From Tausonia pullulans (taxonomy: Eukaryota; Basidiomycota; Tremellomycetes; Cystofilobasidiales; Mrakiaceae): a stretch of 64,000 nucleotides of DNA. Position numbers and translations under genes: made by a program. Shown here piece by piece: positions 1 through 64,000 of this stretch; position 1 is the first letter of the stretch; each line of letters starts with the position of its first letter. The DNA is taken from the NCBI GenBank assembly GCA_951802195.1, contig OX637639.1, positions 260,501 through 324,500 of the forward strand, read 5' to 3'. The notes beneath the pieces were generated by a model, which was not told the origin of the DNA, searched no databases, and saw only the letters and a list, made by a program, of their open reading frames with translations.

Positions 1-270
1 CAGGTCCTGAGTGAGATAAAGAAAGAGAATGGAGGTAGGACGAACGTCAGTTCCAGAAAGGATAGTCGGGTAAGATTCCCCAGCCCGTCCTAGGAAAACC
101 AGGTCTGCTGTCATTGGACGTTGTTCAAAGACAGGAGCGCGAGCGGTGCGAAAGGCGGGGTACTCCGAAGGGGACGGTTTCGCGCGCAACCCGTCTCCAT
201 CCACTGCCCAGCGTGCAAGCTTGACGAGTTCATTCCAGTACCTCACCAAATAGGGACGAAGCTCGCTCAT
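1..270 (-). CDS. Partial unrecognised protein-coding exon, running off the left edge
   Basis: The minus strand is open from an ATG at 270-268 to the window edge, 90 codons with the G/C-ending codon preference of the clear genes nearby. The product starts MSELRPYLVRYWNELVKLAR and continues with ordinary mixed composition, unlike the Arg/Pro/Ser-rich shadow frames around it. A stop lies just upstream of the ATG in the same frame, so the ATG could be the start, or the exon could begin at a splice acceptor near it. I recognise no domain, signal peptide or membrane segment. It might be a downstream exon of the gene that starts at 1,130, but that would need an unusually long intron of about 500 nt, so I list it separately. 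Confidence 0.4.
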   Translation of the reverse strand, partial: MSELRPYLVRYWNELVKLARWAVDGDGLRAKPSPSEYPAFRTARAPVFEQRPMTADLVFLGRAGESYPTILSGTDVRPTSILFLYLTQDL

Positions 271-786
271 CGGTTAGAAGGTCTGATGTGGACACTTAAG
301 ACACAAGCGAGCAGAACAGCCCAAGCTGGGACCCCTCCCCGCAAGGCCAAAGCGAAGCTAGAGAGGTTCTGGGGGCTAGAGGGGTCTGGCTGTAGACCAA
401 GCCCCGGAGAGACCTTCGAAAGAGCCTCGTTCTCGAGCACGCAAATAGAGCAAGAGGACTTGCGGGGCCGTGGCCTGGCCTGAACTAACCCTCCTAGGAG
501 GAGAAACGTGAGGACGCGACGCGCGCACACAAATGCGTGCGTCTTGAGCGGAACGCGCGGGCAAATAGAGGCTCGCCTGTTCTACCCGGGGACTCCCCCT
601 CAATATGACTCTCGGGTTGGCGCGTGGCCAGCTCAATGCGACGACATCACACCGGCCTGGGAACGGCCTTGACACATGTAACAAGATGTGCCTCGCCTGA
701 CAAGGACGAGGCTGACCGAGGGCGTCGTCTCGATGGCGAACGCACGTCATCGAGCAGGATGAGAAGCGCGAGGAAACAGAACTCAC

Positions 787-1130
787 GAGGAGACGGTCGA
801 GTTCGGCTCTTTACCCTCCGGTATGAAGGTCTTGCTGCCCTTCCTTGTGCCCCTCCGGACGGGGAACCGTGTCTTCTCCCTGCCGCTGGGACTGACAAGG
901 GCGGCGGACTCGAAGTCGTCGGCGATGTCGTCTGGGTCCGAGTCCTTCTCCTTGTCGTGCCGCCGGCGGGATGCCGAGCTCGGCGGCGGCTGCTGCTGCT
1001 GGCTGCCAGGCGAGACGGCGTTAGCCAGGGCTGGGTCGAGTGGGCTGGTGACGATGGAGTGGAGGGAGGGCCGTCGGCGGTGGACGCCAGCATGCTGAAT
1101 GCCCGACGGCGCCGTGGGAGGGCTAGACAT
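787..1130 (-). CDS. Probable first exon of an unrecognised gene
   Basis: An ATG at 1,130-1,128 opens a reading frame of about 114 codons that ends at a good donor (GTGAGT at 786-781). An in-frame stop follows directly, so the exon must be spliced if it is real. The product begins MSSPPTAPSGIQHAG, then has a short Gln run (QQQQ), a Pro/Ser-rich stretch and a charged segment rich in Lys, Asp and Arg. This is a disordered N-terminus of the kind common in basidiomycete membrane and regulatory proteins. No domain is visible and I could not place the next exon with confidence. Codon use is G/C-ending like the zinc transporter. It could still be a chance open frame. Confidence 0.38.
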
Positions 1131-2619
1131 GCGGCGACGACAACGGACAGCGGTGAAGAGAGACCGAAGGGGGAGGAAGGCAGGAAAGAGGAAGAAGAAA
1201 CGATGAAGGAGAAGAAAAGAGGGTATGTAACAGAAGAGGAAGGAGCGGGCTGGTGGTTGGGTGAACTTAGAGCTGTCTTCTTGCCCTTTCTGAGCGTCTG
1301 ACCTCACTCACCCTCCATGCCAACACCCACGTTGGACGTCGCCTTCCTGGCTTGCCCCTCTCTGTCCCCACGCGTGGCCCAGCGTTGCCTCCGCCTTCCA
1401 CTCACCCAATCAACTCCTCCCCTCGTTCTGTTTCGTCCGCTGCCGACGCCTCTAAGAAAAGCCAGCAAGCTGTCACTCCCCCCTCCCCCCCTTGCCCGTC
1501 CGATGGCCGTCACCATTCCCGCAGGAGTAAGGAAGGAGAGATGAGAAGACAAGGTCAACGAGGAGGAGGAGGAGGACAGGATGAAACGCGCAAGTGTTGA
1601 GTTGGGTCATACAGAGCACACGCGCTCCTTCCTCTCCGTCTGCAAGCGGAGTCTGACGCAAAACCTCATTGAAGCTCATCATGCGCGCCCAATTTCGCCA
1701 CCTTTTGGCCGTCCAAGGAGGTCAGAGCACCCTCATGACGAAGAGGAAGCGGAGCAGCGGAGTTCAATTGCCACTAAGCCAGCCAGATTGTGGGATTCCA
1801 GGACGAGAGGGGAGCGAGCGAAGGGAGAGAGAAGCGTGGGATGAGAGGCCACGACCCGACGACGTCAGCTCTGTTGAGAGATCATCATCCCAGGGCACAC
1901 GCACGGCGCGCTTGCGTAGTGGCCAGGGCGTCTGTCCGACTAGCGAGCTACTTGTCGTATAAATGAGTTACCGGACGACCAGGTATTCCTTCCTTCCTCT
2001 GCCGCCAACGCGAAGAATAGCATCCATTCACCGGAGGCTGTTAAAGGAGAGAGGGAAGTGTTTTTTTAAAATTGTGTATTACGACCATCGGACCACCTGC
2101 AAATCAAAATCGCACCGAACGTAGTCCACGGGAGGGAGCGGAAGGAGGAAGGGAGTCGCGCTCCCGAAAGAGGTGGGAATGGCAAAAGAAGTGAGGAGGA
2201 GAGAAAGGGGAGGGGGAGTGAGTGAGAGGAGGAGGGGGAGAGGGATGACTAAGAAACCAAGGGTAAGGGAAGGGTAAGGAAAAGAGAAAGATTGAAAGAG
2301 TGAGAAGAGTTGAAAGGAAGGAAAAAGCGACGTGGAGAACATCAGGAAAGCACCCCGTGGCCATCCTCCCACATCGCGACCAACACACACACCTAGCACC
2401 AGCATCACTGCCGCCACCAGACCTAGGGCACAGCATACCTCAGCCGACCGCCTCAGCTGCCTTACGACTCGTTTTTCCCTCGCCCACGCGAGACCCCTCT
2501 GTCATGATCACTCTTCTGTTTCGCTATTGGCTACTCAGTTTCATGCAATCGGGTCTCTTCTGATTCAGTGTCTTTTACCAGGCCACAAGTCTACTAATTG
2601 ATTAAAGAATGAACTCCAT
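1131..2619. other. Intergenic stretch with no supportable gene
   Basis: Many short overlapping frames are open on both strands, but all read as Arg/Pro/Ser-rich or Leu/Phe/Ser-rich shadows with no recognisable domain. About 2,130-2,310 is strongly purine-rich on the plus strand (GGGAGG/GGAAGG type), a polypurine-polypyrimidine tract. The part next to 1,130 would serve as upstream region of the minus-strand exon there. I see no RNA gene. Confidence 0.5.
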
Positions 2620-3600
2620 CCTCACACCGTTGGAGGTCGGCAGAGAGCGGATCAACAGCGGCTGTTGGCTTGAGGGTGGGCTCGCACGGCGGAAGTACTT
2701 CCAGTCAACGATGGGGAGAGGGTCCTGTCGTACCATCCGCTTCCAGGCCTTGATGTAGTCCTTCCGGGGGGGGGAGGTTTAGGGGTGGTCAAGAGCACGA
2801 ATAATCTTGCGTAGGTCGCCTCGCTCGGGAGGTCAGACTCAGGCCCAGGAGCGAAAAAGAGAGCACACTAAGGAAAGATGGCACGGGGCGTGCCTGATGT
2901 CCCGGAGGCATAGGGGGGACAGGCATGGATGTGCTGGGCGAGCATAATCCTCCCGTCTGAACTGAGGAATCCGGCCAAGCTGAAACGGAGCTGCTAGACG
3001 TAAAAGAGCTGGGGATAGTTGAGGAAGGTGGAAGATCCACTGGGAGCGCAGCGACAGGAGGAGACCGAAGCCGCCGCTCAACATCGTCGGGGTGCTGAGC
3101 CGTGCCTCCCTAACCAGATGTTGTGACGTCAAGGTGGACAAATGGTTTCTAGCGGACGACCCAGTGCCCGAAACCGGGAGAAGGAGGCTTGCAAACACGA
3201 AGGGGGAAGTCGAGAGGCCGTCGGGGGATGGGCCGAGGGTGAGAGGAACAACTCGCTCGTGAGAGACCCTGCTCGTGAGAGACCCTGCTCCCCGCTGCAC
3301 ATCCGTACTCGGACAGGCAGGCACGCGTGAAGCGTCCTGACGTCCTCTCAGTCACGGCATCCCCCACAGCCGTCGTCGGCAAGGAGAGTGGTAAAGGGGG
3401 CGTTGGAGGAGAGGAAGGCGTCACGCATAGTGTAAGAGAGGGGGAGCTTGGGACGAGTGGCCATGGGATGCGGGCTGCGTAATCGCTGGCGGAGCACGCA
3501 GGCGAGGGGCTTGAGGAGGGCGAAGATGATAGGGATCGTCAGGCAGGACAGGCAGGCAGGCCGGGGCAGGGAGGCCCGGCCGCTTCCAATATCGGTCACA
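2620..3600 (-). mobile_element. Old, heavily decayed LINE ORF2 relic
   Basis: Broken minus-strand frames match, in the right order, parts of the reverse transcriptase and C-terminal region of the LINE at 55,139-58,813. Near 3,500 the relic reads FALLKPLACVLRQRL, against FALLLEPLACMLRHRL in the intact copy. It then reads LADD near the position of the catalytic FADD. Near 3,050 it reads RLSTPTMLSGGFG, against RLETPRDLGGFG. Near 2,680 it reads VDWK followed by RRAS, against IDWK and SRAS. Several frameshifts and deletions separate these islands. The element is therefore related to, but much older than, the LINE copies inside the large repeat block. The alternative, chance similarity in GC-rich DNA, is made less likely by the conserved order of three blocks. 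Confidence 0.5.
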
Positions 3601-3850
3601 GCCCTCAGGAGCTTCCCTCATTCCCTCGCGCTGCCGCCTGTTAACGCTCCTTGACTTCCAGCCACCCAGTCCAGACTGACACCTCAGCAAGCCCTCTCGA
3701 CGTTCCAACAGCATCCTACTCCCTCTATCCTCGCCTCTAACCTGTCCCAACTCTCAGCGGCTGTCTAAGAGCTCGCTCAACCTCTTCCTCCGCGTCCGCT
3801 CCTCTCACTCGCTCGCTTCACTGTCGCCCTGACTTTCGTCGCCAGCAACC
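3601..3850 (+). promoter_or_regulatory. Promoter and 5' leader region of the zinc transporter gene
   Basis: The 250 bases upstream of the start codon are pyrimidine-rich, especially 3,770-3,845 (CTCTTCCTCCGCG, TCACTCGCTCGCTTC), as is usual for 5' leaders of highly expressed fungal genes. The start context CAGCAACCATGG is favourable. No TATA box is obvious, and I could not identify a Zap1-like zinc-response element with confidence. Confidence 0.35.
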
Positions 3851-6309
3851 ATGGGCTTTAGCAAGAAGGCTCGAATCATCACCCTGCTCGTCATCGACAC
3901 CGTCTTCTTCTTCATCGAGCTCTTCTTTGGCTATGCCGTCGGTTCCATTGCCCTCGTGGCTGGTGAGCAGCAGCCGCAACCAGACCGCGCCGCGCCTGCT
4001 GCTTGAATCTGTTGCTGACTTCAACACCCCACTCCGCCCCCTAGACTCGTTCCACATGCTCAAGTGAGTCATCGATCTCTCTCTCGACGACGCGCTATGC
4101 TCGTTTCTTCACCCTCCCCGGCTAGATGTTGGCATTCGGGATTATTTTTTTGATTCCCGCCCTCCTTCCTTCCCCTTGCTCTCGCGTGTGTGCTTCGCTT
4201 TCTTCCCAGTGACGTGATCTCGCTCGTCGTCGCGCTGTATGCCATTCAGCTGGCCACGGCCTCATCCTCGGCCAAATACTCCTACGGATGGCAGCGTGCT
4301 GAAATCCTTGGTAAGTGAGACTGCTGCCCTCCATTGCGGGCGAGATGACCCACCCAACGACTGGTCGGGCACCCCCCCCCCCCCCTCTCCCCCGGGGGTC
4401 CCCCGCCTTCCGCGCCGTCCGTCGCTCGCTCGCCTGAGTCATGTTCGTCATGCGTTGGATCGTGGCTGATGGTGCCTCCCTTCTCTGTCAGGTGCCCTCA
4501 TCAACGGTGTCTTCCTTCTCGCTCTCTGCTTCTCTATCTTTATGGAGTGCCTGCAGAGGCTTGTGACCGTCCCCGGTGCGTTCAAAGCTTTACCTCCGAT
4601 CCGCCGCCCTGTTCGATCGGGCACTTCTGAGCGCTTTACCCATGCTGATTCTTCCTCTTTGTCTGCTCTCTCCAATCTCTCATGTACTCAGAGGTTACGA
4701 ACCCCCAGGTTGTCGTGATTGTCGGCTGCTTCGGTCTCGCGTCCAACATCGTGGGCCTCTTCCTCTTCCACGGTGAGCGTCGAACACCACTCTTTGCCTG
4801 TACCCCACTCCGACCTGACTTTGCCACGCTTCTCCCTTCACCTCCTACTACCTAGACCACGGGCACGGAGGCGGAGGACACTCCCACTCTCATGGCGGGC
4901 CGGTCATTAAGTCACCATCGAGTCAAGCCGAGGAGCCGCTTCTTGGCGACGGCGGTATCCGCCGTCAGCGCAAGGACTCGCTCTCGTCGCTGTACGGGCA
5001 CCCGGCCCAGACGCGCGCATCTGTCATCGTCCAAGCGGAGACCATGGGTTATCATTCGCACGCCCACGGCCCCGAGCACTCGCCCTTGAGCCCGGCTGTG
5101 AGCGGCAGCAGCGAACACGGCGCGCGCAGCCGCTCTCTCAGCAAGCAAGAGCGTGCCAAGCTTGAAGCCCTTGCCGAAGCCAGCAACAACGGATCGGAGG
5201 CTGGGTGAGTGCTCGTCAGCTGCCAGAGTGGATCGCGCACCAGTCCAGCATGGTATCTGATCATCTCCTTTCCAGTCACTCTGAGCAAGAGCACAACGGT
5301 CATGCGCACGTTACCCCTGCGAGGTCGTACGGTGCAGTCGAGACGGCCGCCTCGCAGGCCGTCGAAGCGCACTCACATGGTGGTCACTCGCACGACGATG
5401 ACGACGACCACTCGAGCGGCTTGTCTGGAGGCGGAGGCCACGGTCATTCGCACGGCAGTATGAATATGCAGGGAGTCTTCCTTCACGGTGAGTCAGGCCC
5501 GTTAGATGCTGTTGTGTCTCTCCCGGACGCTCAACTGAAATGTTAGGTGTCCACGGTTCCACCAGTCCTCGGGGATGCTCTTGGAAACGTTGGTGTCATC
5601 GCCGCCGGTCTTGTCATCTGGCTCTGCGAAGGACAGTGGCGCTTCTATGTGAGTACTTGCCCTTCTTCTTTGGGTACTCTCTTGCTGAGTCCTTTTGCCC
5701 CGCCCTGCAACAGTCGGACCCTCTCATCTCGTTCATCATTACCGTTATCATCTTCAGCTCTGCTCTTCCCCTTGGCAAGTATCCGCATGTCTTAGTAGAT
5801 ACTAGGTCGCTCTGTCGCTAACGGCCGTGTTGGGAATGCCGTAGTCAAGTCAGCCTCGTTCATTCTTCTCCAGGCGGTCCCCTCCTCAATTGACCTCGAC
5901 GACCTCCGCGCGTCCATTCTCGACGTTCCTGGGGTAGTCTCTGTTCACGAGGTTGGTCTACCATGCCCATTGCCGCCGAGTTTGAGGATCAATCCTGATT
6001 CATCCGTCTACTGTGTCCGCTTAGCTTCATTGTTGGCAGCTCTCCGAGTCCAAGGTCGTCGCCTCGGTCCACGTCCTCATCCAGCGCGGCAAGGACTACA
6101 TGGCGACCGTTCAGGGGATCCGCAAGATCCTTCATGACTACGGCATCCATTCGTCGACTATTCAGCCCGAGTTTGGCGACGAAGAGACGCCTATCGAGGA
6201 GGCCGAAAACTGCCTTATTCGGTGCCCCCCGGACGCCGACTGCGCCGCCGGACAGTGCTGCACGCCCGAGCTTAGCTCGACCGCCGTTAGCGGGGACCAG
6301 ATCGTCTGA
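3851..6309 (+). CDS. ZRC1: Zinc/cation diffusion facilitator transporter, ZRC1/COT1 type (11 exons)
   Basis: Family knowledge: these CDF antiporters load Zn2+ (or Co2+) into the vacuole in exchange for protons. My exon model is 3851-3962, 4045-4063, 4210-4310, 4492-4575, 4692-4772, 4856-5204, 5276-5487, 5566-5648, 5714-5774, 5845-5951 and 6025-6309, giving 497 residues. TM1 begins VIDTVFFFIELFFGYAVGS. The two metal-site motifs are present: ADSFHMLND in TM2 and HVLGDALGN in TM5. Between TM4 and TM5 lies a long cytosolic loop of about 180 residues with many His clusters (HDHGHGGGGHSHSHG, HSHGGHSHDDDDDHS, GHGHSHG), typical of fungal ZRC1. The C-terminal cytosolic domain contains ELHCWQLSES, where the family usually has HVWQL, and ends in a Cys-rich tail (CPPDADCAAGQCC). 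The ninth intron is GC-AG (GCAAGT at 5,775) and the tenth starts GTTGGT. An acceptor at 5,546 is a possible but frame-breaking alternative to 5,565. The gene looks functional. Zinc versus cobalt preference cannot be read from the sequence. Confidence 0.92.
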
Positions 6310-6598
6310 GGATGGTGCCCGTCATCACCGCAGTCTCTCACATTCCCCTCTCTCCATTCCACTGGCTCTCGCTCATTTTATCACACCCTCCACCCCCGTT
6401 GTTTTGCCGCTCGGGGCTTGGAAAAGCGTCTGTGCTTGGTTCCAGTCACTCTCCCTTCTTTGTAGGACTTTTCTTTCCTTCTTTTTGCTATTTCCCTCGC
6501 CCATCTGCTTTACTTTCTCTCCTCACATTCTCTCGCTGCTCCCTCTCTACATGTGGCGTGAAACAAGAAGATGTGCTCTGCTTCCTCGGCTGCTTTTG
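6310..6598 (+). other. 3' flank of the zinc transporter
   Basis: This is pyrimidine-rich sequence after the stop codon, presumably 3' UTR and terminator. No gene is visible. It ends where a solo LTR begins at 6,599, the outer edge of the retroelement block. Confidence 0.5.
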
Positions 6599-6805
6599 TG
6601 TTAAGATTGGTCAAGGATTCAGGACCGAAGAGGATGGGCGAGAAGAACGGAGGGGATGGAAAGAAAATGGAAGAAATCAAAGAGTGTGGGACAATGAATT
6701 TGGTGGGAAAAGGAAAAAGGTCTGAAAAACGGGAATGCCGAGCGAGCCAGAGAGAGGCTACACAGACCCCCAGCCAGAGCCGACCGAGGCAGCGAGATCC
6801 TAACA
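6599..6805 (-). repeat. Solo LTR at the left border of the repeat block
   Basis: This is a 207-bp terminal repeat. On the minus strand it begins TGTTAGGATCTCGCTGCC and ends ATCTTAACA, the same TGTYAGGATC...TAACA style as the gypsy LTRs inside the block. Its inverted partner is 60,963-61,169. No matching 5-bp target duplication is visible across it (ttttg outside, ggagg inside), and its outermost bases differ from the partner. This is what a recombination breakpoint within the LTR would leave. Confidence 0.75.
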
Positions 6806-6907
6806 GGAGGTGCCCCCGCCAGCGATACGCGCGGCGCTAGAGAGAGAGATGTCAACAACCATCACTCGTCCATCCTTCCTTCCCTCAAGGGCTACCGCCA
6901 AAACGTA

Positions 6908-6999
6908 TGAAGACCGTGGGATTCGAACCCACGCCATAAATGACTGCCGGACAAGAAATATCCTGAAGACAGCGCCTTAGACCACTCGGCCAGATCTCC
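6908..6999 (-). tRNA. tRNA-Leu(CAG) with a 12-nt intron
   Basis: This 92-nt gene folds as a class II tRNA. The acceptor GGAGATC pairs with GGTCTTC (two G-U pairs) and is followed by discriminator A, typical of tRNA-Leu. The D arm is GCC...GGC and the anticodon stem is CTGTC/GGCAG with one G-U pair. The T arm is GTGGG-TTCGAAT-CCCAC. The anticodon loop reads TT-CAG-G, then a 12-nt intron (ATATTTCTTGTC) at the canonical site one base 3' of the anticodon. The B box GGTTCGAATCC is perfect. An identical inverted copy lies at 60,769-60,860. A Ser identity is ruled out by anticodon and discriminator. Confidence 0.95.
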
Positions 7000-7071
7000 A
7001 AACAATGCTGCGATGTTCTCAGCGTTGAATCTGTTCCAATTCTGGAAAACCGCCTAGTCCACGTTTTCGAC

Positions 7072-10000
7072 CTGGACAGCTGAGTGTGAAGATATGGGCT
7101 TCGACTCGATCTTTACGGTCGGATGCCAGACTGCCATCCTCTGGCGGCTAGCCTCTCGATTCCTTCCTCCCGATACCCCTCCGACTAGGATCAGATTCAT
7201 CTCCCGCTCCTCTCCCATCTTACGAACCAGCCTGACGGATGCCGTTTTTGTCATCGCCGGCGAAGCCGTCAGGGTAGCTGCAGTCTATGTCCCCTGCCGA
7301 GACAGCCAAACGAACGGCCGTTCGACAAAGGAGTTCCTCTATACTCTATCTCGCAAGGTACCTGCCCACTCTGACATTCCTCTCCTCCTGGGCGGGGACT
7401 GGAACTGTGTGGAGGACAACTACCTCGACGGGATGAGCCAATTTACCCAGAACGCGGGAAAGGAGGAAACGTGCCGGCTGGCCCGGGACTTTGCCCTCTC
7501 CGACCTATACCGATCCCTATACCCGCTCCAGCGCGAATACACCAACTATACTGGCATCACGCGAGCAGATCGCCGCATCGATTGCTTCTACCTGTCCCCT
7601 CTACTCGCTAGTCGAGCCGTAAGACAGCGCTTCCTGCCACGACCGTCTGGCCATCTCTGCTCTAGCCACAAGCCGATCGAACTCAGCCTCGCCTTCCCAG
7701 GCGCAATCGACCACGGTCCCGGAGCATACAAGATCGGCACACACCTGCTGAAGATTACAGGTTTTGTTGATTACTTCCTATACCACATCCCCAGGTGGTA
7801 CCAAGATGCGCTCACCGAGAGTAAGAATCCCTTCGAGGCTTGGGACAAGACCAAGCTTCAGATAGCGGAGCACGCGGCTGACATCTCAAGACACCTCGCC
7901 CGAATGAGCAGAGTGTCGGGCGGGGATCCACACAGGTCGATCCTCCAAGGCCACGCTCTTCGAGCCCACCTCGAACCAGCCAACACAAGCGAGTATGCCG
8001 TCAAGCAGCGACTAAGATCGTCCGCCAGGCCGACACCATCGCAGCCCTTCGGCCACTCGACAACCCAGCAGCCGCAGCCGCCACACACAACGAGAGCATT
8101 CTTGCTACTGCACACGCCTTCTCCACGACTCTCTACGAGACCAAGCCGACGCCAGCTGCCGAGCACGCCAACGTCCTCCGATATGTCACCAACATACTCG
8201 ACAACTCCCAGAGTCGGACCCTCGAGAAATCCTTCGAACCGGACGAGCTCAGGCGGGCCACGTTCAGATCGAACCGTAACAAGACACCAGGAAGCGACGG
8301 GATCCCCGTCGAGTTCTACCAGGCCACATGGGCTGTCGTCGGCCCAATCCTCCTCAGCCTACTGAACCTCGTCCCGGAGACAGGCCTCCGATCCGCCTCA
8401 CAGCGCGAGGCCCATATCCATCTGATCTTCAAGAAGAAGGGAGATCGCGATCAGATTGCCAACTATCGTCCGATCTCGCTCATCAATGTTGACGCTCGCA
8501 TCTTCTTCCTTGCCATCAACAGCCGCCTGCTCACCGTCGTCGACACCCTCATCGACGGGGACCAGATAGGCTTCCTCCCTGGCCGCGACTCGGGTCGCAA
8601 CATCTCCTCTGTCAGGATCTCGCGGACTTGCCACCTCAGCTCTGCGCCGGTGTCAGGATCTCGCAGACTCGCCACCTCAGCTCTGCGCCTGCCTTTCCCT
8701 TGTTTGCTCCACATTCCCTCATCTTGGACCATTCTTTCGCCACATTGGCTCACCCTCCTTGTCTCATTGCGCTTTCTTCTCTTTTATTTCATCATCTGCT
8801 CTACAGACTTTGCGTTCTCGCACTTCTCATCCCCTCCCTTGTTCTTACCCCTGGCCCATAAAACGCTCATTTCATCGTAGTTTTGTTCTGCACTCTGACT
8901 ATCATTTGGACCCGACAAACTTGCCCAAGACCCTTAAGCAAGCCCGTGTCACCTCCAGCACTTCAGTTCCCTTTCCTCACCCGCCACCGCCCTCAGTACA
9001 CTTCATCGCCAACGTTCCCCTCCTCACCCAATCTTCTCTGCCATTGCCCCTTGGGCCAATCCTAACATCCTCTCTCCAGCTCGCCATAGACGACGAAGAT
9101 ATCTTGCCTGGCGTCCTCGCCCAAGTCGACTTTGAGAAGGCATACGACAGAGTGTCGCACGACTTTGTTGGCCCCTGCCTCAGCCACATGGGATTCGGTC
9201 CGCGCGCCGCCGCGTGGATCACATCAACGATGACCTCTCAGACAGCTCGGCTCATGATCAACGGATGGAGGGGCCAAGCCATCGACATCCGGTCTGGTGT
9301 CCGACAGGGCGATCCCGCGGGCGATCCCGCGGCACCGACGATCTTTGCCCTCCTTCTGGAGCCGCTGGCATGCATGCTCCGCCATCGCCTCCCACCAGCC
9401 AATCCGTCCCCTCTACATGAGCGGAAGGTCCTTCTCTTTGCAGACGATCTAAGTATCCGGTGTCGGACCTGGTCGGAGGTCGATGAGGCGACGGTCTGCC
9501 TCCGAGAGTACGAGAAAGCCTCAGCAAGCAAGCTGAACTACCAGAAATCACTCCTGTATCCTCTGGGGTCATGCCGGACGGATGCGCCTACGAGGTACCA
9601 CGATTGGCGCGTCCAAACGCTGTCATTCGACTTCCTCGGCGTTCCATGAGGTCGCACGGTCAACGGTCCTGCTTGCTGGCGAGATGTCATCGGCAAACTG
9701 AAGGCTCGACTTGCGCGCATCCCGCTGCACGACCTCCCTCTCCTTGCGCGATGCAACGTCATAAACCAGTGCATCTACTCGAAGATCATATACCTGGACC
9801 GCTTCCTGCCGTGCCCAGACGATATCCTGGAAGACCTCGAGGCAACGGCCTACAAGTCTCTCTACCGATCGAAACACCACGACGTCAGCAGGGAACGTCT
9901 GGAAACCCCTCGAAACCTCGGTGGCTTCGGCTTCACGCCACTCCGATTCCGGCTGATCAAAGCGCGCGCCCAGTGGGCTGGCGATGTGCTCTTTCAACCG

Positions 10001-10684
10001 GAGCTTCCCGCATCGATCCGTATTCGCAAGCGTATCATCCATACCATGAGCCTTGACCCAGAGGGCTTATAGAATGCTGACTCGCACCATCTTCAGGGAT
10101 GGAGAGTTCATCAGAGGACCTCGGCCCGCCAATTTCAGCTGGTTAGGCGTATTCCTTTCCCCAGTGGAAGGTCAATGGTTCTTCCCAGCCGCCTGGTGGA
10201 ATGCCATCTCAACGCTCCAAGGAGCTCTCCCTGCGCGATGGCAGACTTACCTCCGGGCATGGTTCGAAGAAATCAGCTTTGACATGAGCTACTGGAATCA
10301 AGACCGCTGGAGGAACGCTGTCCACTGGATCTACGTTCGGTACAGATAGCCAGTTGCGGCTGGGTCTCCACCCGATCCACACAAACCTTGGCCGGCTGAA
10401 CGTTCCTCGTGCGCCCCACGGCGCACTCAGTCGTACTCTAGCCAACCGCGACCTCATCATCCCAAAGGGCTGGCAGGACCACTTCCCGGCGCTTACCAAG
10501 ATCGATTGGAAGCGTCAGTGGTGCTTGCTGAAGGCCGTGTCCCGAGCGTCGCCCAAAGACGTCGACTTGGCCATCGCTTCTCGCTGTACAGTCTCCACCC
10601 AGGAAAGCATACTGCGGCGGCATTCCTCGCCGACGGAATCGCTACGCCGCACAACAGGTCCAAGCGATGTGCGCTGTGCCTGAC
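7072..10684 (+). mobile_element. Old 5'-truncated LINE copy (left arm), split by a solo LTR and cut by a gypsy-type LTR
   Basis: The copy begins inside ORF2 (codons for AECEDMG-like sequence) 72 bp upstream of the tRNA-Leu gene, and carries most of the endonuclease and reverse transcriptase. It is interrupted by a solo LTR at 8,610-9,067 and ends at 10,684 where another LTR starts. Relative to the near-full-length copy at 54,906-60,695 it has a 1-base deletion near 8,013, a 1-base insertion near 10,066 and a 2-base deletion near 10,330, all shared with the right-arm copy. It also has two changes of its own: a stop in place of Cys near 9,647 and a 12-bp tandem duplication near 9,310 (GDPAGDPA). 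The FADD motif is intact near 9,440. The shared lesions mean it had decayed before the arms were duplicated. Confidence 0.9.
8610..9067 (+). repeat. Solo LTR (458 bp) inserted in the old LINE, with tcctc target duplication
   Basis: It begins TGTCAGGATC and ends CAATCCTAACA, flanked by a 5-bp duplication (tcctc at 8,605-8,609 and 9,068-9,072). The uninterrupted site is visible in the young LINE. The first 41 bp of the LTR are tandemly repeated (8,610-8,650 and 8,651 onward). It belongs to the same subfamily as the LTR at 10,685-11,086. The right-arm equivalent is 52,905-53,362 with the same duplication. Confidence 0.93.
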
Positions 10685-11086
10685 TGTTAGGATTGGCCCA
10701 AGGATCAATGGCAGAGAAGATTGGGCGAGGAGAGGGACGTTGGTGACGAAGTGTACTGAGAACGGTGGTGAGTGAGGAAAGGGAACTGAAATGCTGGAGG
10801 TGACACGGGCTCGCTTAAGGGTCTTGGGCAAGTTTGTCGGGTCCAAATGATAGTCAGAGTGCAGAACAAAATCTACGATGAAATGAGCGTTTTATGGACG
10901 AGTGATGAGAACAAGGGAGTGATGAGGATAAGGAAGTGATGAGAAAGTTTAGAAAGCAAAGAGTGTGGGACAGATGAGGCAACAAAGGAATAAAGGAATG
11001 GGAATGCTGAACAAGCAAGGGAAAGGCTATTGGCGCCGCGTTGGCCAGGCGCAGGGTCGAGGTAGCCATTCCGCTAGATTCTGACA
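10685..11086 (-). repeat. LTR of subfamily G2 forming the 3' end of gypsy A (left arm)
   Basis: This 402-bp LTR is inserted in the old LINE after GCCTGAC. On the minus strand it begins TGTCAGAATCTAGCGG and ends CCAATCCTAACA. It resembles the solo LTR at 8,610 more than the 356-bp LTR at the other end of gypsy A, so the two ends of that element do not match. Its inverted partner is 50,898-51,299. Confidence 0.85.
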
Positions 11087-13671
11087 GGCGGAGATGAGCG
11101 ACGTGATCGTACGACTCCCATGTGCCCTCCTCGTCGCGATAGCCTTGCCAGTGAACGAGGTAGAAGTGCTTGCCGTCGCGGACGTCCATCTTGATGATGC
11201 GTTCGACGACGTACAGCTCTGGGTCGGCGGCGTTGACTGGAGGCGCGGCAGGCTGGTGTTGACCGGGGTGTCCGGGGGCGTGTGGCAAGAGGAGCGAGGC
11301 GTGGAAAACAGGATGGACCGGGACTGTGGGAGGCAAGTCGAGCTCGAAGGAGACGTCCGAGAGTACACGGATGATCCAGAAGGGGCCGAGGTGTTTGACA
11401 TCGAGTTTGAGCGAGGGCCGATCGGTGGTAATGTTGCGACTGTTGAGCCAGACGAGATCGCCGGTCTTGAAGATCGGAGGGGAAGGATCCTTGCCGTCTT
11501 CCCCTGGAAAGGTGGTAGGACGACGGGATTGATCAGCGAAGGTCTTGTAGGAGCGTTGGGCAGCGAGGATGTGATCTCGGATCTCGGTATGAAGAGCGCG
11601 AAGCTTGGCAACGGTGGCATCGGCGGCGGGATTGTGCGAGGTAGAGGCGGCGAGGAGGTCAGATGACGAGAGAGGATGGAACCCGTGGTGGGCGAAGAAA
11701 GGCGTGTGCTGGGTGGCGACCGCTAGCGAGTTGTTGAGAGCGAACTCGCAGGTGGGGAGGAGCGAGACCCAGTCGTCTTGATGGTGGTTGCAGAAGATCC
11801 GAAGGAAGGTCTCGACGACGGCGTTAGCGCGCTCGGTTTGGCCGTTGGCCGCGGGGTGGAAGGCGGTAGTGAAATGAGGGGCGGTGCCGATGAGAGAGAG
11901 GAAGGAGCGCCAGAAAGCAGAGGTGAAGGTCGAACCGCGATCCGAGGTGATGTCTGTCTGAAAACCGTGGTGCCGGACAACGTGGTCGAGGTACATCCGA
12001 GCGAGCTCGGGCGCTGCGAAGCCGGCTTCGCAATACGGGACAAGACGAACCATCTTGGTGAATCGATCGATGAAGACTTGAATGCAGTCGAGGCCGTCGG
12101 AGGTCGGGAGCTTGACGATGCCGTCCATGGAGATCATCGTCCAAGGGCGTGTCGGTGGCGGAAGCGGTTGGAGAAGGCCGAGGCCGAAGGGTGCGCGCCG
12201 ATTTGTCTTGTTGCGGACACAAAGGTCGCAGCCGGAGGTGTAGGTTTGGACAAATGTATGGTCAGAGGGGAAAGTGAACGAGCGTCGAAGGAGGTCGTGG
12301 GTCTTGCGAGCGCCAAGGTGCCCAGCGAGTTGAGGCTCGTGGCAGGCGCGGACGAGGTCGAGGCGTAGCTGGTGATCGTCCGGAACGAGGACGAGGCCGC
12401 GCGAGAGGAGGAGGTCTGTAGGGTGGAGCGAGAGACCCTGGAGGGCCTTGACATCGTCGGGAGAGCGAGGGCGATTCGGATGACGGAGGAGGTCAATGAG
12501 GGGGGCGAGTGATGGGTCGGCGAGTTGTGCGGTGAGGAGACGAGGAAGGAGCTTGGGGCGAGGATCGAGGTCGGGAATGGGATCCGGAGGTTCCGAGTCA
12601 ATGGGTTCGAAGGGCGCGGGGATGTTGCCGATAGTATCGAAGGAAGTTTGATCGGGGGGAGCTTGGTCGGGGGGGACTTGATCGAGGGGAGCGGCCGCGG
12701 CCGAAGGATGGGATCTGAGGTTGGCGGCAATGATGTACTGGTCGGGCTTGAGAAGGCGCCTGGGTGTCTGGTCCGAAGGGCGACTCCCCTCCGAAAGGTC
12801 CTGTCGCCTCGACAGGGCATCGGCGACGGTATTGCGTCCTCCAGGGCGGTAGATAACGACAAAGTTGAAGCCAGAGAGGAACTCGGCCCAGCGGGACTCA
12901 CGGCGGGAGATAGCTTTGGAGGTGGTAAAGTACTGGAGCGACTCGTGATCGGTGTAGATGGTGAGAGGTAATGGATGTCCTTCGCAGTAATGGCGCCACT
13001 CCTTGAGGCACTCGATGATCGCCAACATTTCCTTGTCGTGGATCTCGTAGTTGAGTTCGGCCGGGTTGAGTTTGCGTGAGTAGAAGGCGATCGGGCGGAG
13101 TGGCGAGCGAGGGGCAACGGCGCGTTGCGAGAGAACGCCGGCAACAGCGAAATCGGATGAGTCTGTCTCGAGGACGAGGGGAAGCGAGGGATCGAAGACG
13201 GTGAGGACGGCAGACGAGGTGAACTTGGACTTGAGGGTCTTGAAAGCGGCGAGTTGATCCGGTCCGAAGTGGAAGGGGACACCTTTCTTGAGGAGGGACG
13301 TAATGGGGGCGACGACTTTTGAGAACCGGTGGACGAAACGGCGGTAGAAGTTGGCGAATCCGAGGAAGGACTGGATGTGTCTGACCGAGGTGGGTGCTGG
13401 CCAGTCTATGACGGCTGAGATCTTGGAGGGATCCATCTTGATGCCTTGAGCGCCGACGATGTAGCCGAGGAAATCGACCTCGTTCTGGTGGAAGACGCAC
13501 TTCTCCGGTTTGACCCAGAGGCGCGCTGTCAGGAGGCACTCGAGGACAGTGGCAACGTGTTGGCGATGTGTGTCGAGGGTGGGGGAAAATATGAGGATAT
13601 CATCTAGATAGACGATGACGGGGATGTCGAGGAGGTCGCGGAGGGTGTTGTTCATAAAGTGCTGGAATGTG
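11087..13671 (-). pseudogene. Gypsy A pol fossil, 3' part (RT core to chromodomain)
   Basis: This is the downstream part of the pol region of gypsy A, separated from the upstream part by the copia-1 complex. Visible motifs include YLDDIL (reverse transcriptase), FYSRKLNPAELNYEIHDKE (RNase H), a His/Cys integrase zinc region, DRGSTFTSAFW and NGQTERAN in the integrase core, and the chromodomain motif YLVHWQGYRDEEGTWE. The frame continues into the G2 LTR, so the usual C-terminus of the family is not there. It matches 48,325-50,896 in the right arm almost exactly. Confidence 0.85.
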
Positions 13672-13676
13672 GCTGG

Positions 13677-13852
13677 TGTTGAAGGTCTATGTTCGCCCTG
13701 GGGTCCAATGTGGTTGCAAGCTTATTTCATATACCCACTCGACTCTACCCGCTCATATAAGGTTAACCTAGTGGCGTAAAAAGTACTACAAAGGGAGGAC
13801 AAGGGATGAAAACTACTAGATTATAGGTCTCCGTGAATCGCTCCTTCCAACA
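13677..13852 (-). repeat. Copia-1 3' LTR (176 bp)
   Basis: This is the terminal LTR of the copia-1 complex. A purine-rich GAGTGGGAG sits just upstream of it on the minus strand, at the expected polypurine-tract position. The same motif precedes the copia-2 LTRs. Confidence 0.9.
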
Positions 13853-13891
13853 CTCCCACTCGATGAGCTGAGACCTACTTCATTTCCGCTC

Positions 13892-16800
13892 CTAATCATC
13901 TTCCTGTACTTTGGCCAGTCTTCGGGTCCATACGCGGTGGTCCGTGATGCCTAATGACTTCTTGAAGCGTTCGAGTTTCTCTACGCCCAGGGCTTTTGTG
14001 AGTAGGTCTGCGAGCATGTCCTCCGTTGGACAGTATTGGAGTTCGATAAATCCGCTCTGCAATGCCTCTCGCCCGTACTTGTAGGCGACGTCGATATGCT
14101 TCGTCTTCTCCGAATGCGTCCCGTTTTTGGTTGTCTCGATCGCTCCTTGATTGTCGACGTTGACCGGGATTGAAGTGAAGTCGAATCCGAGCTGTGCTAG
14201 GAGTTTGGCGACCCATCTTAGGGTCTGGCATCCGGCTGAGAGGGCTATGTACTCCGCCTCAAGGGATGATCGGCTGACTGCCTTTTGACGTCTGCTCGCC
14301 CAGATGACAGTTGATCCAAGAACTTTGACGATGAATCCTGTGGTTGATTGTCGTGACTCGTGATCTCCGGCGTAGTCGGAATCCGTCCAAAGTTCTATGA
14401 GCGGTGCATCTGGTTTCCCTCCGAGCGTGAGTGTTGTATCTGCCGATCCTTGTAGGTATCGGAAGATCTTCTTGACTGCTCCCCAGTGGACCCTTCGAGG
14501 GTCCGAGCTGAATCGGCTAACGACTCCGACCGCGAATGCGATGTCCGGTCGGGTGCAGACCTGAAGATACATGAGGGAGCCGACCGCTTCGAGGTACGGC
14601 ACACCGGCCAGCTTTTCCTTTTCTGACGAGGCGAGATCCTCTGACTGGACTGACAATTGTCGAAAGTCGTCCATCGGGACCTTGTTTGGCTTGGCGGTGC
14701 TCATGTTGAAGCGTTCGAGGACCGATTCGACGTATCGTTGCTGGCTGAGGAACATTGTTCCTGCCGTTCGGTCCCGGTGAACGTCGATCCCGAGAATGGT
14801 TCCGGGATTAAGATCTCCTCTGTCTTCGATTTTGAACTCCTTTTGGATCTCCTCCATTACCCATCTTAGGTCTTCCTTTCCTCCTGCTGCGACGAAGTCG
14901 TCGACGTACTGGACCATCATGATCCGTCGTCCTTCGCGATATCCGATGTAGACGCAGTGATCCGCTTCAACGGGATGGAGGTTGAGCCGTGTTTGGAAGA
15001 ACCTTGAGGAATGGTTGTAGAATGCGAGGGGAGATTGTCTGAGTCCGTATAGGGCCTTGAGGAGGTGCGCGACCAGTTTCTTGTCCTGCCCTCCCTTCTG
15101 TTCATACCCTGTTGGCTGATCCATGTAGACAGTCTCGACCAAGTCTGCCGTGAGGAACGCCGTTTTGAAGTCTCCTTGGACTAGGTCGAGGTCCTCTAAT
15201 GCCGCTATGGCGAGGACAATCCTCAGGGAGTTGAGCTTGGATACCGGCGCGTACGTCTCGACGTAGTCCACTCCTTCGCGCTGACAGTAGCCTTTGGCCA
15301 CCCATCTAGCCTTAAAGCGAGTGATCCTCCCGTCTGCTCCTTTCTTGAGCGCGTACACCCAGCGCCCTCCGACCGTTTTCGATCCCGAGGGTAGCTCCGT
15401 GAGTTCAAAGACTCCGTTCCCTTCCATCGAGGCCATCTCTTCGTCCATTGCTTCCCTCCAGAAGTATGCGTGCTCCGACGTCATTGCTTCTTCGTACGTC
15501 TTGGGTAGTGAGGGTGATGGGAGATCCTCGAGGTTTGGTCTTGCCGCATACGCGTGGCCGACGAAGTCCTCCGAAACGAAATCGGTTATGTCGTAGTCCG
15601 TTTGGATGTATTTCGCCGTGTCCGCTACTTCCGCGATCGACCTGTTTCGCATCCCTCGACCGTAGCTCCCACTCGATTGAACAGCGGGCTGGTCTTCCTC
15701 GACCTCCTCATAGTACCACGAGGGCTTGAGGCGGGATGTCTTTGGTTTGCCTGCTTCGGCTTTCCCGAGCGGGTCTTGTGGCACTTCTGGCTGCTTGGAC
15801 GGTTGTGCTTGTTCCGTCGCCTTGTCCTCTTTCGGCTGATCTATTCCTTTTATTTCCTCCTCTTCCCTGGATCCATTTGATCCGACCGTCGGCAACTCCG
15901 CTGTTTTTAGTGCCCCGAACGTTTCGTCGAAGATCACGTCGCGCGAGTATATGATGGCCCTCTTGGGGCTGCCGAAGACCTGGAGTCGGTACGCCTTCTT
16001 CCCTTCGGGTTCGCCGTATCCGAGGAAGATGCATTTGATCGCTTTTGACTGGTGCTTCTTCCTTTCCGGATCGAGTGCATACGCGATGCTTCCGAATGCT
16101 CGAAGGTAGGTGAGGTCGGGTTTCCGCTTGTGATAGGCCTGGAATGGGGTTTGATGGTTGATCGAGGCGGATGGGATGCGGTTAATCGTATAAGTGACGT
16201 AGTTCATGGCTTCCGCCCAGTACGATGGGTCAAGCTCCCTCGCGTCTCGTAGCGCGCAGGTGAGCTTCTCCTCGATGGTCCGCATTCCTCGTTCTGCCTT
16301 GCCGTTCTGTTGAGGTGTGCGTGGGATGGTCGTCTCCTGGGTGATCCCCTCGTCCCGGAGATAGGACTCGTAGTCCTTTGACGTGTATTCCCCGCCGTTA
16401 TCTGACCTGGTCCGTTTGACGACGTGACCGGTCCGTTTTTCTTCCTTCTTCCTCCATGCGATAAATGTCGCTAACGTCTCCGACTTCCGTTCCAAAGCGA
16501 ACGACCAGTGGTAGTTCGAGAAGTCGTCCCAAATCGTCATCATGAAGCGCTTTCCTTGCGCTGACGCGACGGGCATTGGCCCTTGGAGATCCGTGTGAAT
16601 AAGTTCAAGCGGAGAGGTCGTTTTGGTTGTGGAGGTGGGAAAGGGGGTCCGATGTTGTTTTCCTTCTACGCAAGGCACGCAGATTCGTTCTTTGAATCCA
16701 TCGATGTCCTCCTTCGTGAAGGCTGGTAGAAGTCTCTGACTGATGAGCTTCTCCATTGCTGAGATGGAGGCATGGCCGAGCCGGCGGTGGACGAGTTCGA

Positions 16801-18187
16801 TCTTGTCGACTCCCGATGCCGTGAGCGCCACGTCCTCCTCCCTTGAACCGGCTCTTCCTGAGTCGGTCACATCCAGCATGTAGAGGTTTTTCGACACCTC
16901 CCGACCCTCCATGAAGACTTGCCCATTTCGGATAAATTGACAGTGCTTCTTGGAGGTGAGCTCCCTCTTGGGGAATCTCGTCTCGACTCCTTTGTTGCCG
17001 AGTTGTCCAATGCTGATGAGGTTTGCGAACCCAGGGATGTGATATACCTCCGAGATCGTGAAGTACCTCTCGACTCCTCCCACTCTCGAGCGCAGGCGGA
17101 TTTCTCCGATTCCTAATACCTGTGCTGGAGTTCCGTCGGCCGTCCTGACCGTGTGTTTGAACTGCTTGTACTTGACGAAGCGTTCTCGCTCTCCTACGAT
17201 GTGATTCGTAGTTCCGCTATCTGCGATATATCCGAGCTTTGTCACGATGTTCAGTGACTGGTCCGACACTGATGTGGTGGGTCCGACTTGAAGGCTGAAA
17301 TCCGAGACCGATGGCCCCGCGATGTTCGCCTCGTCCCTCCCTTTGTTTCCCTTGTTCCCCTTCCTTGGCTTCTTTCCCTTCCCAAACCCTTTGGGTTTTC
17401 CGACGAGTTCCCAACACTCGGTCTTGAAGTGTCCAACCTTTCCACAATGATGGCACGTGGCCTTCTTCCTATCGATCAGCAACGCCGAGTCGTTCGACGT
17501 GATTGAGGTGGAGGGTTTGAGTGACTCGTGGGTCCGGACGTAGACCAGGAGGGATGTTGCGACGGTGGTGGGGGAGAGTTGTTCCTTGGTGTCTTGAGCT
17601 CGGAGGGTTTGATGTTGGATGAATGACTCAAAAGAGGCGGGGAGCCCGCTGAGGAAGAACAGCGAGCTCATACGATCCGGGATGGAGAGGCTGAGGGCCG
17701 TCATGTCATCGACGATCCGTTGGAATTCATCGATGTACTCTTGAACGGACCCTCCCTCCTCCATCCTCAGATCCCTCATCCTCCTGATGGCCATTACTTC
17801 TCCTGCACCTCCTTCCACCTTGTGAGTCTTCCTCAGAAGATCCCACGCCTCCTTTGCGTGCGAGCAGTTCCGTATCCTCGGTAACTCACGGTCGCTGACT
17901 GCCATCTGGATTCTGTGGAGCGCGAACTCGTCTTTGCGGTCCCACTCCTTGATCTCTGCGGCGTTGGTAGGTGTGGTGGTTGTCTCTTGTGTGTCCTTGT
18001 CTGTGACTCTTTGGACTGGAACGGGAGTGGGCCTGGTTTTCGTACCTAGGACAACGGGCTTGCAGTCCGCCTCTCCAAAAGCTATAAGCATTCTTACAGC
18101 CCAGGTCTCGTAGTTTGTACCATCGAGAGCAGCGAGCTTGAAGAGCTTATGATCGAGCTTCTTGGAGTAGGCTTCCGTTAAGGACAT
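13892..18187 (-). CDS. Copia-1 Gag-Pol polyprotein (looks whole)
   Basis: One uninterrupted frame of 1,431 codons carries the complete Ty1/copia order. Gag comes first with a CCHC zinc knuckle (CHHCGKVGHFKTEC, about residue 245). Next are an aspartic protease (ADSGTTNH, about 325), the integrase zinc region (HRRLGHAS to CVPCVEGKQH, about 465-510) and the integrase core with DLQGPM, DNGGEY and PQQNGKAERG (about 535-640). Reverse transcriptase (YVDDF, about 1,100) and RNase H (TDSDYAGDHES and SLEAEY, 1,240-1,330) complete it. A conserved segment, CGTTATCAGCACC, lies directly after the 5' LTR and would be the primer-binding region. The reading frame looks intact, but the 5' LTR that would drive it is split by gypsy B1. 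The family is known to make virus-like particles inside the cell. Confidence 0.93.
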   Translation of the reverse strand: MSLTEAYSKKLDHKLFKLAALDGTNYETWAVRMLIAFGEADCKPVVLGTKTRPTPVPVQRVTDKDTQETTTTPTNAAEIKEWDRKDEFALHRIQMAVSDRELPRIRNCSHAKEAWDLLRKTHKVEGGAGEVMAIRRMRDLRMEEGGSVQEYIDEFQRIVDDMTALSLSIPDRMSSLFFLSGLPASFESFIQHQTLRAQDTKEQLSPTTVATSLLVYVRTHESLKPSTSITSNDSALLIDRKKATCHHCGKVGHFKTECWELVGKPKGFGKGKKPRKGNKGNKGRDEANIAGPSVSDFSLQVGPTTSVSDQSLNIVTKLGYIADSGTTNHIVGERERFVKYKQFKHTVRTADGTPAQVLGIGEIRLRSRVGGVERYFTISEVYHIPGFANLISIGQLGNKGVETRFPKRELTSKKHCQFIRNGQVFMEGREVSKNLYMLDVTDSGRAGSREEDVALTASGVDKIELVHRRLGHASISAMEKLISQRLLPAFTKEDIDGFKERICVPCVEGKQHRTPFPTSTTKTTSPLELIHTDLQGPMPVASAQGKRFMMTIWDDFSNYHWSFALERKSETLATFIAWRKKEEKRTGHVVKRTRSDNGGEYTSKDYESYLRDEGITQETTIPRTPQQNGKAERGMRTIEEKLTCALRDARELDPSYWAEAMNYVTYTINRIPSASINHQTPFQAYHKRKPDLTYLRAFGSIAYALDPERKKHQSKAIKCIFLGYGEPEGKKAYRLQVFGSPKRAIIYSRDVIFDETFGALKTAELPTVGSNGSREEEEIKGIDQPKEDKATEQAQPSKQPEVPQDPLGKAEAGKPKTSRLKPSWYYEEVEEDQPAVQSSGSYGRGMRNRSIAEVADTAKYIQTDYDITDFVSEDFVGHAYAARPNLEDLPSPSLPKTYEEAMTSEHAYFWREAMDEEMASMEGNGVFELTELPSGSKTVGGRWVYALKKGADGRITRFKARWVAKGYCQREGVDYVETYAPVSKLNSLRIVLAIAALEDLDLVQGDFKTAFLTADLVETVYMDQPTGYEQKGGQDKKLVAHLLKALYGLRQSPLAFYNHSSRFFQTRLNLHPVEADHCVYIGYREGRRIMMVQYVDDFVAAGGKEDLRWVMEEIQKEFKIEDRGDLNPGTILGIDVHRDRTAGTMFLSQQRYVESVLERFNMSTAKPNKVPMDDFRQLSVQSEDLASSEKEKLAGVPYLEAVGSLMYLQVCTRPDIAFAVGVVSRFSSDPRRVHWGAVKKIFRYLQGSADTTLTLGGKPDAPLIELWTDSDYAGDHESRQSTTGFIVKVLGSTVIWASRRQKAVSRSSLEAEYIALSAGCQTLRWVAKLLAQLGFDFTSIPVNVDNQGAIETTKNGTHSEKTKHIDVAYKYGREALQSGFIELQYCPTEDMLADLLTKALGVEKLERFKKSLGITDHRVWTRRLAKVQEDD

Positions 18188-18210
18188 GGTCGCTATTGGT
18201 GCTGATAACG

Positions 18211-18234
18211 TGTTGAAGGTCTATGTTCGCCCTG
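18211..18234 (-). repeat. Copia-1 internal LTR, 3' piece left of gypsy B1
   Basis: This is the last 24 bp of a 176-bp copia-1 LTR. The other 152 bp lie at 24,409-24,560. Gypsy B1 separates them, with the ccctg duplication at the junctions. Confidence 0.9.
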
Positions 18235-18592
18235 TGTTAGGATTGGCCCAAGGGTCAAGGGCTGAGGATGACGGGTGCTAAGGGGAGGGCGTGTGTGGAA
18301 TAGTAGACTGAAGTGCGGGCAGTGACACAGGCTCGCTTCGATGTCTTGGGCAAATTTGTCGAATCCAAATGGTAGTCAGAGTGTAGAACAAATTGTACGA
18401 TGAACTGAGTGTCTTATGGACTAAGGGTGAGAAAACAAAGAGTGTGTGACAGTGTGGCTGAAGAGAGGCTAAAAATGGAAGCTGAGCAATTAAGGGCGAT
18501 GCTACACAGACGAGGAGCCGAGGTGGCGGGTCCGCGAGATTCTGCAGCCACATAAGCACAGAGCCTATGTAGTGAACCGTAAGATCCTGACA
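18235..18592 (-). repeat. Gypsy B1 3' LTR (358 bp)
   Basis: On the minus strand it begins TGTCAGGATCTTACGG and ends CCAATCCTAACA. A GC-rich purine stretch (CCGGGGGCTCC) lies directly upstream. Its sequence equals the 5' LTR. Confidence 0.93.
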
Positions 18593-18642
18593 GGAGCCCC
18601 CGGCTAAGGCCCGAACTCCTGAGAGGGCAAAGGACCTGAGAG

Positions 18643-21600
18643 CTAGGGGTTACGGCGACGAGGACGGCGAGAAGGACGACGGATTATTCGACGCGATGGC
18701 TTGGGAAGATCAGGATGGGCGCGGTGGAAGGCTTTGAGGAGGCGAAGATGAGCAACGTGATCGTACGGCTCCCATGTGTCCTCCTCGTCGCGATAGCCTT
18801 GCCAGTGAACGAGGTAGAAGTGCTTGCCGTCGCGGACGTCCATCTTGATGATGCGTTCGACGACGTACAGCTCTGGGTCGGCGGCGTTGACTGGAGACGC
18901 GGCAGGCTGGTGTTGACCGGGGTGTCCGGGGGCGTGTGGCAAGAGGAGCGAGGCGTGGAAAACAGGATGGACCGGGACTGTGGGAGGCAAGTCGAGCTCG
19001 AAGGAGATGTCCGAGAGCACACGGAGGATCCGGAAAGGGCCGAGGTGTTTGACATCGAGTTTGAGCGAGGGCCGATCGGTAGTAATGTTGCGACGATTGA
19101 GCCAGACCAGATCGCCGGTCTTGAAGATCGGAGGGGAAGGATCCTTGCCGTCTTCCCCTAGAAAGGTGGTAGGACGACGGGATTGATCAGCGAAGGTCTT
19201 GTATGAACGTTGGGCAGCGAGGATGTGATCTCGGATCTCGGTATGAAGAGCGCGAAGCTTGGCAACTGTGGCATCGGCGGCGGGATTGTGCGAGGTAGAG
19301 GCGGCGAGGAGGTCAGATGACGAGAGAGGGTGGAAACCGTGGTTGGCGAAGAAAGGCGTGTGCTGGGTGGCGACCGCTAGCGAGTTGTTGAGAGCGAACT
19401 CGCAGGAGGGAAGGAGCGAGACCCAGTCGTCTTGATGGTGGTTGCAGAAGATCCGAAGGAAGGTCTCGACGACGGCATTAGCACGCTCGGTTTGGCCGTT
19501 GGCCGCGGGGTGGAAGGCGGTAGTGAAATGAGGGGCAGTGCCGATGAGAGAGAGGAAAGATCGCCAGAAAGCGGAGGTGAAGGTCGATCCGCGATCCGAG
19601 GTGATGTCTGTCTGGAAACCGTGGTGCCGGACAACGTGGTCGAGGTACATCCGAGCGAGCTCGGGAGCCGCGAAACCGGCTTCACAGTACGGGACGAGAC
19701 GAACCATCTTGGTGAATCGATCGATGAAAACTTGAATGCAGTCGAGGCCGTCGGAGGTTGGGAGCTTGACGATGCCGTCCATGGAGATCATCGTCCAAGG
19801 GCGTGTCGGTGGCGGAAGCGGTTGGAGGAGGCCGAAGGGTGCGCGCCGATTTGTCTTGTTGCGGACGCAAAGGTCGCAGCCGGAGGTGTAGGTCTGAACG
19901 AACGTGTAATCAGAGGGGAAAGTGAACGAGCGTCGAAGAAGGTCGTGGGTCTTGCGAGCGCCAAGGTGCCCAGCGAGGCGAGGCTCGTGGCAGGCGCGGA
20001 CGAGGTCGAGGCGTAGCTGGTGATCGTCCGGAACGAGGACGAGGCCGCGCGAGAGAAGGAGGTCTGTAGGGTGGAGCGAGAGACCCTGGAGAGCCTTGAC
20101 ATCGTCGGGAGAGCGAGGGCGATTCGGATGACGGAGGAGGTCAATGAGGGGGGCGAGTGATGGGTCGGCGAGTTGTGCGGTGAGAAGACGAGGAAGGAGC
20201 TTGGGGCGAGGATCGAGGTCGGGAATGGGTTCCGGAGGTTCCGAGTCAATGGGTTCGAAGAGCGCAGGGATGTTGCCGATAGTATTGAAGGAAGTTTGAT
20301 CGAGGGGAGCTTGATTGAGGGGAGCGGCAGCGGCCGAAGGACGGGACCTGAGGTTGGCGGCAATGATGTACTGGTCGGGTTTGAGAAGGCGTCTGGGTGT
20401 CTGGTCCGAAGGGCGACTCCCCTCCGAAAGGTCCTGTCGCCTCGACAGGGCATCGGCGACGGTATTGCGTCCTCCAGGGCGGTAGATAACGACAAAGTTG
20501 AAACCAGAGAGGAACTCGGCCCAGCGGGACTCACGGCGGGAGAGGGCTTTGGAGGTGGTAAAGTACTGGAGCGACTCGTGATCGGTGTAGATGGTGAGAG
20601 GTGATGGGTGTCCTTCGCAGTAATGGCGCCACTCCTTGAGGCACTCGATGATCGCCAACATTTCCTTGTCGTGGATCTCGTAGTTGAGTTCGGCCGGGTT
20701 GAGCTTGCGCGAGTAGAAGGCGATCGGGCGGAGTGGCGAGCGAAGGGCAACGGCGCGTTGCGAGAGGACGCCGGCAACGGCGAAATCGGATGAGTCCGTC
20801 TCGAGGACGAGGGGAAGCGAGGGATCGAAGACGGTGAGGACGGCAGACGAGGTGAACTTGGACTTGAGGGTCTTGAAAGCGGCGAGTTGCTCCGGTCCGA
20901 AGTGGAAGGGGACACCTTTCTTGAGGAGGGACGTAATGGGAGCGACGACTTTTGAGAACCGGTGGACGAAACGGCGGTAGAAGTTGGCAAATCCGAGGAA
21001 GGACTGGATGTGTCTGACCGAGGTGGGTACCGGCCAGTCTGTGACGGCTGAGATCTTGGAGGGATCCATCTTGATGCCTTGAGCGCCGACGATGTAGCCG
21101 AGGAAATCGACCTCGTCCTGGTGGAAGGCGCACTTCTCCGGCTTGACCCAGAGGCGCGCTGTCAGGAGGCGCTCGAGGACAGTGGCAACGTGTTGGCGAT
21201 GTGTGTCGAGGGTGGGGGAAAATATGAGGATATCGTCTAGATAGACGATGACGGAGATGTCGAGGAGGTCGCGGAGAGTGTCGTTCATAAAGTGCTGGAA
21301 TGTGGCTGGTGCGTTCGTCAGCCCAAAGGGCATAACTTTGTACTCGAACAGCCCGTAGCGACAGCGGAAGGCAGTCTTCCATTCATCACCCGGGGCGATC
21401 CGAACGAGGTTGTAGGCGCCTCGAAGGTCGAGTTTGGTGAAGAACTTGGCAGTGGCCAGCCGGTCAAGGGATTCCGAGATGAGTGGGAGCGGGTACCGAT
21501 TCTTGATGGTGATAGCATTGAGACGGCGGTAGTCGACGCAGAGGCGGAGAGATTTGTCCTTCTTCTTGACGAAAAGGATGGGAGCAGCGGCAGGTGATTT

Positions 21601-22818
21601 CGAGGGGACGATGAAACCTTTGGCGAGGTTCTCGTCGAGGAACTCACGAAGAGCGCCGAGTTCGACCGATGAGAGACCATAGATTGGCCCGAAGGGTGGC
21701 TGCGTGTTGTCCTTGAGAGTGATGGCATGGTCGTATGGCCGATGAGGAGGTAGTTCCGAGGCTGAGGACTTCTCGAAAACCTTGAGGTAGGCGTGATACT
21801 CCGGTGGGACGATGGCGGGTACATTAATCTCCGGGGGTGAAGGCTCACGGTCCGGGGGGTCAAGCGGGTCCGTAGGCGGGATAACAGAGAAGTAAGGCGA
21901 AGACCGGGTGGCGGAGATGACGGCAGGGAGGAGCGATCGGTGGCTGACTGGCGAGGACGAGGACTTGAACTTGAACCTGAGCGAGGACGAGGACTTGGGC
22001 GAGGACGAGGGCTTGGGCGAGGACGAGGGCTTGGGCGAGAACGAGGGCTTGGGCGAGGACGAGGGCTTGGGCGAGGGCTTGGGCGAGGGCTTGGGCGAGG
22101 ACGAGGACTTGAACTTGAACCTGAGCGAGGACGAGGACTTGGGCGAGGACGAGGGCTTGGGCGAGGACGAGGGCTTGGGCGAGGACGAGGGCTTGGGCGA
22201 GGACGAGGGCTTGGGCGAGGACGAGGGCTTGGGCGAGGACAAGGACAAGGGCGGGGACGAGGGCGATGAAGCCTCGTTGAAAGACGATGGTGGGACTTGA
22301 CTGAGGGGTTTGGCTAGGGTGGGAGTTTCTCGTGAGAGGCAGGAGCTCCGGCAGTACTGCGAATCGAAAACGAGGTAATGCGCTGGCCAGTCGATCGAGG
22401 GATTGTGTCGTTTGAGCCAGGGAATACCGAGGATGATCGGATAGTGACCAAGGGAGGTGACGTCGAAAGAGAGGGATTCGGTGTGTCGATGCCTAGGTAC
22501 GGTGAGGGCCAGGGGAGAGGTGTGATGCGTGACGGCTCCCGATGCAATCGGGCGACCGTCGACGACCTCGAGGGCGCGAGGGGCGTTCTTTACCACGAGT
22601 GGAACCGAATGCTTGTCGACGAGGGACGAGTCGATGAAGTTGGATGTGGCACCGCTGTCGATCAGTGCGTATGTGTCGAAGGAGGTGGATCCGAAGGCGA
22701 TGGAGAGGGGCAGGACGACGTGATCTTCCTCATGAAAGGAAGCCGTGGGGATGTCGTCGGTGGAAAGGCAATGGAATGGGTTAGAGGGTAGCGAAAAACG
22801 GTCGACCGGGGGGAGCAT
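18643..22818 (-). CDS. Gypsy B1 Pol (protease, RT, RNase H, integrase, chromodomain)
   Basis: This open frame of 1,391 codons is counted from its first ATG. In order it carries an aspartic protease (IDSGATSNF, about residue 54), a low-complexity linker of SSPKP-type repeats (about 195-300), reverse transcriptase (LCVDYRRLNAIT, then VYLDDILIF, about 410-535) and RNase H (LETDSSDFAVAG and HDKEMLAI). The integrase has a zinc region, DRGSTFTSAFW and NGQTERAN, and a chromodomain (YVVERI then YLVHWQGYRDEEDTWE) lies near the C-terminus. Chromodomains of this group are known to steer integration to heterochromatin. It lies in the same frame as gag, with one stop between them kept in every copy, which fits the stop read-through used by some gypsy-type and retroviral elements. 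It looks whole. Confidence 0.93.
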   Translation of the reverse strand: MLPPVDRFSLPSNPFHCLSTDDIPTASFHEEDHVVLPLSIAFGSTSFDTYALIDSGATSNFIDSSLVDKHSVPLVVKNAPRALEVVDGRPIASGAVTHHTSPLALTVPRHRHTESLSFDVTSLGHYPIILGIPWLKRHNPSIDWPAHYLVFDSQYCRSSCLSRETPTLAKPLSQVPPSSFNEASSPSSPPLSLSSPKPSSSPKPSSSPKPSSSPKPSSSPKPSSSPKSSSSLRFKFKSSSSPKPSPKPSPKPSSSPKPSFSPKPSSSPKPSSSPKSSSSLRFKFKSSSSPVSHRSLLPAVISATRSSPYFSVIPPTDPLDPPDREPSPPEINVPAIVPPEYHAYLKVFEKSSASELPPHRPYDHAITLKDNTQPPFGPIYGLSSVELGALREFLDENLAKGFIVPSKSPAAAPILFVKKKDKSLRLCVDYRRLNAITIKNRYPLPLISESLDRLATAKFFTKLDLRGAYNLVRIAPGDEWKTAFRCRYGLFEYKVMPFGLTNAPATFQHFMNDTLRDLLDISVIVYLDDILIFSPTLDTHRQHVATVLERLLTARLWVKPEKCAFHQDEVDFLGYIVGAQGIKMDPSKISAVTDWPVPTSVRHIQSFLGFANFYRRFVHRFSKVVAPITSLLKKGVPFHFGPEQLAAFKTLKSKFTSSAVLTVFDPSLPLVLETDSSDFAVAGVLSQRAVALRSPLRPIAFYSRKLNPAELNYEIHDKEMLAIIECLKEWRHYCEGHPSPLTIYTDHESLQYFTTSKALSRRESRWAEFLSGFNFVVIYRPGGRNTVADALSRRQDLSEGSRPSDQTPRRLLKPDQYIIAANLRSRPSAAAAPLNQAPLDQTSFNTIGNIPALFEPIDSEPPEPIPDLDPRPKLLPRLLTAQLADPSLAPLIDLLRHPNRPRSPDDVKALQGLSLHPTDLLLSRGLVLVPDDHQLRLDLVRACHEPRLAGHLGARKTHDLLRRSFTFPSDYTFVQTYTSGCDLCVRNKTNRRAPFGLLQPLPPPTRPWTMISMDGIVKLPTSDGLDCIQVFIDRFTKMVRLVPYCEAGFAAPELARMYLDHVVRHHGFQTDITSDRGSTFTSAFWRSFLSLIGTAPHFTTAFHPAANGQTERANAVVETFLRIFCNHHQDDWVSLLPSCEFALNNSLAVATQHTPFFANHGFHPLSSSDLLAASTSHNPAADATVAKLRALHTEIRDHILAAQRSYKTFADQSRRPTTFLGEDGKDPSPPIFKTGDLVWLNRRNITTDRPSLKLDVKHLGPFRILRVLSDISFELDLPPTVPVHPVFHASLLLPHAPGHPGQHQPAASPVNAADPELYVVERIIKMDVRDGKHFYLVHWQGYRDEEDTWEPYDHVAHLRLLKAFHRAHPDLPKPSRRIIRRPSRRPRRRNP
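21954..22260 (-). repeat. 18-bp minisatellite inside gypsy B1 pol
   Basis: These are tandem copies of an 18-bp unit (plus strand GAGGACGAGGGCTTGGGC) with a higher-order structure: a block containing TTGAACTTGAACCTGAGC occurs twice. It encodes the SSPKP-type linker between protease and reverse transcriptase. Gypsy A has only a short version (27,450-27,500), so the array length is variable. Gypsy B2 has the same array at 37,291-37,597. Confidence 0.9.
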
Positions 22819-22950
22819 GGGAGGACCGCGAAGTGATTCTTTGGTGTTTTGAATAAAAAAGGAGTAAAGAGGGGGTCCAGAAACGTTGTCGAAAAGCGAG
22901 GGGCCGTTGGCAGACGAAGGCGAACCCGTCGGGTCGGACGGGTCGGCTAG

Positions 22951-23976
22951 TCACGCTGAGTCTTGATCGTTGATAATCTCCTTGATTGTGGCTGAACGAG
23001 GGACGCCATTGGCGGTATTGGTGGCCGAGATAGCCGAGATATTGAAGAATCGACGAGGAGCGATGGGACAGTTGATAACTCGGTGGTCCTTGCTGGCGCA
23101 GTATAGGCAGAGGCCGTCGCGTCGGCGGCGCTCCCTTTCCGCGTCGGAGAGGGGGCCACGAGGCCGAGAGGTGGCGTCGACCTCCATGGGGACGGGGCCG
23201 GATGATGAGGCTGAGGTGTTGGTCACGGGTACGAACGGGAAGAAGGTACGACGAGCGGGAGGGACGACTGTGGCGACGGTTGGACGGCTGACGTTGCGGG
23301 GTGCATGAGCGTGGCGAAAGTCGGTGAGGGCGTTGTCCCATTCGATGGCGGCGTCGATAAGATCGTCGAGGTTGGCATAGTTTTGAGCACGGACGAGACG
23401 TTCCTTGACATCAAGCTTGAGACCGTCGAAGAAGTTAAAACGATGATACTGATCGCCAAAGTCAAGGAGGAGTTTGTGGCGTCTGTACTCGAAGGCGTAG
23501 ATGGAAACTGTGGTCGTTTGACGAAGATCCTTGAGAGCGCGCCGAGCGGTTTCGACGCGGTCGATTTCTCCGAAGTCTTTGAGGAGGCGGGCCCTGAAAC
23601 GTGGCCAGCTGTCGAACCAGTCCGGACGGTCGGAATCATCGACGAGGAGGTAAGGGCGGACCCAGTTGAAAGCGTCATCCGTAAGGAGTGAGATCGCGTA
23701 TTGAATCCTCATGTCGTCCGTTCCGAGGGACACGGGTTGCAGGCGAAAAATGTTATCAAGCTTGAGGACGAAGGTCTCCGATTCTGATCTCTTGCCACTG
23801 AAGGCGTGGGGAGTAGGTCCGTGGTAGTCTTTGACTTCGGGATGCGAGGTGATAACCTCTGTCTGTTGTTGTTGTTGTTGTCGGAGATTTTTAAGGGCGG
23901 TCCTTAGACGGTCAACTTGCTGTCTTGCAAGAGCAAGTTCGGTAACGATTCGAGGGTCTGCGTTGGGATTATCCAT
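22951..23976 (-). CDS. Gypsy B1 Gag
   Basis: About 341 residues start at MDNPNADPR. A longer open frame reaches 24,069 but would begin inside the LTR, so I prefer the later start. There is a short Gln run (QQQQQQ, from CAA repeats), a Gag-like helical core (FRLQPVSLGTDDMRIQYA and WVRPYLL) and one CCHC knuckle near the C-terminus (CLYCASKDHRVINCP). The structural role as capsid protein is family knowledge. It looks whole. The gypsy A and gypsy B2 gags are close relatives. Confidence 0.9.
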   Translation of the reverse strand: MDNPNADPRIVTELALARQQVDRLRTALKNLRQQQQQQTEVITSHPEVKDYHGPTPHAFSGKRSESETFVLKLDNIFRLQPVSLGTDDMRIQYAISLLTDDAFNWVRPYLLVDDSDRPDWFDSWPRFRARLLKDFGEIDRVETARRALKDLRQTTTVSIYAFEYRRHKLLLDFGDQYHRFNFFDGLKLDVKERLVRAQNYANLDDLIDAAIEWDNALTDFRHAHAPRNVSRPTVATVVPPARRTFFPFVPVTNTSASSSGPVPMEVDATSRPRGPLSDAERERRRRDGLCLYCASKDHRVINCPIAPRRFFNISAISATNTANGVPRSATIKEIINDQDSA

Positions 23977-24045
23977 GTTGGCTAGGACAGTGTCGAGGTG
24001 GAGACCACTAGGAGCGAGCGGGTGACAGACGGTGACTCTGACTGA

Positions 24046-24403
24046 TGTTAGGATTGGCCCAAGGGTCAAGGGCTGAGGATGACGGGTGCTAAGGGGAGGG
24101 CGTGTGTGGAATAGTAGACTGAAGTGCGGGCAGTGACACAGGCTCGCTTCGATGTCTTGGGCAAATTTGTCGAATCCAAATGGTAGTCAGAGTGTAGAAC
24201 AAATTGTACGATGAACTGAGTGTCTTATGGACTAAGGGTGAGAAAACAAAGAGTGTGTGACAGTGTGGCTGAAGAGAGGCTAAAAATGGAAGCTGAGCAA
24301 TTAAGGGCGATGCTACACAGACGAGGAGCCGAGGTGGCGGGTCCGCGAGATTCTGCAGCCACATAAGCACAGAGCCTATGTAGTGAACCGTAAGATCCTG
24401 ACA
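24046..24403 (-). repeat. Gypsy B1 5' LTR (358 bp)
   Basis: It is identical by eye to the 3' LTR at 18,235-18,592. The internal sequence just after it (TCAGTCAGAGTCACC on the minus strand) occupies the primer-binding position. Confidence 0.93.
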
Positions 24404-24408
24404 CCCTG

Positions 24409-24560
24409 GGGTCCAATGTGGTTGCAAGCTTATTTCATATACCCACTCGACTCTACCCGCTCATATAAGGTTAACCTAGTGGCGTAAAAAGTACTACAAA
24501 GGGAGGACAAGGGATGAAAACTACTAGATTATAGGTCTCCGTGAATCGCTCCTTCCAACA
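24409..24560 (-). repeat. Copia-1 internal LTR, 5' piece right of gypsy B1
   Basis: This is the first 152 bp of the split 176-bp LTR. It abuts partial gag sequence at 24,561. Confidence 0.9.
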
Positions 24561-25501
24561 TGATGTGGTGGGTCCGACTTGAAGGCTGAAATCCGAGACC
24601 GATGGCCCCGCGATGTTCGCCTCGTCCCTTCCTTTGTTTCCCTTGTTCCCCTTCCTTGGCTTCTTTCCCTTCCCAAACCCTTTGGGTTTTCCGACGAGTT
24701 CCCAACACTCGGTCTTGAAGTGTCCAACCTTTCCACAATGATGGCACGTGGCCTTCTTCCTATCGATCAGCAACGCCGAGTCGTTCGACGTGATTGAGGT
24801 GGAGGGTTTGAGTGACTCGTGGGTCCGGACGTAGACCAGGAGGGATGTTGCGACGGTGGTGGGGGAGAGTTGTTCCTTGGTGTCTTGAGCTCGGAGGGTT
24901 TGATGTTGGATGAATGACTCAAAAGAGGCGGGGAGCCCGCTGAGGAAGAACAGCGAGCTCATACGATCCGGGATGGAGAGGCTGAGGGCCGTCATGTCAT
25001 CGACGATCCGTTGGAATTCATCGATGTACTCTTGAACGGACCCTCCCTCCTCCATCCTCAGATCCCTCATCCTCCTGATGGCCATTACTTCTCCTGCACC
25101 TCCTTCCACCTTGTGAGTCTTCCTCAGAAGATCCCACGCCTCCTTTGCGTGCGAGCAGTTCCGTATCCTCGGTAACTCACGGTCGCTGACTGCCATCTGG
25201 ATTCTGTGGAGCGCGAACTCGTCTTTGCGGTCCCACTCCTTGATCTCTGCGGCGTTGGTAGGTGTGGTGGTTGTCTCTTGTGTGTCCTTGTCTGTGACTC
25301 TTTGGACTGGAACGGGAGTGGGCCTGGTTTTCGTACCTAGGACAACGGGCTTGCAGTCCGCCTCTCCAAAAGCTATAAGCATTCTTACAGCCCAGGTCTC
25401 GTAGTTTGTACCATCGAGAGCAGCGAGCTTGAAGAGCTTATGATCGAGCTTCTTGGAGTAGGCTTCCGTTAAGGACATGGTCGCTATTGGTGCTGATAAC
25501 G
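24561..25501 (-). pseudogene. Copia-1 partial gag, tandem unit 1
   Basis: This is the leader and N-terminal Gag segment of copia-1, starting MSLTEAYSKKLDHK at 25,478. It runs through the CCHC knuckle and is cut just after it, where the next LTR begins. It appears identical to unit 2 at 25,678-26,618 and to the start of the full copia-1 frame apart from isolated bases. It is a fossil fragment produced by nesting and LTR recombination. Confidence 0.9.
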
Positions 25502-25677
25502 TGTTGAAGGTCTATGTTCGCCCTGGGGTCCAATGTGGTTGCAAGCTTATTTCATATACCCACTCGACTCTACCCGCTCATATAAGGTTAACCTAGTGGC
25601 GTAAAAAGTACTACAAAGGGAGGACAAGGGATGAAAACTACTAGATTATAGGTCTCCGTGAATCGCTCCTTCCAACA
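25502..25677 (-). repeat. Copia-1 LTR between the tandem gag units (176 bp)
   Basis: Its sequence is the same as the other copia-1 LTRs. It lies exactly 1,117 bp from the next LTR at 26,619-26,794. Confidence 0.92.
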
Positions 25678-26618
25678 TGATGTGGTGGGTCCGACTTGAA
25701 GGCTGAAATCCGAGACCGATGGCCCCGCGATGTTCGCCTCGTCCCTTCCTTTGTTTCCCTTGTTCCCCTTCCTTGGCTTCTTTCCCTTCCCAAACCCTTT
25801 GGGTTTTCCGACGAGTTCCCAACACTCGGTCTTGAAGTGTCCAACCTTTCCACAATGATGGCACGTGGCCTTCTTCCTATCGATCAGCAACGCCGAGTCG
25901 TTCGACGTGATTGAGGTGGAGGGTTTGAGTGACTCGTGGGTCCGGACGTAGACCAGGAGGGATGTTGCGACGGTGGTGGGGGAGAGTTGTTCCTTGGTGT
26001 CTTGAGCTCGGAGGGTTTGATGTTGGATGAATGACTCAAAAGAGGCGGGGAGCCCGCTGAGGAAGAACAGCGAGCTCATACGATCCGGGATGGAGAGGCT
26101 GAGGGCCGTCATGTCATCGACGATCCGTTGGAATTCATCGATGTACTCTTGAACGGACCCTCCCTCCTCCATCCTCAGATCCCTCATCCTCCTGATGGCC
26201 ATTACTTCTCCTGCACCTCCTTCCACCTTGTGAGTCTTCCTCAGAAGATCCCACGCCTCCTTTGCGTGCGAGCAGTTCCGTATCCTCGGTAACTCACGGT
26301 CGCTGACTGCCATCTGGATTCTGTGGAGCGCGAACTCGTCTTTGCGGTCCCACTCCTTGATCTCTGCGGCGTTGGTAGGTGTGGTGGTTGTCTCTTGTGT
26401 GTCCTTGTCTGTGACTCTTTGGACTGGAACGGGAGTGGGCCTGGTTTTCGTACCTAGGACAACGGGCTTGCAGTCCGCCTCTCCAAAAGCTATAAGCATT
26501 CTTACAGCCCAGGTCTCGTAGTTTGTACCATCGAGAGCAGCGAGCTTGAAGAGCTTATGATCGAGCTTCTTGGAGTAGGCTTCCGTTAAGGACATGGTCG
26601 CTATTGGTGCTGATAACG
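25678..26618 (-). pseudogene. Copia-1 partial gag, tandem unit 2
   Basis: This is the second copy of the N-terminal Gag segment (start at 26,595), truncated at the same base as unit 1. The identical junctions and exact period show the two units arose by duplication of one LTR-gag unit and not by two independent events. Confidence 0.9.
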
Positions 26619-26794
26619 TGTTGAAGGTCTATGTTCGCCCTGGGGTCCAATGTGGTTGCAAGCTTATTTCATATACCCACTCGACTCTACCCGCTCATAT
26701 AAGGTTAACCTAGTGGCGTAAAAAGTACTACAAAGGGAGGACAAGGGATGAAAACTACTAGATTATAGGTCTCCGTGAATCGCTCCTTCCAACA
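26619..26794 (-). repeat. Copia-1 outer 5' LTR (176 bp)
   Basis: This is the outermost LTR of the complex. It is followed by the gctgg target duplication at 26,795-26,799, after which gypsy A pol resumes. Confidence 0.92.
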
Positions 26795-26799
26795 GCTGG

Positions 26800-28074
26800 T
26801 ACGTTCGTCAGCCCAAAGGGCATAACTTTGTACTCGAACAGCCCGTAGCGACAGCGGAAGGCAGTCTTCCATTCATCACCCGGGGCGATCCGAACGAGGT
26901 TGTAGGCGCCTCGAAGGTCGAGTTTGGTGAAGAACTTGGCAGTGGCCAGCCGGTCAAGGGATTCCGAGATGAGTGGGAGCGGGTACCGATTCTTGACAGT
27001 GATAGCGTTGAGACGGCGGTAGTCGACGCAGAGGCGGAGAGATTTGTCCTTCTTCTTGACGAAAAGGATGGGAGCAGCGGCAGGTGATTTCGAGGGGACG
27101 ATGATACCTTTGGCGAGGTTCTCGTCGAGGAACTCACGAAGAGCGCCGAGTTCGACCGATGAGAGACCATAGATTGGCCCGAAGGGTGGCTGCGTGTTGT
27201 CCTTGAGAGTGATGGCATGGTCGTATGGCCGATGAGGGGGTAGTTCCGAGGCTGAGGACTTCTCGAAAACCTTGAGGTAGGCGTGGTACTCCGGTGGGAC
27301 GATGGCGGGAACGTCGACCTCCGGAGGCGAAGGCTCACGGTCCGGGGGGTCAAGCGGGTCCGTAGGCGGAATAACGGAGAAGTAAGGCGAAGACCGGGTG
27401 GCGGAGATGACGGCAGGGAGGAGCGAACGGTGGCCGACGGGCAAGTACGAGGACTTGAACTGGAACCTGAGCGAGGACGAGGGCTTGGGCGAGGACGATG
27501 ACAAGGGCGGGGACGAGGGCGATGAAGCCTCGTTGAAAGACGATGGTGGGACTTGACTGAGGGGTTTGGCTAGGGTGGGAGTTTCTCGTGAGAGGCAGGA
27601 GCTCCGGCAGTACTGCGAATCGAAAACGAGGTAATGCGCTGGCCAGTCGATCGAGGGATTGTGTCGTTTGAGCCAGGGGATACCGAGGATGATCGGATAA
27701 TGACCAAGGGAGGTGACGTCGAAAGAGAGGGATTCAGTGTGTCGATGCCCAGGTACGGTGAGGGCCAGGGGAGAGGTGTGATGCGTGACGGCTCCCGATG
27801 CGATCGGGCGACCGTCGACGACCTCGAGGGCGCGAGGGGCGTTCTTTACCACGAGTGGAACCGAGTGCTTATTGACGAGGGACGAGTCGATGAAGTTGGA
27901 GGTGGCACCGCTGTCGAGCAGTGCGTATGTGTCGAAGGAGGTGGATCCGAAGGCGATGGAGAGGGGCAGGACGACGTGATCTTCCTCATGAAAGGAAGCC
28001 GTGGGGATGTCGTCGGTGGAAAGGCAATGGAATGGGTTGGAGGGTAGTGGGAAGCGGTCGACCGGGGGGAGCAT
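26800..28074 (-). pseudogene. Gypsy A pol fossil, 5' part (protease to early RT)
   Basis: It starts MLPPVDRFPLP and contains the protease motif LDSGATSNF, a short SSPKP linker, and the first reverse transcriptase blocks (LCVDYRRLNAIT, FFTKLDLRGAYNLV). It ends where the copia-1 complex is inserted. It matches the corresponding part of the right-arm copy at 47,033-48,307. Confidence 0.88.
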
Positions 28075-28209
28075 GGGAGGACCGTGAGGTGATCTTCTGG
28101 TGTTCTGAATAAAAAAGGAGTAAAGAGGGGGTCCAGAAACGTTATCGAAAAGCGGGGATCCATTGGCAGGTGAAGAAGATAAAGTTGGTGAGTCGGGGCA
28201 CTTGGCTAG

Positions 28210-29229
28210 TCACGCCGCGTCTTGATCGTTGAGGATCTCCTTGATGGTGGCTGAACGAGGGGCGCCGTCGGCGGTACTGGTGGCCGAGATAGCCGAGATA
28301 TTGAAGAATCGACGAGGAGCGATGGGACAGTTGATAACTTGGTGGTCCTTGCTGGCGCAGTACAGGCAGAGGCCGTCACGTCGACGACGCTCCTTCTCTG
28401 CGTCGGAGAGAGGGCCGCGTGGGCGAGAGGTGGCATCGACCTCCATGGGAACGGGGCCGGTGAATGAGGTTCTGCCCATAGGGGTGACTGGGATAAAGGT
28501 ACGGCGAGCGGGAGGGACGACTGAGACGACGGTAGGGCGGTTGACGTTGCGGGGTGTATGGGCGTGACGGAAATCAACGAGGGCGTTGTCCCACTTGATG
28601 GCGGCATCGATGAGGTCGTCGAGGTTGTCATAGTTCTGAGCACGGACGATGCGTTCTTTGACATCAAGCTTGAGACCGTCGAAGAAGTTGAAACGATGGT
28701 ACTGATCGCCAAAGTCGAGGATGAACATGTGGCGTTTGTATTCGAAGGCGTAGTTGGAGGCCGAGGTTGTTTGGCGAAGATCCTTGAGGGCGCGACGAGC
28801 GGTTTCGATGCGATCGATGTCTCCGAAGTCCTTGAGGAGGCGGGCCCTGAAATGTGGCCAGGTGTCGAACCAGTCCGGACGGTCGGAATCATCGACGAGG
28901 AGGTAAGGGCGGACCCAGTTGAAAGCGTCATCCGTAAGGAGTGAGATCGCGTATTGAATCCTCATGTCGTCCGTTCCGAGGGACACGGGTTGCAGGCGAA
29001 AAATGTTATCAAGCTTGAGGACGAAGGTCTCCGAATCTGATCTCTTGCCACTGAAGGCGTGGGGAATAGGCCCGTGGTAGTCTTTGACTTCGGGATGCGA
29101 GGTGATAACCTCTGTCTGTTGTTGTTGTTGTTGTCGGAGATTTTTGAGGGCAGTCCTTAGACGTTCAACTTGCTGTCTTGCAAGAGCAAGTTCGGTAACG
29201 ATTTGAGGGTCTGCGTTGGGATTATCCAT
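28210..29229 (-). CDS. Gypsy A Gag (left arm)
   Basis: About 339 residues start MDNPNADPQ, with Gln run, capsid-like core and one CCHC knuckle (CLYCASKDHQVINCP). It is open throughout. It differs from gypsy B Gag mainly in the C-terminal third (PMGRTSFTGPVPMEVD), so A and B are distinct lineages. It is nearly identical to the right-arm copy at 45,878-46,897. Confidence 0.85.
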   Translation of the reverse strand: MDNPNADPQIVTELALARQQVERLRTALKNLRQQQQQQTEVITSHPEVKDYHGPIPHAFSGKRSDSETFVLKLDNIFRLQPVSLGTDDMRIQYAISLLTDDAFNWVRPYLLVDDSDRPDWFDTWPHFRARLLKDFGDIDRIETARRALKDLRQTTSASNYAFEYKRHMFILDFGDQYHRFNFFDGLKLDVKERIVRAQNYDNLDDLIDAAIKWDNALVDFRHAHTPRNVNRPTVVSVVPPARRTFIPVTPMGRTSFTGPVPMEVDATSRPRGPLSDAEKERRRRDGLCLYCASKDHQVINCPIAPRRFFNISAISATSTADGAPRSATIKEILNDQDAA

Positions 29230-29298
29230 GTTGGCTAGGACAGTGTCGAGGTGGAGACCACTAGGAGCGAGCGGGTGACAGACGGTGACTCTGACTGA

Positions 29299-29654
29299 TG
29301 TTAGGATTGGCCCAAGGGTCAAGGGCTAAAGATGACGTGGGGTAGGGGGCGTAGGTGGAGTAGTAGACTGAAGTGATGGCAGTGACACAGGCTCGCTTCG
29401 AGGTCTTGGGCAGGTTCTTCGAATCCAAATGGTAGTCAGAGTGTAGAACAAAATGTACGATGAACTGAGTGTCTTATGGGCTAAGGGTGAGAAAACAAAG
29501 AGTGTGTGACAGTGTGGCTGAAGAGAGGCTAAAAATATGGAAGCTGAGCAATTAAGGGCGATGCTACACAGACGAGGAGCCGAGGTGGCGGGTCCGCGAG
29601 ATTCTGCAGCCACATAAGCGCAGAGCCTATGTAGTGAACCGTAAGATCCTGACA
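29299..29654 (-). repeat. Gypsy A 5' LTR (left arm, 356 bp)
   Basis: It is the same family as the gypsy B LTRs with scattered differences. It is inserted into a copia-2-type LTR fragment (junction ...CTGCCA/TGTCAGG on the minus strand). Its inverted partner is 45,453-45,808. Confidence 0.9.
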
Positions 29655-29785
29655 TGGCAGTGAACTTTCACTTGTTCTGAAGGTTCTCTACCAGGTTCGT
29701 ACCTTTCGTAGCCACTGCTTATGGACACACTTGTTCTGAAGGTCCTCTACCAGACTCTCTCTCTCGTTGGCAGGCCAATCGCAAC
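29655..29785 (+). repeat. Copia-2-type LTR fragment (left arm)
   Basis: This 131-bp piece ends GGCCAATCGCAACA, with the characteristic doubled motif ACTTGTTCTGAAGG. It was truncated by the gypsy A insertion. Its inverted partner is 45,322-45,452. Confidence 0.8.
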
Positions 29786-30201
29786 ACTGAGGACCCCATC
29801 GCGAGAGCGCACAAGCAAGGCTGTTGGCAGCAAAGGCAATGTCGGGGCGGTCGACGGTGGCAGGTAAAGGAGACCGCCGACGAGGGAGGGGAAGGGCTTG
29901 GTCTTGGCCTCGGCGACGTCGGCATCAGATGCGGTAGAGTTGCGGAAGCCAGAGGGGAGTGGGGTGGAAGCCGGGTTGCAGTCAGTCATGCCGAACTTGG
30001 AGAGGAGGGCGTGGACATAGAACGGGAGGGAGATGAAGAGCCGACGGGTGGTGCGATCGCGGTGGATGCTGATGCCGAGGAAGTAGGAAAGTGGGCCGTT
30101 GTCCTTGATCTCGTACTTGGCGCGGATGTCGGCCTTGAACGCGTCAAGGCGGTGCGGGAGGAGCAGGCAATCATCTCGTCGTCGACATGGGTGGAGACAA
30201 G
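29786..30201 (-). pseudogene. Copia-3 reverse-transcriptase fragment (left arm)
   Basis: This is a fossil piece of a third copia lineage, different from copia-1 and copia-2. The frame contains KYEIKDNGPLSYFLGISIHR, the characteristic segment after the catalytic YxDD of copia reverse transcriptases, and then a short region before RNase H. It is flanked by LTR fragments of other families, so only this approximately 416-bp piece survives. Its inverted partner is 44,906-45,321. Confidence 0.82.
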
Positions 30202-30375
30202 TTTGAAGGTCTATGTTCGCCCTGGAGTCCAATGTGGTTGCAAGCTTATTTCATATACCCACTCGACTCTACCCGCTCATATAAGGTTAACCTAGTGGCG
30301 TAAAAAGTACTACAAAGGGAGGACAAGGGATGAAAACTACTAGATTATAGGTCTCCGTGAATCGCTCCTTCCAAC
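30202..30375 (-). repeat. Solo copia-1-type LTR (left arm)
   Basis: About 174 bp, nearly identical to the copia-1 LTRs, lies beside the copia-3 fragment with slightly altered ends. It is shared by both arms (partner 44,732-44,905), so a copia-1-type insertion predates the duplication. Confidence 0.88.
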
Positions 30376-30600
30376 TGTTGCGATTAGCCTGCCAACTGTT
30401 GCGATTAGCCTGCCAACGAGAGAGAAGGTCTGGTAGAGGACCTTCAGAACAAGTGAAGGTCCACTGCCAGGAGAGAGAGAAGAAGTGAGCTTAAATAGTG
30501 TAGCTATGCGGCAAGGAATATTCAAAAGCTGTGCGCGGCACTCCGCAGCTTTGGCACTCCGCGCAGCGCTCTCACGGCGCCACCACCACAATTTCCAACA
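30376..30600 (-). repeat. Copia-2b 3' LTR with a 21-bp terminal duplication (left arm)
   Basis: A 204-bp LTR (30,397-30,600) has a tandem extra copy of its last 21 bp (30,376-30,396, TGTTGCGATTAGCCTGCCAAC on the plus strand; its first 20 bases are TGTTGCGATTAGCCTGCCAA). It is shorter than the 324-bp copia-2 LTR because it lacks the internal CGGGTCC repeats. Confidence 0.85.
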
Positions 30601-30603
30601 CTC

Positions 30604-33566
30604 CCACTCGACGTGACGAGCGCAGCGCCGAGCCCTTCCTCCGCACTGTCCAGCCCAACCCCGAGCCCACCTCTGAATCTCTCCAGCTTCTCCCAGCCCA
30701 AAGGCTTGGTGAGAATGTCTGCGAGCATCGAGTCCGTCGGGCAGTAGCGGAGCGAGATGGTGCCTGACTGGTGGAGTTCGCGTCCGTACTTGTACGCGAC
30801 GTCGATGTGCTTTGTCCGTTCCGAGTGGTTGCCGTTCTTCGTCGTCTCGATCGCCCCTTGGTTGTCGACGTGGACGGGGATCGGGTCGTCGACGATGTAG
30901 CCGATCTGCTGCAGGAGCTTGGAGACCCAGACAACGTTTTGACAGGCCTGAGACAAAGCGACGTACTCTGACTCGTGCGAGGACCTGCTGATTGCCTTCT
31001 GCCTGCGACTGACCCACACGACGGTGCTGCCATAGACCTTGATGGCGAATCCAGTCGTGGAGCGGCGCGTTTCGTGGTCGCCTGCGTAGTCCGAGTCGGT
31101 CCAAACCTCGACGAGCGGCGAGTCGGGATGTCCTCCCAGCGTGAGTCCGTGGGAGCGGGTGCGAGCGACATAGCGCAGGATGCGCTTGACGGCTGCCCAA
31201 TGGATGGCCTTGGGGTCGTGGCTGAACCGGCTGACGACTCCCACTGAATAGGCCAGGTCTGGACGTGTACAGACCATGAGGTACATGAGGGAGCCGACTG
31301 CTTGGAGGTACATCGACCTGTCTGCTCCCCGCATGTCCTCGGACGTGGACCCCTCGCTGATGGCAAGCTGCTTGTGCTCGTCCATGGGCGTCCGTGCTGG
31401 CTTGGCGATGCTGAGACCGAACCGCTCGAGGACATCGTCCGCGTAGCGTCGCTGGGTCAGCGTGATGGTCTTCCTGACTCTGTCCCGCTTGACCTCCATC
31501 CCTAGCATCATCCCTCCGTCCAGCTGTCCTCGTTCGTCAATGACGAACTCCTCCTTGATCGCCTCCATGATCTCCTCGATATCATCCTTGCTCCCAGCAA
31601 TCGCAAAGTCATCCACGTACTGGACAAGGAGGCGCCGTCGGCCGTCCTTCCACCCGACGTACAGGCAGTGGTCTGCCTCGATGTGGTGGAGGTCGATGGT
31701 GTCGAAGAACTTGCTGGACCGGAGGTAGAAGGCGAGAGAGGCTTGCTTGAGGCCGTAGAGGGCCTTGAGGAGGTGAGCGACGAGCTTCTGCCCGCTCCTC
31801 TCCCCCTTCATCTCGTACCCTTCCGGCTGGTCCATGTAGACCGTCTCAACGAGGGGTGCGGTGAGGAACGCAGTCTTGAAGTCGCCCTGGAGGAGGTCGA
31901 GATCGTCGGTGGCGGCGATGGCGAAGAAGATGCGGAGGGTGTTCATGCGGGAGACGGGTGCGTACGTCTCCTCGTAGTCGATGCCTTCCCTCTGTGAGTA
32001 TCCCTTGGCTACCCATCTGGCCTTGAACTTGACGACCTGGCCGTCGTTGTCCTTCTTCAGCGCGTAGACCCATCTGCCGCCCACCGACTTCCTGTCCGGC
32101 GGCGCGTCGACGAGCTCCCAGACTCCGTTCGATTCCATCGACTCCATCTCGTCGTCCATGGCTGCCTTCCAGTACTCGGCCTGAGGGCTCTCGAGCGCGT
32201 CGTGGAAGGTCTTGGGGACTGTCGGTGGAGGGAGAGTGGGGAGAGGAGGTCGTGGAGGGTGGTGATACGGCTTGGCAAGAGGCACGTACCCTGCAAACTC
32301 CTCGTAGGTAGAGGGCTGGTCCTCGACGGTGTGATGGGATGATGCTTGATGCTGGGGGAGTTTCCAATACTCTGCAGGTGGCTGCCTGCTGCGCTGCGGC
32401 CTCCCACTGGACGCTGGAGGTGCGACATCTTGTTGCCGCTGCCTCGGTTCCGCTGGCGCCGGTGCCATGTCGGAGGGAGCTTCGTGCTCCTGCTCCTCCT
32501 GTGAGTAGTGCTCCTGCGAGTTGTGCTCCTGTGGCATCTTGTCATCTCCTCCTGTCTTCTCGCCTTCCCGCTTGTCCTCCCCCTTGTCGTCGACAACTGC
32601 CAGCGGCAGCTCTGCCTCCCCGGGCCCGTTCGATCTCTCGTCGAACGTGACGTTGCGGGAGAAGAGGATCCTCCTGTTCGGGTCTCCATAGACCTGGAGC
32701 CGATACGCCTTCTTGCCCTCGTCCTCCCCGTACCCGAGGAAGATGCACTTGATCGTCTTGGACTGATGCTTCTTGTGCGTTCTGTCGTGGGCGTACGCGA
32801 TCGATCCGAATATGCGGAGGTGTGCAAGCGGAGGCTTCTCACCGTGGAGTGCCTCGTAGGGGGTCTTGCCGTCGAGGGTCGACGTGGGAGTGCGGTTGAT
32901 GAGGTACGTCGCACAGTTCATCGCCTCGGCCCAGTACGATCCCCGGTTGACGAGGGTGTCGGAGTCATGCAGGAGGCAGGTGATCTTCTCCTCGATCGTC
33001 CGATTCCCCCGCTCGGCCTTGCCGTTCTGCTCGGGGGTGTCGGGGATGGTCGTCTGGTGGAGGATGCCGTGTTGGCGGAGGTACGTCTGGAATGCCTTTG
33101 ACTTGTACTCTCCTCCGTTGTCAGTCCTCAGTGTCTTGACTGACCTCCCTGTCGCCTTCTCCACCCTCTTGCTCCAGTCCACAAACGTCTGGTACGCCTC
33201 CGACTTCCTCTCGAGGGCGAAGGACCAGTGGTACTGGGTGGCATCGTCCCAGATGGTCATCATGTACGACCTGTTCTGGTGGGAGGGGACTGGCATGGGT
33301 CCTTGGAGGTCAGAGTGGACGAGGTCGAGGACCTGCTTGGCCTTGGTGGTGGAGGTCGGGAAGGGAGACCGGTGCTGCTTCCCTTGGAGACAAGGTACGC
33401 AGACTTGTTTGGCAAACTGCTGGATTTCGTCCTCGCTGACGTCGGGCAGAAGGTGGTCCTTGGCCAGGCGTTTCATGGCCGTCGGCGAGGCGTGGCCGAG
33501 TCTACGGTGGAGGATCGCGACCTGCTCCTTCTCGTCGAACTTGTATGCGGCGGCAGTGTCGCCCAT
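30604..33566 (-). pseudogene. Copia-2b pol fossil (left arm), 5' side cut by gypsy B2
   Basis: A long open copia Pol frame starts just upstream of the integrase zinc region (HRRLGHAS, CVPCLQGKQH). It runs through the integrase core (DNGGEY, EQNGKAERG), reverse transcriptase (QYVDDFAIAG) and RNase H (TDSDYAGDHETRRS) to ILTKPLGWEKLERF. Gag and protease are absent because gypsy B2 is inserted at 33,572. It is very close to the copia-2 polyprotein at 39,134-43,516 but has a different LTR subtype. A matching piece sits in the right arm at 43,882-44,447. Confidence 0.9.
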
Positions 33567-33571
33567 CTTGG

Positions 33572-33929
33572 TGTTAGGATTGGCCCAAGGGTCAAGGGCT
33601 GAGGATGACGGGTGCTAAGGGGAGGGCGTGTGTGGAATAGTAGACTGAAGTGCGGGCAGTGACACAGGCTCGCTTCGATGTCTTGGGCAAATTTGTCGAA
33701 TCCAAATGGTAGTCAGAGTGTAGAACAAATTGTACGATGAACTGAGTGTCTTATGGACTAAGGGTGAGAAAACAAAGAGTGTGTGACAGTGTGGCTGAAG
33801 AGAGGCTAAAAATGGAAGCTGAGCAATTAAGGGCGATGCTACACAGACGAGGAGCCGAGGTGGCGGGTCCGCGAGATTCTGCAGCCACATAAGCACAGAG
33901 CCTATGTAGTGAACCGTAAGATCCTGACA
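33572..33929 (-). repeat. Gypsy B2 3' LTR (358 bp)
   Basis: Its sequence equals that of both gypsy B1 LTRs. Confidence 0.92.
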
Positions 33930-33979
33930 GGAGCCCCCGGCTAAGGCCCGAACTCCTGAGAGGGCAAAGGACCTGAGAG

Positions 33980-36900
33980 CTAGGGGTTACGGCGACGAGG
34001 ACGGCGAGAAGGACGACGGATTATTCGACGCGATGGCTTGGGAAGATCAGGATGGGCGCGGTGGAAGGCTTTGAGGAGGCGAAGATGAGCAACGTGATCG
34101 TACGGCTCCCATGTGTCCTCCTCGTCGCGATAGCCTTGCCAGTGAACGAGGTAGAAGTGCTTGCCGTCGCGGACGTCCATCTTGATGATGCGTTCGACGA
34201 CGTACAGCTCTGGGTCGGCGGCGTTGACTGGAGACGCGGCAGGCTGGTGTTGACCGGGGTGTCCGGGGGCGTGTGGCAAGAGGAGCGAGGCGTGGAAAAC
34301 AGGATGGACCGGGACTGTGGGAGGCAAGTCGAGCTCGAAGGAGATGTCCGAGAGCACACGGAGGATCCGGAAAGGGCCGAGGTGTTTGACATCGAGTTTG
34401 AGCGAGGGCCGATCGGTAGTAATGTTGCGACGATTGAGCCAGACCAGATCGCCGGTCTTGAAGATCGGAGGGGAAGGATCCTTGCCGTCTTCCCCTAGAA
34501 AGGTGGTAGGACGACGGGATTGATCAGCGAAGGTCTTGTATGAACGTTGGGCAGCGAGGATGTGATCTCGGATCTCGGTATGAAGAGCGCGAAGCTTGGC
34601 AACTGTGGCATCGGCGGCGGGATTGTGCGAGGTAGAGGCGGCGAGGAGGTCAGATGACGAGAGAGGGTGGAAACCGTGGTTGGCGAAGAAAGGCGTGTGC
34701 TGGGTGGCGACCGCTAGCGAGTTGTTGAGAGCGAACTCGCAGGAGGGAAGGAGCGAGACCCAGTCGTCTTGATGGTGGTTGCAGAAGATCCGAAGGAAGG
34801 TCTCGACGACGGCATTAGCACGCTCGGTTTGGCCGTTGGCCGCGGGGTGGAAGGCGGTAGTGAAATGAGGGGCAGTGCCGATGAGAGAGAGGAAAGATCG
34901 CCAGAAAGCGGAGGTGAAGGTCGATCCGCGATCCGAGGTGATGTCTGTCTGGAAACCGTGGTGCCGGACAACGTGGTCGAGGTACATCCGAGCGAGCTCG
35001 GGAGCCGCGAAACCGGCTTCACAGTACGGGACGAGACGAACCATCTTGGTGAATCGATCGATGAAAACTTGAATGCAGTCGAGGCCGTCGGAGGTTGGGA
35101 GCTTGACGATGCCGTCCATGGAGATCATCGTCCAAGGGCGTGTCGGTGGCGGAAGCGGTTGGAGGAGGCCGAAGGGTGCGCGCCGATTTGTCTTGTTGCG
35201 GACGCAAAGGTCGCAGCCGGAGGTGTAGGTCTGAACGAACGTGTAATCAGAGGGGAAAGTGAACGAGCGTCGAAGAAGGTCGTGGGTCTTGCGAGCGCCA
35301 AGGTGCCCAGCGAGGCGAGGCTCGTGGCAGGCGCGGACGAGGTCGAGGCGTAGCTGGTGATCGTCCGGAACGAGGACGAGGCCGCGCGAGAGAAGGAGGT
35401 CTGTAGGGTGGAGCGAGAGACCCTGGAGAGCCTTGACATCGTCGGGAGAGCGAGGGCGATTCGGATGACGGAGGAGGTCAATGAGGGGGGCGAGTGATGG
35501 GTCGGCGAGTTGTGCGGTGAGAAGACGAGGAAGGAGCTTGGGGCGAGGATCGAGGTCGGGAATGGGTTCCGGAGGTTCCGAGTCAATGGGTTCGAAGAGC
35601 GCAGGGATGTTGCCGATAGTATTGAAGGAAGTTTGATCGAGGGGAGCTTGATTGAGGGGAGCGGCAGCGGCCGAAGGACGGGACCTGAGGTTGGCGGCAA
35701 TGATGTACTGGTCGGGTTTGAGAAGGCGTCTGGGTGTCTGGTCCGAAGGGCGACTCCCCTCCGAAAGGTCCTGTCGCCTCGACAGGGCATCGGCGACGGT
35801 ATTGCGTCCTCCAGGGCGGTAGATAACGACAAAGTTGAAACCAGAGAGGAACTCGGCCCAGCGGGACTCACGGCGGGAGAGGGCTTTGGAGGTGGTAAAG
35901 TACTGGAGCGACTCGTGATCGGTGTAGATGGTGAGAGGTGATGGGTGTCCTTCGCAGTAATGGCGCCACTCCTTGAGGCACTCGATGATCGCCAACATTT
36001 CCTTGTCGTGGATCTCGTAGTTGAGTTCGGCCGGGTTGAGCTTGCGCGAGTAGAAGGCGATCGGGCGGAGTGGCGAGCGAAGGGCAACGGCGCGTTGCGA
36101 GAGGACGCCGGCAACGGCGAAATCGGATGAGTCCGTCTCGAGGACGAGGGGAAGCGAGGGATCGAAGACGGTGAGGACGGCAGACGAGGTGAACTTGGAC
36201 TTGAGGGTCTTGAAAGCGGCGAGTTGCTCCGGTCCGAAGTGGAAGGGGACACCTTTCTTGAGGAGGGACGTAATGGGAGCGACGACTTTTGAGAACCGGT
36301 GGACGAAACGGCGGTAGAAGTTGGCAAATCCGAGGAAGGACTGGATGTGTCTGACCGAGGTGGGTACCGGCCAGTCTGTGACGGCTGAGATCTTGGAGGG
36401 ATCCATCTTGATGCCTTGAGCGCCGACGATGTAGCCGAGGAAATCGACCTCGTCCTGGTGGAAGGCGCACTTCTCCGGCTTGACCCAGAGGCGCGCTGTC
36501 AGGAGGCGCTCGAGGACAGTGGCAACGTGTTGGCGATGTGTGTCGAGGGTGGGGGAAAATATGAGGATATCGTCTAGATAGACGATGACGGAGATGTCGA
36601 GGAGGTCGCGGAGAGTGTCGTTCATAAAGTGCTGGAATGTGGCTGGTGCGTTCGTCAGCCCAAAGGGCATAACTTTGTACTCGAACAGCCCGTAGCGACA
36701 GCGGAAGGCAGTCTTCCATTCATCACCCGGGGCGATCCGAACGAGGTTGTAGGCGCCTCGAAGGTCGAGTTTGGTGAAGAACTTGGCAGTGGCCAGCCGG
36801 TCAAGGGATTCCGAGATGAGTGGGAGCGGGTACCGATTCTTGATGGTGATAGCATTGAGACGGCGGTAGTCGACGCAGAGGCGGAGAGATTTGTCCTTCT

Positions 36901-38155
36901 TCTTGACGAAAAGGATGGGAGCAGCGGCAGGTGATTTCGAGGGGACGATGAAACCTTTGGCGAGGTTCTCGTCGAGGAACTCACGAAGAGCGCCGAGTTC
37001 GACCGATGAGAGACCATAGATTGGCCCGAAGGGTGGCTGCGTGTTGTCCTTGAGAGTGATGGCATGGTCGTATGGCCGATGAGGAGGTAGTTCCGAGGCT
37101 GAGGACTTCTCGAAAACCTTGAGGTAGGCGTGATACTCCGGTGGGACGATGGCGGGTACATTAATCTCCGGGGGTGAAGGCTCACGGTCCGGGGGGTCAA
37201 GCGGGTCCGTAGGCGGGATAACAGAGAAGTAAGGCGAAGACCGGGTGGCGGAGATGACGGCAGGGAGGAGCGATCGGTGGCTGACTGGCGAGGACGAGGA
37301 CTTGAACTTGAACCTGAGCGAGGACGAGGACTTGGGCGAGGACGAGGGCTTGGGCGAGGACGAGGGCTTGGGCGAGAACGAGGGCTTGGGCGAGGACGAG
37401 GGCTTGGGCGAGGGCTTGGGCGAGGGCTTGGGCGAGGACGAGGACTTGAACTTGAACCTGAGCGAGGACGAGGACTTGGGCGAGGACGAGGGCTTGGGCG
37501 AGGACGAGGGCTTGGGCGAGGACGAGGGCTTGGGCGAGGACGAGGGCTTGGGCGAGGACGAGGGCTTGGGCGAGGACAAGGACAAGGGCGGGGACGAGGG
37601 CGATGAAGCCTCGTTGAAAGACGATGGTGGGACTTGACTGAGGGGTTTGGCTAGGGTGGGAGTTTCTCGTGAGAGGCAGGAGCTCCGGCAGTACTGCGAA
37701 TCGAAAACGAGGTAATGCGCTGGCCAGTCGATCGAGGGATTGTGTCGTTTGAGCCAGGGAATACCGAGGATGATCGGATAGTGACCAAGGGAGGTGACGT
37801 CGAAAGAGAGGGATTCGGTGTGTCGATGCCTAGGTACGGTGAGGGCCAGGGGAGAGGTGTGATGCGTGACGGCTCCCGATGCAATCGGGCGACCGTCGAC
37901 GACCTCGAGGGCGCGAGGGGCGTTCTTTACCACGAGTGGAACCGAATGCTTGTCGACGAGGGACGAGTCGATGAAGTTGGATGTGGCACCGCTGTCGATC
38001 AGTGCGTATGTGTCGAAGGAGGTGGATCCGAAGGCGATGGAGAGGGGCAGGACGACGTGATCTTCCTCATGAAAGGAAGCCGTGGGGATGTCGTCGGTGG
38101 AAAGGCAATGGAATGGGTTAGAGGGTAGCGAAAAACGGTCGACCGGGGGGAGCAT
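33980..38155 (-). CDS. Gypsy B2 Pol
   Basis: A 1,391-codon frame has the same translation as gypsy B1 Pol: protease, minisatellite-encoded linker, reverse transcriptase, RNase H, integrase and chromodomain. It looks whole. Confidence 0.92.
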   Translation of the reverse strand: MLPPVDRFSLPSNPFHCLSTDDIPTASFHEEDHVVLPLSIAFGSTSFDTYALIDSGATSNFIDSSLVDKHSVPLVVKNAPRALEVVDGRPIASGAVTHHTSPLALTVPRHRHTESLSFDVTSLGHYPIILGIPWLKRHNPSIDWPAHYLVFDSQYCRSSCLSRETPTLAKPLSQVPPSSFNEASSPSSPPLSLSSPKPSSSPKPSSSPKPSSSPKPSSSPKPSSSPKSSSSLRFKFKSSSSPKPSPKPSPKPSSSPKPSFSPKPSSSPKPSSSPKSSSSLRFKFKSSSSPVSHRSLLPAVISATRSSPYFSVIPPTDPLDPPDREPSPPEINVPAIVPPEYHAYLKVFEKSSASELPPHRPYDHAITLKDNTQPPFGPIYGLSSVELGALREFLDENLAKGFIVPSKSPAAAPILFVKKKDKSLRLCVDYRRLNAITIKNRYPLPLISESLDRLATAKFFTKLDLRGAYNLVRIAPGDEWKTAFRCRYGLFEYKVMPFGLTNAPATFQHFMNDTLRDLLDISVIVYLDDILIFSPTLDTHRQHVATVLERLLTARLWVKPEKCAFHQDEVDFLGYIVGAQGIKMDPSKISAVTDWPVPTSVRHIQSFLGFANFYRRFVHRFSKVVAPITSLLKKGVPFHFGPEQLAAFKTLKSKFTSSAVLTVFDPSLPLVLETDSSDFAVAGVLSQRAVALRSPLRPIAFYSRKLNPAELNYEIHDKEMLAIIECLKEWRHYCEGHPSPLTIYTDHESLQYFTTSKALSRRESRWAEFLSGFNFVVIYRPGGRNTVADALSRRQDLSEGSRPSDQTPRRLLKPDQYIIAANLRSRPSAAAAPLNQAPLDQTSFNTIGNIPALFEPIDSEPPEPIPDLDPRPKLLPRLLTAQLADPSLAPLIDLLRHPNRPRSPDDVKALQGLSLHPTDLLLSRGLVLVPDDHQLRLDLVRACHEPRLAGHLGARKTHDLLRRSFTFPSDYTFVQTYTSGCDLCVRNKTNRRAPFGLLQPLPPPTRPWTMISMDGIVKLPTSDGLDCIQVFIDRFTKMVRLVPYCEAGFAAPELARMYLDHVVRHHGFQTDITSDRGSTFTSAFWRSFLSLIGTAPHFTTAFHPAANGQTERANAVVETFLRIFCNHHQDDWVSLLPSCEFALNNSLAVATQHTPFFANHGFHPLSSSDLLAASTSHNPAADATVAKLRALHTEIRDHILAAQRSYKTFADQSRRPTTFLGEDGKDPSPPIFKTGDLVWLNRRNITTDRPSLKLDVKHLGPFRILRVLSDISFELDLPPTVPVHPVFHASLLLPHAPGHPGQHQPAASPVNAADPELYVVERIIKMDVRDGKHFYLVHWQGYRDEEDTWEPYDHVAHLRLLKAFHRAHPDLPKPSRRIIRRPSRRPRRRNP

Positions 38156-38287
38156 GGGAGGACCGCGAAGTGATTCTTTGGTGTTTTGAATAAAAAAGGA
38201 GTAAAGAGGGGGTCCAGAAACGTTGTCGAAAAGCGAGGGGCCGTTGGCAGACGAAGGCGAACCCGTCGGGTCGGACGGGTCGGCTAG

Positions 38288-38691
38288 TCACGCTGAGTCT
38301 TGATCGTTGATAATCTCCTTGATTGTGGCTGAACGAGGGACGCCATTGGCGGTATTGGTGGCCGAGATAGCCGAGATATTGAAGAATCGACGAGGAGCGA
38401 TGGGACAGTTGATAACTCGGTGGTCCTTGCTGGCGCAGTATAGGCAGAGGCCGTCGCGTCGGCGGCGCTCCCTTTCCGCGTCGGAGAGGGGGCCACGAGG
38501 CCGAGAGGTGGCGTCGACCTCCATGGGGACGGGGCCGGATGATGAGGCTGAGGTGTTGGTCACGGGTACGAACGGGAAGAAGGTACGACGAGCGGGAGGG
38601 ACGACTGTGGCGACGGTTGGACGGCTGACGTTGCGGGGTGCATGAGCGTGGCGAAAGTCGGTGAGGGCGTTGTCCCATTCGATGGCGGCGT
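38288..38691 (-). CDS. Gypsy B2 Gag, C-terminal part, truncated by the gap
   Basis: This part carries the CCHC knuckle (CLYCASKDHRVINCP) and the region before it. Upstream sequence is replaced by Ns from 38,692. Confidence 0.88.
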
Positions 38692-38891
38692 NNNNNNNNN
38701 NNNNNNNNNNNNNNNNNNNNNNNNNNNNNNNNNNNNNNNNNNNNNNNNNNNNNNNNNNNNNNNNNNNNNNNNNNNNNNNNNNNNNNNNNNNNNNNNNNNN
38801 NNNNNNNNNNNNNNNNNNNNNNNNNNNNNNNNNNNNNNNNNNNNNNNNNNNNNNNNNNNNNNNNNNNNNNNNNNNNNNNNNNNNNNNNNNN
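38692..38891. other. Assembly gap of exactly 200 N
   Basis: A round-number run of N joins a contig that ends inside gypsy B2 gag to one that begins about 21 bp inside a copia-2 LTR. The size is probably a placeholder. At minimum about 1 kb of gypsy B2 and 21 bp of the LTR are missing. Confidence 0.98.
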
Positions 38892-39194
38892 GAGAGAGGG
38901 TCTGGTAGAGGACCTTCAGAACAAGTGATATAGGCAGTGGCTATGTAAGGAAAGGTACGAACCTGGTAGAGAACCTTCAGAACAAGTGAAGGTTCACTGC
39001 CAGGAGAGAAGAAGCGTGGGCTTAAATAGTCTAGCTATGTGGCGAGAAATATTCTGACGCGGGTCTGGCACTCCGCGGGTCCAACAGTGCACGGGTCGGC
39101 ACGACGCGGGTCCAGTGCTACGCGGGTCCAGCACTACACGGGTCCGGCGCCCCCGCGCGGCGCTCTCACGGCGCCACCACCACAATTTCCAACA
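38892..39194 (-). repeat. Copia-2 3' LTR (visible part)
   Basis: It contains a cluster of imperfect CGGGTCC-centred repeats (39,058-39,150) that is absent from the copia-2b LTR, and a doubled ACCTTCAGAACAAGTG motif. The polypurine motif GAGTGGGAG lies just upstream on the minus strand. Confidence 0.88.
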
Positions 39195-42100
39195 CTCCCA
39201 CTCGACGTGACGAGCGCAGCGCCGAGCCCTTCCTCCGCACTGTCCAGCCCAACCCCGAGCCCACCTCTGAATCTCTCCAGCTTCTCCCAGCCCAAAGGCT
39301 TGGTGAGAATGTCTGCGAGCATCGAGTCCGTCGGGCAGTAGCGGAGCGAGATGGTGCCTGACTGGTGGAGTTCGCGTCCATACTTGTACGCGACATCGAT
39401 GTGCTTTGTCCGTTCCGAGTGGTTGCCGTTCTTCGTCGTCTCGATCGCCCCTTGGTTGTCGACGTGGACGGGGATCGGGTCGTCGACGATGTAGCCGATC
39501 TGCTGCAGGAGCTTGGAGACCCAGACAACGTTTTGACAGGCCTGAGACAAAGCGACGTACTCTGACTCGTGCGAGGACCTGCTGATTGCCTTCTGCCTGC
39601 GACTGACCCATACGACGGTGCTGCCATAGACCTTGATGGCGAATCCAGTCGTGGAGCGGCGTGTTTCGTGGTCGCCTGCGTAGTCCGAGTCGGTCCAAAC
39701 CTCGACGAGCGGCGAGTCGGGATGTCCTCCCAGCGTGAGTCCGTGGGAGCGGGTGCGAGCGACATAGCGCAGGATGCGCTTGATGGCTGCCCAATGGATG
39801 GCCTTGGGGTCGTGGCTGAACCGGCTGACGACTCCCACTGAATAGGCCAGGTCTGGACGTGTGCAGACCATGAGGTACATGAGGGAGCCGACTGCTTGGA
39901 GGTACATCGACCTGTCTGCTCCCCGCATGTCCTCGGACGTGGACCCCTCGCTGATGGCAAGCTGCTTGTGCTCGTCCATGGGCGTCCGTGCTGGCTTGGC
40001 GATGCTGAGACCGAACCGCTCGAGGACATCGTCCGCGTAGCGTCGCTGGGTCAGCGTGATGGTCTTCCTGACTCTGTCCCGCTTGACCTCCATCCCTAGC
40101 ATCATCCCTCCGTCCAGCTGTCCTCGTTCGTCAATGACGAACTCCTCCTTGATCGCCTCCATGATCTCCTCGATATCATCCTTGCTCCCAGCAATCGCAA
40201 AGTCATCCACGTACTGCACAAGGAGGCGCCGTCGGCCGTCCTTCCACCCGACGTACAGGCAGTGGTCTGCCTCGATGTGGTGGAGGTCGATGGTGTCGAA
40301 GAACTTGCTGGACCGGAGGTAGAAGGCGAGAGAGGCTTGCTTGAGGCCGTAGAGGGCCTTGAGGAGGTGAGCGACGAGCTTCTGCCCGCTCCTCTCCCCC
40401 TTCATCTCGTACCCTTCCGGCTGGTCCATGTAGACCGTCTCAACGAGGGGTGCGGTGAGGAACGCAGTCTTGAAGTCGCCCTGGAGGAGGTCGAGATCGT
40501 CGGTGGCGGCGATGGCGAAGAAGATGCGGAGGGTGTTCATGCGGGAGACGGGTGCGTACGTCTCCTCGTAGTCGATGCCTTCCCTCTGTGAGTATCCCTT
40601 GGCTACCCATCTGGCCTTGAACTTGACGACCTGGCCGTCGTTGTCCTTCTTCAGCGCGTAGACCCATCTGCCGCCCACCGACTTCCTGTCCGGCGGCGCG
40701 TCGACGAGCTCCCAGACTCCGTTCGATTCCATCGACTCCATCTCGTCGTCCATGGCTGCCTTCCAGTACTCGGCCTGAGGGCTCTCGAGCGCGTCGTGGA
40801 AGGTCTTGGGGACTGTCGGTGGAGGGAGAGTGGGGAGAGGAGGTCGTGGAGGGTGGTGATACGGCTTGGCAAGAGGCACGTACCCTGCAAACTCCTCGTA
40901 GGTAGAGGGCTGGTCCTCGACGGTGTGATGGGATGATGCTTGATGCTGGGGGAGTTTCCAATACTCTGCAGGTGGCTGCCTGCTGCGCTGCGGCCTCCCA
41001 CTGGACGCTGGAGGTGCGACATCTTGTTGCCGCTGCCTCGGTTCCGCTGGCGCCGGTGCCATGTCGGAGGGAGCTTCGTGCTCCTGCTCCTCCTGTGAGT
41101 AGTGCTCCTGCGAGTTGTGCTCCTGTGGCATCTTGTCATCTCCTCCTGTCTTCTCGCCTTCCCGCTTGTCCTCCCCCTTGTCGTCGACAACTGCCAGCGG
41201 CAGCTCTGCCTCCCCGGGCCCGTTCGATCTCTCGTCGAACGTGACGTTGCGGGAGAAGAGGATCCTCCTGTTCGGGTCTCCATAGACCTGGAGCCGATAC
41301 GCCTTCTTGCCCTCGTCCTCCCCGTACCCGAGGAAGATGCACTTGATCGTCTTGGACTGATGCTTCTTGTGCGTTCTGTCATGGGCGTACGCGATCGATC
41401 CGAATATGCGGAGGTGCGCAAGCGGAGGCTTCTCACCGTGGAATGCCTCGTAGGGGGTCTTGCCGTCGAGGGCCGACGTGGGAGTGCGGTTGATGAGGTA
41501 CGTCGCACAGTTCATCGCCTCGGCCCAGTACGATCCCCGGTTGACCAGGGTGTCGGAATCATGCAGGAGGCAGGTGATCTTCTCCTCGATCGTCCGATTC
41601 CCTCGCTCGGCCTTGCCGTTCTGCTCGGGGGTGTCGGGGATGGTCGTCTGGTGGAGGATGCCGTGTTGGCGGAGGTACGTCTGGAATACCTTTGACTTGT
41701 ACTCTCCACCGTTGTCAGTCCTCAGTGTCTTGACTGACCTCCCTGTCGCCTTCTCCACCCTCTTGCTCCAGTCCACAAACGTCTGGTACGCCTCCGACTT
41801 CCTCTCGAGGGCGAAGGACCAGTGGTACTGGGTGGCATCGTCCCAGATGGTCATCATGTACGACCTGTTCTGGTGGGAGGAGACCGGCATGGGTCCTTGG
41901 AGGTCAGAGTGGACGAGGTCGAGGACCTGCTTGGCCTTGGTGGTGGAGGTTGGGAATGGAGACCGGTGCTGCTTCCCTTGGAGACAAGGTACGCAGACTT
42001 GTTTGGCAAACTGCTGGATTTCGTCCTCGCTGACGTCGGGCAGAAGGTGGTCCTTGGCCAGGCGTTTCATGGCCGTCGGCGAGGCGTGGCCGAGTCTGCG

Positions 42101-43516
42101 GTGGAGGATCGCGACCTGCTCCTTCTCGTCGAGCTTGTATGCTGCAGTGTCGCCCATCTTGGTGCGTCCTGCGGCGCGTCCTGCGGTGTGGATGTCGAGC
42201 TTCCAGAGATTCCTTCCCCAGCTGACTCCCTTCATGAACGTCTTCCCACCCTTCCTGAACTCACAGTGGTCCCCCCTGAAGACGACCTCGGCGCCACGCT
42301 TGGTGAGCTGGCCGACGGAGAGCAGGTTGGCAAAGTGGGGGATGTAGTAGACGTTGGAGATCCGGTAGGCGAGCTCGTTGCCGTTGATTCTGGCGGTGAC
42401 GTGCATGTGGCCCCTGCCGACGGTGTTGGCCGTCTGTTTGTCTGCTACCCTGATGGCAGTGACGAAGGGCTCAAAGTCGACGAGATCCGCGCGGTTGCTG
42501 GTGATGTGGTTGCTGCAACCGGTGTCTGCGATCCACGGCGTCTTGTTGGTGTTGGTGGCGACAGAGTGGGCCGACTGGATGAGTCCGGCTCTTGCTCCGT
42601 TCGTCCGGTGCTGGGGCAATGGCTCGCCGGCCAAGAGTCCCCAGGCGTCCGAAGCGTTCCAAGCGTCGCTGGATGCCTTGCTGGCATTCCTTCCTCCCTC
42701 CTCCTTCCTCCTTCCGTGTTCCCTCCTCCTATCCCTTCTGCCTCCCTTCCCTTGGTGATCCTTCGGCTTGCCAACCATGCTGTAGCACTCTGCCTTGAAG
42801 TGCCCCTTCTTCCCGCACGCGTGGCAGACTGCCGTCGCCTTGTCGACCTTGAGGGCCGAGTCCTCGGTGGAGTGACTGCCGCCAGATCGAGAGGACTTGG
42901 TGCGGATGTGGGAGAGGAGCGAGGTGGTGACGAGCTTCGGTGTGAGCACCTTCTCGGATTCCTGGTACTGGAGGGAGACGACGTCTGCGAACGTCTCGAG
43001 GGATGGGGGAAGGCCAGAGAGGAACTGGAGGGCGAGCTGTTCGGGGTTCTTGATGACGTCCATGTTGAGAGACTCTGCCTCTGCGACTAGCGTCTCGAAC
43101 TCCTCGATGTAGGCCTGCGCTGACGAGCCTTCGTCCATCCGCAGGTCCCTCAGCTTCTTCTGCACGATGAGCTTCCCTGCCGTGCCTTCGACCTTGTGGC
43201 TAGTCTTGAGGATATCCCATGCCTCCTTTGCTGTCTCGCACGCGGCGATCCGCAGGAGGTTCCCGTCCGAGACTGCCATCTGGATGCGGTGGAGAGCGAA
43301 CTCGTTCCTCTCGTCCCATGTCGAGGCAGCGAGGGAGCCTGCTGCGTCTTCTGCAGTGGCGACTGGCCTCGTCTCTGTGCCCAAGACGAGGGACTTGCAC
43401 TTGCACTCCGAGAGCGCGATCTGCATGCGGATGGACCAGGTGGGGTAGTTGGATCCATCGAGCTTGTCGAGCTTGAAGAGTCGGAGGTGCTTCTCGGTGG
43501 CGAATGGCGACGACAT
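39134..43516 (-). CDS. Copia-2 Gag-Pol polyprotein (looks whole)
   Basis: One uninterrupted frame of 1,460 codons starts MSSPFATEKHLRLFKLDKLD. In order it carries Gag with a CCHC knuckle (CHACGKKGHFKAEC, about residue 232), protease (ADTGCSNHI, about 330), integrase zinc region (HRRLGHAS to CVPCLQGKQH), integrase core (DLQGPM, DNGGEY, EQNGKAERG), an acidic Gln/Pro/Ser-rich linker (QEHNSQEHYSQEEQEHEAP), reverse transcriptase (QYVDDFAIAG) and RNase H (TDSDYAGDHETRRS, SSHESEY). The frame runs about 60 bases into the 3' LTR. It is close to copia-2b and clearly distinct from copia-1. The conserved CGTTATCAGCACC segment follows the 5' LTR, as in copia-1. Confidence 0.92.
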   Translation of the reverse strand: MSSPFATEKHLRLFKLDKLDGSNYPTWSIRMQIALSECKCKSLVLGTETRPVATAEDAAGSLAASTWDERNEFALHRIQMAVSDGNLLRIAACETAKEAWDILKTSHKVEGTAGKLIVQKKLRDLRMDEGSSAQAYIEEFETLVAEAESLNMDVIKNPEQLALQFLSGLPPSLETFADVVSLQYQESEKVLTPKLVTTSLLSHIRTKSSRSGGSHSTEDSALKVDKATAVCHACGKKGHFKAECYSMVGKPKDHQGKGGRRDRRREHGRRKEEGGRNASKASSDAWNASDAWGLLAGEPLPQHRTNGARAGLIQSAHSVATNTNKTPWIADTGCSNHITSNRADLVDFEPFVTAIRVADKQTANTVGRGHMHVTARINGNELAYRISNVYYIPHFANLLSVGQLTKRGAEVVFRGDHCEFRKGGKTFMKGVSWGRNLWKLDIHTAGRAAGRTKMGDTAAYKLDEKEQVAILHRRLGHASPTAMKRLAKDHLLPDVSEDEIQQFAKQVCVPCLQGKQHRSPFPTSTTKAKQVLDLVHSDLQGPMPVSSHQNRSYMMTIWDDATQYHWSFALERKSEAYQTFVDWSKRVEKATGRSVKTLRTDNGGEYKSKVFQTYLRQHGILHQTTIPDTPEQNGKAERGNRTIEEKITCLLHDSDTLVNRGSYWAEAMNCATYLINRTPTSALDGKTPYEAFHGEKPPLAHLRIFGSIAYAHDRTHKKHQSKTIKCIFLGYGEDEGKKAYRLQVYGDPNRRILFSRNVTFDERSNGPGEAELPLAVVDDKGEDKREGEKTGGDDKMPQEHNSQEHYSQEEQEHEAPSDMAPAPAEPRQRQQDVAPPASSGRPQRSRQPPAEYWKLPQHQASSHHTVEDQPSTYEEFAGYVPLAKPYHHPPRPPLPTLPPPTVPKTFHDALESPQAEYWKAAMDDEMESMESNGVWELVDAPPDRKSVGGRWVYALKKDNDGQVVKFKARWVAKGYSQREGIDYEETYAPVSRMNTLRIFFAIAATDDLDLLQGDFKTAFLTAPLVETVYMDQPEGYEMKGERSGQKLVAHLLKALYGLKQASLAFYLRSSKFFDTIDLHHIEADHCLYVGWKDGRRRLLVQYVDDFAIAGSKDDIEEIMEAIKEEFVIDERGQLDGGMMLGMEVKRDRVRKTITLTQRRYADDVLERFGLSIAKPARTPMDEHKQLAISEGSTSEDMRGADRSMYLQAVGSLMYLMVCTRPDLAYSVGVVSRFSHDPKAIHWAAIKRILRYVARTRSHGLTLGGHPDSPLVEVWTDSDYAGDHETRRSTTGFAIKVYGSTVVWVSRRQKAISRSSHESEYVALSQACQNVVWVSKLLQQIGYIVDDPIPVHVDNQGAIETTKNGNHSERTKHIDVAYKYGRELHQSGTISLRYCPTDSMLADILTKPLGWEKLERFRGGLGVGLDSAEEGLGAALVTSSGSVGNCGGGAVRAPRGGAGPV

Positions 43517-43557
43517 GGCGGTAGTGTAGCGTGTTGTTGCAAGTGGTGCTGATAACG

Positions 43558-43881
43558 TGTTGCGATTAGCCTGCCAACGAGAGAGGGTCTGGTAGAGGAC
43601 CTTCAGAACAAGTGATATAGGCAGTGGCTATGTAAGGAAAGGTACGAACCTGGTAGAGAACCTTCAGAACAAGTGAAGGTTCACTGCCAGGAGAGAAGAA
43701 GCGTGGGCTTAAATAGTCTAGCTATGTGGCGAGAAATATTCTGACGCGGGTCTGGCACTCCGCGGGTCCAACAGTGCACGGGTCGGCACGACGCGGGTCC
43801 AGTGCTACGCGGGTCCAGCACTACACGGGTCCGGCGCCCCCGCGCGGCGCTCTCACGGCGCCACCACCACAATTTCCAACA
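43558..43881 (-). repeat. Copia-2 5' LTR (324 bp)
   Basis: On the minus strand it begins TGTTGGAAATTGTGG and ends TAATCGCAACA. It is identical by eye to the visible 3' LTR. Confidence 0.92.
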
Positions 43882-44447
43882 GCTCGCACCCGCTCCCACG
43901 GACTCACGCTGGGAGGACATCCCGACTCGCCGCTCGTCGAGGTTTGGACCGACTCGGACTACGCAGGCGACCACGAAACGCGCCGCTCCACGACTGGATT
44001 CGCCATCAAGGTCTATGGCAGCACCGTCGTGTGGGTCAGTCGCAGGCAGAAGGCAATCAGCAGGTCCTCGCACGAGTCAGAGTACGTCGCTTTGTCTCAG
44101 GCCTGTCAAAACGTTGTCTGGGTCTCCAAGCTCCTGCAGCAGATCGGCTACATCGTCGACGACCCGATCCCCGTCCACGTCGACAACCAAGGGGCGATCG
44201 AGACGACGAAGAACGGCAACCACTCGGAACGGACAAAGCACATCGATGTCGCGTACAAGTATGGACGCGAACTCCACCAGTCAGGCACCATCTCGCTCCG
44301 CTACTGCCCGACGGACTCGATGCTCGCAGACATTCTCACCAAGCCTTTGGGCTGGGAGAAGCTGGAGAGATTCAGAGGTGGACTTGGGGTTGGGCCAGGC
44401 AGTGCGCAGGAAGGGCTCGGCGCTGCGCTCGTCACGGCGAGTGGGAG
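43882..44447 (+). pseudogene. Copia-2b pol fossil (right arm), RNase H end
   Basis: This is the C-terminal part of the copia-2b polyprotein (TDSDYAGDHETRRS, SSHESEY, HVDNQGAIETTKNGNHSERT), cut on its 5' side by copia-2. It matches 30,601-31,166 in the left arm. The frame runs on into the LTR minisatellite and gives a spurious Cys/Gly-rich tail. Confidence 0.88.
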
Positions 44448-44731
44448 TGTTGAAGATTGTGGCTGTGGAGGCTGTGGAGGCTGTGGAGGCTGTGGTGGCT
44501 GTGGTGGCTGTGGTGGCTGTGTGGTGGCGCCGTGAGAGCGCTGCGCGGAGTGCCAAAGCTGCGGAGTGCCGCGCACAGCTTTTGAATATTCCTTGCCGCA
44601 TAGCTACACTATTTAAGCTCACTTCTTCTCTCTCTCCTGGCAGTGGACCTTCACTTGTTCTGAAGGTCCTCTACCAGACCTTCTCTCTCGTTGGCAGGCT
44701 AATCGCAACAGTTGGCAGGCTAATCGCAACA
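44448..44731 (+). repeat. Copia-2b 3' LTR with minisatellite and 21-bp terminal duplication (right arm)
   Basis: This is the LTR at 44,448-44,710 plus a tandem extra copy of its last 21 bp (44,711-44,731). Near its 5' end is a 9-bp minisatellite (44,461-44,520: GGCTGTGGA three times, then GGCTGTGGT) that is absent from the left-arm copy. Confidence 0.88.
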
Positions 44732-44905
44732 GTTGGAAGGAGCGATTCACGGAGACCTATAATCTAGTAGTTTTCATCCCTTGTCCTCCCTTTGTAGTAC
44801 TTTTTACGCCACTAGGTTAACCTTATATGAGCGGGTAGAGTCGAGTGGGTATATGAAATAAGCTTGCAACCACATTGGACTCCAGGGCGAACATAGACCT
44901 TCAAA
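44732..44905 (+). repeat. Solo copia-1-type LTR (right arm)
   Basis: This is the inverted partner of 30,202-30,375, with the same altered ends. Confidence 0.88.
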
Positions 44906-45321
44906 CTTGTCTCCACCCATGTCGACGACGAGATGATTGCCTGCTCCTCCCGCACCGCCTTGACGCGTTCAAGGCCGACATCCGCGCCAAGTACGAGATC
45001 AAGGACAACGGCCCACTTTCCTACTTCCTCGGCATCAGCATCCACCGCGATCGCACCACCCGTCGGCTCTTCATCTCCCTCCCGTTCTATGTCCACGCCC
45101 TCCTCTCCAAGTTCGGCATGACTGACTGCAACCCGGCTTCCACCCCACTCCCCTCTGGCTTCCGCAACTCTACCGCATCTGATGCCGACGTCGCCGAGGC
45201 CAAGACCAAGCCCTTCCCCTCCCTCGTCGGCGGTCTCCTTTACCTGCCACCGTCGACCGCCCCGACATTGCCTTTGCTGCCAACAGCCTTGCTTGTGCGC
45301 TCTCGCGATGGGGTCCTCAGT
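44906..45321 (+). pseudogene. Copia-3 reverse-transcriptase fragment (right arm)
   Basis: This is the inverted partner of 29,786-30,201, containing KYEIKDNGPLSYFLGISIHR. It is a fossil piece of a copia lineage not otherwise present in the window. Confidence 0.82.
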
Positions 45322-45452
45322 GTTGCGATTGGCCTGCCAACGAGAGAGAGAGTCTGGTAGAGGACCTTCAGAACAAGTGTGTCCATAAGCAGTGGCTACG
45401 AAAGGTACGAACCTGGTAGAGAACCTTCAGAACAAGTGAAAGTTCACTGCCA
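45322..45452 (-). repeat. Copia-2-type LTR fragment (right arm)
   Basis: This is the inverted partner of 29,655-29,785, truncated by gypsy A at 45,453. Confidence 0.8.
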
Positions 45453-45808
45453 TGTCAGGATCTTACGGTTCACTACATAGGCTCTGCGCTTATGTGGCTG
45501 CAGAATCTCGCGGACCCGCCACCTCGGCTCCTCGTCTGTGTAGCATCGCCCTTAATTGCTCAGCTTCCATATTTTTAGCCTCTCTTCAGCCACACTGTCA
45601 CACACTCTTTGTTTTCTCACCCTTAGCCCATAAGACACTCAGTTCATCGTACATTTTGTTCTACACTCTGACTACCATTTGGATTCGAAGAACCTGCCCA
45701 AGACCTCGAAGCGAGCCTGTGTCACTGCCATCACTTCAGTCTACTACTCCACCTACGCCCCCTACCCCACGTCATCTTTAGCCCTTGACCCTTGGGCCAA
45801 TCCTAACA
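45453..45808 (+). repeat. Gypsy A 5' LTR (right arm)
   Basis: It begins TGTCAGGATCTTACGG and ends CCAATCCTAACA. It is the inverted partner of 29,299-29,654. Confidence 0.9.
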
Positions 45809-45877
45809 TCAGTCAGAGTCACCGTCTGTCACCCGCTCGCTCCTAGTGGTCTCCACCTCGACACTGTCCTAGCCAAC

Positions 45878-46897
45878 ATGGATAATCCCAACGCAGACCC
45901 TCAAATCGTTACCGAACTTGCTCTTGCAAGACAGCAAGTTGAACGTCTAAGGACTGCCCTCAAAAATCTCCGACAACAACAACAACAACAGACAGAGGTT
46001 ATCACCTCGCATCCCGAAGTCAAAGACTACCACGGGCCTATTCCCCACGCCTTCAGTGGCAAGAGATCAGATTCGGAGACCTTCGTCCTCAAGCTTGATA
46101 ACATTTTTCGCCTGCAACCCGTGTCCCTCGGAACGGACGACATGAGGATTCAATACGCGATCTCACTCCTTACGGATGACGCTTTCAACTGGGTCCGCCC
46201 TTACCTCCTCGTCGATGATTCCGACCGTCCGGACTGGTTCGACACCTGGCCACGTTTCAGGGCCCGCCTCCTCAAGGACTTCGGAGACATCGATCGCATC
46301 GAAACCGCTCGTCGCGCCCTCAAGGATCTTCGCCAAACAACCTCGGCCTCCAACTACGCCTTCGAATACAAACGCCACATGTTCATCCTCGACTTTGGCG
46401 ATCAGTACCATCGTTTCAACTTCTTCGACGGTCTCAAGCTTGATGTCAAAGAACGCATCGTCCGTGCTCAGAACTATGACAACCTCGACGACCTCATCGA
46501 TGCCGCCATCAAGTGGGACAACGCCCTCGTTGATTTCCGTCACGCCCATACACCCCGCAACGTCAACCGCCCTACCGTCGTCTCAGTCGTCCCTCCCGCT
46601 CGCCGTACCTTTATCCCAGTCACCCCTATGGGCAGAACCTCATTCACCGGCCCCGTTCCCATGGAGGTCGATGCCACCTCTCGCCCACGCGGCCCTCTCT
46701 CCGACGCAGAGAAGGAGCGTCGTCGACGTGACGGCCTCTGCCTGTACTGCGCCAGCAAGGACCACCAAGTTATCAACTGTCCCATCGCTCCTCGTCGATT
46801 CTTCAATATCTCGGCTATCTCGGCCACCAGTACCGCCGACGGCGCCCCTCGTTCAGCCACCATCAAGGAGATCCTCAACGATCAAGACGCGGCGTGA
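45878..46897 (+). CDS. Gypsy A Gag (right arm)
   Basis: About 339 residues start MDNPNADPQ, with a CCHC knuckle CLYCASKDHQVINCP. It is nearly identical to the left-arm copy. A longer frame starting at 45,785 would begin inside the LTR, so the later ATG is preferred. Confidence 0.86.
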   Translation: MDNPNADPQIVTELALARQQVERLRTALKNLRQQQQQQTEVITSHPEVKDYHGPIPHAFSGKRSDSETFVLKLDNIFRLQPVSLGTDDMRIQYAISLLTDDAFNWVRPYLLVDDSDRPDWFDTWPRFRARLLKDFGDIDRIETARRALKDLRQTTSASNYAFEYKRHMFILDFGDQYHRFNFFDGLKLDVKERIVRAQNYDNLDDLIDAAIKWDNALVDFRHAHTPRNVNRPTVVSVVPPARRTFIPVTPMGRTSFTGPVPMEVDATSRPRGPLSDAEKERRRRDGLCLYCASKDHQVINCPIAPRRFFNISAISATSTADGAPRSATIKEILNDQDAA

Positions 46898-47032
46898 CTA
46901 GCCAAGTGCCCCGACTCACCAACTTTATCTTCTTCACCTGCCAATGGATCCCCGCTTTTCGATAACGTTTCTGGACCCCCTCTTTACTCCTTTTTTATTC
47001 AGAACACCAGAAGATCACCTCACGGTCCTCCC

Positions 47033-50000
47033 ATGCTCCCCCCGGTCGACCGCTTCCCACTACCCTCCAACCCATTCCATTGCCTTTCCACCGACGACAT
47101 CCCCACGGCTTCCTTTCATGAGGAAGATCACGTCGTCCTGCCCCTCTCCATCGCCTTCGGATCCACCTCCTTCGACACATACGCACTGGTCGACAGCGGT
47201 GCCACCTCCAACTTCATCGACTCGTCCCTCGTCAATAAGCACTCGGTTCCACTCGTGGTAAAGAACGCCCCTCGCGCCCTCGAGGTCGTCGACGGTCGCC
47301 CGATCGCATCGGGAGCCGTCACGCATCACACCTCTCCCCTGGCCCTCACCGTACCTGGGCATCGACACACTGAATCCCTCTCTTTCGACGTCACCTCCCT
47401 TGGTCATTATCCGATCATCCTCGGTATCCCCTGGCTCAAACGACACAATCCCTCGATCGACTGGCCAGCGCATTACCTCGTTTTCGATTCGCAGTACTGC
47501 CGGAGCTCCTGCCTCTCACGAGAAACTCCCACCCTAGCCAAACCCCTCAGTCAAGTCCCACCATCGTCTTTCAACGAGGCTTCATCGCCCTCGTCCCCGC
47601 CCTTGTCATCGTCCTCGCCCAAGCCCTCGTCCTCGCTCAGGTTCCAGTTCAAGTCCTCGTACTTGCCCGTCGGCCACCGTTCGCTCCTCCCTGCCGTCAT
47701 CTCCGCCACCCGGTCTTCGCCTTACTTCTCCGTTATTCCGCCTACGGACCCGCTTGACCCCCCGGACCGTGAGCCTTCGCCTCCGGAGGTCGACGTTCCC
47801 GCCATCGTCCCACCGGAGTACCACGCCTACCTCAAGGTTTTCGAGAAGTCCTCAGCCTCGGAACTACCCCCTCATCGGCCATACGACCATGCCATCACTC
47901 TCAAGGACAACACGCAGCCACCCTTCGGGCCAATCTATGGTCTCTCATCGGTCGAACTCGGCGCTCTTCGTGAGTTCCTCGACGAGAACCTCGCCAAAGG
48001 TATCATCGTCCCCTCGAAATCACCTGCCGCTGCTCCCATCCTTTTTGTCAAGAAGAAGGACAAATCTCTCCGCCTCTGCGTCGACTACCGCCGTCTCAAC
48101 GCTATCACTGTCAAGAATCGGTACCCGCTCCCACTCATCTCGGAATCCCTTGACCGGCTGGCCACTGCCAAGTTCTTCACCAAACTCGACCTTCGAGGCG
48201 CCTACAACCTCGTTCGGATCGCCCCGGGTGATGAATGGAAGACTGCCTTCCGCTGTCGCTACGGGCTGTTCGAGTACAAAGTTATGCCCTTTGGGCTGAC
48301 GAACGTACCAGCCACATTCCAGCACTTTATGAACAACACCCTCCGCGACCTCCTCGACATCCCCGTCATCGTCTATCTAGATGATATCCTCATATTTTCC
48401 CCCACCCTCGACACACATCGCCAACACGTTGCCACTGTCCTCGAGTGCCTCCTGACAGCGCGCCTCTGGGTCAAACCGGAGAAGTGCGTCTTCCACCAGA
48501 ACGAGGTCGATTTCCTCGGCTACATCGTCGGCGCTCAAGGCATCAAGATGGATCCCTCCAAGATCTCAGCCGTCACAGACTGGCCAGCACCCACCTCGGT
48601 CAGACACATCCAGTCCTTCCTCGGATTCGCCAACTTCTACCGCCGTTTCGTCCACCGGTTCTCAAAAGTCGTCGCCCCCATTACGTCCCTCCTCAAGAAA
48701 GGTGTCCCCTTCCACTTCGGACCGGATCAACTCGCCGCTTTCAAGACCCTCAAGTCCAAGTTCACCTCGTCTGCCGTCCTCACCGTCTTCGATCCCTCGC
48801 TTCCCCTCGTCCTCGAGACAGACTCATCCGATTTCGCTGTTGCCGGCGTTCTCTCGCAACGCGCCGTTGCCCCTCGCTCGCCACTCCGCCCGATCGCCTT
48901 CTACTCACGCAAACTCAACCCGGCCGAACTCAACTACGAGATCCACGACAAGGAAATGTTGGCGATCATCGAGTGCCTCAAGGAGTGGCGCCATTACTGC
49001 GAAGGACATCCATTACCTCTCACCATCTACACCGATCACGAGTCGCTCCAGTACTTTACCACCTCCAAAGCTATCTCCCGCCGTGAGTCCCGCTGGGCCG
49101 AGTTCCTCTCTGGCTTCAACTTTGTCGTTATCTACCGCCCTGGAGGACGCAATACCGTCGCCGATGCCCTGTCGAGGCGACAGGACCTTTCGGAGGGGAG
49201 TCGCCCTTCGGACCAGACACCCAGGCGCCTTCTCAAGCCCGACCAGTACATCATTGCCGCCAACCTCAGATCCCATCCTTCGGCCGCGGCCGCTCCCCTC
49301 GATCAAGTCCCCCCCGACCAAGCTCCCCCCGATCAAACTTCCTTCGATACTATCGGCAACATCCCCGCGCCCTTCGAACCCATTGACTCGGAACCTCCGG
49401 ATCCCATTCCCGACCTCGATCCTCGCCCCAAGCTCCTTCCTCGTCTCCTCACCGCACAACTCGCCGACCCATCACTCGCCCCCCTCATTGACCTCCTCCG
49501 TCATCCGAATCGCCCTCGCTCTCCCGACGATGTCAAGGCCCTCCAGGGTCTCTCGCTCCACCCTACAGACCTCCTCCTCTCGCGCGGCCTCGTCCTCGTT
49601 CCGGACGATCACCAGCTACGCCTCGACCTCGTCCGCGCCTGCCACGAGCCTCAACTCGCTGGGCACCTTGGCGCTCGCAAGACCCACGACCTCCTTCGAC
49701 GCTCGTTCACTTTCCCCTCTGACCATACATTTGTCCAAACCTACACCTCCGGCTGCGACCTTTGTGTCCGCAACAAGACAAATCGGCGCGCACCCTTCGG
49801 CCTCGGCCTTCTCCAACCGCTTCCGCCACCGACACGCCCTTGGACGATGATCTCCATGGACGGCATCGTCAAGCTCCCGACCTCCGACGGCCTCGACTGC
49901 ATTCAAGTCTTCATCGATCGATTCACCAAGATGGTTCGTCTTGTCCCGTATTGCGAAGCCGGCTTCGCAGCGCCCGAGCTCGCTCGGATGTACCTCGACC

Positions 50001-50896
50001 ACGTTGTCCGGCACCACGGTTTTCAGACAGACATCACCTCGGATCGCGGTTCGACCTTCACCTCTGCTTTCTGGCGCTCCTTCCTCTCTCTCATCGGCAC
50101 CGCCCCTCATTTCACTACCGCCTTCCACCCCGCGGCCAACGGCCAAACCGAGCGCGCTAACGCCGTCGTCGAGACCTTCCTTCGGATCTTCTGCAACCAC
50201 CATCAAGACGACTGGGTCTCGCTCCTCCCCACCTGCGAGTTCGCTCTCAACAACTCGCTAGCGGTCGCCACCCAGCACACGCCTTTCTTCGCCCACCACG
50301 GGTTCCATCCTCTCTCGTCATCTGACCTCCTCGCCGCCTCTACCTCGCACAATCCCGCCGCCGATGCCACCGTTGCCAAGCTTCGCGCTCTTCATACCGA
50401 GATCCGAGATCACATCCTCGCTGCCCAACGCTCCTACAAGACCTTCGCTGATCAATCCCGTCGTCCTACCACCTTTCCAGGGGAAGACGGCAAGGATCCT
50501 TCCCCTCCGATCTTCAAGACCGGCGATCTCGTCTGGCTCAACAGTCGCAACATTACCACCGATCGGCCCTCGCTCAAACTCGATGTCAAACACCTCGGCC
50601 CCTTCTGGATCATCCGTGTACTCTCGGACGTCTCCTTCGAGCTCGACTTGCCTCCCACAGTCCCGGTCCATCCTGTTTTCCACGCCTCGCTCCTCTTGCC
50701 ACACGCCCCCGGACACCCCGGTCAACACCAGCCTGCCGCGCCTCCAGTCAACGCCGCCGACCCAGAGCTGTACGTCGTCGAACGCATCATCAAGATGGAC
50801 GTCCGCGACGGCAAGCACTTCTACCTCGTTCACTGGCAAGGCTATCGCGACGAGGAGGGCACATGGGAGTCGTACGATCACGTCGCTCATCTCCGC
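47033..50896 (+). pseudogene. Gypsy A Pol fossil (right arm)
   Basis: A long open frame carries protease (VDSGATSNF), a short SSPKP linker, reverse transcriptase (VYLDDILIF), RNase H, the integrase zinc region and core (DRGSTFTSAFW, NGQTERAN) and chromodomain (YLVHWQGYRDEEGTWE). The frame passes into the G2 LTR instead of ending as in gypsy B, so the C-terminus is replaced. It lies in the same frame as gag after one conserved stop, the read-through arrangement described for gypsy B1. Confidence 0.88.
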
Positions 50897-50897
50897 C

Positions 50898-51299
50898 TGT
50901 CAGAATCTAGCGGAATGGCTACCTCGACCCTGCGCCTGGCCAACGCGGCGCCAATAGCCTTTCCCTTGCTTGTTCAGCATTCCCATTCCTTTATTCCTTT
51001 GTTGCCTCATCTGTCCCACACTCTTTGCTTTCTAAACTTTCTCATCACTTCCTTATCCTCATCACTCCCTTGTTCTCATCACTCGTCCATAAAACGCTCA
51101 TTTCATCGTAGATTTTGTTCTGCACTCTGACTATCATTTGGACCCGACAAACTTGCCCAAGACCCTTAAGCGAGCCCGTGTCACCTCCAGCATTTCAGTT
51201 CCCTTTCCTCACTCACCACCGTTCTCAGTACACTTCGTCACCAACGTCCCTCTCCTCGCCCAATCTTCTCTGCCATTGATCCTTGGGCCAATCCTAACA
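50898..51299 (+). repeat. G2 LTR at the 3' end of gypsy A (right arm)
   Basis: This is the inverted partner of 10,685-11,086. The old LINE resumes at 51,300 with GTCAGGCAC. Confidence 0.85.
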
Positions 51300-54200
51300 G
51301 TCAGGCACAGCGCACATCGCTTGGACCTGTTGTGCGGCGTAGCGATTCCGTCGGCGAGGAATGCCGCCGCAGTATGCTTTCCTGGGTGGAGACTGTACAG
51401 CGAGAAGCGATGGCCAAGTCGACGTCTTTGGGCGACGCTCGGGACACGGCCTTCAGCAAGCACCACTGACGCTTCCAATCGATCTTGGTAAGCGCCGGGA
51501 AGTGGTCCTGCCAGCCCTTTGGGATGATGAGGTCGCGGTTGGCTAGAGTACGACTGAGTGCGCCGTGGGGCGCACGAGGAACGTTCAGCCGGCCAAGGTT
51601 TGTGTGGATCGGGTGGAGACCCAGCCGCAACTGGCTATCTGTACCGAACGTAGATCCAGTGGACAGCGTTCCTCCAGCGGTTTTGATTCCAGTAGCTCAT
51701 GTCAAAGCTGATTTCTTCGAACCATGCCCGGAGGTAAGCCTGCCATCGCGCAGGGAGAGCTCCTTGGAGCGTTGAGATGGCATTCCACCAGGCGGCTGGG
51801 AAGAACCATTGACCTTCCACTGGGGAAAGAAATACGCCTAACCAGCTGAAATTGGCGGGCCGAGGTCCTCTGATGAACTCTCCATCCCTGAAGATGGTGC
51901 GAGTCAGCATTCTATAAGCCCTCTGGGTCAAGGCTCATGGTATGGATGATACGCTTGCGAATACGGATCGATGCGGGAAGCTCCGGTTGAAAGAGCACAT
52001 CGCCAGCCCACTGGGCGCGCGCTTTGATCAGCCGGAATCGGAGTGGCGTGAAGCCGAAGCCGCCGAGGTCTCGAGGGGTTTCTAGACGCTCCCTGCTGAC
52101 GTCGTGGTGTTTCGATCGGTAGAGGGACTTGTAGGCCGTTGCCTCGAGGTCTTCCAGGATATCGTCTGGGCACGGCAGGAAGCGGTCCAGGTAGATGATC
52201 TTCGAGTAGATGTACTGGTTGATGACGTTGCATCGCGCAAGGAGAGGGAGGTCGTGCAGCGGGATGCGCGCGAGTCGAGCCTTCAGTTTGCCGATGACAT
52301 CTCGCCAGCAAGCAGGACCGTTGACCGTGCGACCACATGGAACGCCGAGGAAGTCGAATGACAGCGTTTGGACGCGCCAATCGTGGTACCTCGTAGGCGC
52401 ATCCGTCCGGCATGACCCCAGAGGATACAGGAGTGATTTCTGGTAGTTCAGCTTGCTTGCTGAGGCTTTCTCGTACTCTCGGAGGCAGACCGTCGCCTCA
52501 TCGACCTCCGACCAGGTCCGACACCGGATACTTAGATCGTCTGCAAAGAGAAGGACCTTCCGCTCATGTAGAGGGGACGGATTGGCTGGTGGGAGGCGAT
52601 GGCGGAGCATGCATGCCAGCGGCTCCAGAAGGAGGGCAAAGATCGTCGGTGCCGCGGGATCGCCCTGTCGGACACCAGACCGGATGTCGATGGCTTGGCC
52701 CCTCCATCCGTTGATCATGAGCCGAGCTGTCTGAGAGGTCATCGTTGATGTGATCCACGCGGCGGCGCGCGGACCGAATCCCATGTGGCTGAGGCAGGGG
52801 CCAACAAAGTCGTGCGACACTCTGTCGTATGCCTTCTCAAAGTCGACTTGGGCGAGGACGCCAGGCAAGATATCTTCGTCGTCTATGGCGAGCTGGAGAG
52901 AGGATGTTAGGATTGGCCCAAGGGGCAATGGCAGAGAAGATTGGGTGAGGAGGGGAACGTTGGCGATGAAGTGTACTGAGGGCGGTGGCGAGTGAGGAAA
53001 GGGAACTGAAGTGCTGGAGGTGACACGGGCTTGCTTAAGGGTCTTGGGCAAGTTTGTCGGGTCCAAATGATAGTCAGAGTGCAGAACAAAACTACGATGA
53101 AATGAGCGTTTTATGGGCCAGGGGTAAGAACAAGGGAGGGGATGAGAAGTGCGAGAACGCAAAGTCTGTAGAGCAGATGATGAAATAAAAGAGAAGAAAG
53201 CGCAATGAGACAAGGAGGGTGAGCCAATGTGGCGAAAGAATGGTCCAAGATGAGGGAATGTGGAGCAAACAAGGGAAAGGCAGGCGCAGAGCTGAGGTGG
53301 CGAGTCTGCGAGATCCTGACACCGGCGCAGAGCTGAGGTGGCAAGTCCGCGAGATCCTGACAGAGGAGATGTTGCGACCCGAGTCGCGGCCAGGGAGGAA
53401 GCCTATCTGGTCCCCGTCGATGAGGGTGTCGACGACGGTGAGCAGGCGGCTGTTGATGGCAAGGAAGAAGATGCGAGCGTCAACATTGATGAGCGAGATC
53501 GGACGATAGTTGGCAATCTGATCGCGATCTCCCTTCTTCTTGAAGATCAGATGGATATGGGCCTCGCGCTGTGAGGCGGATCGGAGGCCTGTCTCCGGGA
53601 CGAGGTTCAGTAGGCTGAGGAGGATTGGGCCGACGACAGCCCATGTGGCCTGGTAGAACTCGACGGGGATCCCGTCGCTTCCTGGTGTCTTGTTACGGTT
53701 CGATCTGAACGTGGCCCGCCTGAGCTCGTCCGGTTCGAAGGATTTCTCGAGGGTCCGACTCTGGGAGTTGTCGAGTATGTTGGTGACATATCGGAGGACG
53801 TTGGCGTGCTCGGCAGCTGGCGTCGGCTTGGTCTCGTAGAGAGTCGTGGAGAAGGCGTGTGCAGTAGCAAGAATGCTCTCGTTGTGTGTGGCGGCTGCGG
53901 CTGCTGGGTTGTCGAGTGGCCGAAGGGCTGCGATGGTGTCGGCCTGGCGGACGATCTTAGTCGCTGCTTGACGGCATACTCGCTTGTGTTGGCTGGTTCG
54001 AGGTGGGCTCGAAGAGCGTGGCCTTGGAGGATCGACCTGTGTGGATCCCCGCCCGACACTCTGCTCATTCGGGCGAGGTGTCTTGAGATGTCAGCCGCGT
54101 GCTCCGCTATCTGAAGCTTGGTCTTGTCCCAAGCCTCGAAGGGATTCTTACTCTCGGTGAGCGCATCTTGGTACCACCTGGGGATGTGGTATAGGAAGTA

Positions 54201-54900
54201 ATCAACAAAACCTGTAATCTTCAGCAGGTGTGTGCCGATCTTGTATGCTCCGGGACCGTGGTCGATTGCGCCTGGGAAGGCGAGGCTGAGTTCGATCGGC
54301 TTGTGGCTAGAGCAGAGATGGCCAGACGGTCGTGGCAGGAAGCGCTGTCTTACGGCTCGACTAGCGAGTAGAGGGGACAGGTAGAAGCGATCGATGCGGC
54401 GATCTGCTCGCGTGATGCCAGTATAGTTGGTGTATTCGCGCTGGAGCGGGTATAGGGATCGGTATAGGTCGGAGAGGGCAAAGTCCCGGGCCAGCCGGCA
54501 CGTTTCCTCCTTTCCCGCGTTCTGGGTAAATTGGCTCATCCCGTCGAGGTAGTTGTCCTCCACACAGTTCCAGTCCCCGCCCAGGAGGAGAGGAATGTCA
54601 GAGTGGGCAGGTATCTTGCGAGATAGAGTATAGAGGAACTCCTTTGTCGAACGGCCGTTCGTTTGGCTGTCTCGGCAGGGGACATAGACTGCAGCCACCC
54701 TGACGGCTTCGCCGGCGATGGCAAACACGGCATCCGTCAGGTTGGTTCGTAGGATGGGGGAGGAGCGGGAGATGGATCTGATTCTAGTCGGAGGGGTATT
54801 GGGAGGGAGGAATCGAGAGGCATGCCGCCAGAGGATGGCAGTCTGGCAACCGACCGTAAAGATCGAGCCGAAGCCCATATCTTCACACTCAGCTGTCCAG
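51300..54900 (-). mobile_element. Old 5'-truncated LINE copy (right arm), split by a solo LTR
   Basis: This is the inverted partner of 7,072-10,684. It shares the three frameshifting lesions of the left copy but lacks the left copy's 12-bp duplication and its stop near 9,647. Hence a 433-codon frame (51,912-53,213) remains open through FADD. Its first few hundred bases (54,400-54,900) match the young LINE next door better than they match the left-arm partner, suggesting gene conversion. It is truncated at 51,300 by the G2 LTR. Confidence 0.9.
52905..53362 (-). repeat. Solo LTR in the old LINE (right arm, 458 bp)
   Basis: This is the inverted partner of 8,610-9,067, with target duplication gagga at 52,900-52,904 and 53,363-53,367 and the same 41-bp terminal tandem repeat. 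Confidence 0.92.
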
Positions 54901-55138
54901 GTCGATTTTTTTTTGTATTTAAGTCATGAGTTATACGTGGAGAACGAGGTAACCCTATGAGAGATGATGATTCGTAGCTAGATAGAAGGAAAGCGAAAAT
55001 GAAAGTAGGGGTGGAAGGAAAACAAAAGATGGGTTATGGACATAGGCCCATTAGAAAAGGTAAGATATTAAGATGACCAGATACACCAAGCATTGGCTAT
55101 GTACCACCAGCCATACTTCCCCACCCCTGACCTGCTTT

Positions 55139-58100
55139 TCACCCGGAATCGATGGCGGCACCGACAGCAGTACCAGCCATCTGGCCACTGCCAGCCCTCC
55201 ACCTCGTACTCGACTGCCAGTGTGCCTGCCGGATTGTGGACGCGATCTTGCGGATCTCCTCGTCCTTGACAGGATCGAGGGCTGCGATCTTGCTGTACCT
55301 CCGCCTCCGGACGGATCGCCATGTCCGGGCAACAAAGATGCAGTGGAAGAGGAAGACCCCCCTCGGCGGCGACGGTGTCGGGCAGACAAGCGTCTGGAGG
55401 GAGGGAGGATGGGAGGGGAGTGAAGGAGAGGCATGCGCTGCCGCAGCCGACCAGATAGCGCCCACGACGGGACACGGCTCGTCGAAGAGGTGGAAGAAGG
55501 ACTCAACGGGGGCCGTCAGGCACAGCGCACATCGCTTGGACCTGTTGTGCGGTGTAGCGGTGCCGTCGGCGAGGAATGCCGCAGCAGTATGCTTTCCTGG
55601 GTGGAGACTGTACAGCGAGAAGCGGTGGGCCAAGTCGACGTCTTCGGGCGACGCTCGGGACACGGCCTTGAGCAAGCACCACTGCCGCTTCCAATCAATC
55701 TTGGTGAGCGCCGGGAAGTGGTCCTGCCAGCCCTTTGGGATGATGAGGCCGCGGTTGGCTAGAGTACGACTGTGTGCGCCGTGGGGTTCACGAGGGGCGT
55801 TCAGCCGGCCGAGGTTTGTGTGGATAGGGAGGAGACCCAGCCGCAACTGGCTATCTGTACCGAACGTAGACATCCAGTGGACAGCGTTCCTCCAGCGGTC
55901 TTGATTCCAATAGCTCATGTCAAAGCTGACTTCTTCGAACCATGCCCGGAGGTAAGCCTGCCATCGCGCAGGGAGAGCTCCTTGGAGCGTTGAGATGGCA
56001 TTCCACCAGGCGGCTGGGAAGAACCATTGACCTTCCACTGGGGAAAGAAATACGCCTAACCAGCTGAAATTGGCGGGCCGGGGTCCACTGATGAACTCTC
56101 CATCCCTGAAGATGGTGCGAGTCAGCATTCTATAAGCTTCTGGATCGAGGCTCATGGTATGGATGATGCGCTTGCGAATGCGGATCGATGCGGGGAGCTC
56201 CGGTCTGAAGAGCACATCGCCAGCCCACTGAGCGCGCGCTTTGATGAGCCGGAAGCGGAGTGGCGTGAAGCCGAAGCCGCCGAGGTCTCGAGGGGTTTCT
56301 AGACGCTCCCTGCTGACGTCGTGGTGTTTCGATCGGTAGAGGGACTTGTAGGCCGTTGCCTCGAGGTCTTCCAGGATATCGTCTGGGCACGGCAGGAAGC
56401 GGTCCAGGTAGATGATCTTCGAGTAGATGTACTGGTTGATGACGTTGCATCGCGCAAGGAGAGGGAGATCGTGCAGCGGGATGCGCGCGAGTCGAGCCTT
56501 CAGTTTGCCGATGACATCTCGCCAGCAAGCAGGACCGTTGACCGTGCGACCGCATGGAACGCCGAGGAAGTCGAATGACAGCGTTTGGACGCGCCATTCG
56601 TGGTACATCGTTGGCGCATCCGTCCGGCATGACCCTAGAGGATAAAGGAGTGATTTCTGGTAGTTCAGCTTGCTTGCTGCGGCTTTCTCGTACTCTCGGA
56701 GGCAGACCGTCGCCTCATCGACCTCCGACCAGGTCCGACACCGGATACTGAGATCGTCTGCAAAGAGAAGGACCTTCCGCTCGTGTAGAGGGGGCGGATT
56801 GGCTGGTGGGAGGCGATGGCGGAGCATGCATGCCAGCGGCTCCAGGAGGAGGGCGAAGATCGTCGGTGCCGCGGGATCGCCCTGGCGGACACCAGACCGG
56901 ATGTCGATGGCTTGGCCCATCCATCCGTTGATCATGAGCCGAGCAGTCTGAGAGGTCATCGTTGAGGTGATCCACGCAGCGGCGCGCGGACCGAACCCCA
57001 TGTGGCGGAGGCAGGGGCCAACAAAGTCGTGCGATACTCTGTCGTATGCCTTCTCAAAGTCGACCTGGGCGAGGACGCCAGGCAAGATGTCTTCGTCGTC
57101 TATGGCGAGCTGGAGAGAGGAGATGTTGCGACCCGAGTCGCGGCCAGGGAGGAAGCCTGTCTGGTCCCCGTCGATGAGGGTGTCGACGACGGTGAGCAGG
57201 CGGCTGTTGATGGCAAGGGAGAAGATGCGAGCGTCAACGTTGATGAGCGAGATCGGACGGTAGTTGGCAATCTGGTCGCGATCTCCCTTCTTCTTGAAGA
57301 TCAGATGGATATGGGCCTCGCGCTGTGAGGCGGATCGGAGGCCTGTCTCCGGGACGAGGTTCAGCAGACTGAGGAGGATCGGGCCGACGACAGCCCATGT
57401 GGCCTGGTAGAACTCGACGGGGATCCCGTCGCTTCCTGGTGTCTTGTTACGGTTCGATCTGAACGTGGCCCGCCTGAGCTCGTCCGGTTCGAAGGGTTTC
57501 TCGAGGGTCCGACTCTGGGAGTTGTCGAGTGTGTTGGTGACATATCGGAGGACGTTGGCGTGCTCGGCAGCTGGCGTCGGCTTGGTCTCGTAGAGAGTCG
57601 TGTAGAATGTATGTGCTGTAGCAAGAATGCTCCTGTTATTTGTGGCGGCTGCGGCTGCTGGGTTGTCGAGTGGTCGAAGGGCTGCGATGGTGTCGGCCTG
57701 GCGGACGATCTTGAGTCGCTGCTTGACGGCATACTCGCTTGTGTTGGCTGGTTCGAGGTGGGCTCGAAGAGCGTGGCCATGGAGGATCGACCTGTGTGGA
57801 TCCCCGCCTGTCACTCTGCTCATTCGGGCGAGGTGTCTTGAGATGCAAGACGCCTCCTGCGCTATCTGAAGCTTGGTCTGGTCCCAGGCCTCGAAGGGGT
57901 CCCTGATCTCGGTGAGCGCATCTTGGTACCACTTGGGAACGTGGTAGAGGAAGTACTCAACGAAGCCTGTGATCTTCAGAAGGTGTGTTCCGATCTTGTA
58001 CGATCCGGGGCCGTGCTCTATTGCACCGGGGAAGGTGAGGCTGAGTGCGATCGGCTTGTGGCTAGAGTAGAGGTGGCCAGACGGTCGTGGCAGGAAGCGC

Positions 58101-58813
58101 TGTCGTACGGCTCGGCTAGCGAGTAGAGGGGACAGGTAGAAGCGATCGATGCGGCGATCTGCTCGCGTGATGCCAGTATAGTTAGTGTACTCGCGCTGGA
58201 GCGGGTATAAGGATCGGTATGGGTCGGAGAGGGCAAAGTCCCGGACCAGCCGGCACATTTCCTCCTTCCCCACGTTCTGGGTAAATGGGCTCATCCCGTC
58301 GAGGTAGCTGTCCTCCACACAGTTCCAGTCCCCGCCCAGGAGGAGAGGAATGTCAGAGTGGGCAGGTATCTTGCGAGATAGAGTATAGAGGAACTCCTTT
58401 GTCGAACGGCCGTTCATTTGGCTGTCTCGGCAAGGGACATAGACTGCAGCCACCCTGACGGCTTCGCCGGCGATGGCAAACACGGCATCCGTCAGGTTGG
58501 TTCGTAGGATGGGGGAGGAGCGGGAGATGGATCTGATTCTAGTCGGAGGGGTATTGGGAGGGAGGAATCGAGAGGCATGCCGCCAGAGGATGGCAGTCTG
58601 GCAACCGACCGTAAAGATCGAGCCGAAGCCCATATCTTCACATTCGGCTGTCCAGGTAGCTACCTGATCTGGTGTTGTGCATGCTACTTCAGAGAGAAGG
58701 TATATGTCAGCCTTGGATCGTGAATAGAGGGAGAGGAGGAGACTGCGGGCGCGATCTCGCGTGAACACCCTCTGGATGTTCGCCGCGACGATCTGGACAT
58801 CGTTGTACACCAT
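55139..58813 (-). CDS. LINE ORF2: apurinic-type endonuclease plus reverse transcriptase
   Basis: This 1,224-residue protein starts MVYNDVQIVAANIQRVF. The N-terminal endonuclease domain (about 1-240) shows LLSEV, GGDWNC and DRRIDRFYLSP. The final motif reads SSHKPI where the family normally has SDHxP, so the usual Asp is Ser. Reverse transcriptase covers about 420-760, with QVDFEKAYDRVSHDF, SGVRQGDPAAPTIFALLLEP and the catalytic VLLFADDLS. The C-terminal region carries a Cys-His motif (CALCLTAPVESFFHLFDEPC, C-x2-C-x9-H-x5-C) as in many LINEs. No RNase H domain is obvious. Role by family: nicks the target and reverse-transcribes the element RNA in place. The frame is open throughout. The start overlaps the ORF1 stop. 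Confidence 0.93.
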   Translation of the reverse strand: MVYNDVQIVAANIQRVFTRDRARSLLLSLYSRSKADIYLLSEVACTTPDQVATWTAECEDMGFGSIFTVGCQTAILWRHASRFLPPNTPPTRIRSISRSSPILRTNLTDAVFAIAGEAVRVAAVYVPCRDSQMNGRSTKEFLYTLSRKIPAHSDIPLLLGGDWNCVEDSYLDGMSPFTQNVGKEEMCRLVRDFALSDPYRSLYPLQREYTNYTGITRADRRIDRFYLSPLLASRAVRQRFLPRPSGHLYSSHKPIALSLTFPGAIEHGPGSYKIGTHLLKITGFVEYFLYHVPKWYQDALTEIRDPFEAWDQTKLQIAQEASCISRHLARMSRVTGGDPHRSILHGHALRAHLEPANTSEYAVKQRLKIVRQADTIAALRPLDNPAAAAATNNRSILATAHTFYTTLYETKPTPAAEHANVLRYVTNTLDNSQSRTLEKPFEPDELRRATFRSNRNKTPGSDGIPVEFYQATWAVVGPILLSLLNLVPETGLRSASQREAHIHLIFKKKGDRDQIANYRPISLINVDARIFSLAINSRLLTVVDTLIDGDQTGFLPGRDSGRNISSLQLAIDDEDILPGVLAQVDFEKAYDRVSHDFVGPCLRHMGFGPRAAAWITSTMTSQTARLMINGWMGQAIDIRSGVRQGDPAAPTIFALLLEPLACMLRHRLPPANPPPLHERKVLLFADDLSIRCRTWSEVDEATVCLREYEKAAASKLNYQKSLLYPLGSCRTDAPTMYHEWRVQTLSFDFLGVPCGRTVNGPACWRDVIGKLKARLARIPLHDLPLLARCNVINQYIYSKIIYLDRFLPCPDDILEDLEATAYKSLYRSKHHDVSRERLETPRDLGGFGFTPLRFRLIKARAQWAGDVLFRPELPASIRIRKRIIHTMSLDPEAYRMLTRTIFRDGEFISGPRPANFSWLGVFLSPVEGQWFFPAAWWNAISTLQGALPARWQAYLRAWFEEVSFDMSYWNQDRWRNAVHWMSTFGTDSQLRLGLLPIHTNLGRLNAPREPHGAHSRTLANRGLIIPKGWQDHFPALTKIDWKRQWCLLKAVSRASPEDVDLAHRFSLYSLHPGKHTAAAFLADGTATPHNRSKRCALCLTAPVESFFHLFDEPCPVVGAIWSAAAAHASPSLPSHPPSLQTLVCPTPSPPRGVFLFHCIFVARTWRSVRRRRYSKIAALDPVKDEEIRKIASTIRQAHWQSSTRWRAGSGQMAGTAVGAAIDSG

Positions 58814-60273
58814 TATTCTTCCATGTCCTCGGCTTCAGCCAAGGTCACGAGGGTGCGCTCGATGGATGCCTGGGAGGACGGCGTGGAGGGGATGAGAGAA
58901 GGAGTGGAGGGTGAGTTCAGGGGGATTGAAGATGGGGGGGAGGGGGATGAGGGAGGGGGAGACGATGGTGACAGGGGAGGTGGGGTGGGAGGAGGATGCT
59001 CGTCTTCGATCTGCATCCCGTCTTCTGTCCTCTCCAGACCCCCCTCGTTGTCCTCCTCTAGGGCGCTCAGCGTGCGAATGGGTTGCGAGCCCGCATTGCG
59101 CGGTGCTTGCTCTGAGTGGGAGTGGGAGGAGTCGGCGTGGGCAGGAGGTGTCGCCACCTCCGTCGTGGCTTCAGTCGGCCTGTTCAGTGACCTCCTCTTG
59201 GATTTTTGTACAAGCTGGAAACCATCCAGGTCTGGTCCCGGTTCGACAGGTCGTTGGGGGGGTCCTTCGGTTGGTGCTCGCGCACTCGCTGGAAGGTTTG
59301 CCTTCGGACGACCTGGGCATCGGGTCAATGGGTGAGCGCGTGATCCGCATCCGCCACACTCTGGAGCGGTGGGACACTTGACACGAGCGTGCTCAAAAGA
59401 GTGGCAGTAGTAGCAGTGCGTCGGGGCTGGACGTGATGGAGAGTTTGTCGCAGAGCTAGTCTGGACGGGTTTGAACAAGACATCGCAGTTGACCCAGCCG
59501 GGGAACTGCTGAGTGAAGGCATTTGCCCTCGGCATCATCTTGGAGCCAGAGAGGTCGAGTAGGACTCTAGCCCGGCCAGTTGGGACGCCGGGTAAGCGGG
59601 GGTCGAATTGACGCTGGAAGAGGATGACTCTGTCTCCGGAGGCTTCTACCTGTTTGCGGAACTCCTCCTCTACTCCCTTGTTATCTTCGAAGTTCTCCAG
59701 CAGACCTTCCTGCAGGAGCTTGTTTTGGGAATTGTAGCACGCGTGGATCTGAGGTTTCACCCCCCTCACGTTCAGCGGGAGGGACTGTAGTTTGGTCAGG
59801 ATGTCCTGAGCATCTTCTTCTGGTCTGACTTGGAGGAGCATTCTGTCTTTAGGGTCCTTGAAAGGACGGATCAGGAAAGACAGCCGTTCGTCACACTTGG
59901 AGATTGCGAGAGAGATCTCGAAGGGAGTGGTATCGCGAGGGACAGAGATGGCTAGACAGCTCCCGCGATTGATAGTCAAGGCTGGGGCGATTGGGGTATT
60001 GTCCTGCGGAGGTTGTTGATCGGTTCCGAAGGCGAAGGTGAACCCGGGCTGGGTGCCAGACGAGTCACGTTGCCTCGCAGCTGAGTTTGTAGGATGAGCC
60101 TGTTTGGCGGCGTTTGCATATGAGCGGCCGGTGGCTTTCGGCTGGGATTTCGCGGCAGCGCGAGTGCGAGTGCCGGCGGAGGTCGCCGGCGCGGGCGACG
60201 CGGCGCCGGGGACGAAGAGAGGTTGTTGAGAGAGAGTCTCGCCTGTAGAGCGAGACGGAGTGAGACGCGTCAC
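58813..60273 (-). CDS. LINE ORF1: zinc-knuckle RNA-binding protein (5' end uncertain)
   Basis: The C-terminal 486 residues are clear. They hold a Gln/Asn/Ala-rich start, a conserved core with FLIRPFKDPKDRMLLQVRPE, two CCHC-type knuckles (CYYCHSFEHARVKCP and CGGCGSRAHPLTRCP at about 295-330) and a Pro/Ser-rich acidic tail ending EAEDMEE. The listed 5' end is not a real start: the codon there is GTG. The frame stays open to about 60,613 with no ATG. Upstream, at about 60,615-60,690, a different frame reads like coding sequence (PKRLQEALKAPKDPP). So either a frameshift near 60,500-60,600 or 5' truncation has removed the start. The family role is coating element RNA. Confidence 0.85.
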   Translation of the reverse strand: MTRLTPSRSTGETLSQQPLFVPGAASPAPATSAGTRTRAAAKSQPKATGRSYANAAKQAHPTNSAARQRDSSGTQPGFTFAFGTDQQPPQDNTPIAPALTINRGSCLAISVPRDTTPFEISLAISKCDERLSFLIRPFKDPKDRMLLQVRPEEDAQDILTKLQSLPLNVRGVKPQIHACYNSQNKLLQEGLLENFEDNKGVEEEFRKQVEASGDRVILFQRQFDPRLPGVPTGRARVLLDLSGSKMMPRANAFTQQFPGWVNCDVLFKPVQTSSATNSPSRPAPTHCYYCHSFEHARVKCPTAPECGGCGSRAHPLTRCPGRPKANLPASARAPTEGPPQRPVEPGPDLDGFQLVQKSKRRSLNRPTEATTEVATPPAHADSSHSHSEQAPRNAGSQPIRTLSALEEDNEGGLERTEDGMQIEDEHPPPTPPPLSPSSPPPSSPSPPSSIPLNSPSTPSLIPSTPSSQASIERTLVTLAEAEDMEE

Positions 60274-60768
60274 TTCGGACGTGGAGGATAGAGCGGCATT
60301 GAGGTCGCTGATGGCTGAACTCGACCGCGTGATACGGCGAATTGAAGGGGTTGCAGGGGTTCTGCGGAGGGGGGAGGGAGAATAGAGGAGGGCCGTGGGG
60401 CTGATATGGATGAGGGGGTTGGCAGGGTTGGTGCGGTTGGTAGGATTGGTAGGAGTGCTGGGGTCGGTAGGATTGGTAGGAGTGCTAGGGCTCCTAGGAC
60501 TGGTCGGGTCGGATGGGCAGGTGGGCTGAGGGTGGGTTTGTTGACGGGCGTTTGGGGACGTTCGTCGACGCGAGAGGGCGTATTGGTCGCGTCTTGGACG
60601 CTTGGGGTTTCATCGGATCCGCTCTTTCTCTTTGCTGAGGAGGGAGGGTCCGGGGGATCCTTGGGAGCCTTGAGGGCTTCTTGGAGTCGCTTGGGGGTCG
60701 AAAACGTGGACTAGGCGGTTTTCCAGAATTGGAACAGATTCAACGCTGAGAACATCGCAGCATTGTTT

Positions 60769-60860
60769 GGAGATCTGGCCGAGTGGTCTAAGGCGCTGTC
60801 TTCAGGATATTTCTTGTCCGGCAGTCATTTATGGCGTGGGTTCGAATCCCACGGTCTTCA
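60769..60860 (+). tRNA. tRNA-Leu(CAG) with a 12-nt intron (inverted second copy)
   Basis: It is identical to the gene at 6,908-6,999, in opposite orientation: same cloverleaf, CAG anticodon, 12-nt intron after G37 and discriminator A. The flanking 60,861-60,962 also matches 6,806-6,907. Together the two genes bracket the retroelement block, each transcribed outward toward the nearer host gene. Confidence 0.95.
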
Positions 60861-60962
60861 TACGTTTTGGCGGTAGCCCTTGAGGGAAGGAAGGATGGAC
60901 GAGTGATGGTTGTTGACATCTCTCTCTCTAGCGCCGCGCGTATCGCTGGCGGGGGCACCTCC

Positions 60963-61169
60963 TGTTAGGATCTCGCTGCCTCGGTCGGCTCTGGCTGGGG
61001 GTCTGTGTAGCCTCTCTCTGGCTCGCTCGGCATTCCCGTTTTTCAGACCTTTTTCCTTTTCCCACCAAATTCATTGTCCCACACTCTTTGATTTCTTCCA
61101 TTTTCTTTCCATCCCCTCCGTTCTTCTCGCCCATCCTCTTCGGTCCTGAATCATTGGGCCAGTCCTAAC
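60963..61169 (+). repeat. Solo LTR at the right border of the repeat block
   Basis: It begins TGTTAGGATCTCGCTGCC, the inverted partner of 6,599-6,805. Identity stops at 61,152, and the last bases (CATTGGGCCAGTCCTAAC) differ from the left copy. No target duplication is seen. Confidence 0.75.
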
Positions 61170-61182
61170 TACTTAGAGTCAA

Positions 61183-61560
61183 TGTTAGGATTTCCCGGAT
61201 ATCTTAGATTTGCAGATCTTCAGGAGTTGCCAACTCGGCCCTGTGTTAAGATCTCCCGGATCTTCCGGGGACTACCACCTCGGTCCTGCGCCTGCCAACT
61301 CGGCATCTGTGTAACTTCTCCCTCATTCATCCATCATTTCCCTTTCGTCGTTCCTTAATTTGTCCCATCAGCCACACATTCCTTGCTCTCGGATTCTTCC
61401 CATCCCCCCCCTTTGTTCTCGCTTTCTTCCATAAACGCGCCGTTCATCGTACCTTTTGTTTCACTTACACTCTGACTATCATTTGCATTTGACCAACTTG
61501 CCCAACTTTTCGAAACGAGCCTGTATCGCTCACTGCCAGCGCTTCAAAACTCGACGCCGG
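61183..61560 (+). repeat. Truncated LTR with a tandemly repeated first 60 bp
   Basis: It begins TGTTAGGATTTCCCGGAT. A diverged second start, TGTTAAGATCTCCCGGATC, lies at 61,243, so the terminal 60 bp are duplicated. The middle has the family landmarks (CCATAAACGCGC, GTTCATCGTACC, CACTCTGACTATCATTTG). It has no clear 3' end; another LTR remnant follows directly. Confidence 0.65.
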
Positions 61561-61881
61561 TGAAGCTTATCCTTTGCTTGCTCAGCATTTCCAATTCTTC
61601 ACTACTCATTTTGTCTCATCTGTTCCACACTCCTTGCCTTCAGGTCTTCTCATCCCCCCAGTGTTCTCACCCCCACCCCCGCCCCCCGTCCATGAAACGC
61701 TCAATTTATCATAGACTGTTGTTCTGCACTCTAACTATCATTTGGATCAGACAAATCTGCCCAAGACCTTGAAATGAGCCCGTGCCACGTCCACCACTTC
61801 AGTTCCACCCCTCCATCGGCGGCCCCCTCCTCACCCATCCACCCATCCTCCTCAGCCTAGACCCTTGGGCCAATCCTAACA
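61561..61881 (+). repeat. LTR remnant ending 20 bp from the Sea2 homologue stop codon
   Basis: It lacks a clear 5' end but has the landmarks GCTTGCTCAGCATTTCC, CACTCTAACTATCATTTGG and a perfect 3' end CCTTGGGCCAATCCTAACA. It is diverged from all other LTRs here, so it is an older insertion. The Sea2 homologue's stop codon begins at 61,904, so the LTR probably supplies the 3' UTR or terminator of that gene. Confidence 0.7.
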
Positions 61882-61901
61882 TCAGACCACAGCGACCGCA
61901 C

Positions 61902-64000
61902 TCACCCGTGCGCCCAATCTGATATGCAGGTACACGCTCTCGGCGCAAACAGAGCGTTGTAAAGCTCCATACACGCCTAGAGCGGACTTTGCGTCAGCAT
62001 ATCCCTGCGACAAGCTCCTCAATAAGATGGAAAAAGAGTACTTACCCGGTGGCCGCCAAGATGGCAGACCGAGCAGCCCGAGAGGAAGCCCTCCGAGACA
62101 GGTAGGTTGCTAAGACGCAAGGCGGGAATGTCAGCTTGGAGCGAGAGACCATGGGATCCTACAGAGTCAGGCTTGACGAACCACCAAGAGCAAGAAATTG
62201 CAAAGGCAGAATTGCATTTGGGGCCATCAAGCTCGTGATTCGAATGGAGCGGACATGCCAGGTATGCTGTAGTGTTTATCTAGCGGCAGGGATCATCAAA
62301 AGACGATGCAAGTTGAGGGATATTCATCGGGTACTTACTTGGCCGTCCATCACCACGGTCGAGATGTTGCTGTGCTTTCGAACGTAGGCTGCTGCTGGGT
62401 AGAGCTCGCGTTCCACGAGCAGATCTATAATATCCTTCAGTCGGCTGGCATCCAATCCGCATCGAGGATTAATGAGAGCAACTGACCGACGTAGGCGGCG
62501 ACATACCGCTCAGCAGCTTTCAGTGAGAGCGGTACGGCGTCCTGAACGACGATATAGACGAGCGCTGCCATCTGGACGTTCCCCTGTGTGCGGCGTCCCT
62601 TGTCAACAACATGATGTGGCACAGCCAAGGTCAGTGACCAACGTACTTCTTCCAGATACACCTCGACCCATTGTTCAACTTGCTGCAACTTGCTCTCGTG
62701 GAGACGCAGAAATGAGTTCCAGATGACGTCCTCGTCCTGCACTCCACGCTCTAATTGCCAAGGAGTTTCTCCGAGTACTCCCTTCTTTCGAGCCCCATGT
62801 GAGGCACTGGGGGCGATAGATCCTCTGCGGATCTCGTTTGTAGACTCCGCGACTGGCGCAAGCGTTGGTGACGGACGAGCGGTCTCGGATGGCTCGGCAG
62901 AATGACCACCGATGACGCTGTTTTGATTCGGTCGCCCGGCTGATACAGCAGTCGTAGAAGAGTGCATGGAGTCAAAGAGAGAGGGCGGAAGAGCCCCGTA
63001 CGGCCCGACGTAGTCATCGCTGTCGCTGTCGCTGTCCATCTCGTCGAGAATCGTGGATGACGAGGGCACTAGAGGCCGCGAAGGTGTTGGCGGACGATTC
63101 CGAAAGGAGAGGGACAGCCTCCGCGACGATGACGACGTCCGGCGAGAGGGCGCAGATGTAGAGGGAGCTGGCTGAGAATTACTTCCGAAGGCGAAGAGCT
63201 GCGAAGGTTGGTAGGACGTTGAAGAGACTGGTGGCGGAAGCCGTGGATCAGAAAGCGGTGCTTCGTCTTGAACAGATGAGTCACTGCCCGAGTCTGGGTC
63301 GGAGTCGAGCGACGATTCCGAGCTGAGAGCAAGAGCGCTATCGATGCCGAGCGAGGACGAGGGGAAGTTGCGATATTCCAAGGGGACATTAAGATCCGAA
63401 CTCGGATTTTCGACCAGCGGCGAACCACGGAGGGCCCGGATCTGTCGCTGGGAAGCCGAACTTGAACTACGCCGTGCCTTGCTCGGGTTCAGGTTGGAGC
63501 CTGTTACAAGATGTCCCTTAGAGACAGTTGATCGTCCGTCGGGAAGGACCATCCGAGAGAGCGGAGATTGGCTTGTAGACCGAGGTCGCGGCAGAAGTCT
63601 GGGGTCGGGTACGAGAGGAGCTGTCCGTCCTCGTCCAGGGGTTGCTCGGGACGATTGAAGCGGGAGTTGAAGGTTGGGAATGAAGGACGTGTCTGGCAGG
63701 GTGGCTCGGTTTCGGATCGTTGTCGCCCGCGTTCTGACGGCCACTCTCTCGCAATCGATCAGGATCGCAGCGAGCGATCTCCAGAGACCCCACTCCCGGG
63801 CTAGGCCGAGTTTCCTACATATCTGGACGAGTAACGGTCAAGACGGTTTGATCCTCGGGAGAAAATATCAGACACACTTTGGCGTTTCGGCGGCAGACTT
63901 GCACAGGCGATCCCTCGAGCTGAGCGCTTTTGGCGATGGTTTCGAAGCACTCGTCATTCCAGCCTGAGAAGCCAAATGACACGAGCAATTGACTGGGCTC
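61902..64000 (-). CDS. SEA2: WDR24/Sea2 (SEACAT/GATOR2 subunit) homologue, C-terminal part
   Basis: By family, Sea2/WDR24 sits on the vacuole or lysosome in the SEACAT/GATOR2 complex that relays amino-acid status to TORC1. My exon model on the minus strand is 64,000-63,878 (continuing beyond the window), 63,822-62,647, 62,598-62,487, 62,424-62,339, 62,279-62,046 and 61,976-61,902; 601 residues are visible. The identification rests on the C-terminal signature. VQVCRRNAKICRKLGLAREW and GLWRSLAAILID correspond to the CxxNAxVA...W helical region. GNVQMAALVYIVVQDAV corresponds to the GDVQMA motif. AERYVAAYVDLLVERELY corresponds to WYTSYIDLLQ. INTTAYLACPLHS starts the zinc-binding tail, which continues with GCSVCHLGGHR. 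The tail has fewer Cys/His than I expect for the RING, which may reflect divergence or a splice error. The middle (about 60-360) is disordered and Ser/Pro-rich. The N-terminal WD40 propeller would lie to the right of the window. Confidence 0.78.

What the first reader, a model, noticed from the sequence alone, without database searches (positions are those of the whole stretch)
6616..61152. Retroelement-only block built as a giant inverted repeat with tRNA-Leu genes at both borders: candidate regional centromere
Seen: 55 kb without a protein-coding host gene, made of nested gypsy, copia and LINE copies, arranged as two inverted arms of about 11.4 kb shared sequence around a unique centre. Identical tRNA-Leu genes sit at each outer edge and ordinary host genes lie immediately outside. 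Established: Cryptococcus centromeres are gene-free clusters of gypsy and copia elements, and S. pombe centromeres have inverted repeats bounded by tRNA genes that act as heterochromatin barriers. Chromodomain gypsy elements favour heterochromatin. Inference: this could be a centromere combining both designs, which to my knowledge would be unusual in a basidiomycete.
Basis: partly seen in the sequence, partly recalled or inferred. Interest (0 to 1): 0.85.

Follow-up and report, generated by a model that had tools for sequence, protein, structure and literature searches.

The report
Inverted-repeat retroelement centromeres in a yeast
In the yeast Tausonia pullulans this gene-free, mirror-image block of jumping genes looks like the centromere of chromosome 20, because similar blocks occur about once on every chromosome, which would be an unusual centromere layout for this large group of fungi.

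Summary
The block is real and the centromere reading survives the sequence tests I could run. The window matches chromosome 20 of Tausonia pullulans gfTauPull1.1. Its 55 kb hold gypsy, copia and LINE copies plus two tRNA-Leu genes, in two arms sharing 11.4 kb (46 mismatches). Gypsy/copia hits form one main cluster on each of 20 chromosomes. One copia family (copia2, at the centre here) had 38 of 38 scored hits in one spot per chromosome, on 18 chromosomes (45 of 141 candidates scored). Of nine blocks compared at DNA level, seven have clear inverted arms, one (C14) is ambiguous, one (C16, part only) showed none; a tenth chromosome shows mirrored coordinates. All 17 gypsy arm pieces compared have their closest fetched copy in their own block, so arms are duplicated or homogenised chromosome by chromosome. 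Gypsy and copia1 mostly point outward (38 of 41, 12 of 13). Corrections: the centre is repeats with a 200-N gap; tRNA genes were not found at the eight other blocks, as far as fetched, and are better explained by a LINE lying 65-80 bp upstream of tRNA genes. No CENP-A, Hi-C or methylation data were available, so function stays inferred.

The parts
3851..6309 (+). left flanking host gene, CDF zinc transporter, 11 exons, 497 aa
   Evidence: spliced by eye; best relative Mrakia frigida 64% identity
6612..7072 (.). outermost segment of left arm, inverted copy of 60696-61156, 1 mismatch in 461
6907..7000 (-). tRNA-Leu(CAG) with 12-nt intron
   Evidence: ARAGORN with introns; Rfam RF00005
7067..10684 (+). 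5'-truncated LINE, interrupted at 8611-9067 by an LTR-like piece
11086..13678 (-). older chromodomain gypsy, outer part (continues at 26795)
   Evidence: Pfam RVT_1, Chromo, integrase zinc-binding and others
13676..18234 (-). copia1, open frame of 1,442 aa; with the elements up to 26794 it forms the insertion that the right arm lacks
   Evidence: empty site and 5-bp duplication read
18235..24403 (-). full-length gypsy with identical 358-bp LTRs and a 5-bp target-site duplication, chromodomain
24404..26794 (-). tandem internally deleted copia1 copies, period 1,117 bp
26795..29654 (-). older gypsy, inner part of left arm
30559..33573 (-). copia2 fragment
33572..38691 (-). gypsy identical to 18234-23354 over 5,121 bp, cut off by the scaffold gap
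38692..38891 (.). run of 200 N: scaffold gap, true size unknown
38892..43881 (-). full-length copia2 (the family whose scored hits lie in one spot per chromosome), 303-bp LTRs identical
43882..44677 (+). inner end of right arm, copia2 piece; 43882-44462 is the inverted copy of 30586-31166
45453..50898 (+). right-arm copy of the older gypsy, uninterrupted (empty site for the copia1 insertion)
51300..54905 (-). right-arm copy of the 5'-truncated LINE
54906..60695 (-). near-full-length LINE (ORF2 55139-58834 with RVT_1 and a sub-threshold endonuclease/exonuclease match, ORF1 58813-60609 without Pfam match), inserted between tRNA flank and right arm, 6-bp duplication
60696..61156 (.). outermost segment of right arm
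60768..60861 (+). tRNA-Leu(CAG) with 12-nt intron
   Evidence: Rfam
61157..61885 (.). degenerate gypsy-type LTR remnants outside the right arm
   Evidence: matches at 61428-61546 and 61688-61885; rest by reading
62437..63837 (-). long open frame of the right flank, no Pfam match

Best explanation
This is the regional centromere of chromosome 20 of Tausonia pullulans. It is a retroelement-only block in which a chromodomain gypsy, a copia family (copia2) seen only in such blocks, and a second copia pile up, arranged as two inverted arms around a core. Shown: composition, arms, one main block per chromosome, confinement of the scored copia2 copies, and arms that are near-identical within a chromosome while blocks on different chromosomes are built mostly from different nested insertions. 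Inferred: the core or the whole block carries CENP-A and the kinetochore; the arms are packed as heterochromatin, which the gypsy chromodomain integrase may recognise so that new copies keep landing there; gene conversion or break-induced copying between the arms restores the inversion and keeps the arms alike. The outward polarity of gypsy and copia1 is observed; that it reflects directional integration or selection against transcription into the core is a guess. The tRNA genes are LINE landing sites caught in the duplication, not a general boundary device.
For: Host: longest scaffold 2,178,134, N50 1,354,748, N90 647,864, 20 chromosomes and an 18.82-kb mitochondrion in PMC11803393 (part 1 of 3 of the text read) equal C1, C8, C17, C1-C20 and C21 here. 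One main gypsy/copia cluster on each of 20 scaffolds, 74 of 87 hits inside (with C9, C11, C13 settled). copia2: 38 of 38 scored hits at 95% identity or more in one span of at most 20.4 kb per chromosome, 18 chromosomes, 11 of them with two or more hits (45 of 141 candidates scored). Clear inverted arms by DNA in 7 of 9 blocks: C3 3.3 kb 99.6%, C6 9.5 kb 99.97%, C8 6.0 kb 99.98%, C12 4.3 kb 99.98%, C15 4.4 kb 99.84%, C19 9.9 kb 98.9%, and C20; C5 by mirrored coordinates of two gypsy hits. C3, C15 and C19 are free of N over arms and core. Of 17 gypsy pieces of 500 bp or more in the arms, 17 have their closest copy in their own block (16 at 99.3-100%, one at 94.0%) against 86.7-97.9% for the best copy in another fetched block. 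Polarity: 38 of 41 gypsy and 12 of 13 copia1 hits point outward. Fetched blocks span about 17-55 kb against a published Cryptococcus centromere median of 32.9 kb (passage of PMC11185503).
Against: No CENP-A, kinetochore, Hi-C or chromatin data were seen. No CENP-A gene was recognised: I fetched 5 loci covering 7 of 20 histone hits; three are ordinary or near-ordinary H3, and introns could hide a divergent one. C14 has inverted pairs that are mostly young copia copies no closer to each other than to copies elsewhere, so they may be separate insertions. C16 gave no long inverted repeat in the 9.8 kb compared (interior not fetched). Ten chromosomes (C1, C2, C4, C7, C9, C10, C11, C13, C17, C18) were not tested for arms by DNA. 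C5 and C16 have no scored copia2 hit. Eleven of 55 gypsy hits lie outside the blocks, 7 of them within 40 kb of a scaffold end. C3 and C14 share one short two-family junction. No GC drop marks the block. The centre in this window and in C6 contains a scaffold gap. The published total, 23,873,987 bp, exceeds the 23,855,473 here by 18.5 kb, though 20 scaffolds make up the published 99.84%.
Confidence: 0.86

Rival explanations
1. A nest of retroelements in non-centromeric heterochromatin, with inverted arms formed by chance rearrangement; the centromere is elsewhere.
For: No functional data; 13 of 87 gypsy/copia hits lie outside the main clusters, with groups of two gypsy hits at C4 1572-1589 kb and C6 995-1007 kb.
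Against: One main block on each of 20 chromosomes and all scored copia2 hits inside them; clear inverted arms in 7 of 9 blocks compared.
Confidence: 0.1
2. A tRNA-bounded centromere of the fission-yeast kind, in which the two tRNA-Leu genes act as heterochromatin barriers at the outer edges (a reading of the borders, compatible with the block being a centromere).
For: Identical tRNA-Leu genes at both outer edges; tRNA genes are likely boundaries at fission-yeast centromeres (passages of PMC6538654).
Against: No tRNA gene in 264,300 bases from eight other blocks and some flanks; the adjacent LINE lies 65-80 bp upstream of other tRNA genes elsewhere, a simpler reason for the pairing.
Confidence: 0.1
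3. Assembly artefact: two contigs ending in the same repeat were joined so that a false inverted repeat appears.
For: A 200-N gap lies inside the block here and right at the inner end of the left arm in C6; 58 contigs were joined into 21 scaffolds (PMC11803393).
Against: Both arms are continuous with different flanks, differ by 46 mismatches, and carry different later insertions with target-site duplications; the design is free of N in C3, C15 and C19.
Confidence: 0.03
4. The inversion and polarity are inherited: blocks descend from one inverted ancestor or exchange pieces between chromosomes (a reading of the origin, compatible with the block being a centromere).
For: The same element families and the same polarity on many chromosomes; C3 and C14 share a junction of a gypsy LTR end with copia1 at element position 456; one 387-bp LTR piece is 99.7% alike in C8 and C15; in Candida tropicalis the repeats are homogenised within and between chromosomes (passages of PMC4741521).
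Against: Apart from that short C3/C14 junction, no alignment between the 9 blocks joined 60 bp or more of two element families (30 flagged alignments); 17 of 17 gypsy arm pieces are closest to a copy in their own block.
Confidence: 0.22

Closest known systems
Cryptococcus retroelement centromeres (Tremellomycetes)
   Same: ORF-free regions with LTR elements that largely coincide with CENP-A; similar size (median 32.9 kb; passages of PMC11185503)
   Different: Inverted arms and outward polarity were found here; I recall no such layout in Cryptococcus, and the passages read do not describe one
Candida tropicalis homogenised inverted-repeat centromeres (Ascomycota)
   Same: Inverted arms around a core, arms more alike within than between centromeres (passages of PMC4741521)
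   Different: Here arms and core are nested retroelements, not a shared mid core, and blocks on different chromosomes are mostly built differently
Schizosaccharomyces centromeres
   Same: Inverted repeats around a central core; tRNA genes at edges (passages of PMC6538654)
   Different: tRNA genes were found at one of nine blocks looked at and are explained by LINE targeting; no shared core seen
Ganoderma leucocontextum GlCEN427 centromeric copia
   Same: A copia family confined to one predicted centromere per chromosome (passages of PMC10817607)
   Different: No inverted arms in the passages read; low GC there, no GC drop here
Dictyostelium TRE5 (for the LINE only)
   Same: Non-LTR element sitting upstream of tRNA genes in opposite orientation (passages of PMC5911963)
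   Different: Fungal host; spacing 65-80 bp rather than 40-54 bp; targeting inferred from few copies; endonuclease match below Pfam's cut-off

Membership tests
Regional retroelement centromere (Cryptococcus type) | Gene-free block of LTR retroelements | tested here: met
   No unmatched stretch over 415 bp between 7067 and 60695; host gene on the left, domains of host genes in 4 of 10 flank frames of other blocks
Regional retroelement centromere (Cryptococcus type) | One such block per chromosome | tested here: met
   20 of 20 scaffolds have one main cluster (C9, C11, C13 rest as well)
Regional retroelement centromere (Cryptococcus type) | Element family confined to centromeres | tested here: met
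   copia2 38 of 38 scored hits on 18 chromosomes; 45 of 141 candidates scored, so confinement of the rest is untested
Regional retroelement centromere (Cryptococcus type) | CENP-A binding | not testable with these tools
   No ChIP data held
Regional retroelement centromere (Cryptococcus type) | CENP-A gene in the genome | tested here: inconclusive
   20 histone hits; 5 loci covering 7 hits read, no CENP-A recognised
Inverted-repeat centromere (C. tropicalis / fission yeast type) | Long inverted arms around a core on each chromosome | tested here: inconclusive
   Clear in 7 of 9 blocks compared by DNA, C14 ambiguous, C16 none in part; C5 by coordinates; ten chromosomes untested
Inverted-repeat centromere (C. 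tropicalis / fission yeast type) | Non-repeat or shared core | tested here: not met
   Core here is copia2 and gypsy with a scaffold gap
tRNA-bounded centromere (fission yeast type) | tRNA genes at edges of the centromeres | tested here: not met
   Found in C20 only; none in 264,300 bases from eight other blocks and some flanks
tRNA-targeted LINE (TRE5 type) | Insertion at a short fixed distance upstream of tRNA genes, opposite orientation | tested here: inconclusive
   Of 5 further copies 2 lie 80 bp from a tRNA-Ser, 2 behind the tail of another LINE, 1 uninformative; L003 and L004 at 65 and 69 bp; LINE piece in L007 with no tRNA in 3.1 kb

The most novel reading that the evidence does not exclude
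Tausonia pullulans has a new centromere layout: on most or all of its 20 chromosomes the centromere is a self-renewing palindrome of recently active retroelements with outward polarity, kept symmetrical by conversion between the arms while chromodomain gypsy and a centromere-only copia keep inserting, so that symmetry and polarity, not sequence, mark the centromere.
Probability: 0.37. Interest if true: 0.85.

Novelty: new variant of a known kind. Interest (0 to 1): 0.72.

Why it matters
Inverted-repeat centromeres are known in ascomycetes and retroelement centromeres in basidiomycetes; a genome that combines both on most tested chromosomes would show that mirror symmetry arises again from quite different material, and would let one ask in a small, sequenced yeast whether symmetry itself helps to set up CENP-A chromatin. 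The polarity of the elements is a directly testable puzzle about how retroelements read centromeric chromatin. In my searches I saw no centromere paper for the order Cystofilobasidiales and no basidiomycete inverted-repeat centromere, but these were listings, several cut short (20 of 276 listed; 8 of 8; 1 of 1; 15 of 373; 15 of 78; 8 of 8), and most subscription journals are not held.

Tried and rejected
Rejected: chance mirror of independent insertions for C20 and six other blocks (same nested junctions in mirror order, and one arm is the empty site of the other in C20), but not excluded for C14; mating-type locus with inverted flanks (no genes inside, and a block on each chromosome); subtelomeric block (C20 block at 267-321 kb of 496 kb); scaffolding artefact (C3, C15, C19 free of N); a low-GC centromere; tRNA barriers as a general design. 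Led nowhere: Argonaute (PF02171) and RdRP (PF05183) searches gave no hit; their control genomes rang in 1 and 0 of 14, so I draw no conclusion on RNAi. TTAGGG x4: none.

Rows dropped or merged: for I left out 14 of 46 rows (12 second pieces of copies already listed, 2 short pieces, all inside main clusters) and merged six rows into three (58 to 55). In one search, 14 gypsy hits (10 more than 40 kb from a centre, 4 on C16 without one), 3 copia1 hits (more than 40 kb away) and 22 copia2 hits (no arm midpoint) were left out; copia2 itself is mixed (11 of 16 outward). Results against a strict polarity rule: with the copia2 hits added, the strand order of C4, C10 and C18 is no longer minus-left/plus-right; one search found 14 of 15 two-strand clusters in that order and none reversed (best of 20,000 strand shuffles: 10). 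Mirror arms make the two sides of a block dependent, so one chromosome is one vote: for gypsy 14 of 17 all outward, 3 mixed, 0 all inward. The random placement treats hits as independent, which tandem and mirrored copies are not. The LINE control (74,831 flank bases, no LINE) used flanks cut after annotation; LINE pieces at C14 670.4-671.4 kb, just inside the cut and without a tRNA nearby, were thereby left out. Changed after checking: inverted arms from 8 to 7 clear blocks plus C14 ambiguous, and one shared junction found; I lowered the novel reading from 0.40 to 0.37 and raised the shared-origin rival from 0.20 to 0.22 for that.
Full report
Where it is. The window is G000:C20:260501-324500 of a 23,855,473-bp assembly in 21 scaffolds. 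Scaffold lengths equal those of Tausonia pullulans gfTauPull1.1: longest 2,178,134, N50 1,354,748, N90 647,864, mitochondrion 18.82 kb, 20 chromosomes, HiFi at 458-fold plus Hi-C (PMC11803393, part 1 of 3 of the text read; lengths). The published total is 23,873,987 bp, 18.5 kb more than here; the 20 large scaffolds alone make the published 99.84%. The flanking zinc transporter is closest to Mrakia frigida (64%). So this is chromosome 20 of a basidiomycete yeast (Tremellomycetes, Cystofilobasidiales, Mrakiaceae).

The block. With four element families cut from the window as yardsticks, 7067-60695 is LINE, gypsy with chromodomain, copia1 and copia2, with no unmatched stretch above 415 bp besides the N run. 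The inverted arms add up to 11,445 aligned columns with 46 mismatches and one 12-nt indel. Each arm has an insertion that the other lacks: a 13-kb copia1/gypsy nest on the left (5-bp duplication) and a LINE on the right (6-bp duplication), by my reading of the junctions, so the arms were mirrored before those insertions. One gypsy and one copia2 copy have identical LTR pairs, so insertion is recent. The centre is not unique sequence, and 38692-38891 is a run of 200 N.

One per chromosome. A copia search (32 of 142 candidates scored) and a gypsy search (51 of 93 scored) gave 87 hits after dropping 14 and merging six rows (see Tried and rejected). Each of 20 scaffolds has a main cluster and 74 of 87 hits lie in it; 75 hits fall in groups of two or more, against a mean of 14 and a maximum of 32 in 2,000 random placements. 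C9, C11 and C13 rested on single hits. A copia2 search (45 of 141 scored) gave 38 hits at 95% identity or more on 18 chromosomes, in one span of at most 20.4 kb on each, 11 chromosomes having two or more hits; it placed the blocks of C9 at 720-729 kb and C11 at 224-236 kb. C5 and C16 had no scored copia2 hit. Of the 13 hits outside main clusters, two pairs (C4, C6) are the only groups, and neither is a mirrored pair of equal score.

Inverted arms elsewhere. I fetched whole or partial blocks of C3, C6, C8, C12, C14, C15, C16 and C19 besides the window. Clear inverted arms of 3.3-9.9 kb at 98.9-99.98% are present in C3, C6, C8, C12, C15 and C19 besides C20. C14 has inverted pairs up to 4.1 kb at 99.7%, but they are young copia copies that match copies in other blocks as well (99.6-99.7%), so they may be separate insertions. 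C16 showed no long inverted repeat in the 9.8 kb compared. C5 shows two gypsy hits with mirrored coordinates. Ten chromosomes were not tested. C3, C15 and C19 contain no N over arms and core.

Homogenised within chromosomes. Of 17 gypsy pieces of at least 500 bp in the arms of seven blocks, 17 have their closest copy in their own block: 16 at 99.3-100%, one at 94.0%, against 86.7-97.9% for the best copy in another fetched block. No cross-block alignment joined 60 bp or more of two element families (30 flagged alignments are gypsy with a variant LTR, or unannotated pieces). Against this: copia1 pieces in C3 and C14 start at the same element position behind the same short gypsy-LTR end, one shared junction, and a 387-bp LTR piece is 99.7% alike in C8 and C15. 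Either a chimeric element moved, or blocks do exchange at times.

Polarity. With a centre taken from the arm midpoint or, where unknown, from copia2, 38 of 41 gypsy and 12 of 13 copia1 hits are transcribed away from the centre; copia2 is mixed, 11 of 16. By strand order of the 87 hits, 14 of 15 two-strand clusters are minus-left/plus-right and none is reversed; adding the copia2 hits breaks that order in C4, C10 and C18. One chromosome is one vote: for gypsy 14 of 17 all outward, 3 mixed, none all inward. I know of no such rule for centromeric retroelements; that is recall, not a search result.

The tRNA genes. They are tRNA-Leu(CAG) genes with a 12-nt intron, but ARAGORN found none in 264,300 bases from eight other blocks and some flanks. 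The LINE beside them lies 72 bp upstream on both sides. The four other tRNA loci that matched the tRNA (three called Leu, one SeC by ARAGORN) all hold LINE pieces within 1.5 kb; two pieces lie 65 and 69 bp upstream of a tRNA gene and face away, one 223 bp, one is a weak 75% match. Flank DNA of 74,831 bases held none, but those flanks were cut after annotation and leave out LINE pieces at the C14 edge; and L007 holds a LINE piece with no tRNA in 3.1 kb. Of five further LINE copies (the first five outside the C2 tandem row in the ranking), two begin 80 bp upstream of a tRNA-Ser, two begin behind what reads as the tail of another LINE, one was uninformative. The simplest account is a LINE that prefers to land upstream of tRNA genes, sometimes repeatedly, which could explain the LINE rows on C2 and C11. 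The tRNA-plus-LINE edge was then caught in the inverted duplication of chromosome 20.

How it probably works. Inferred: CENP-A chromatin on the core or block, heterochromatin on the arms, chromodomain gypsy drawn to it, conversion between arms restoring symmetry. In Candida tropicalis the inverted order of repeats was shown to matter for CENP-A on plasmids (passages of PMC4741521); nothing here tests that for Tausonia.

Limits.

Noticed in passing
scaffold ends L028, L029, L032-L035, L037-L039, L041, L044-L047: Telomere repeat is a 13-nt unit (C strand CCCAACCTACCGA), not TTAGGG: at 14 of 17 readable ends sampled, two more read N; TTAGGG x4 not found. Six one-unit rotations found in no held paper.
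   Followed up: partly
window 7000-7073 and 60695-60768; L003, L004, L061, L063: A LINE lies 65-80 bp upstream of tRNA-Leu, tRNA-Asp and tRNA-Ser genes, facing away: a probable tRNA-targeted LINE in a basidiomycete, behaving like Dictyostelium TRE5.
   Followed up: partly
G000:C2:364549-399101 and G000:C11:446973-468250: Rows of near-identical LINE copies in the same orientation (six on C2, three on C11), on C2 next to the block; perhaps repeated landing at one tRNA gene.
   Followed up: no
G000:C1:2055481-2073954, G000:C19:494905-509346, window 24404-26794: Tandem rows of copia copies inside blocks (four on C1, three on C19 sharing LTRs, short deleted copia1 units in the window): sign of unequal exchange or ring-type products.
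   Followed up: no
G000:C1:1562, C3:5771, C10:12437, C11:547, C4:1583347: Full-length gypsy copies printed as 100% identical to the window's copy near scaffold ends: a second, subtelomeric niche for the same gypsy family.
   Followed up: no
G000:C3:751908-751950 and G000:C14:686514-686557: The same junction of a gypsy LTR end with copia1 position 456 on two chromosomes: a chimeric element or exchange between blocks.
   Followed up: partly
PMC11803393 Table 1: Published BUSCO completeness of this assembly is only 29.9% despite QV 71.1 and 100% k-mer completeness; unexplained.
   Followed up: no
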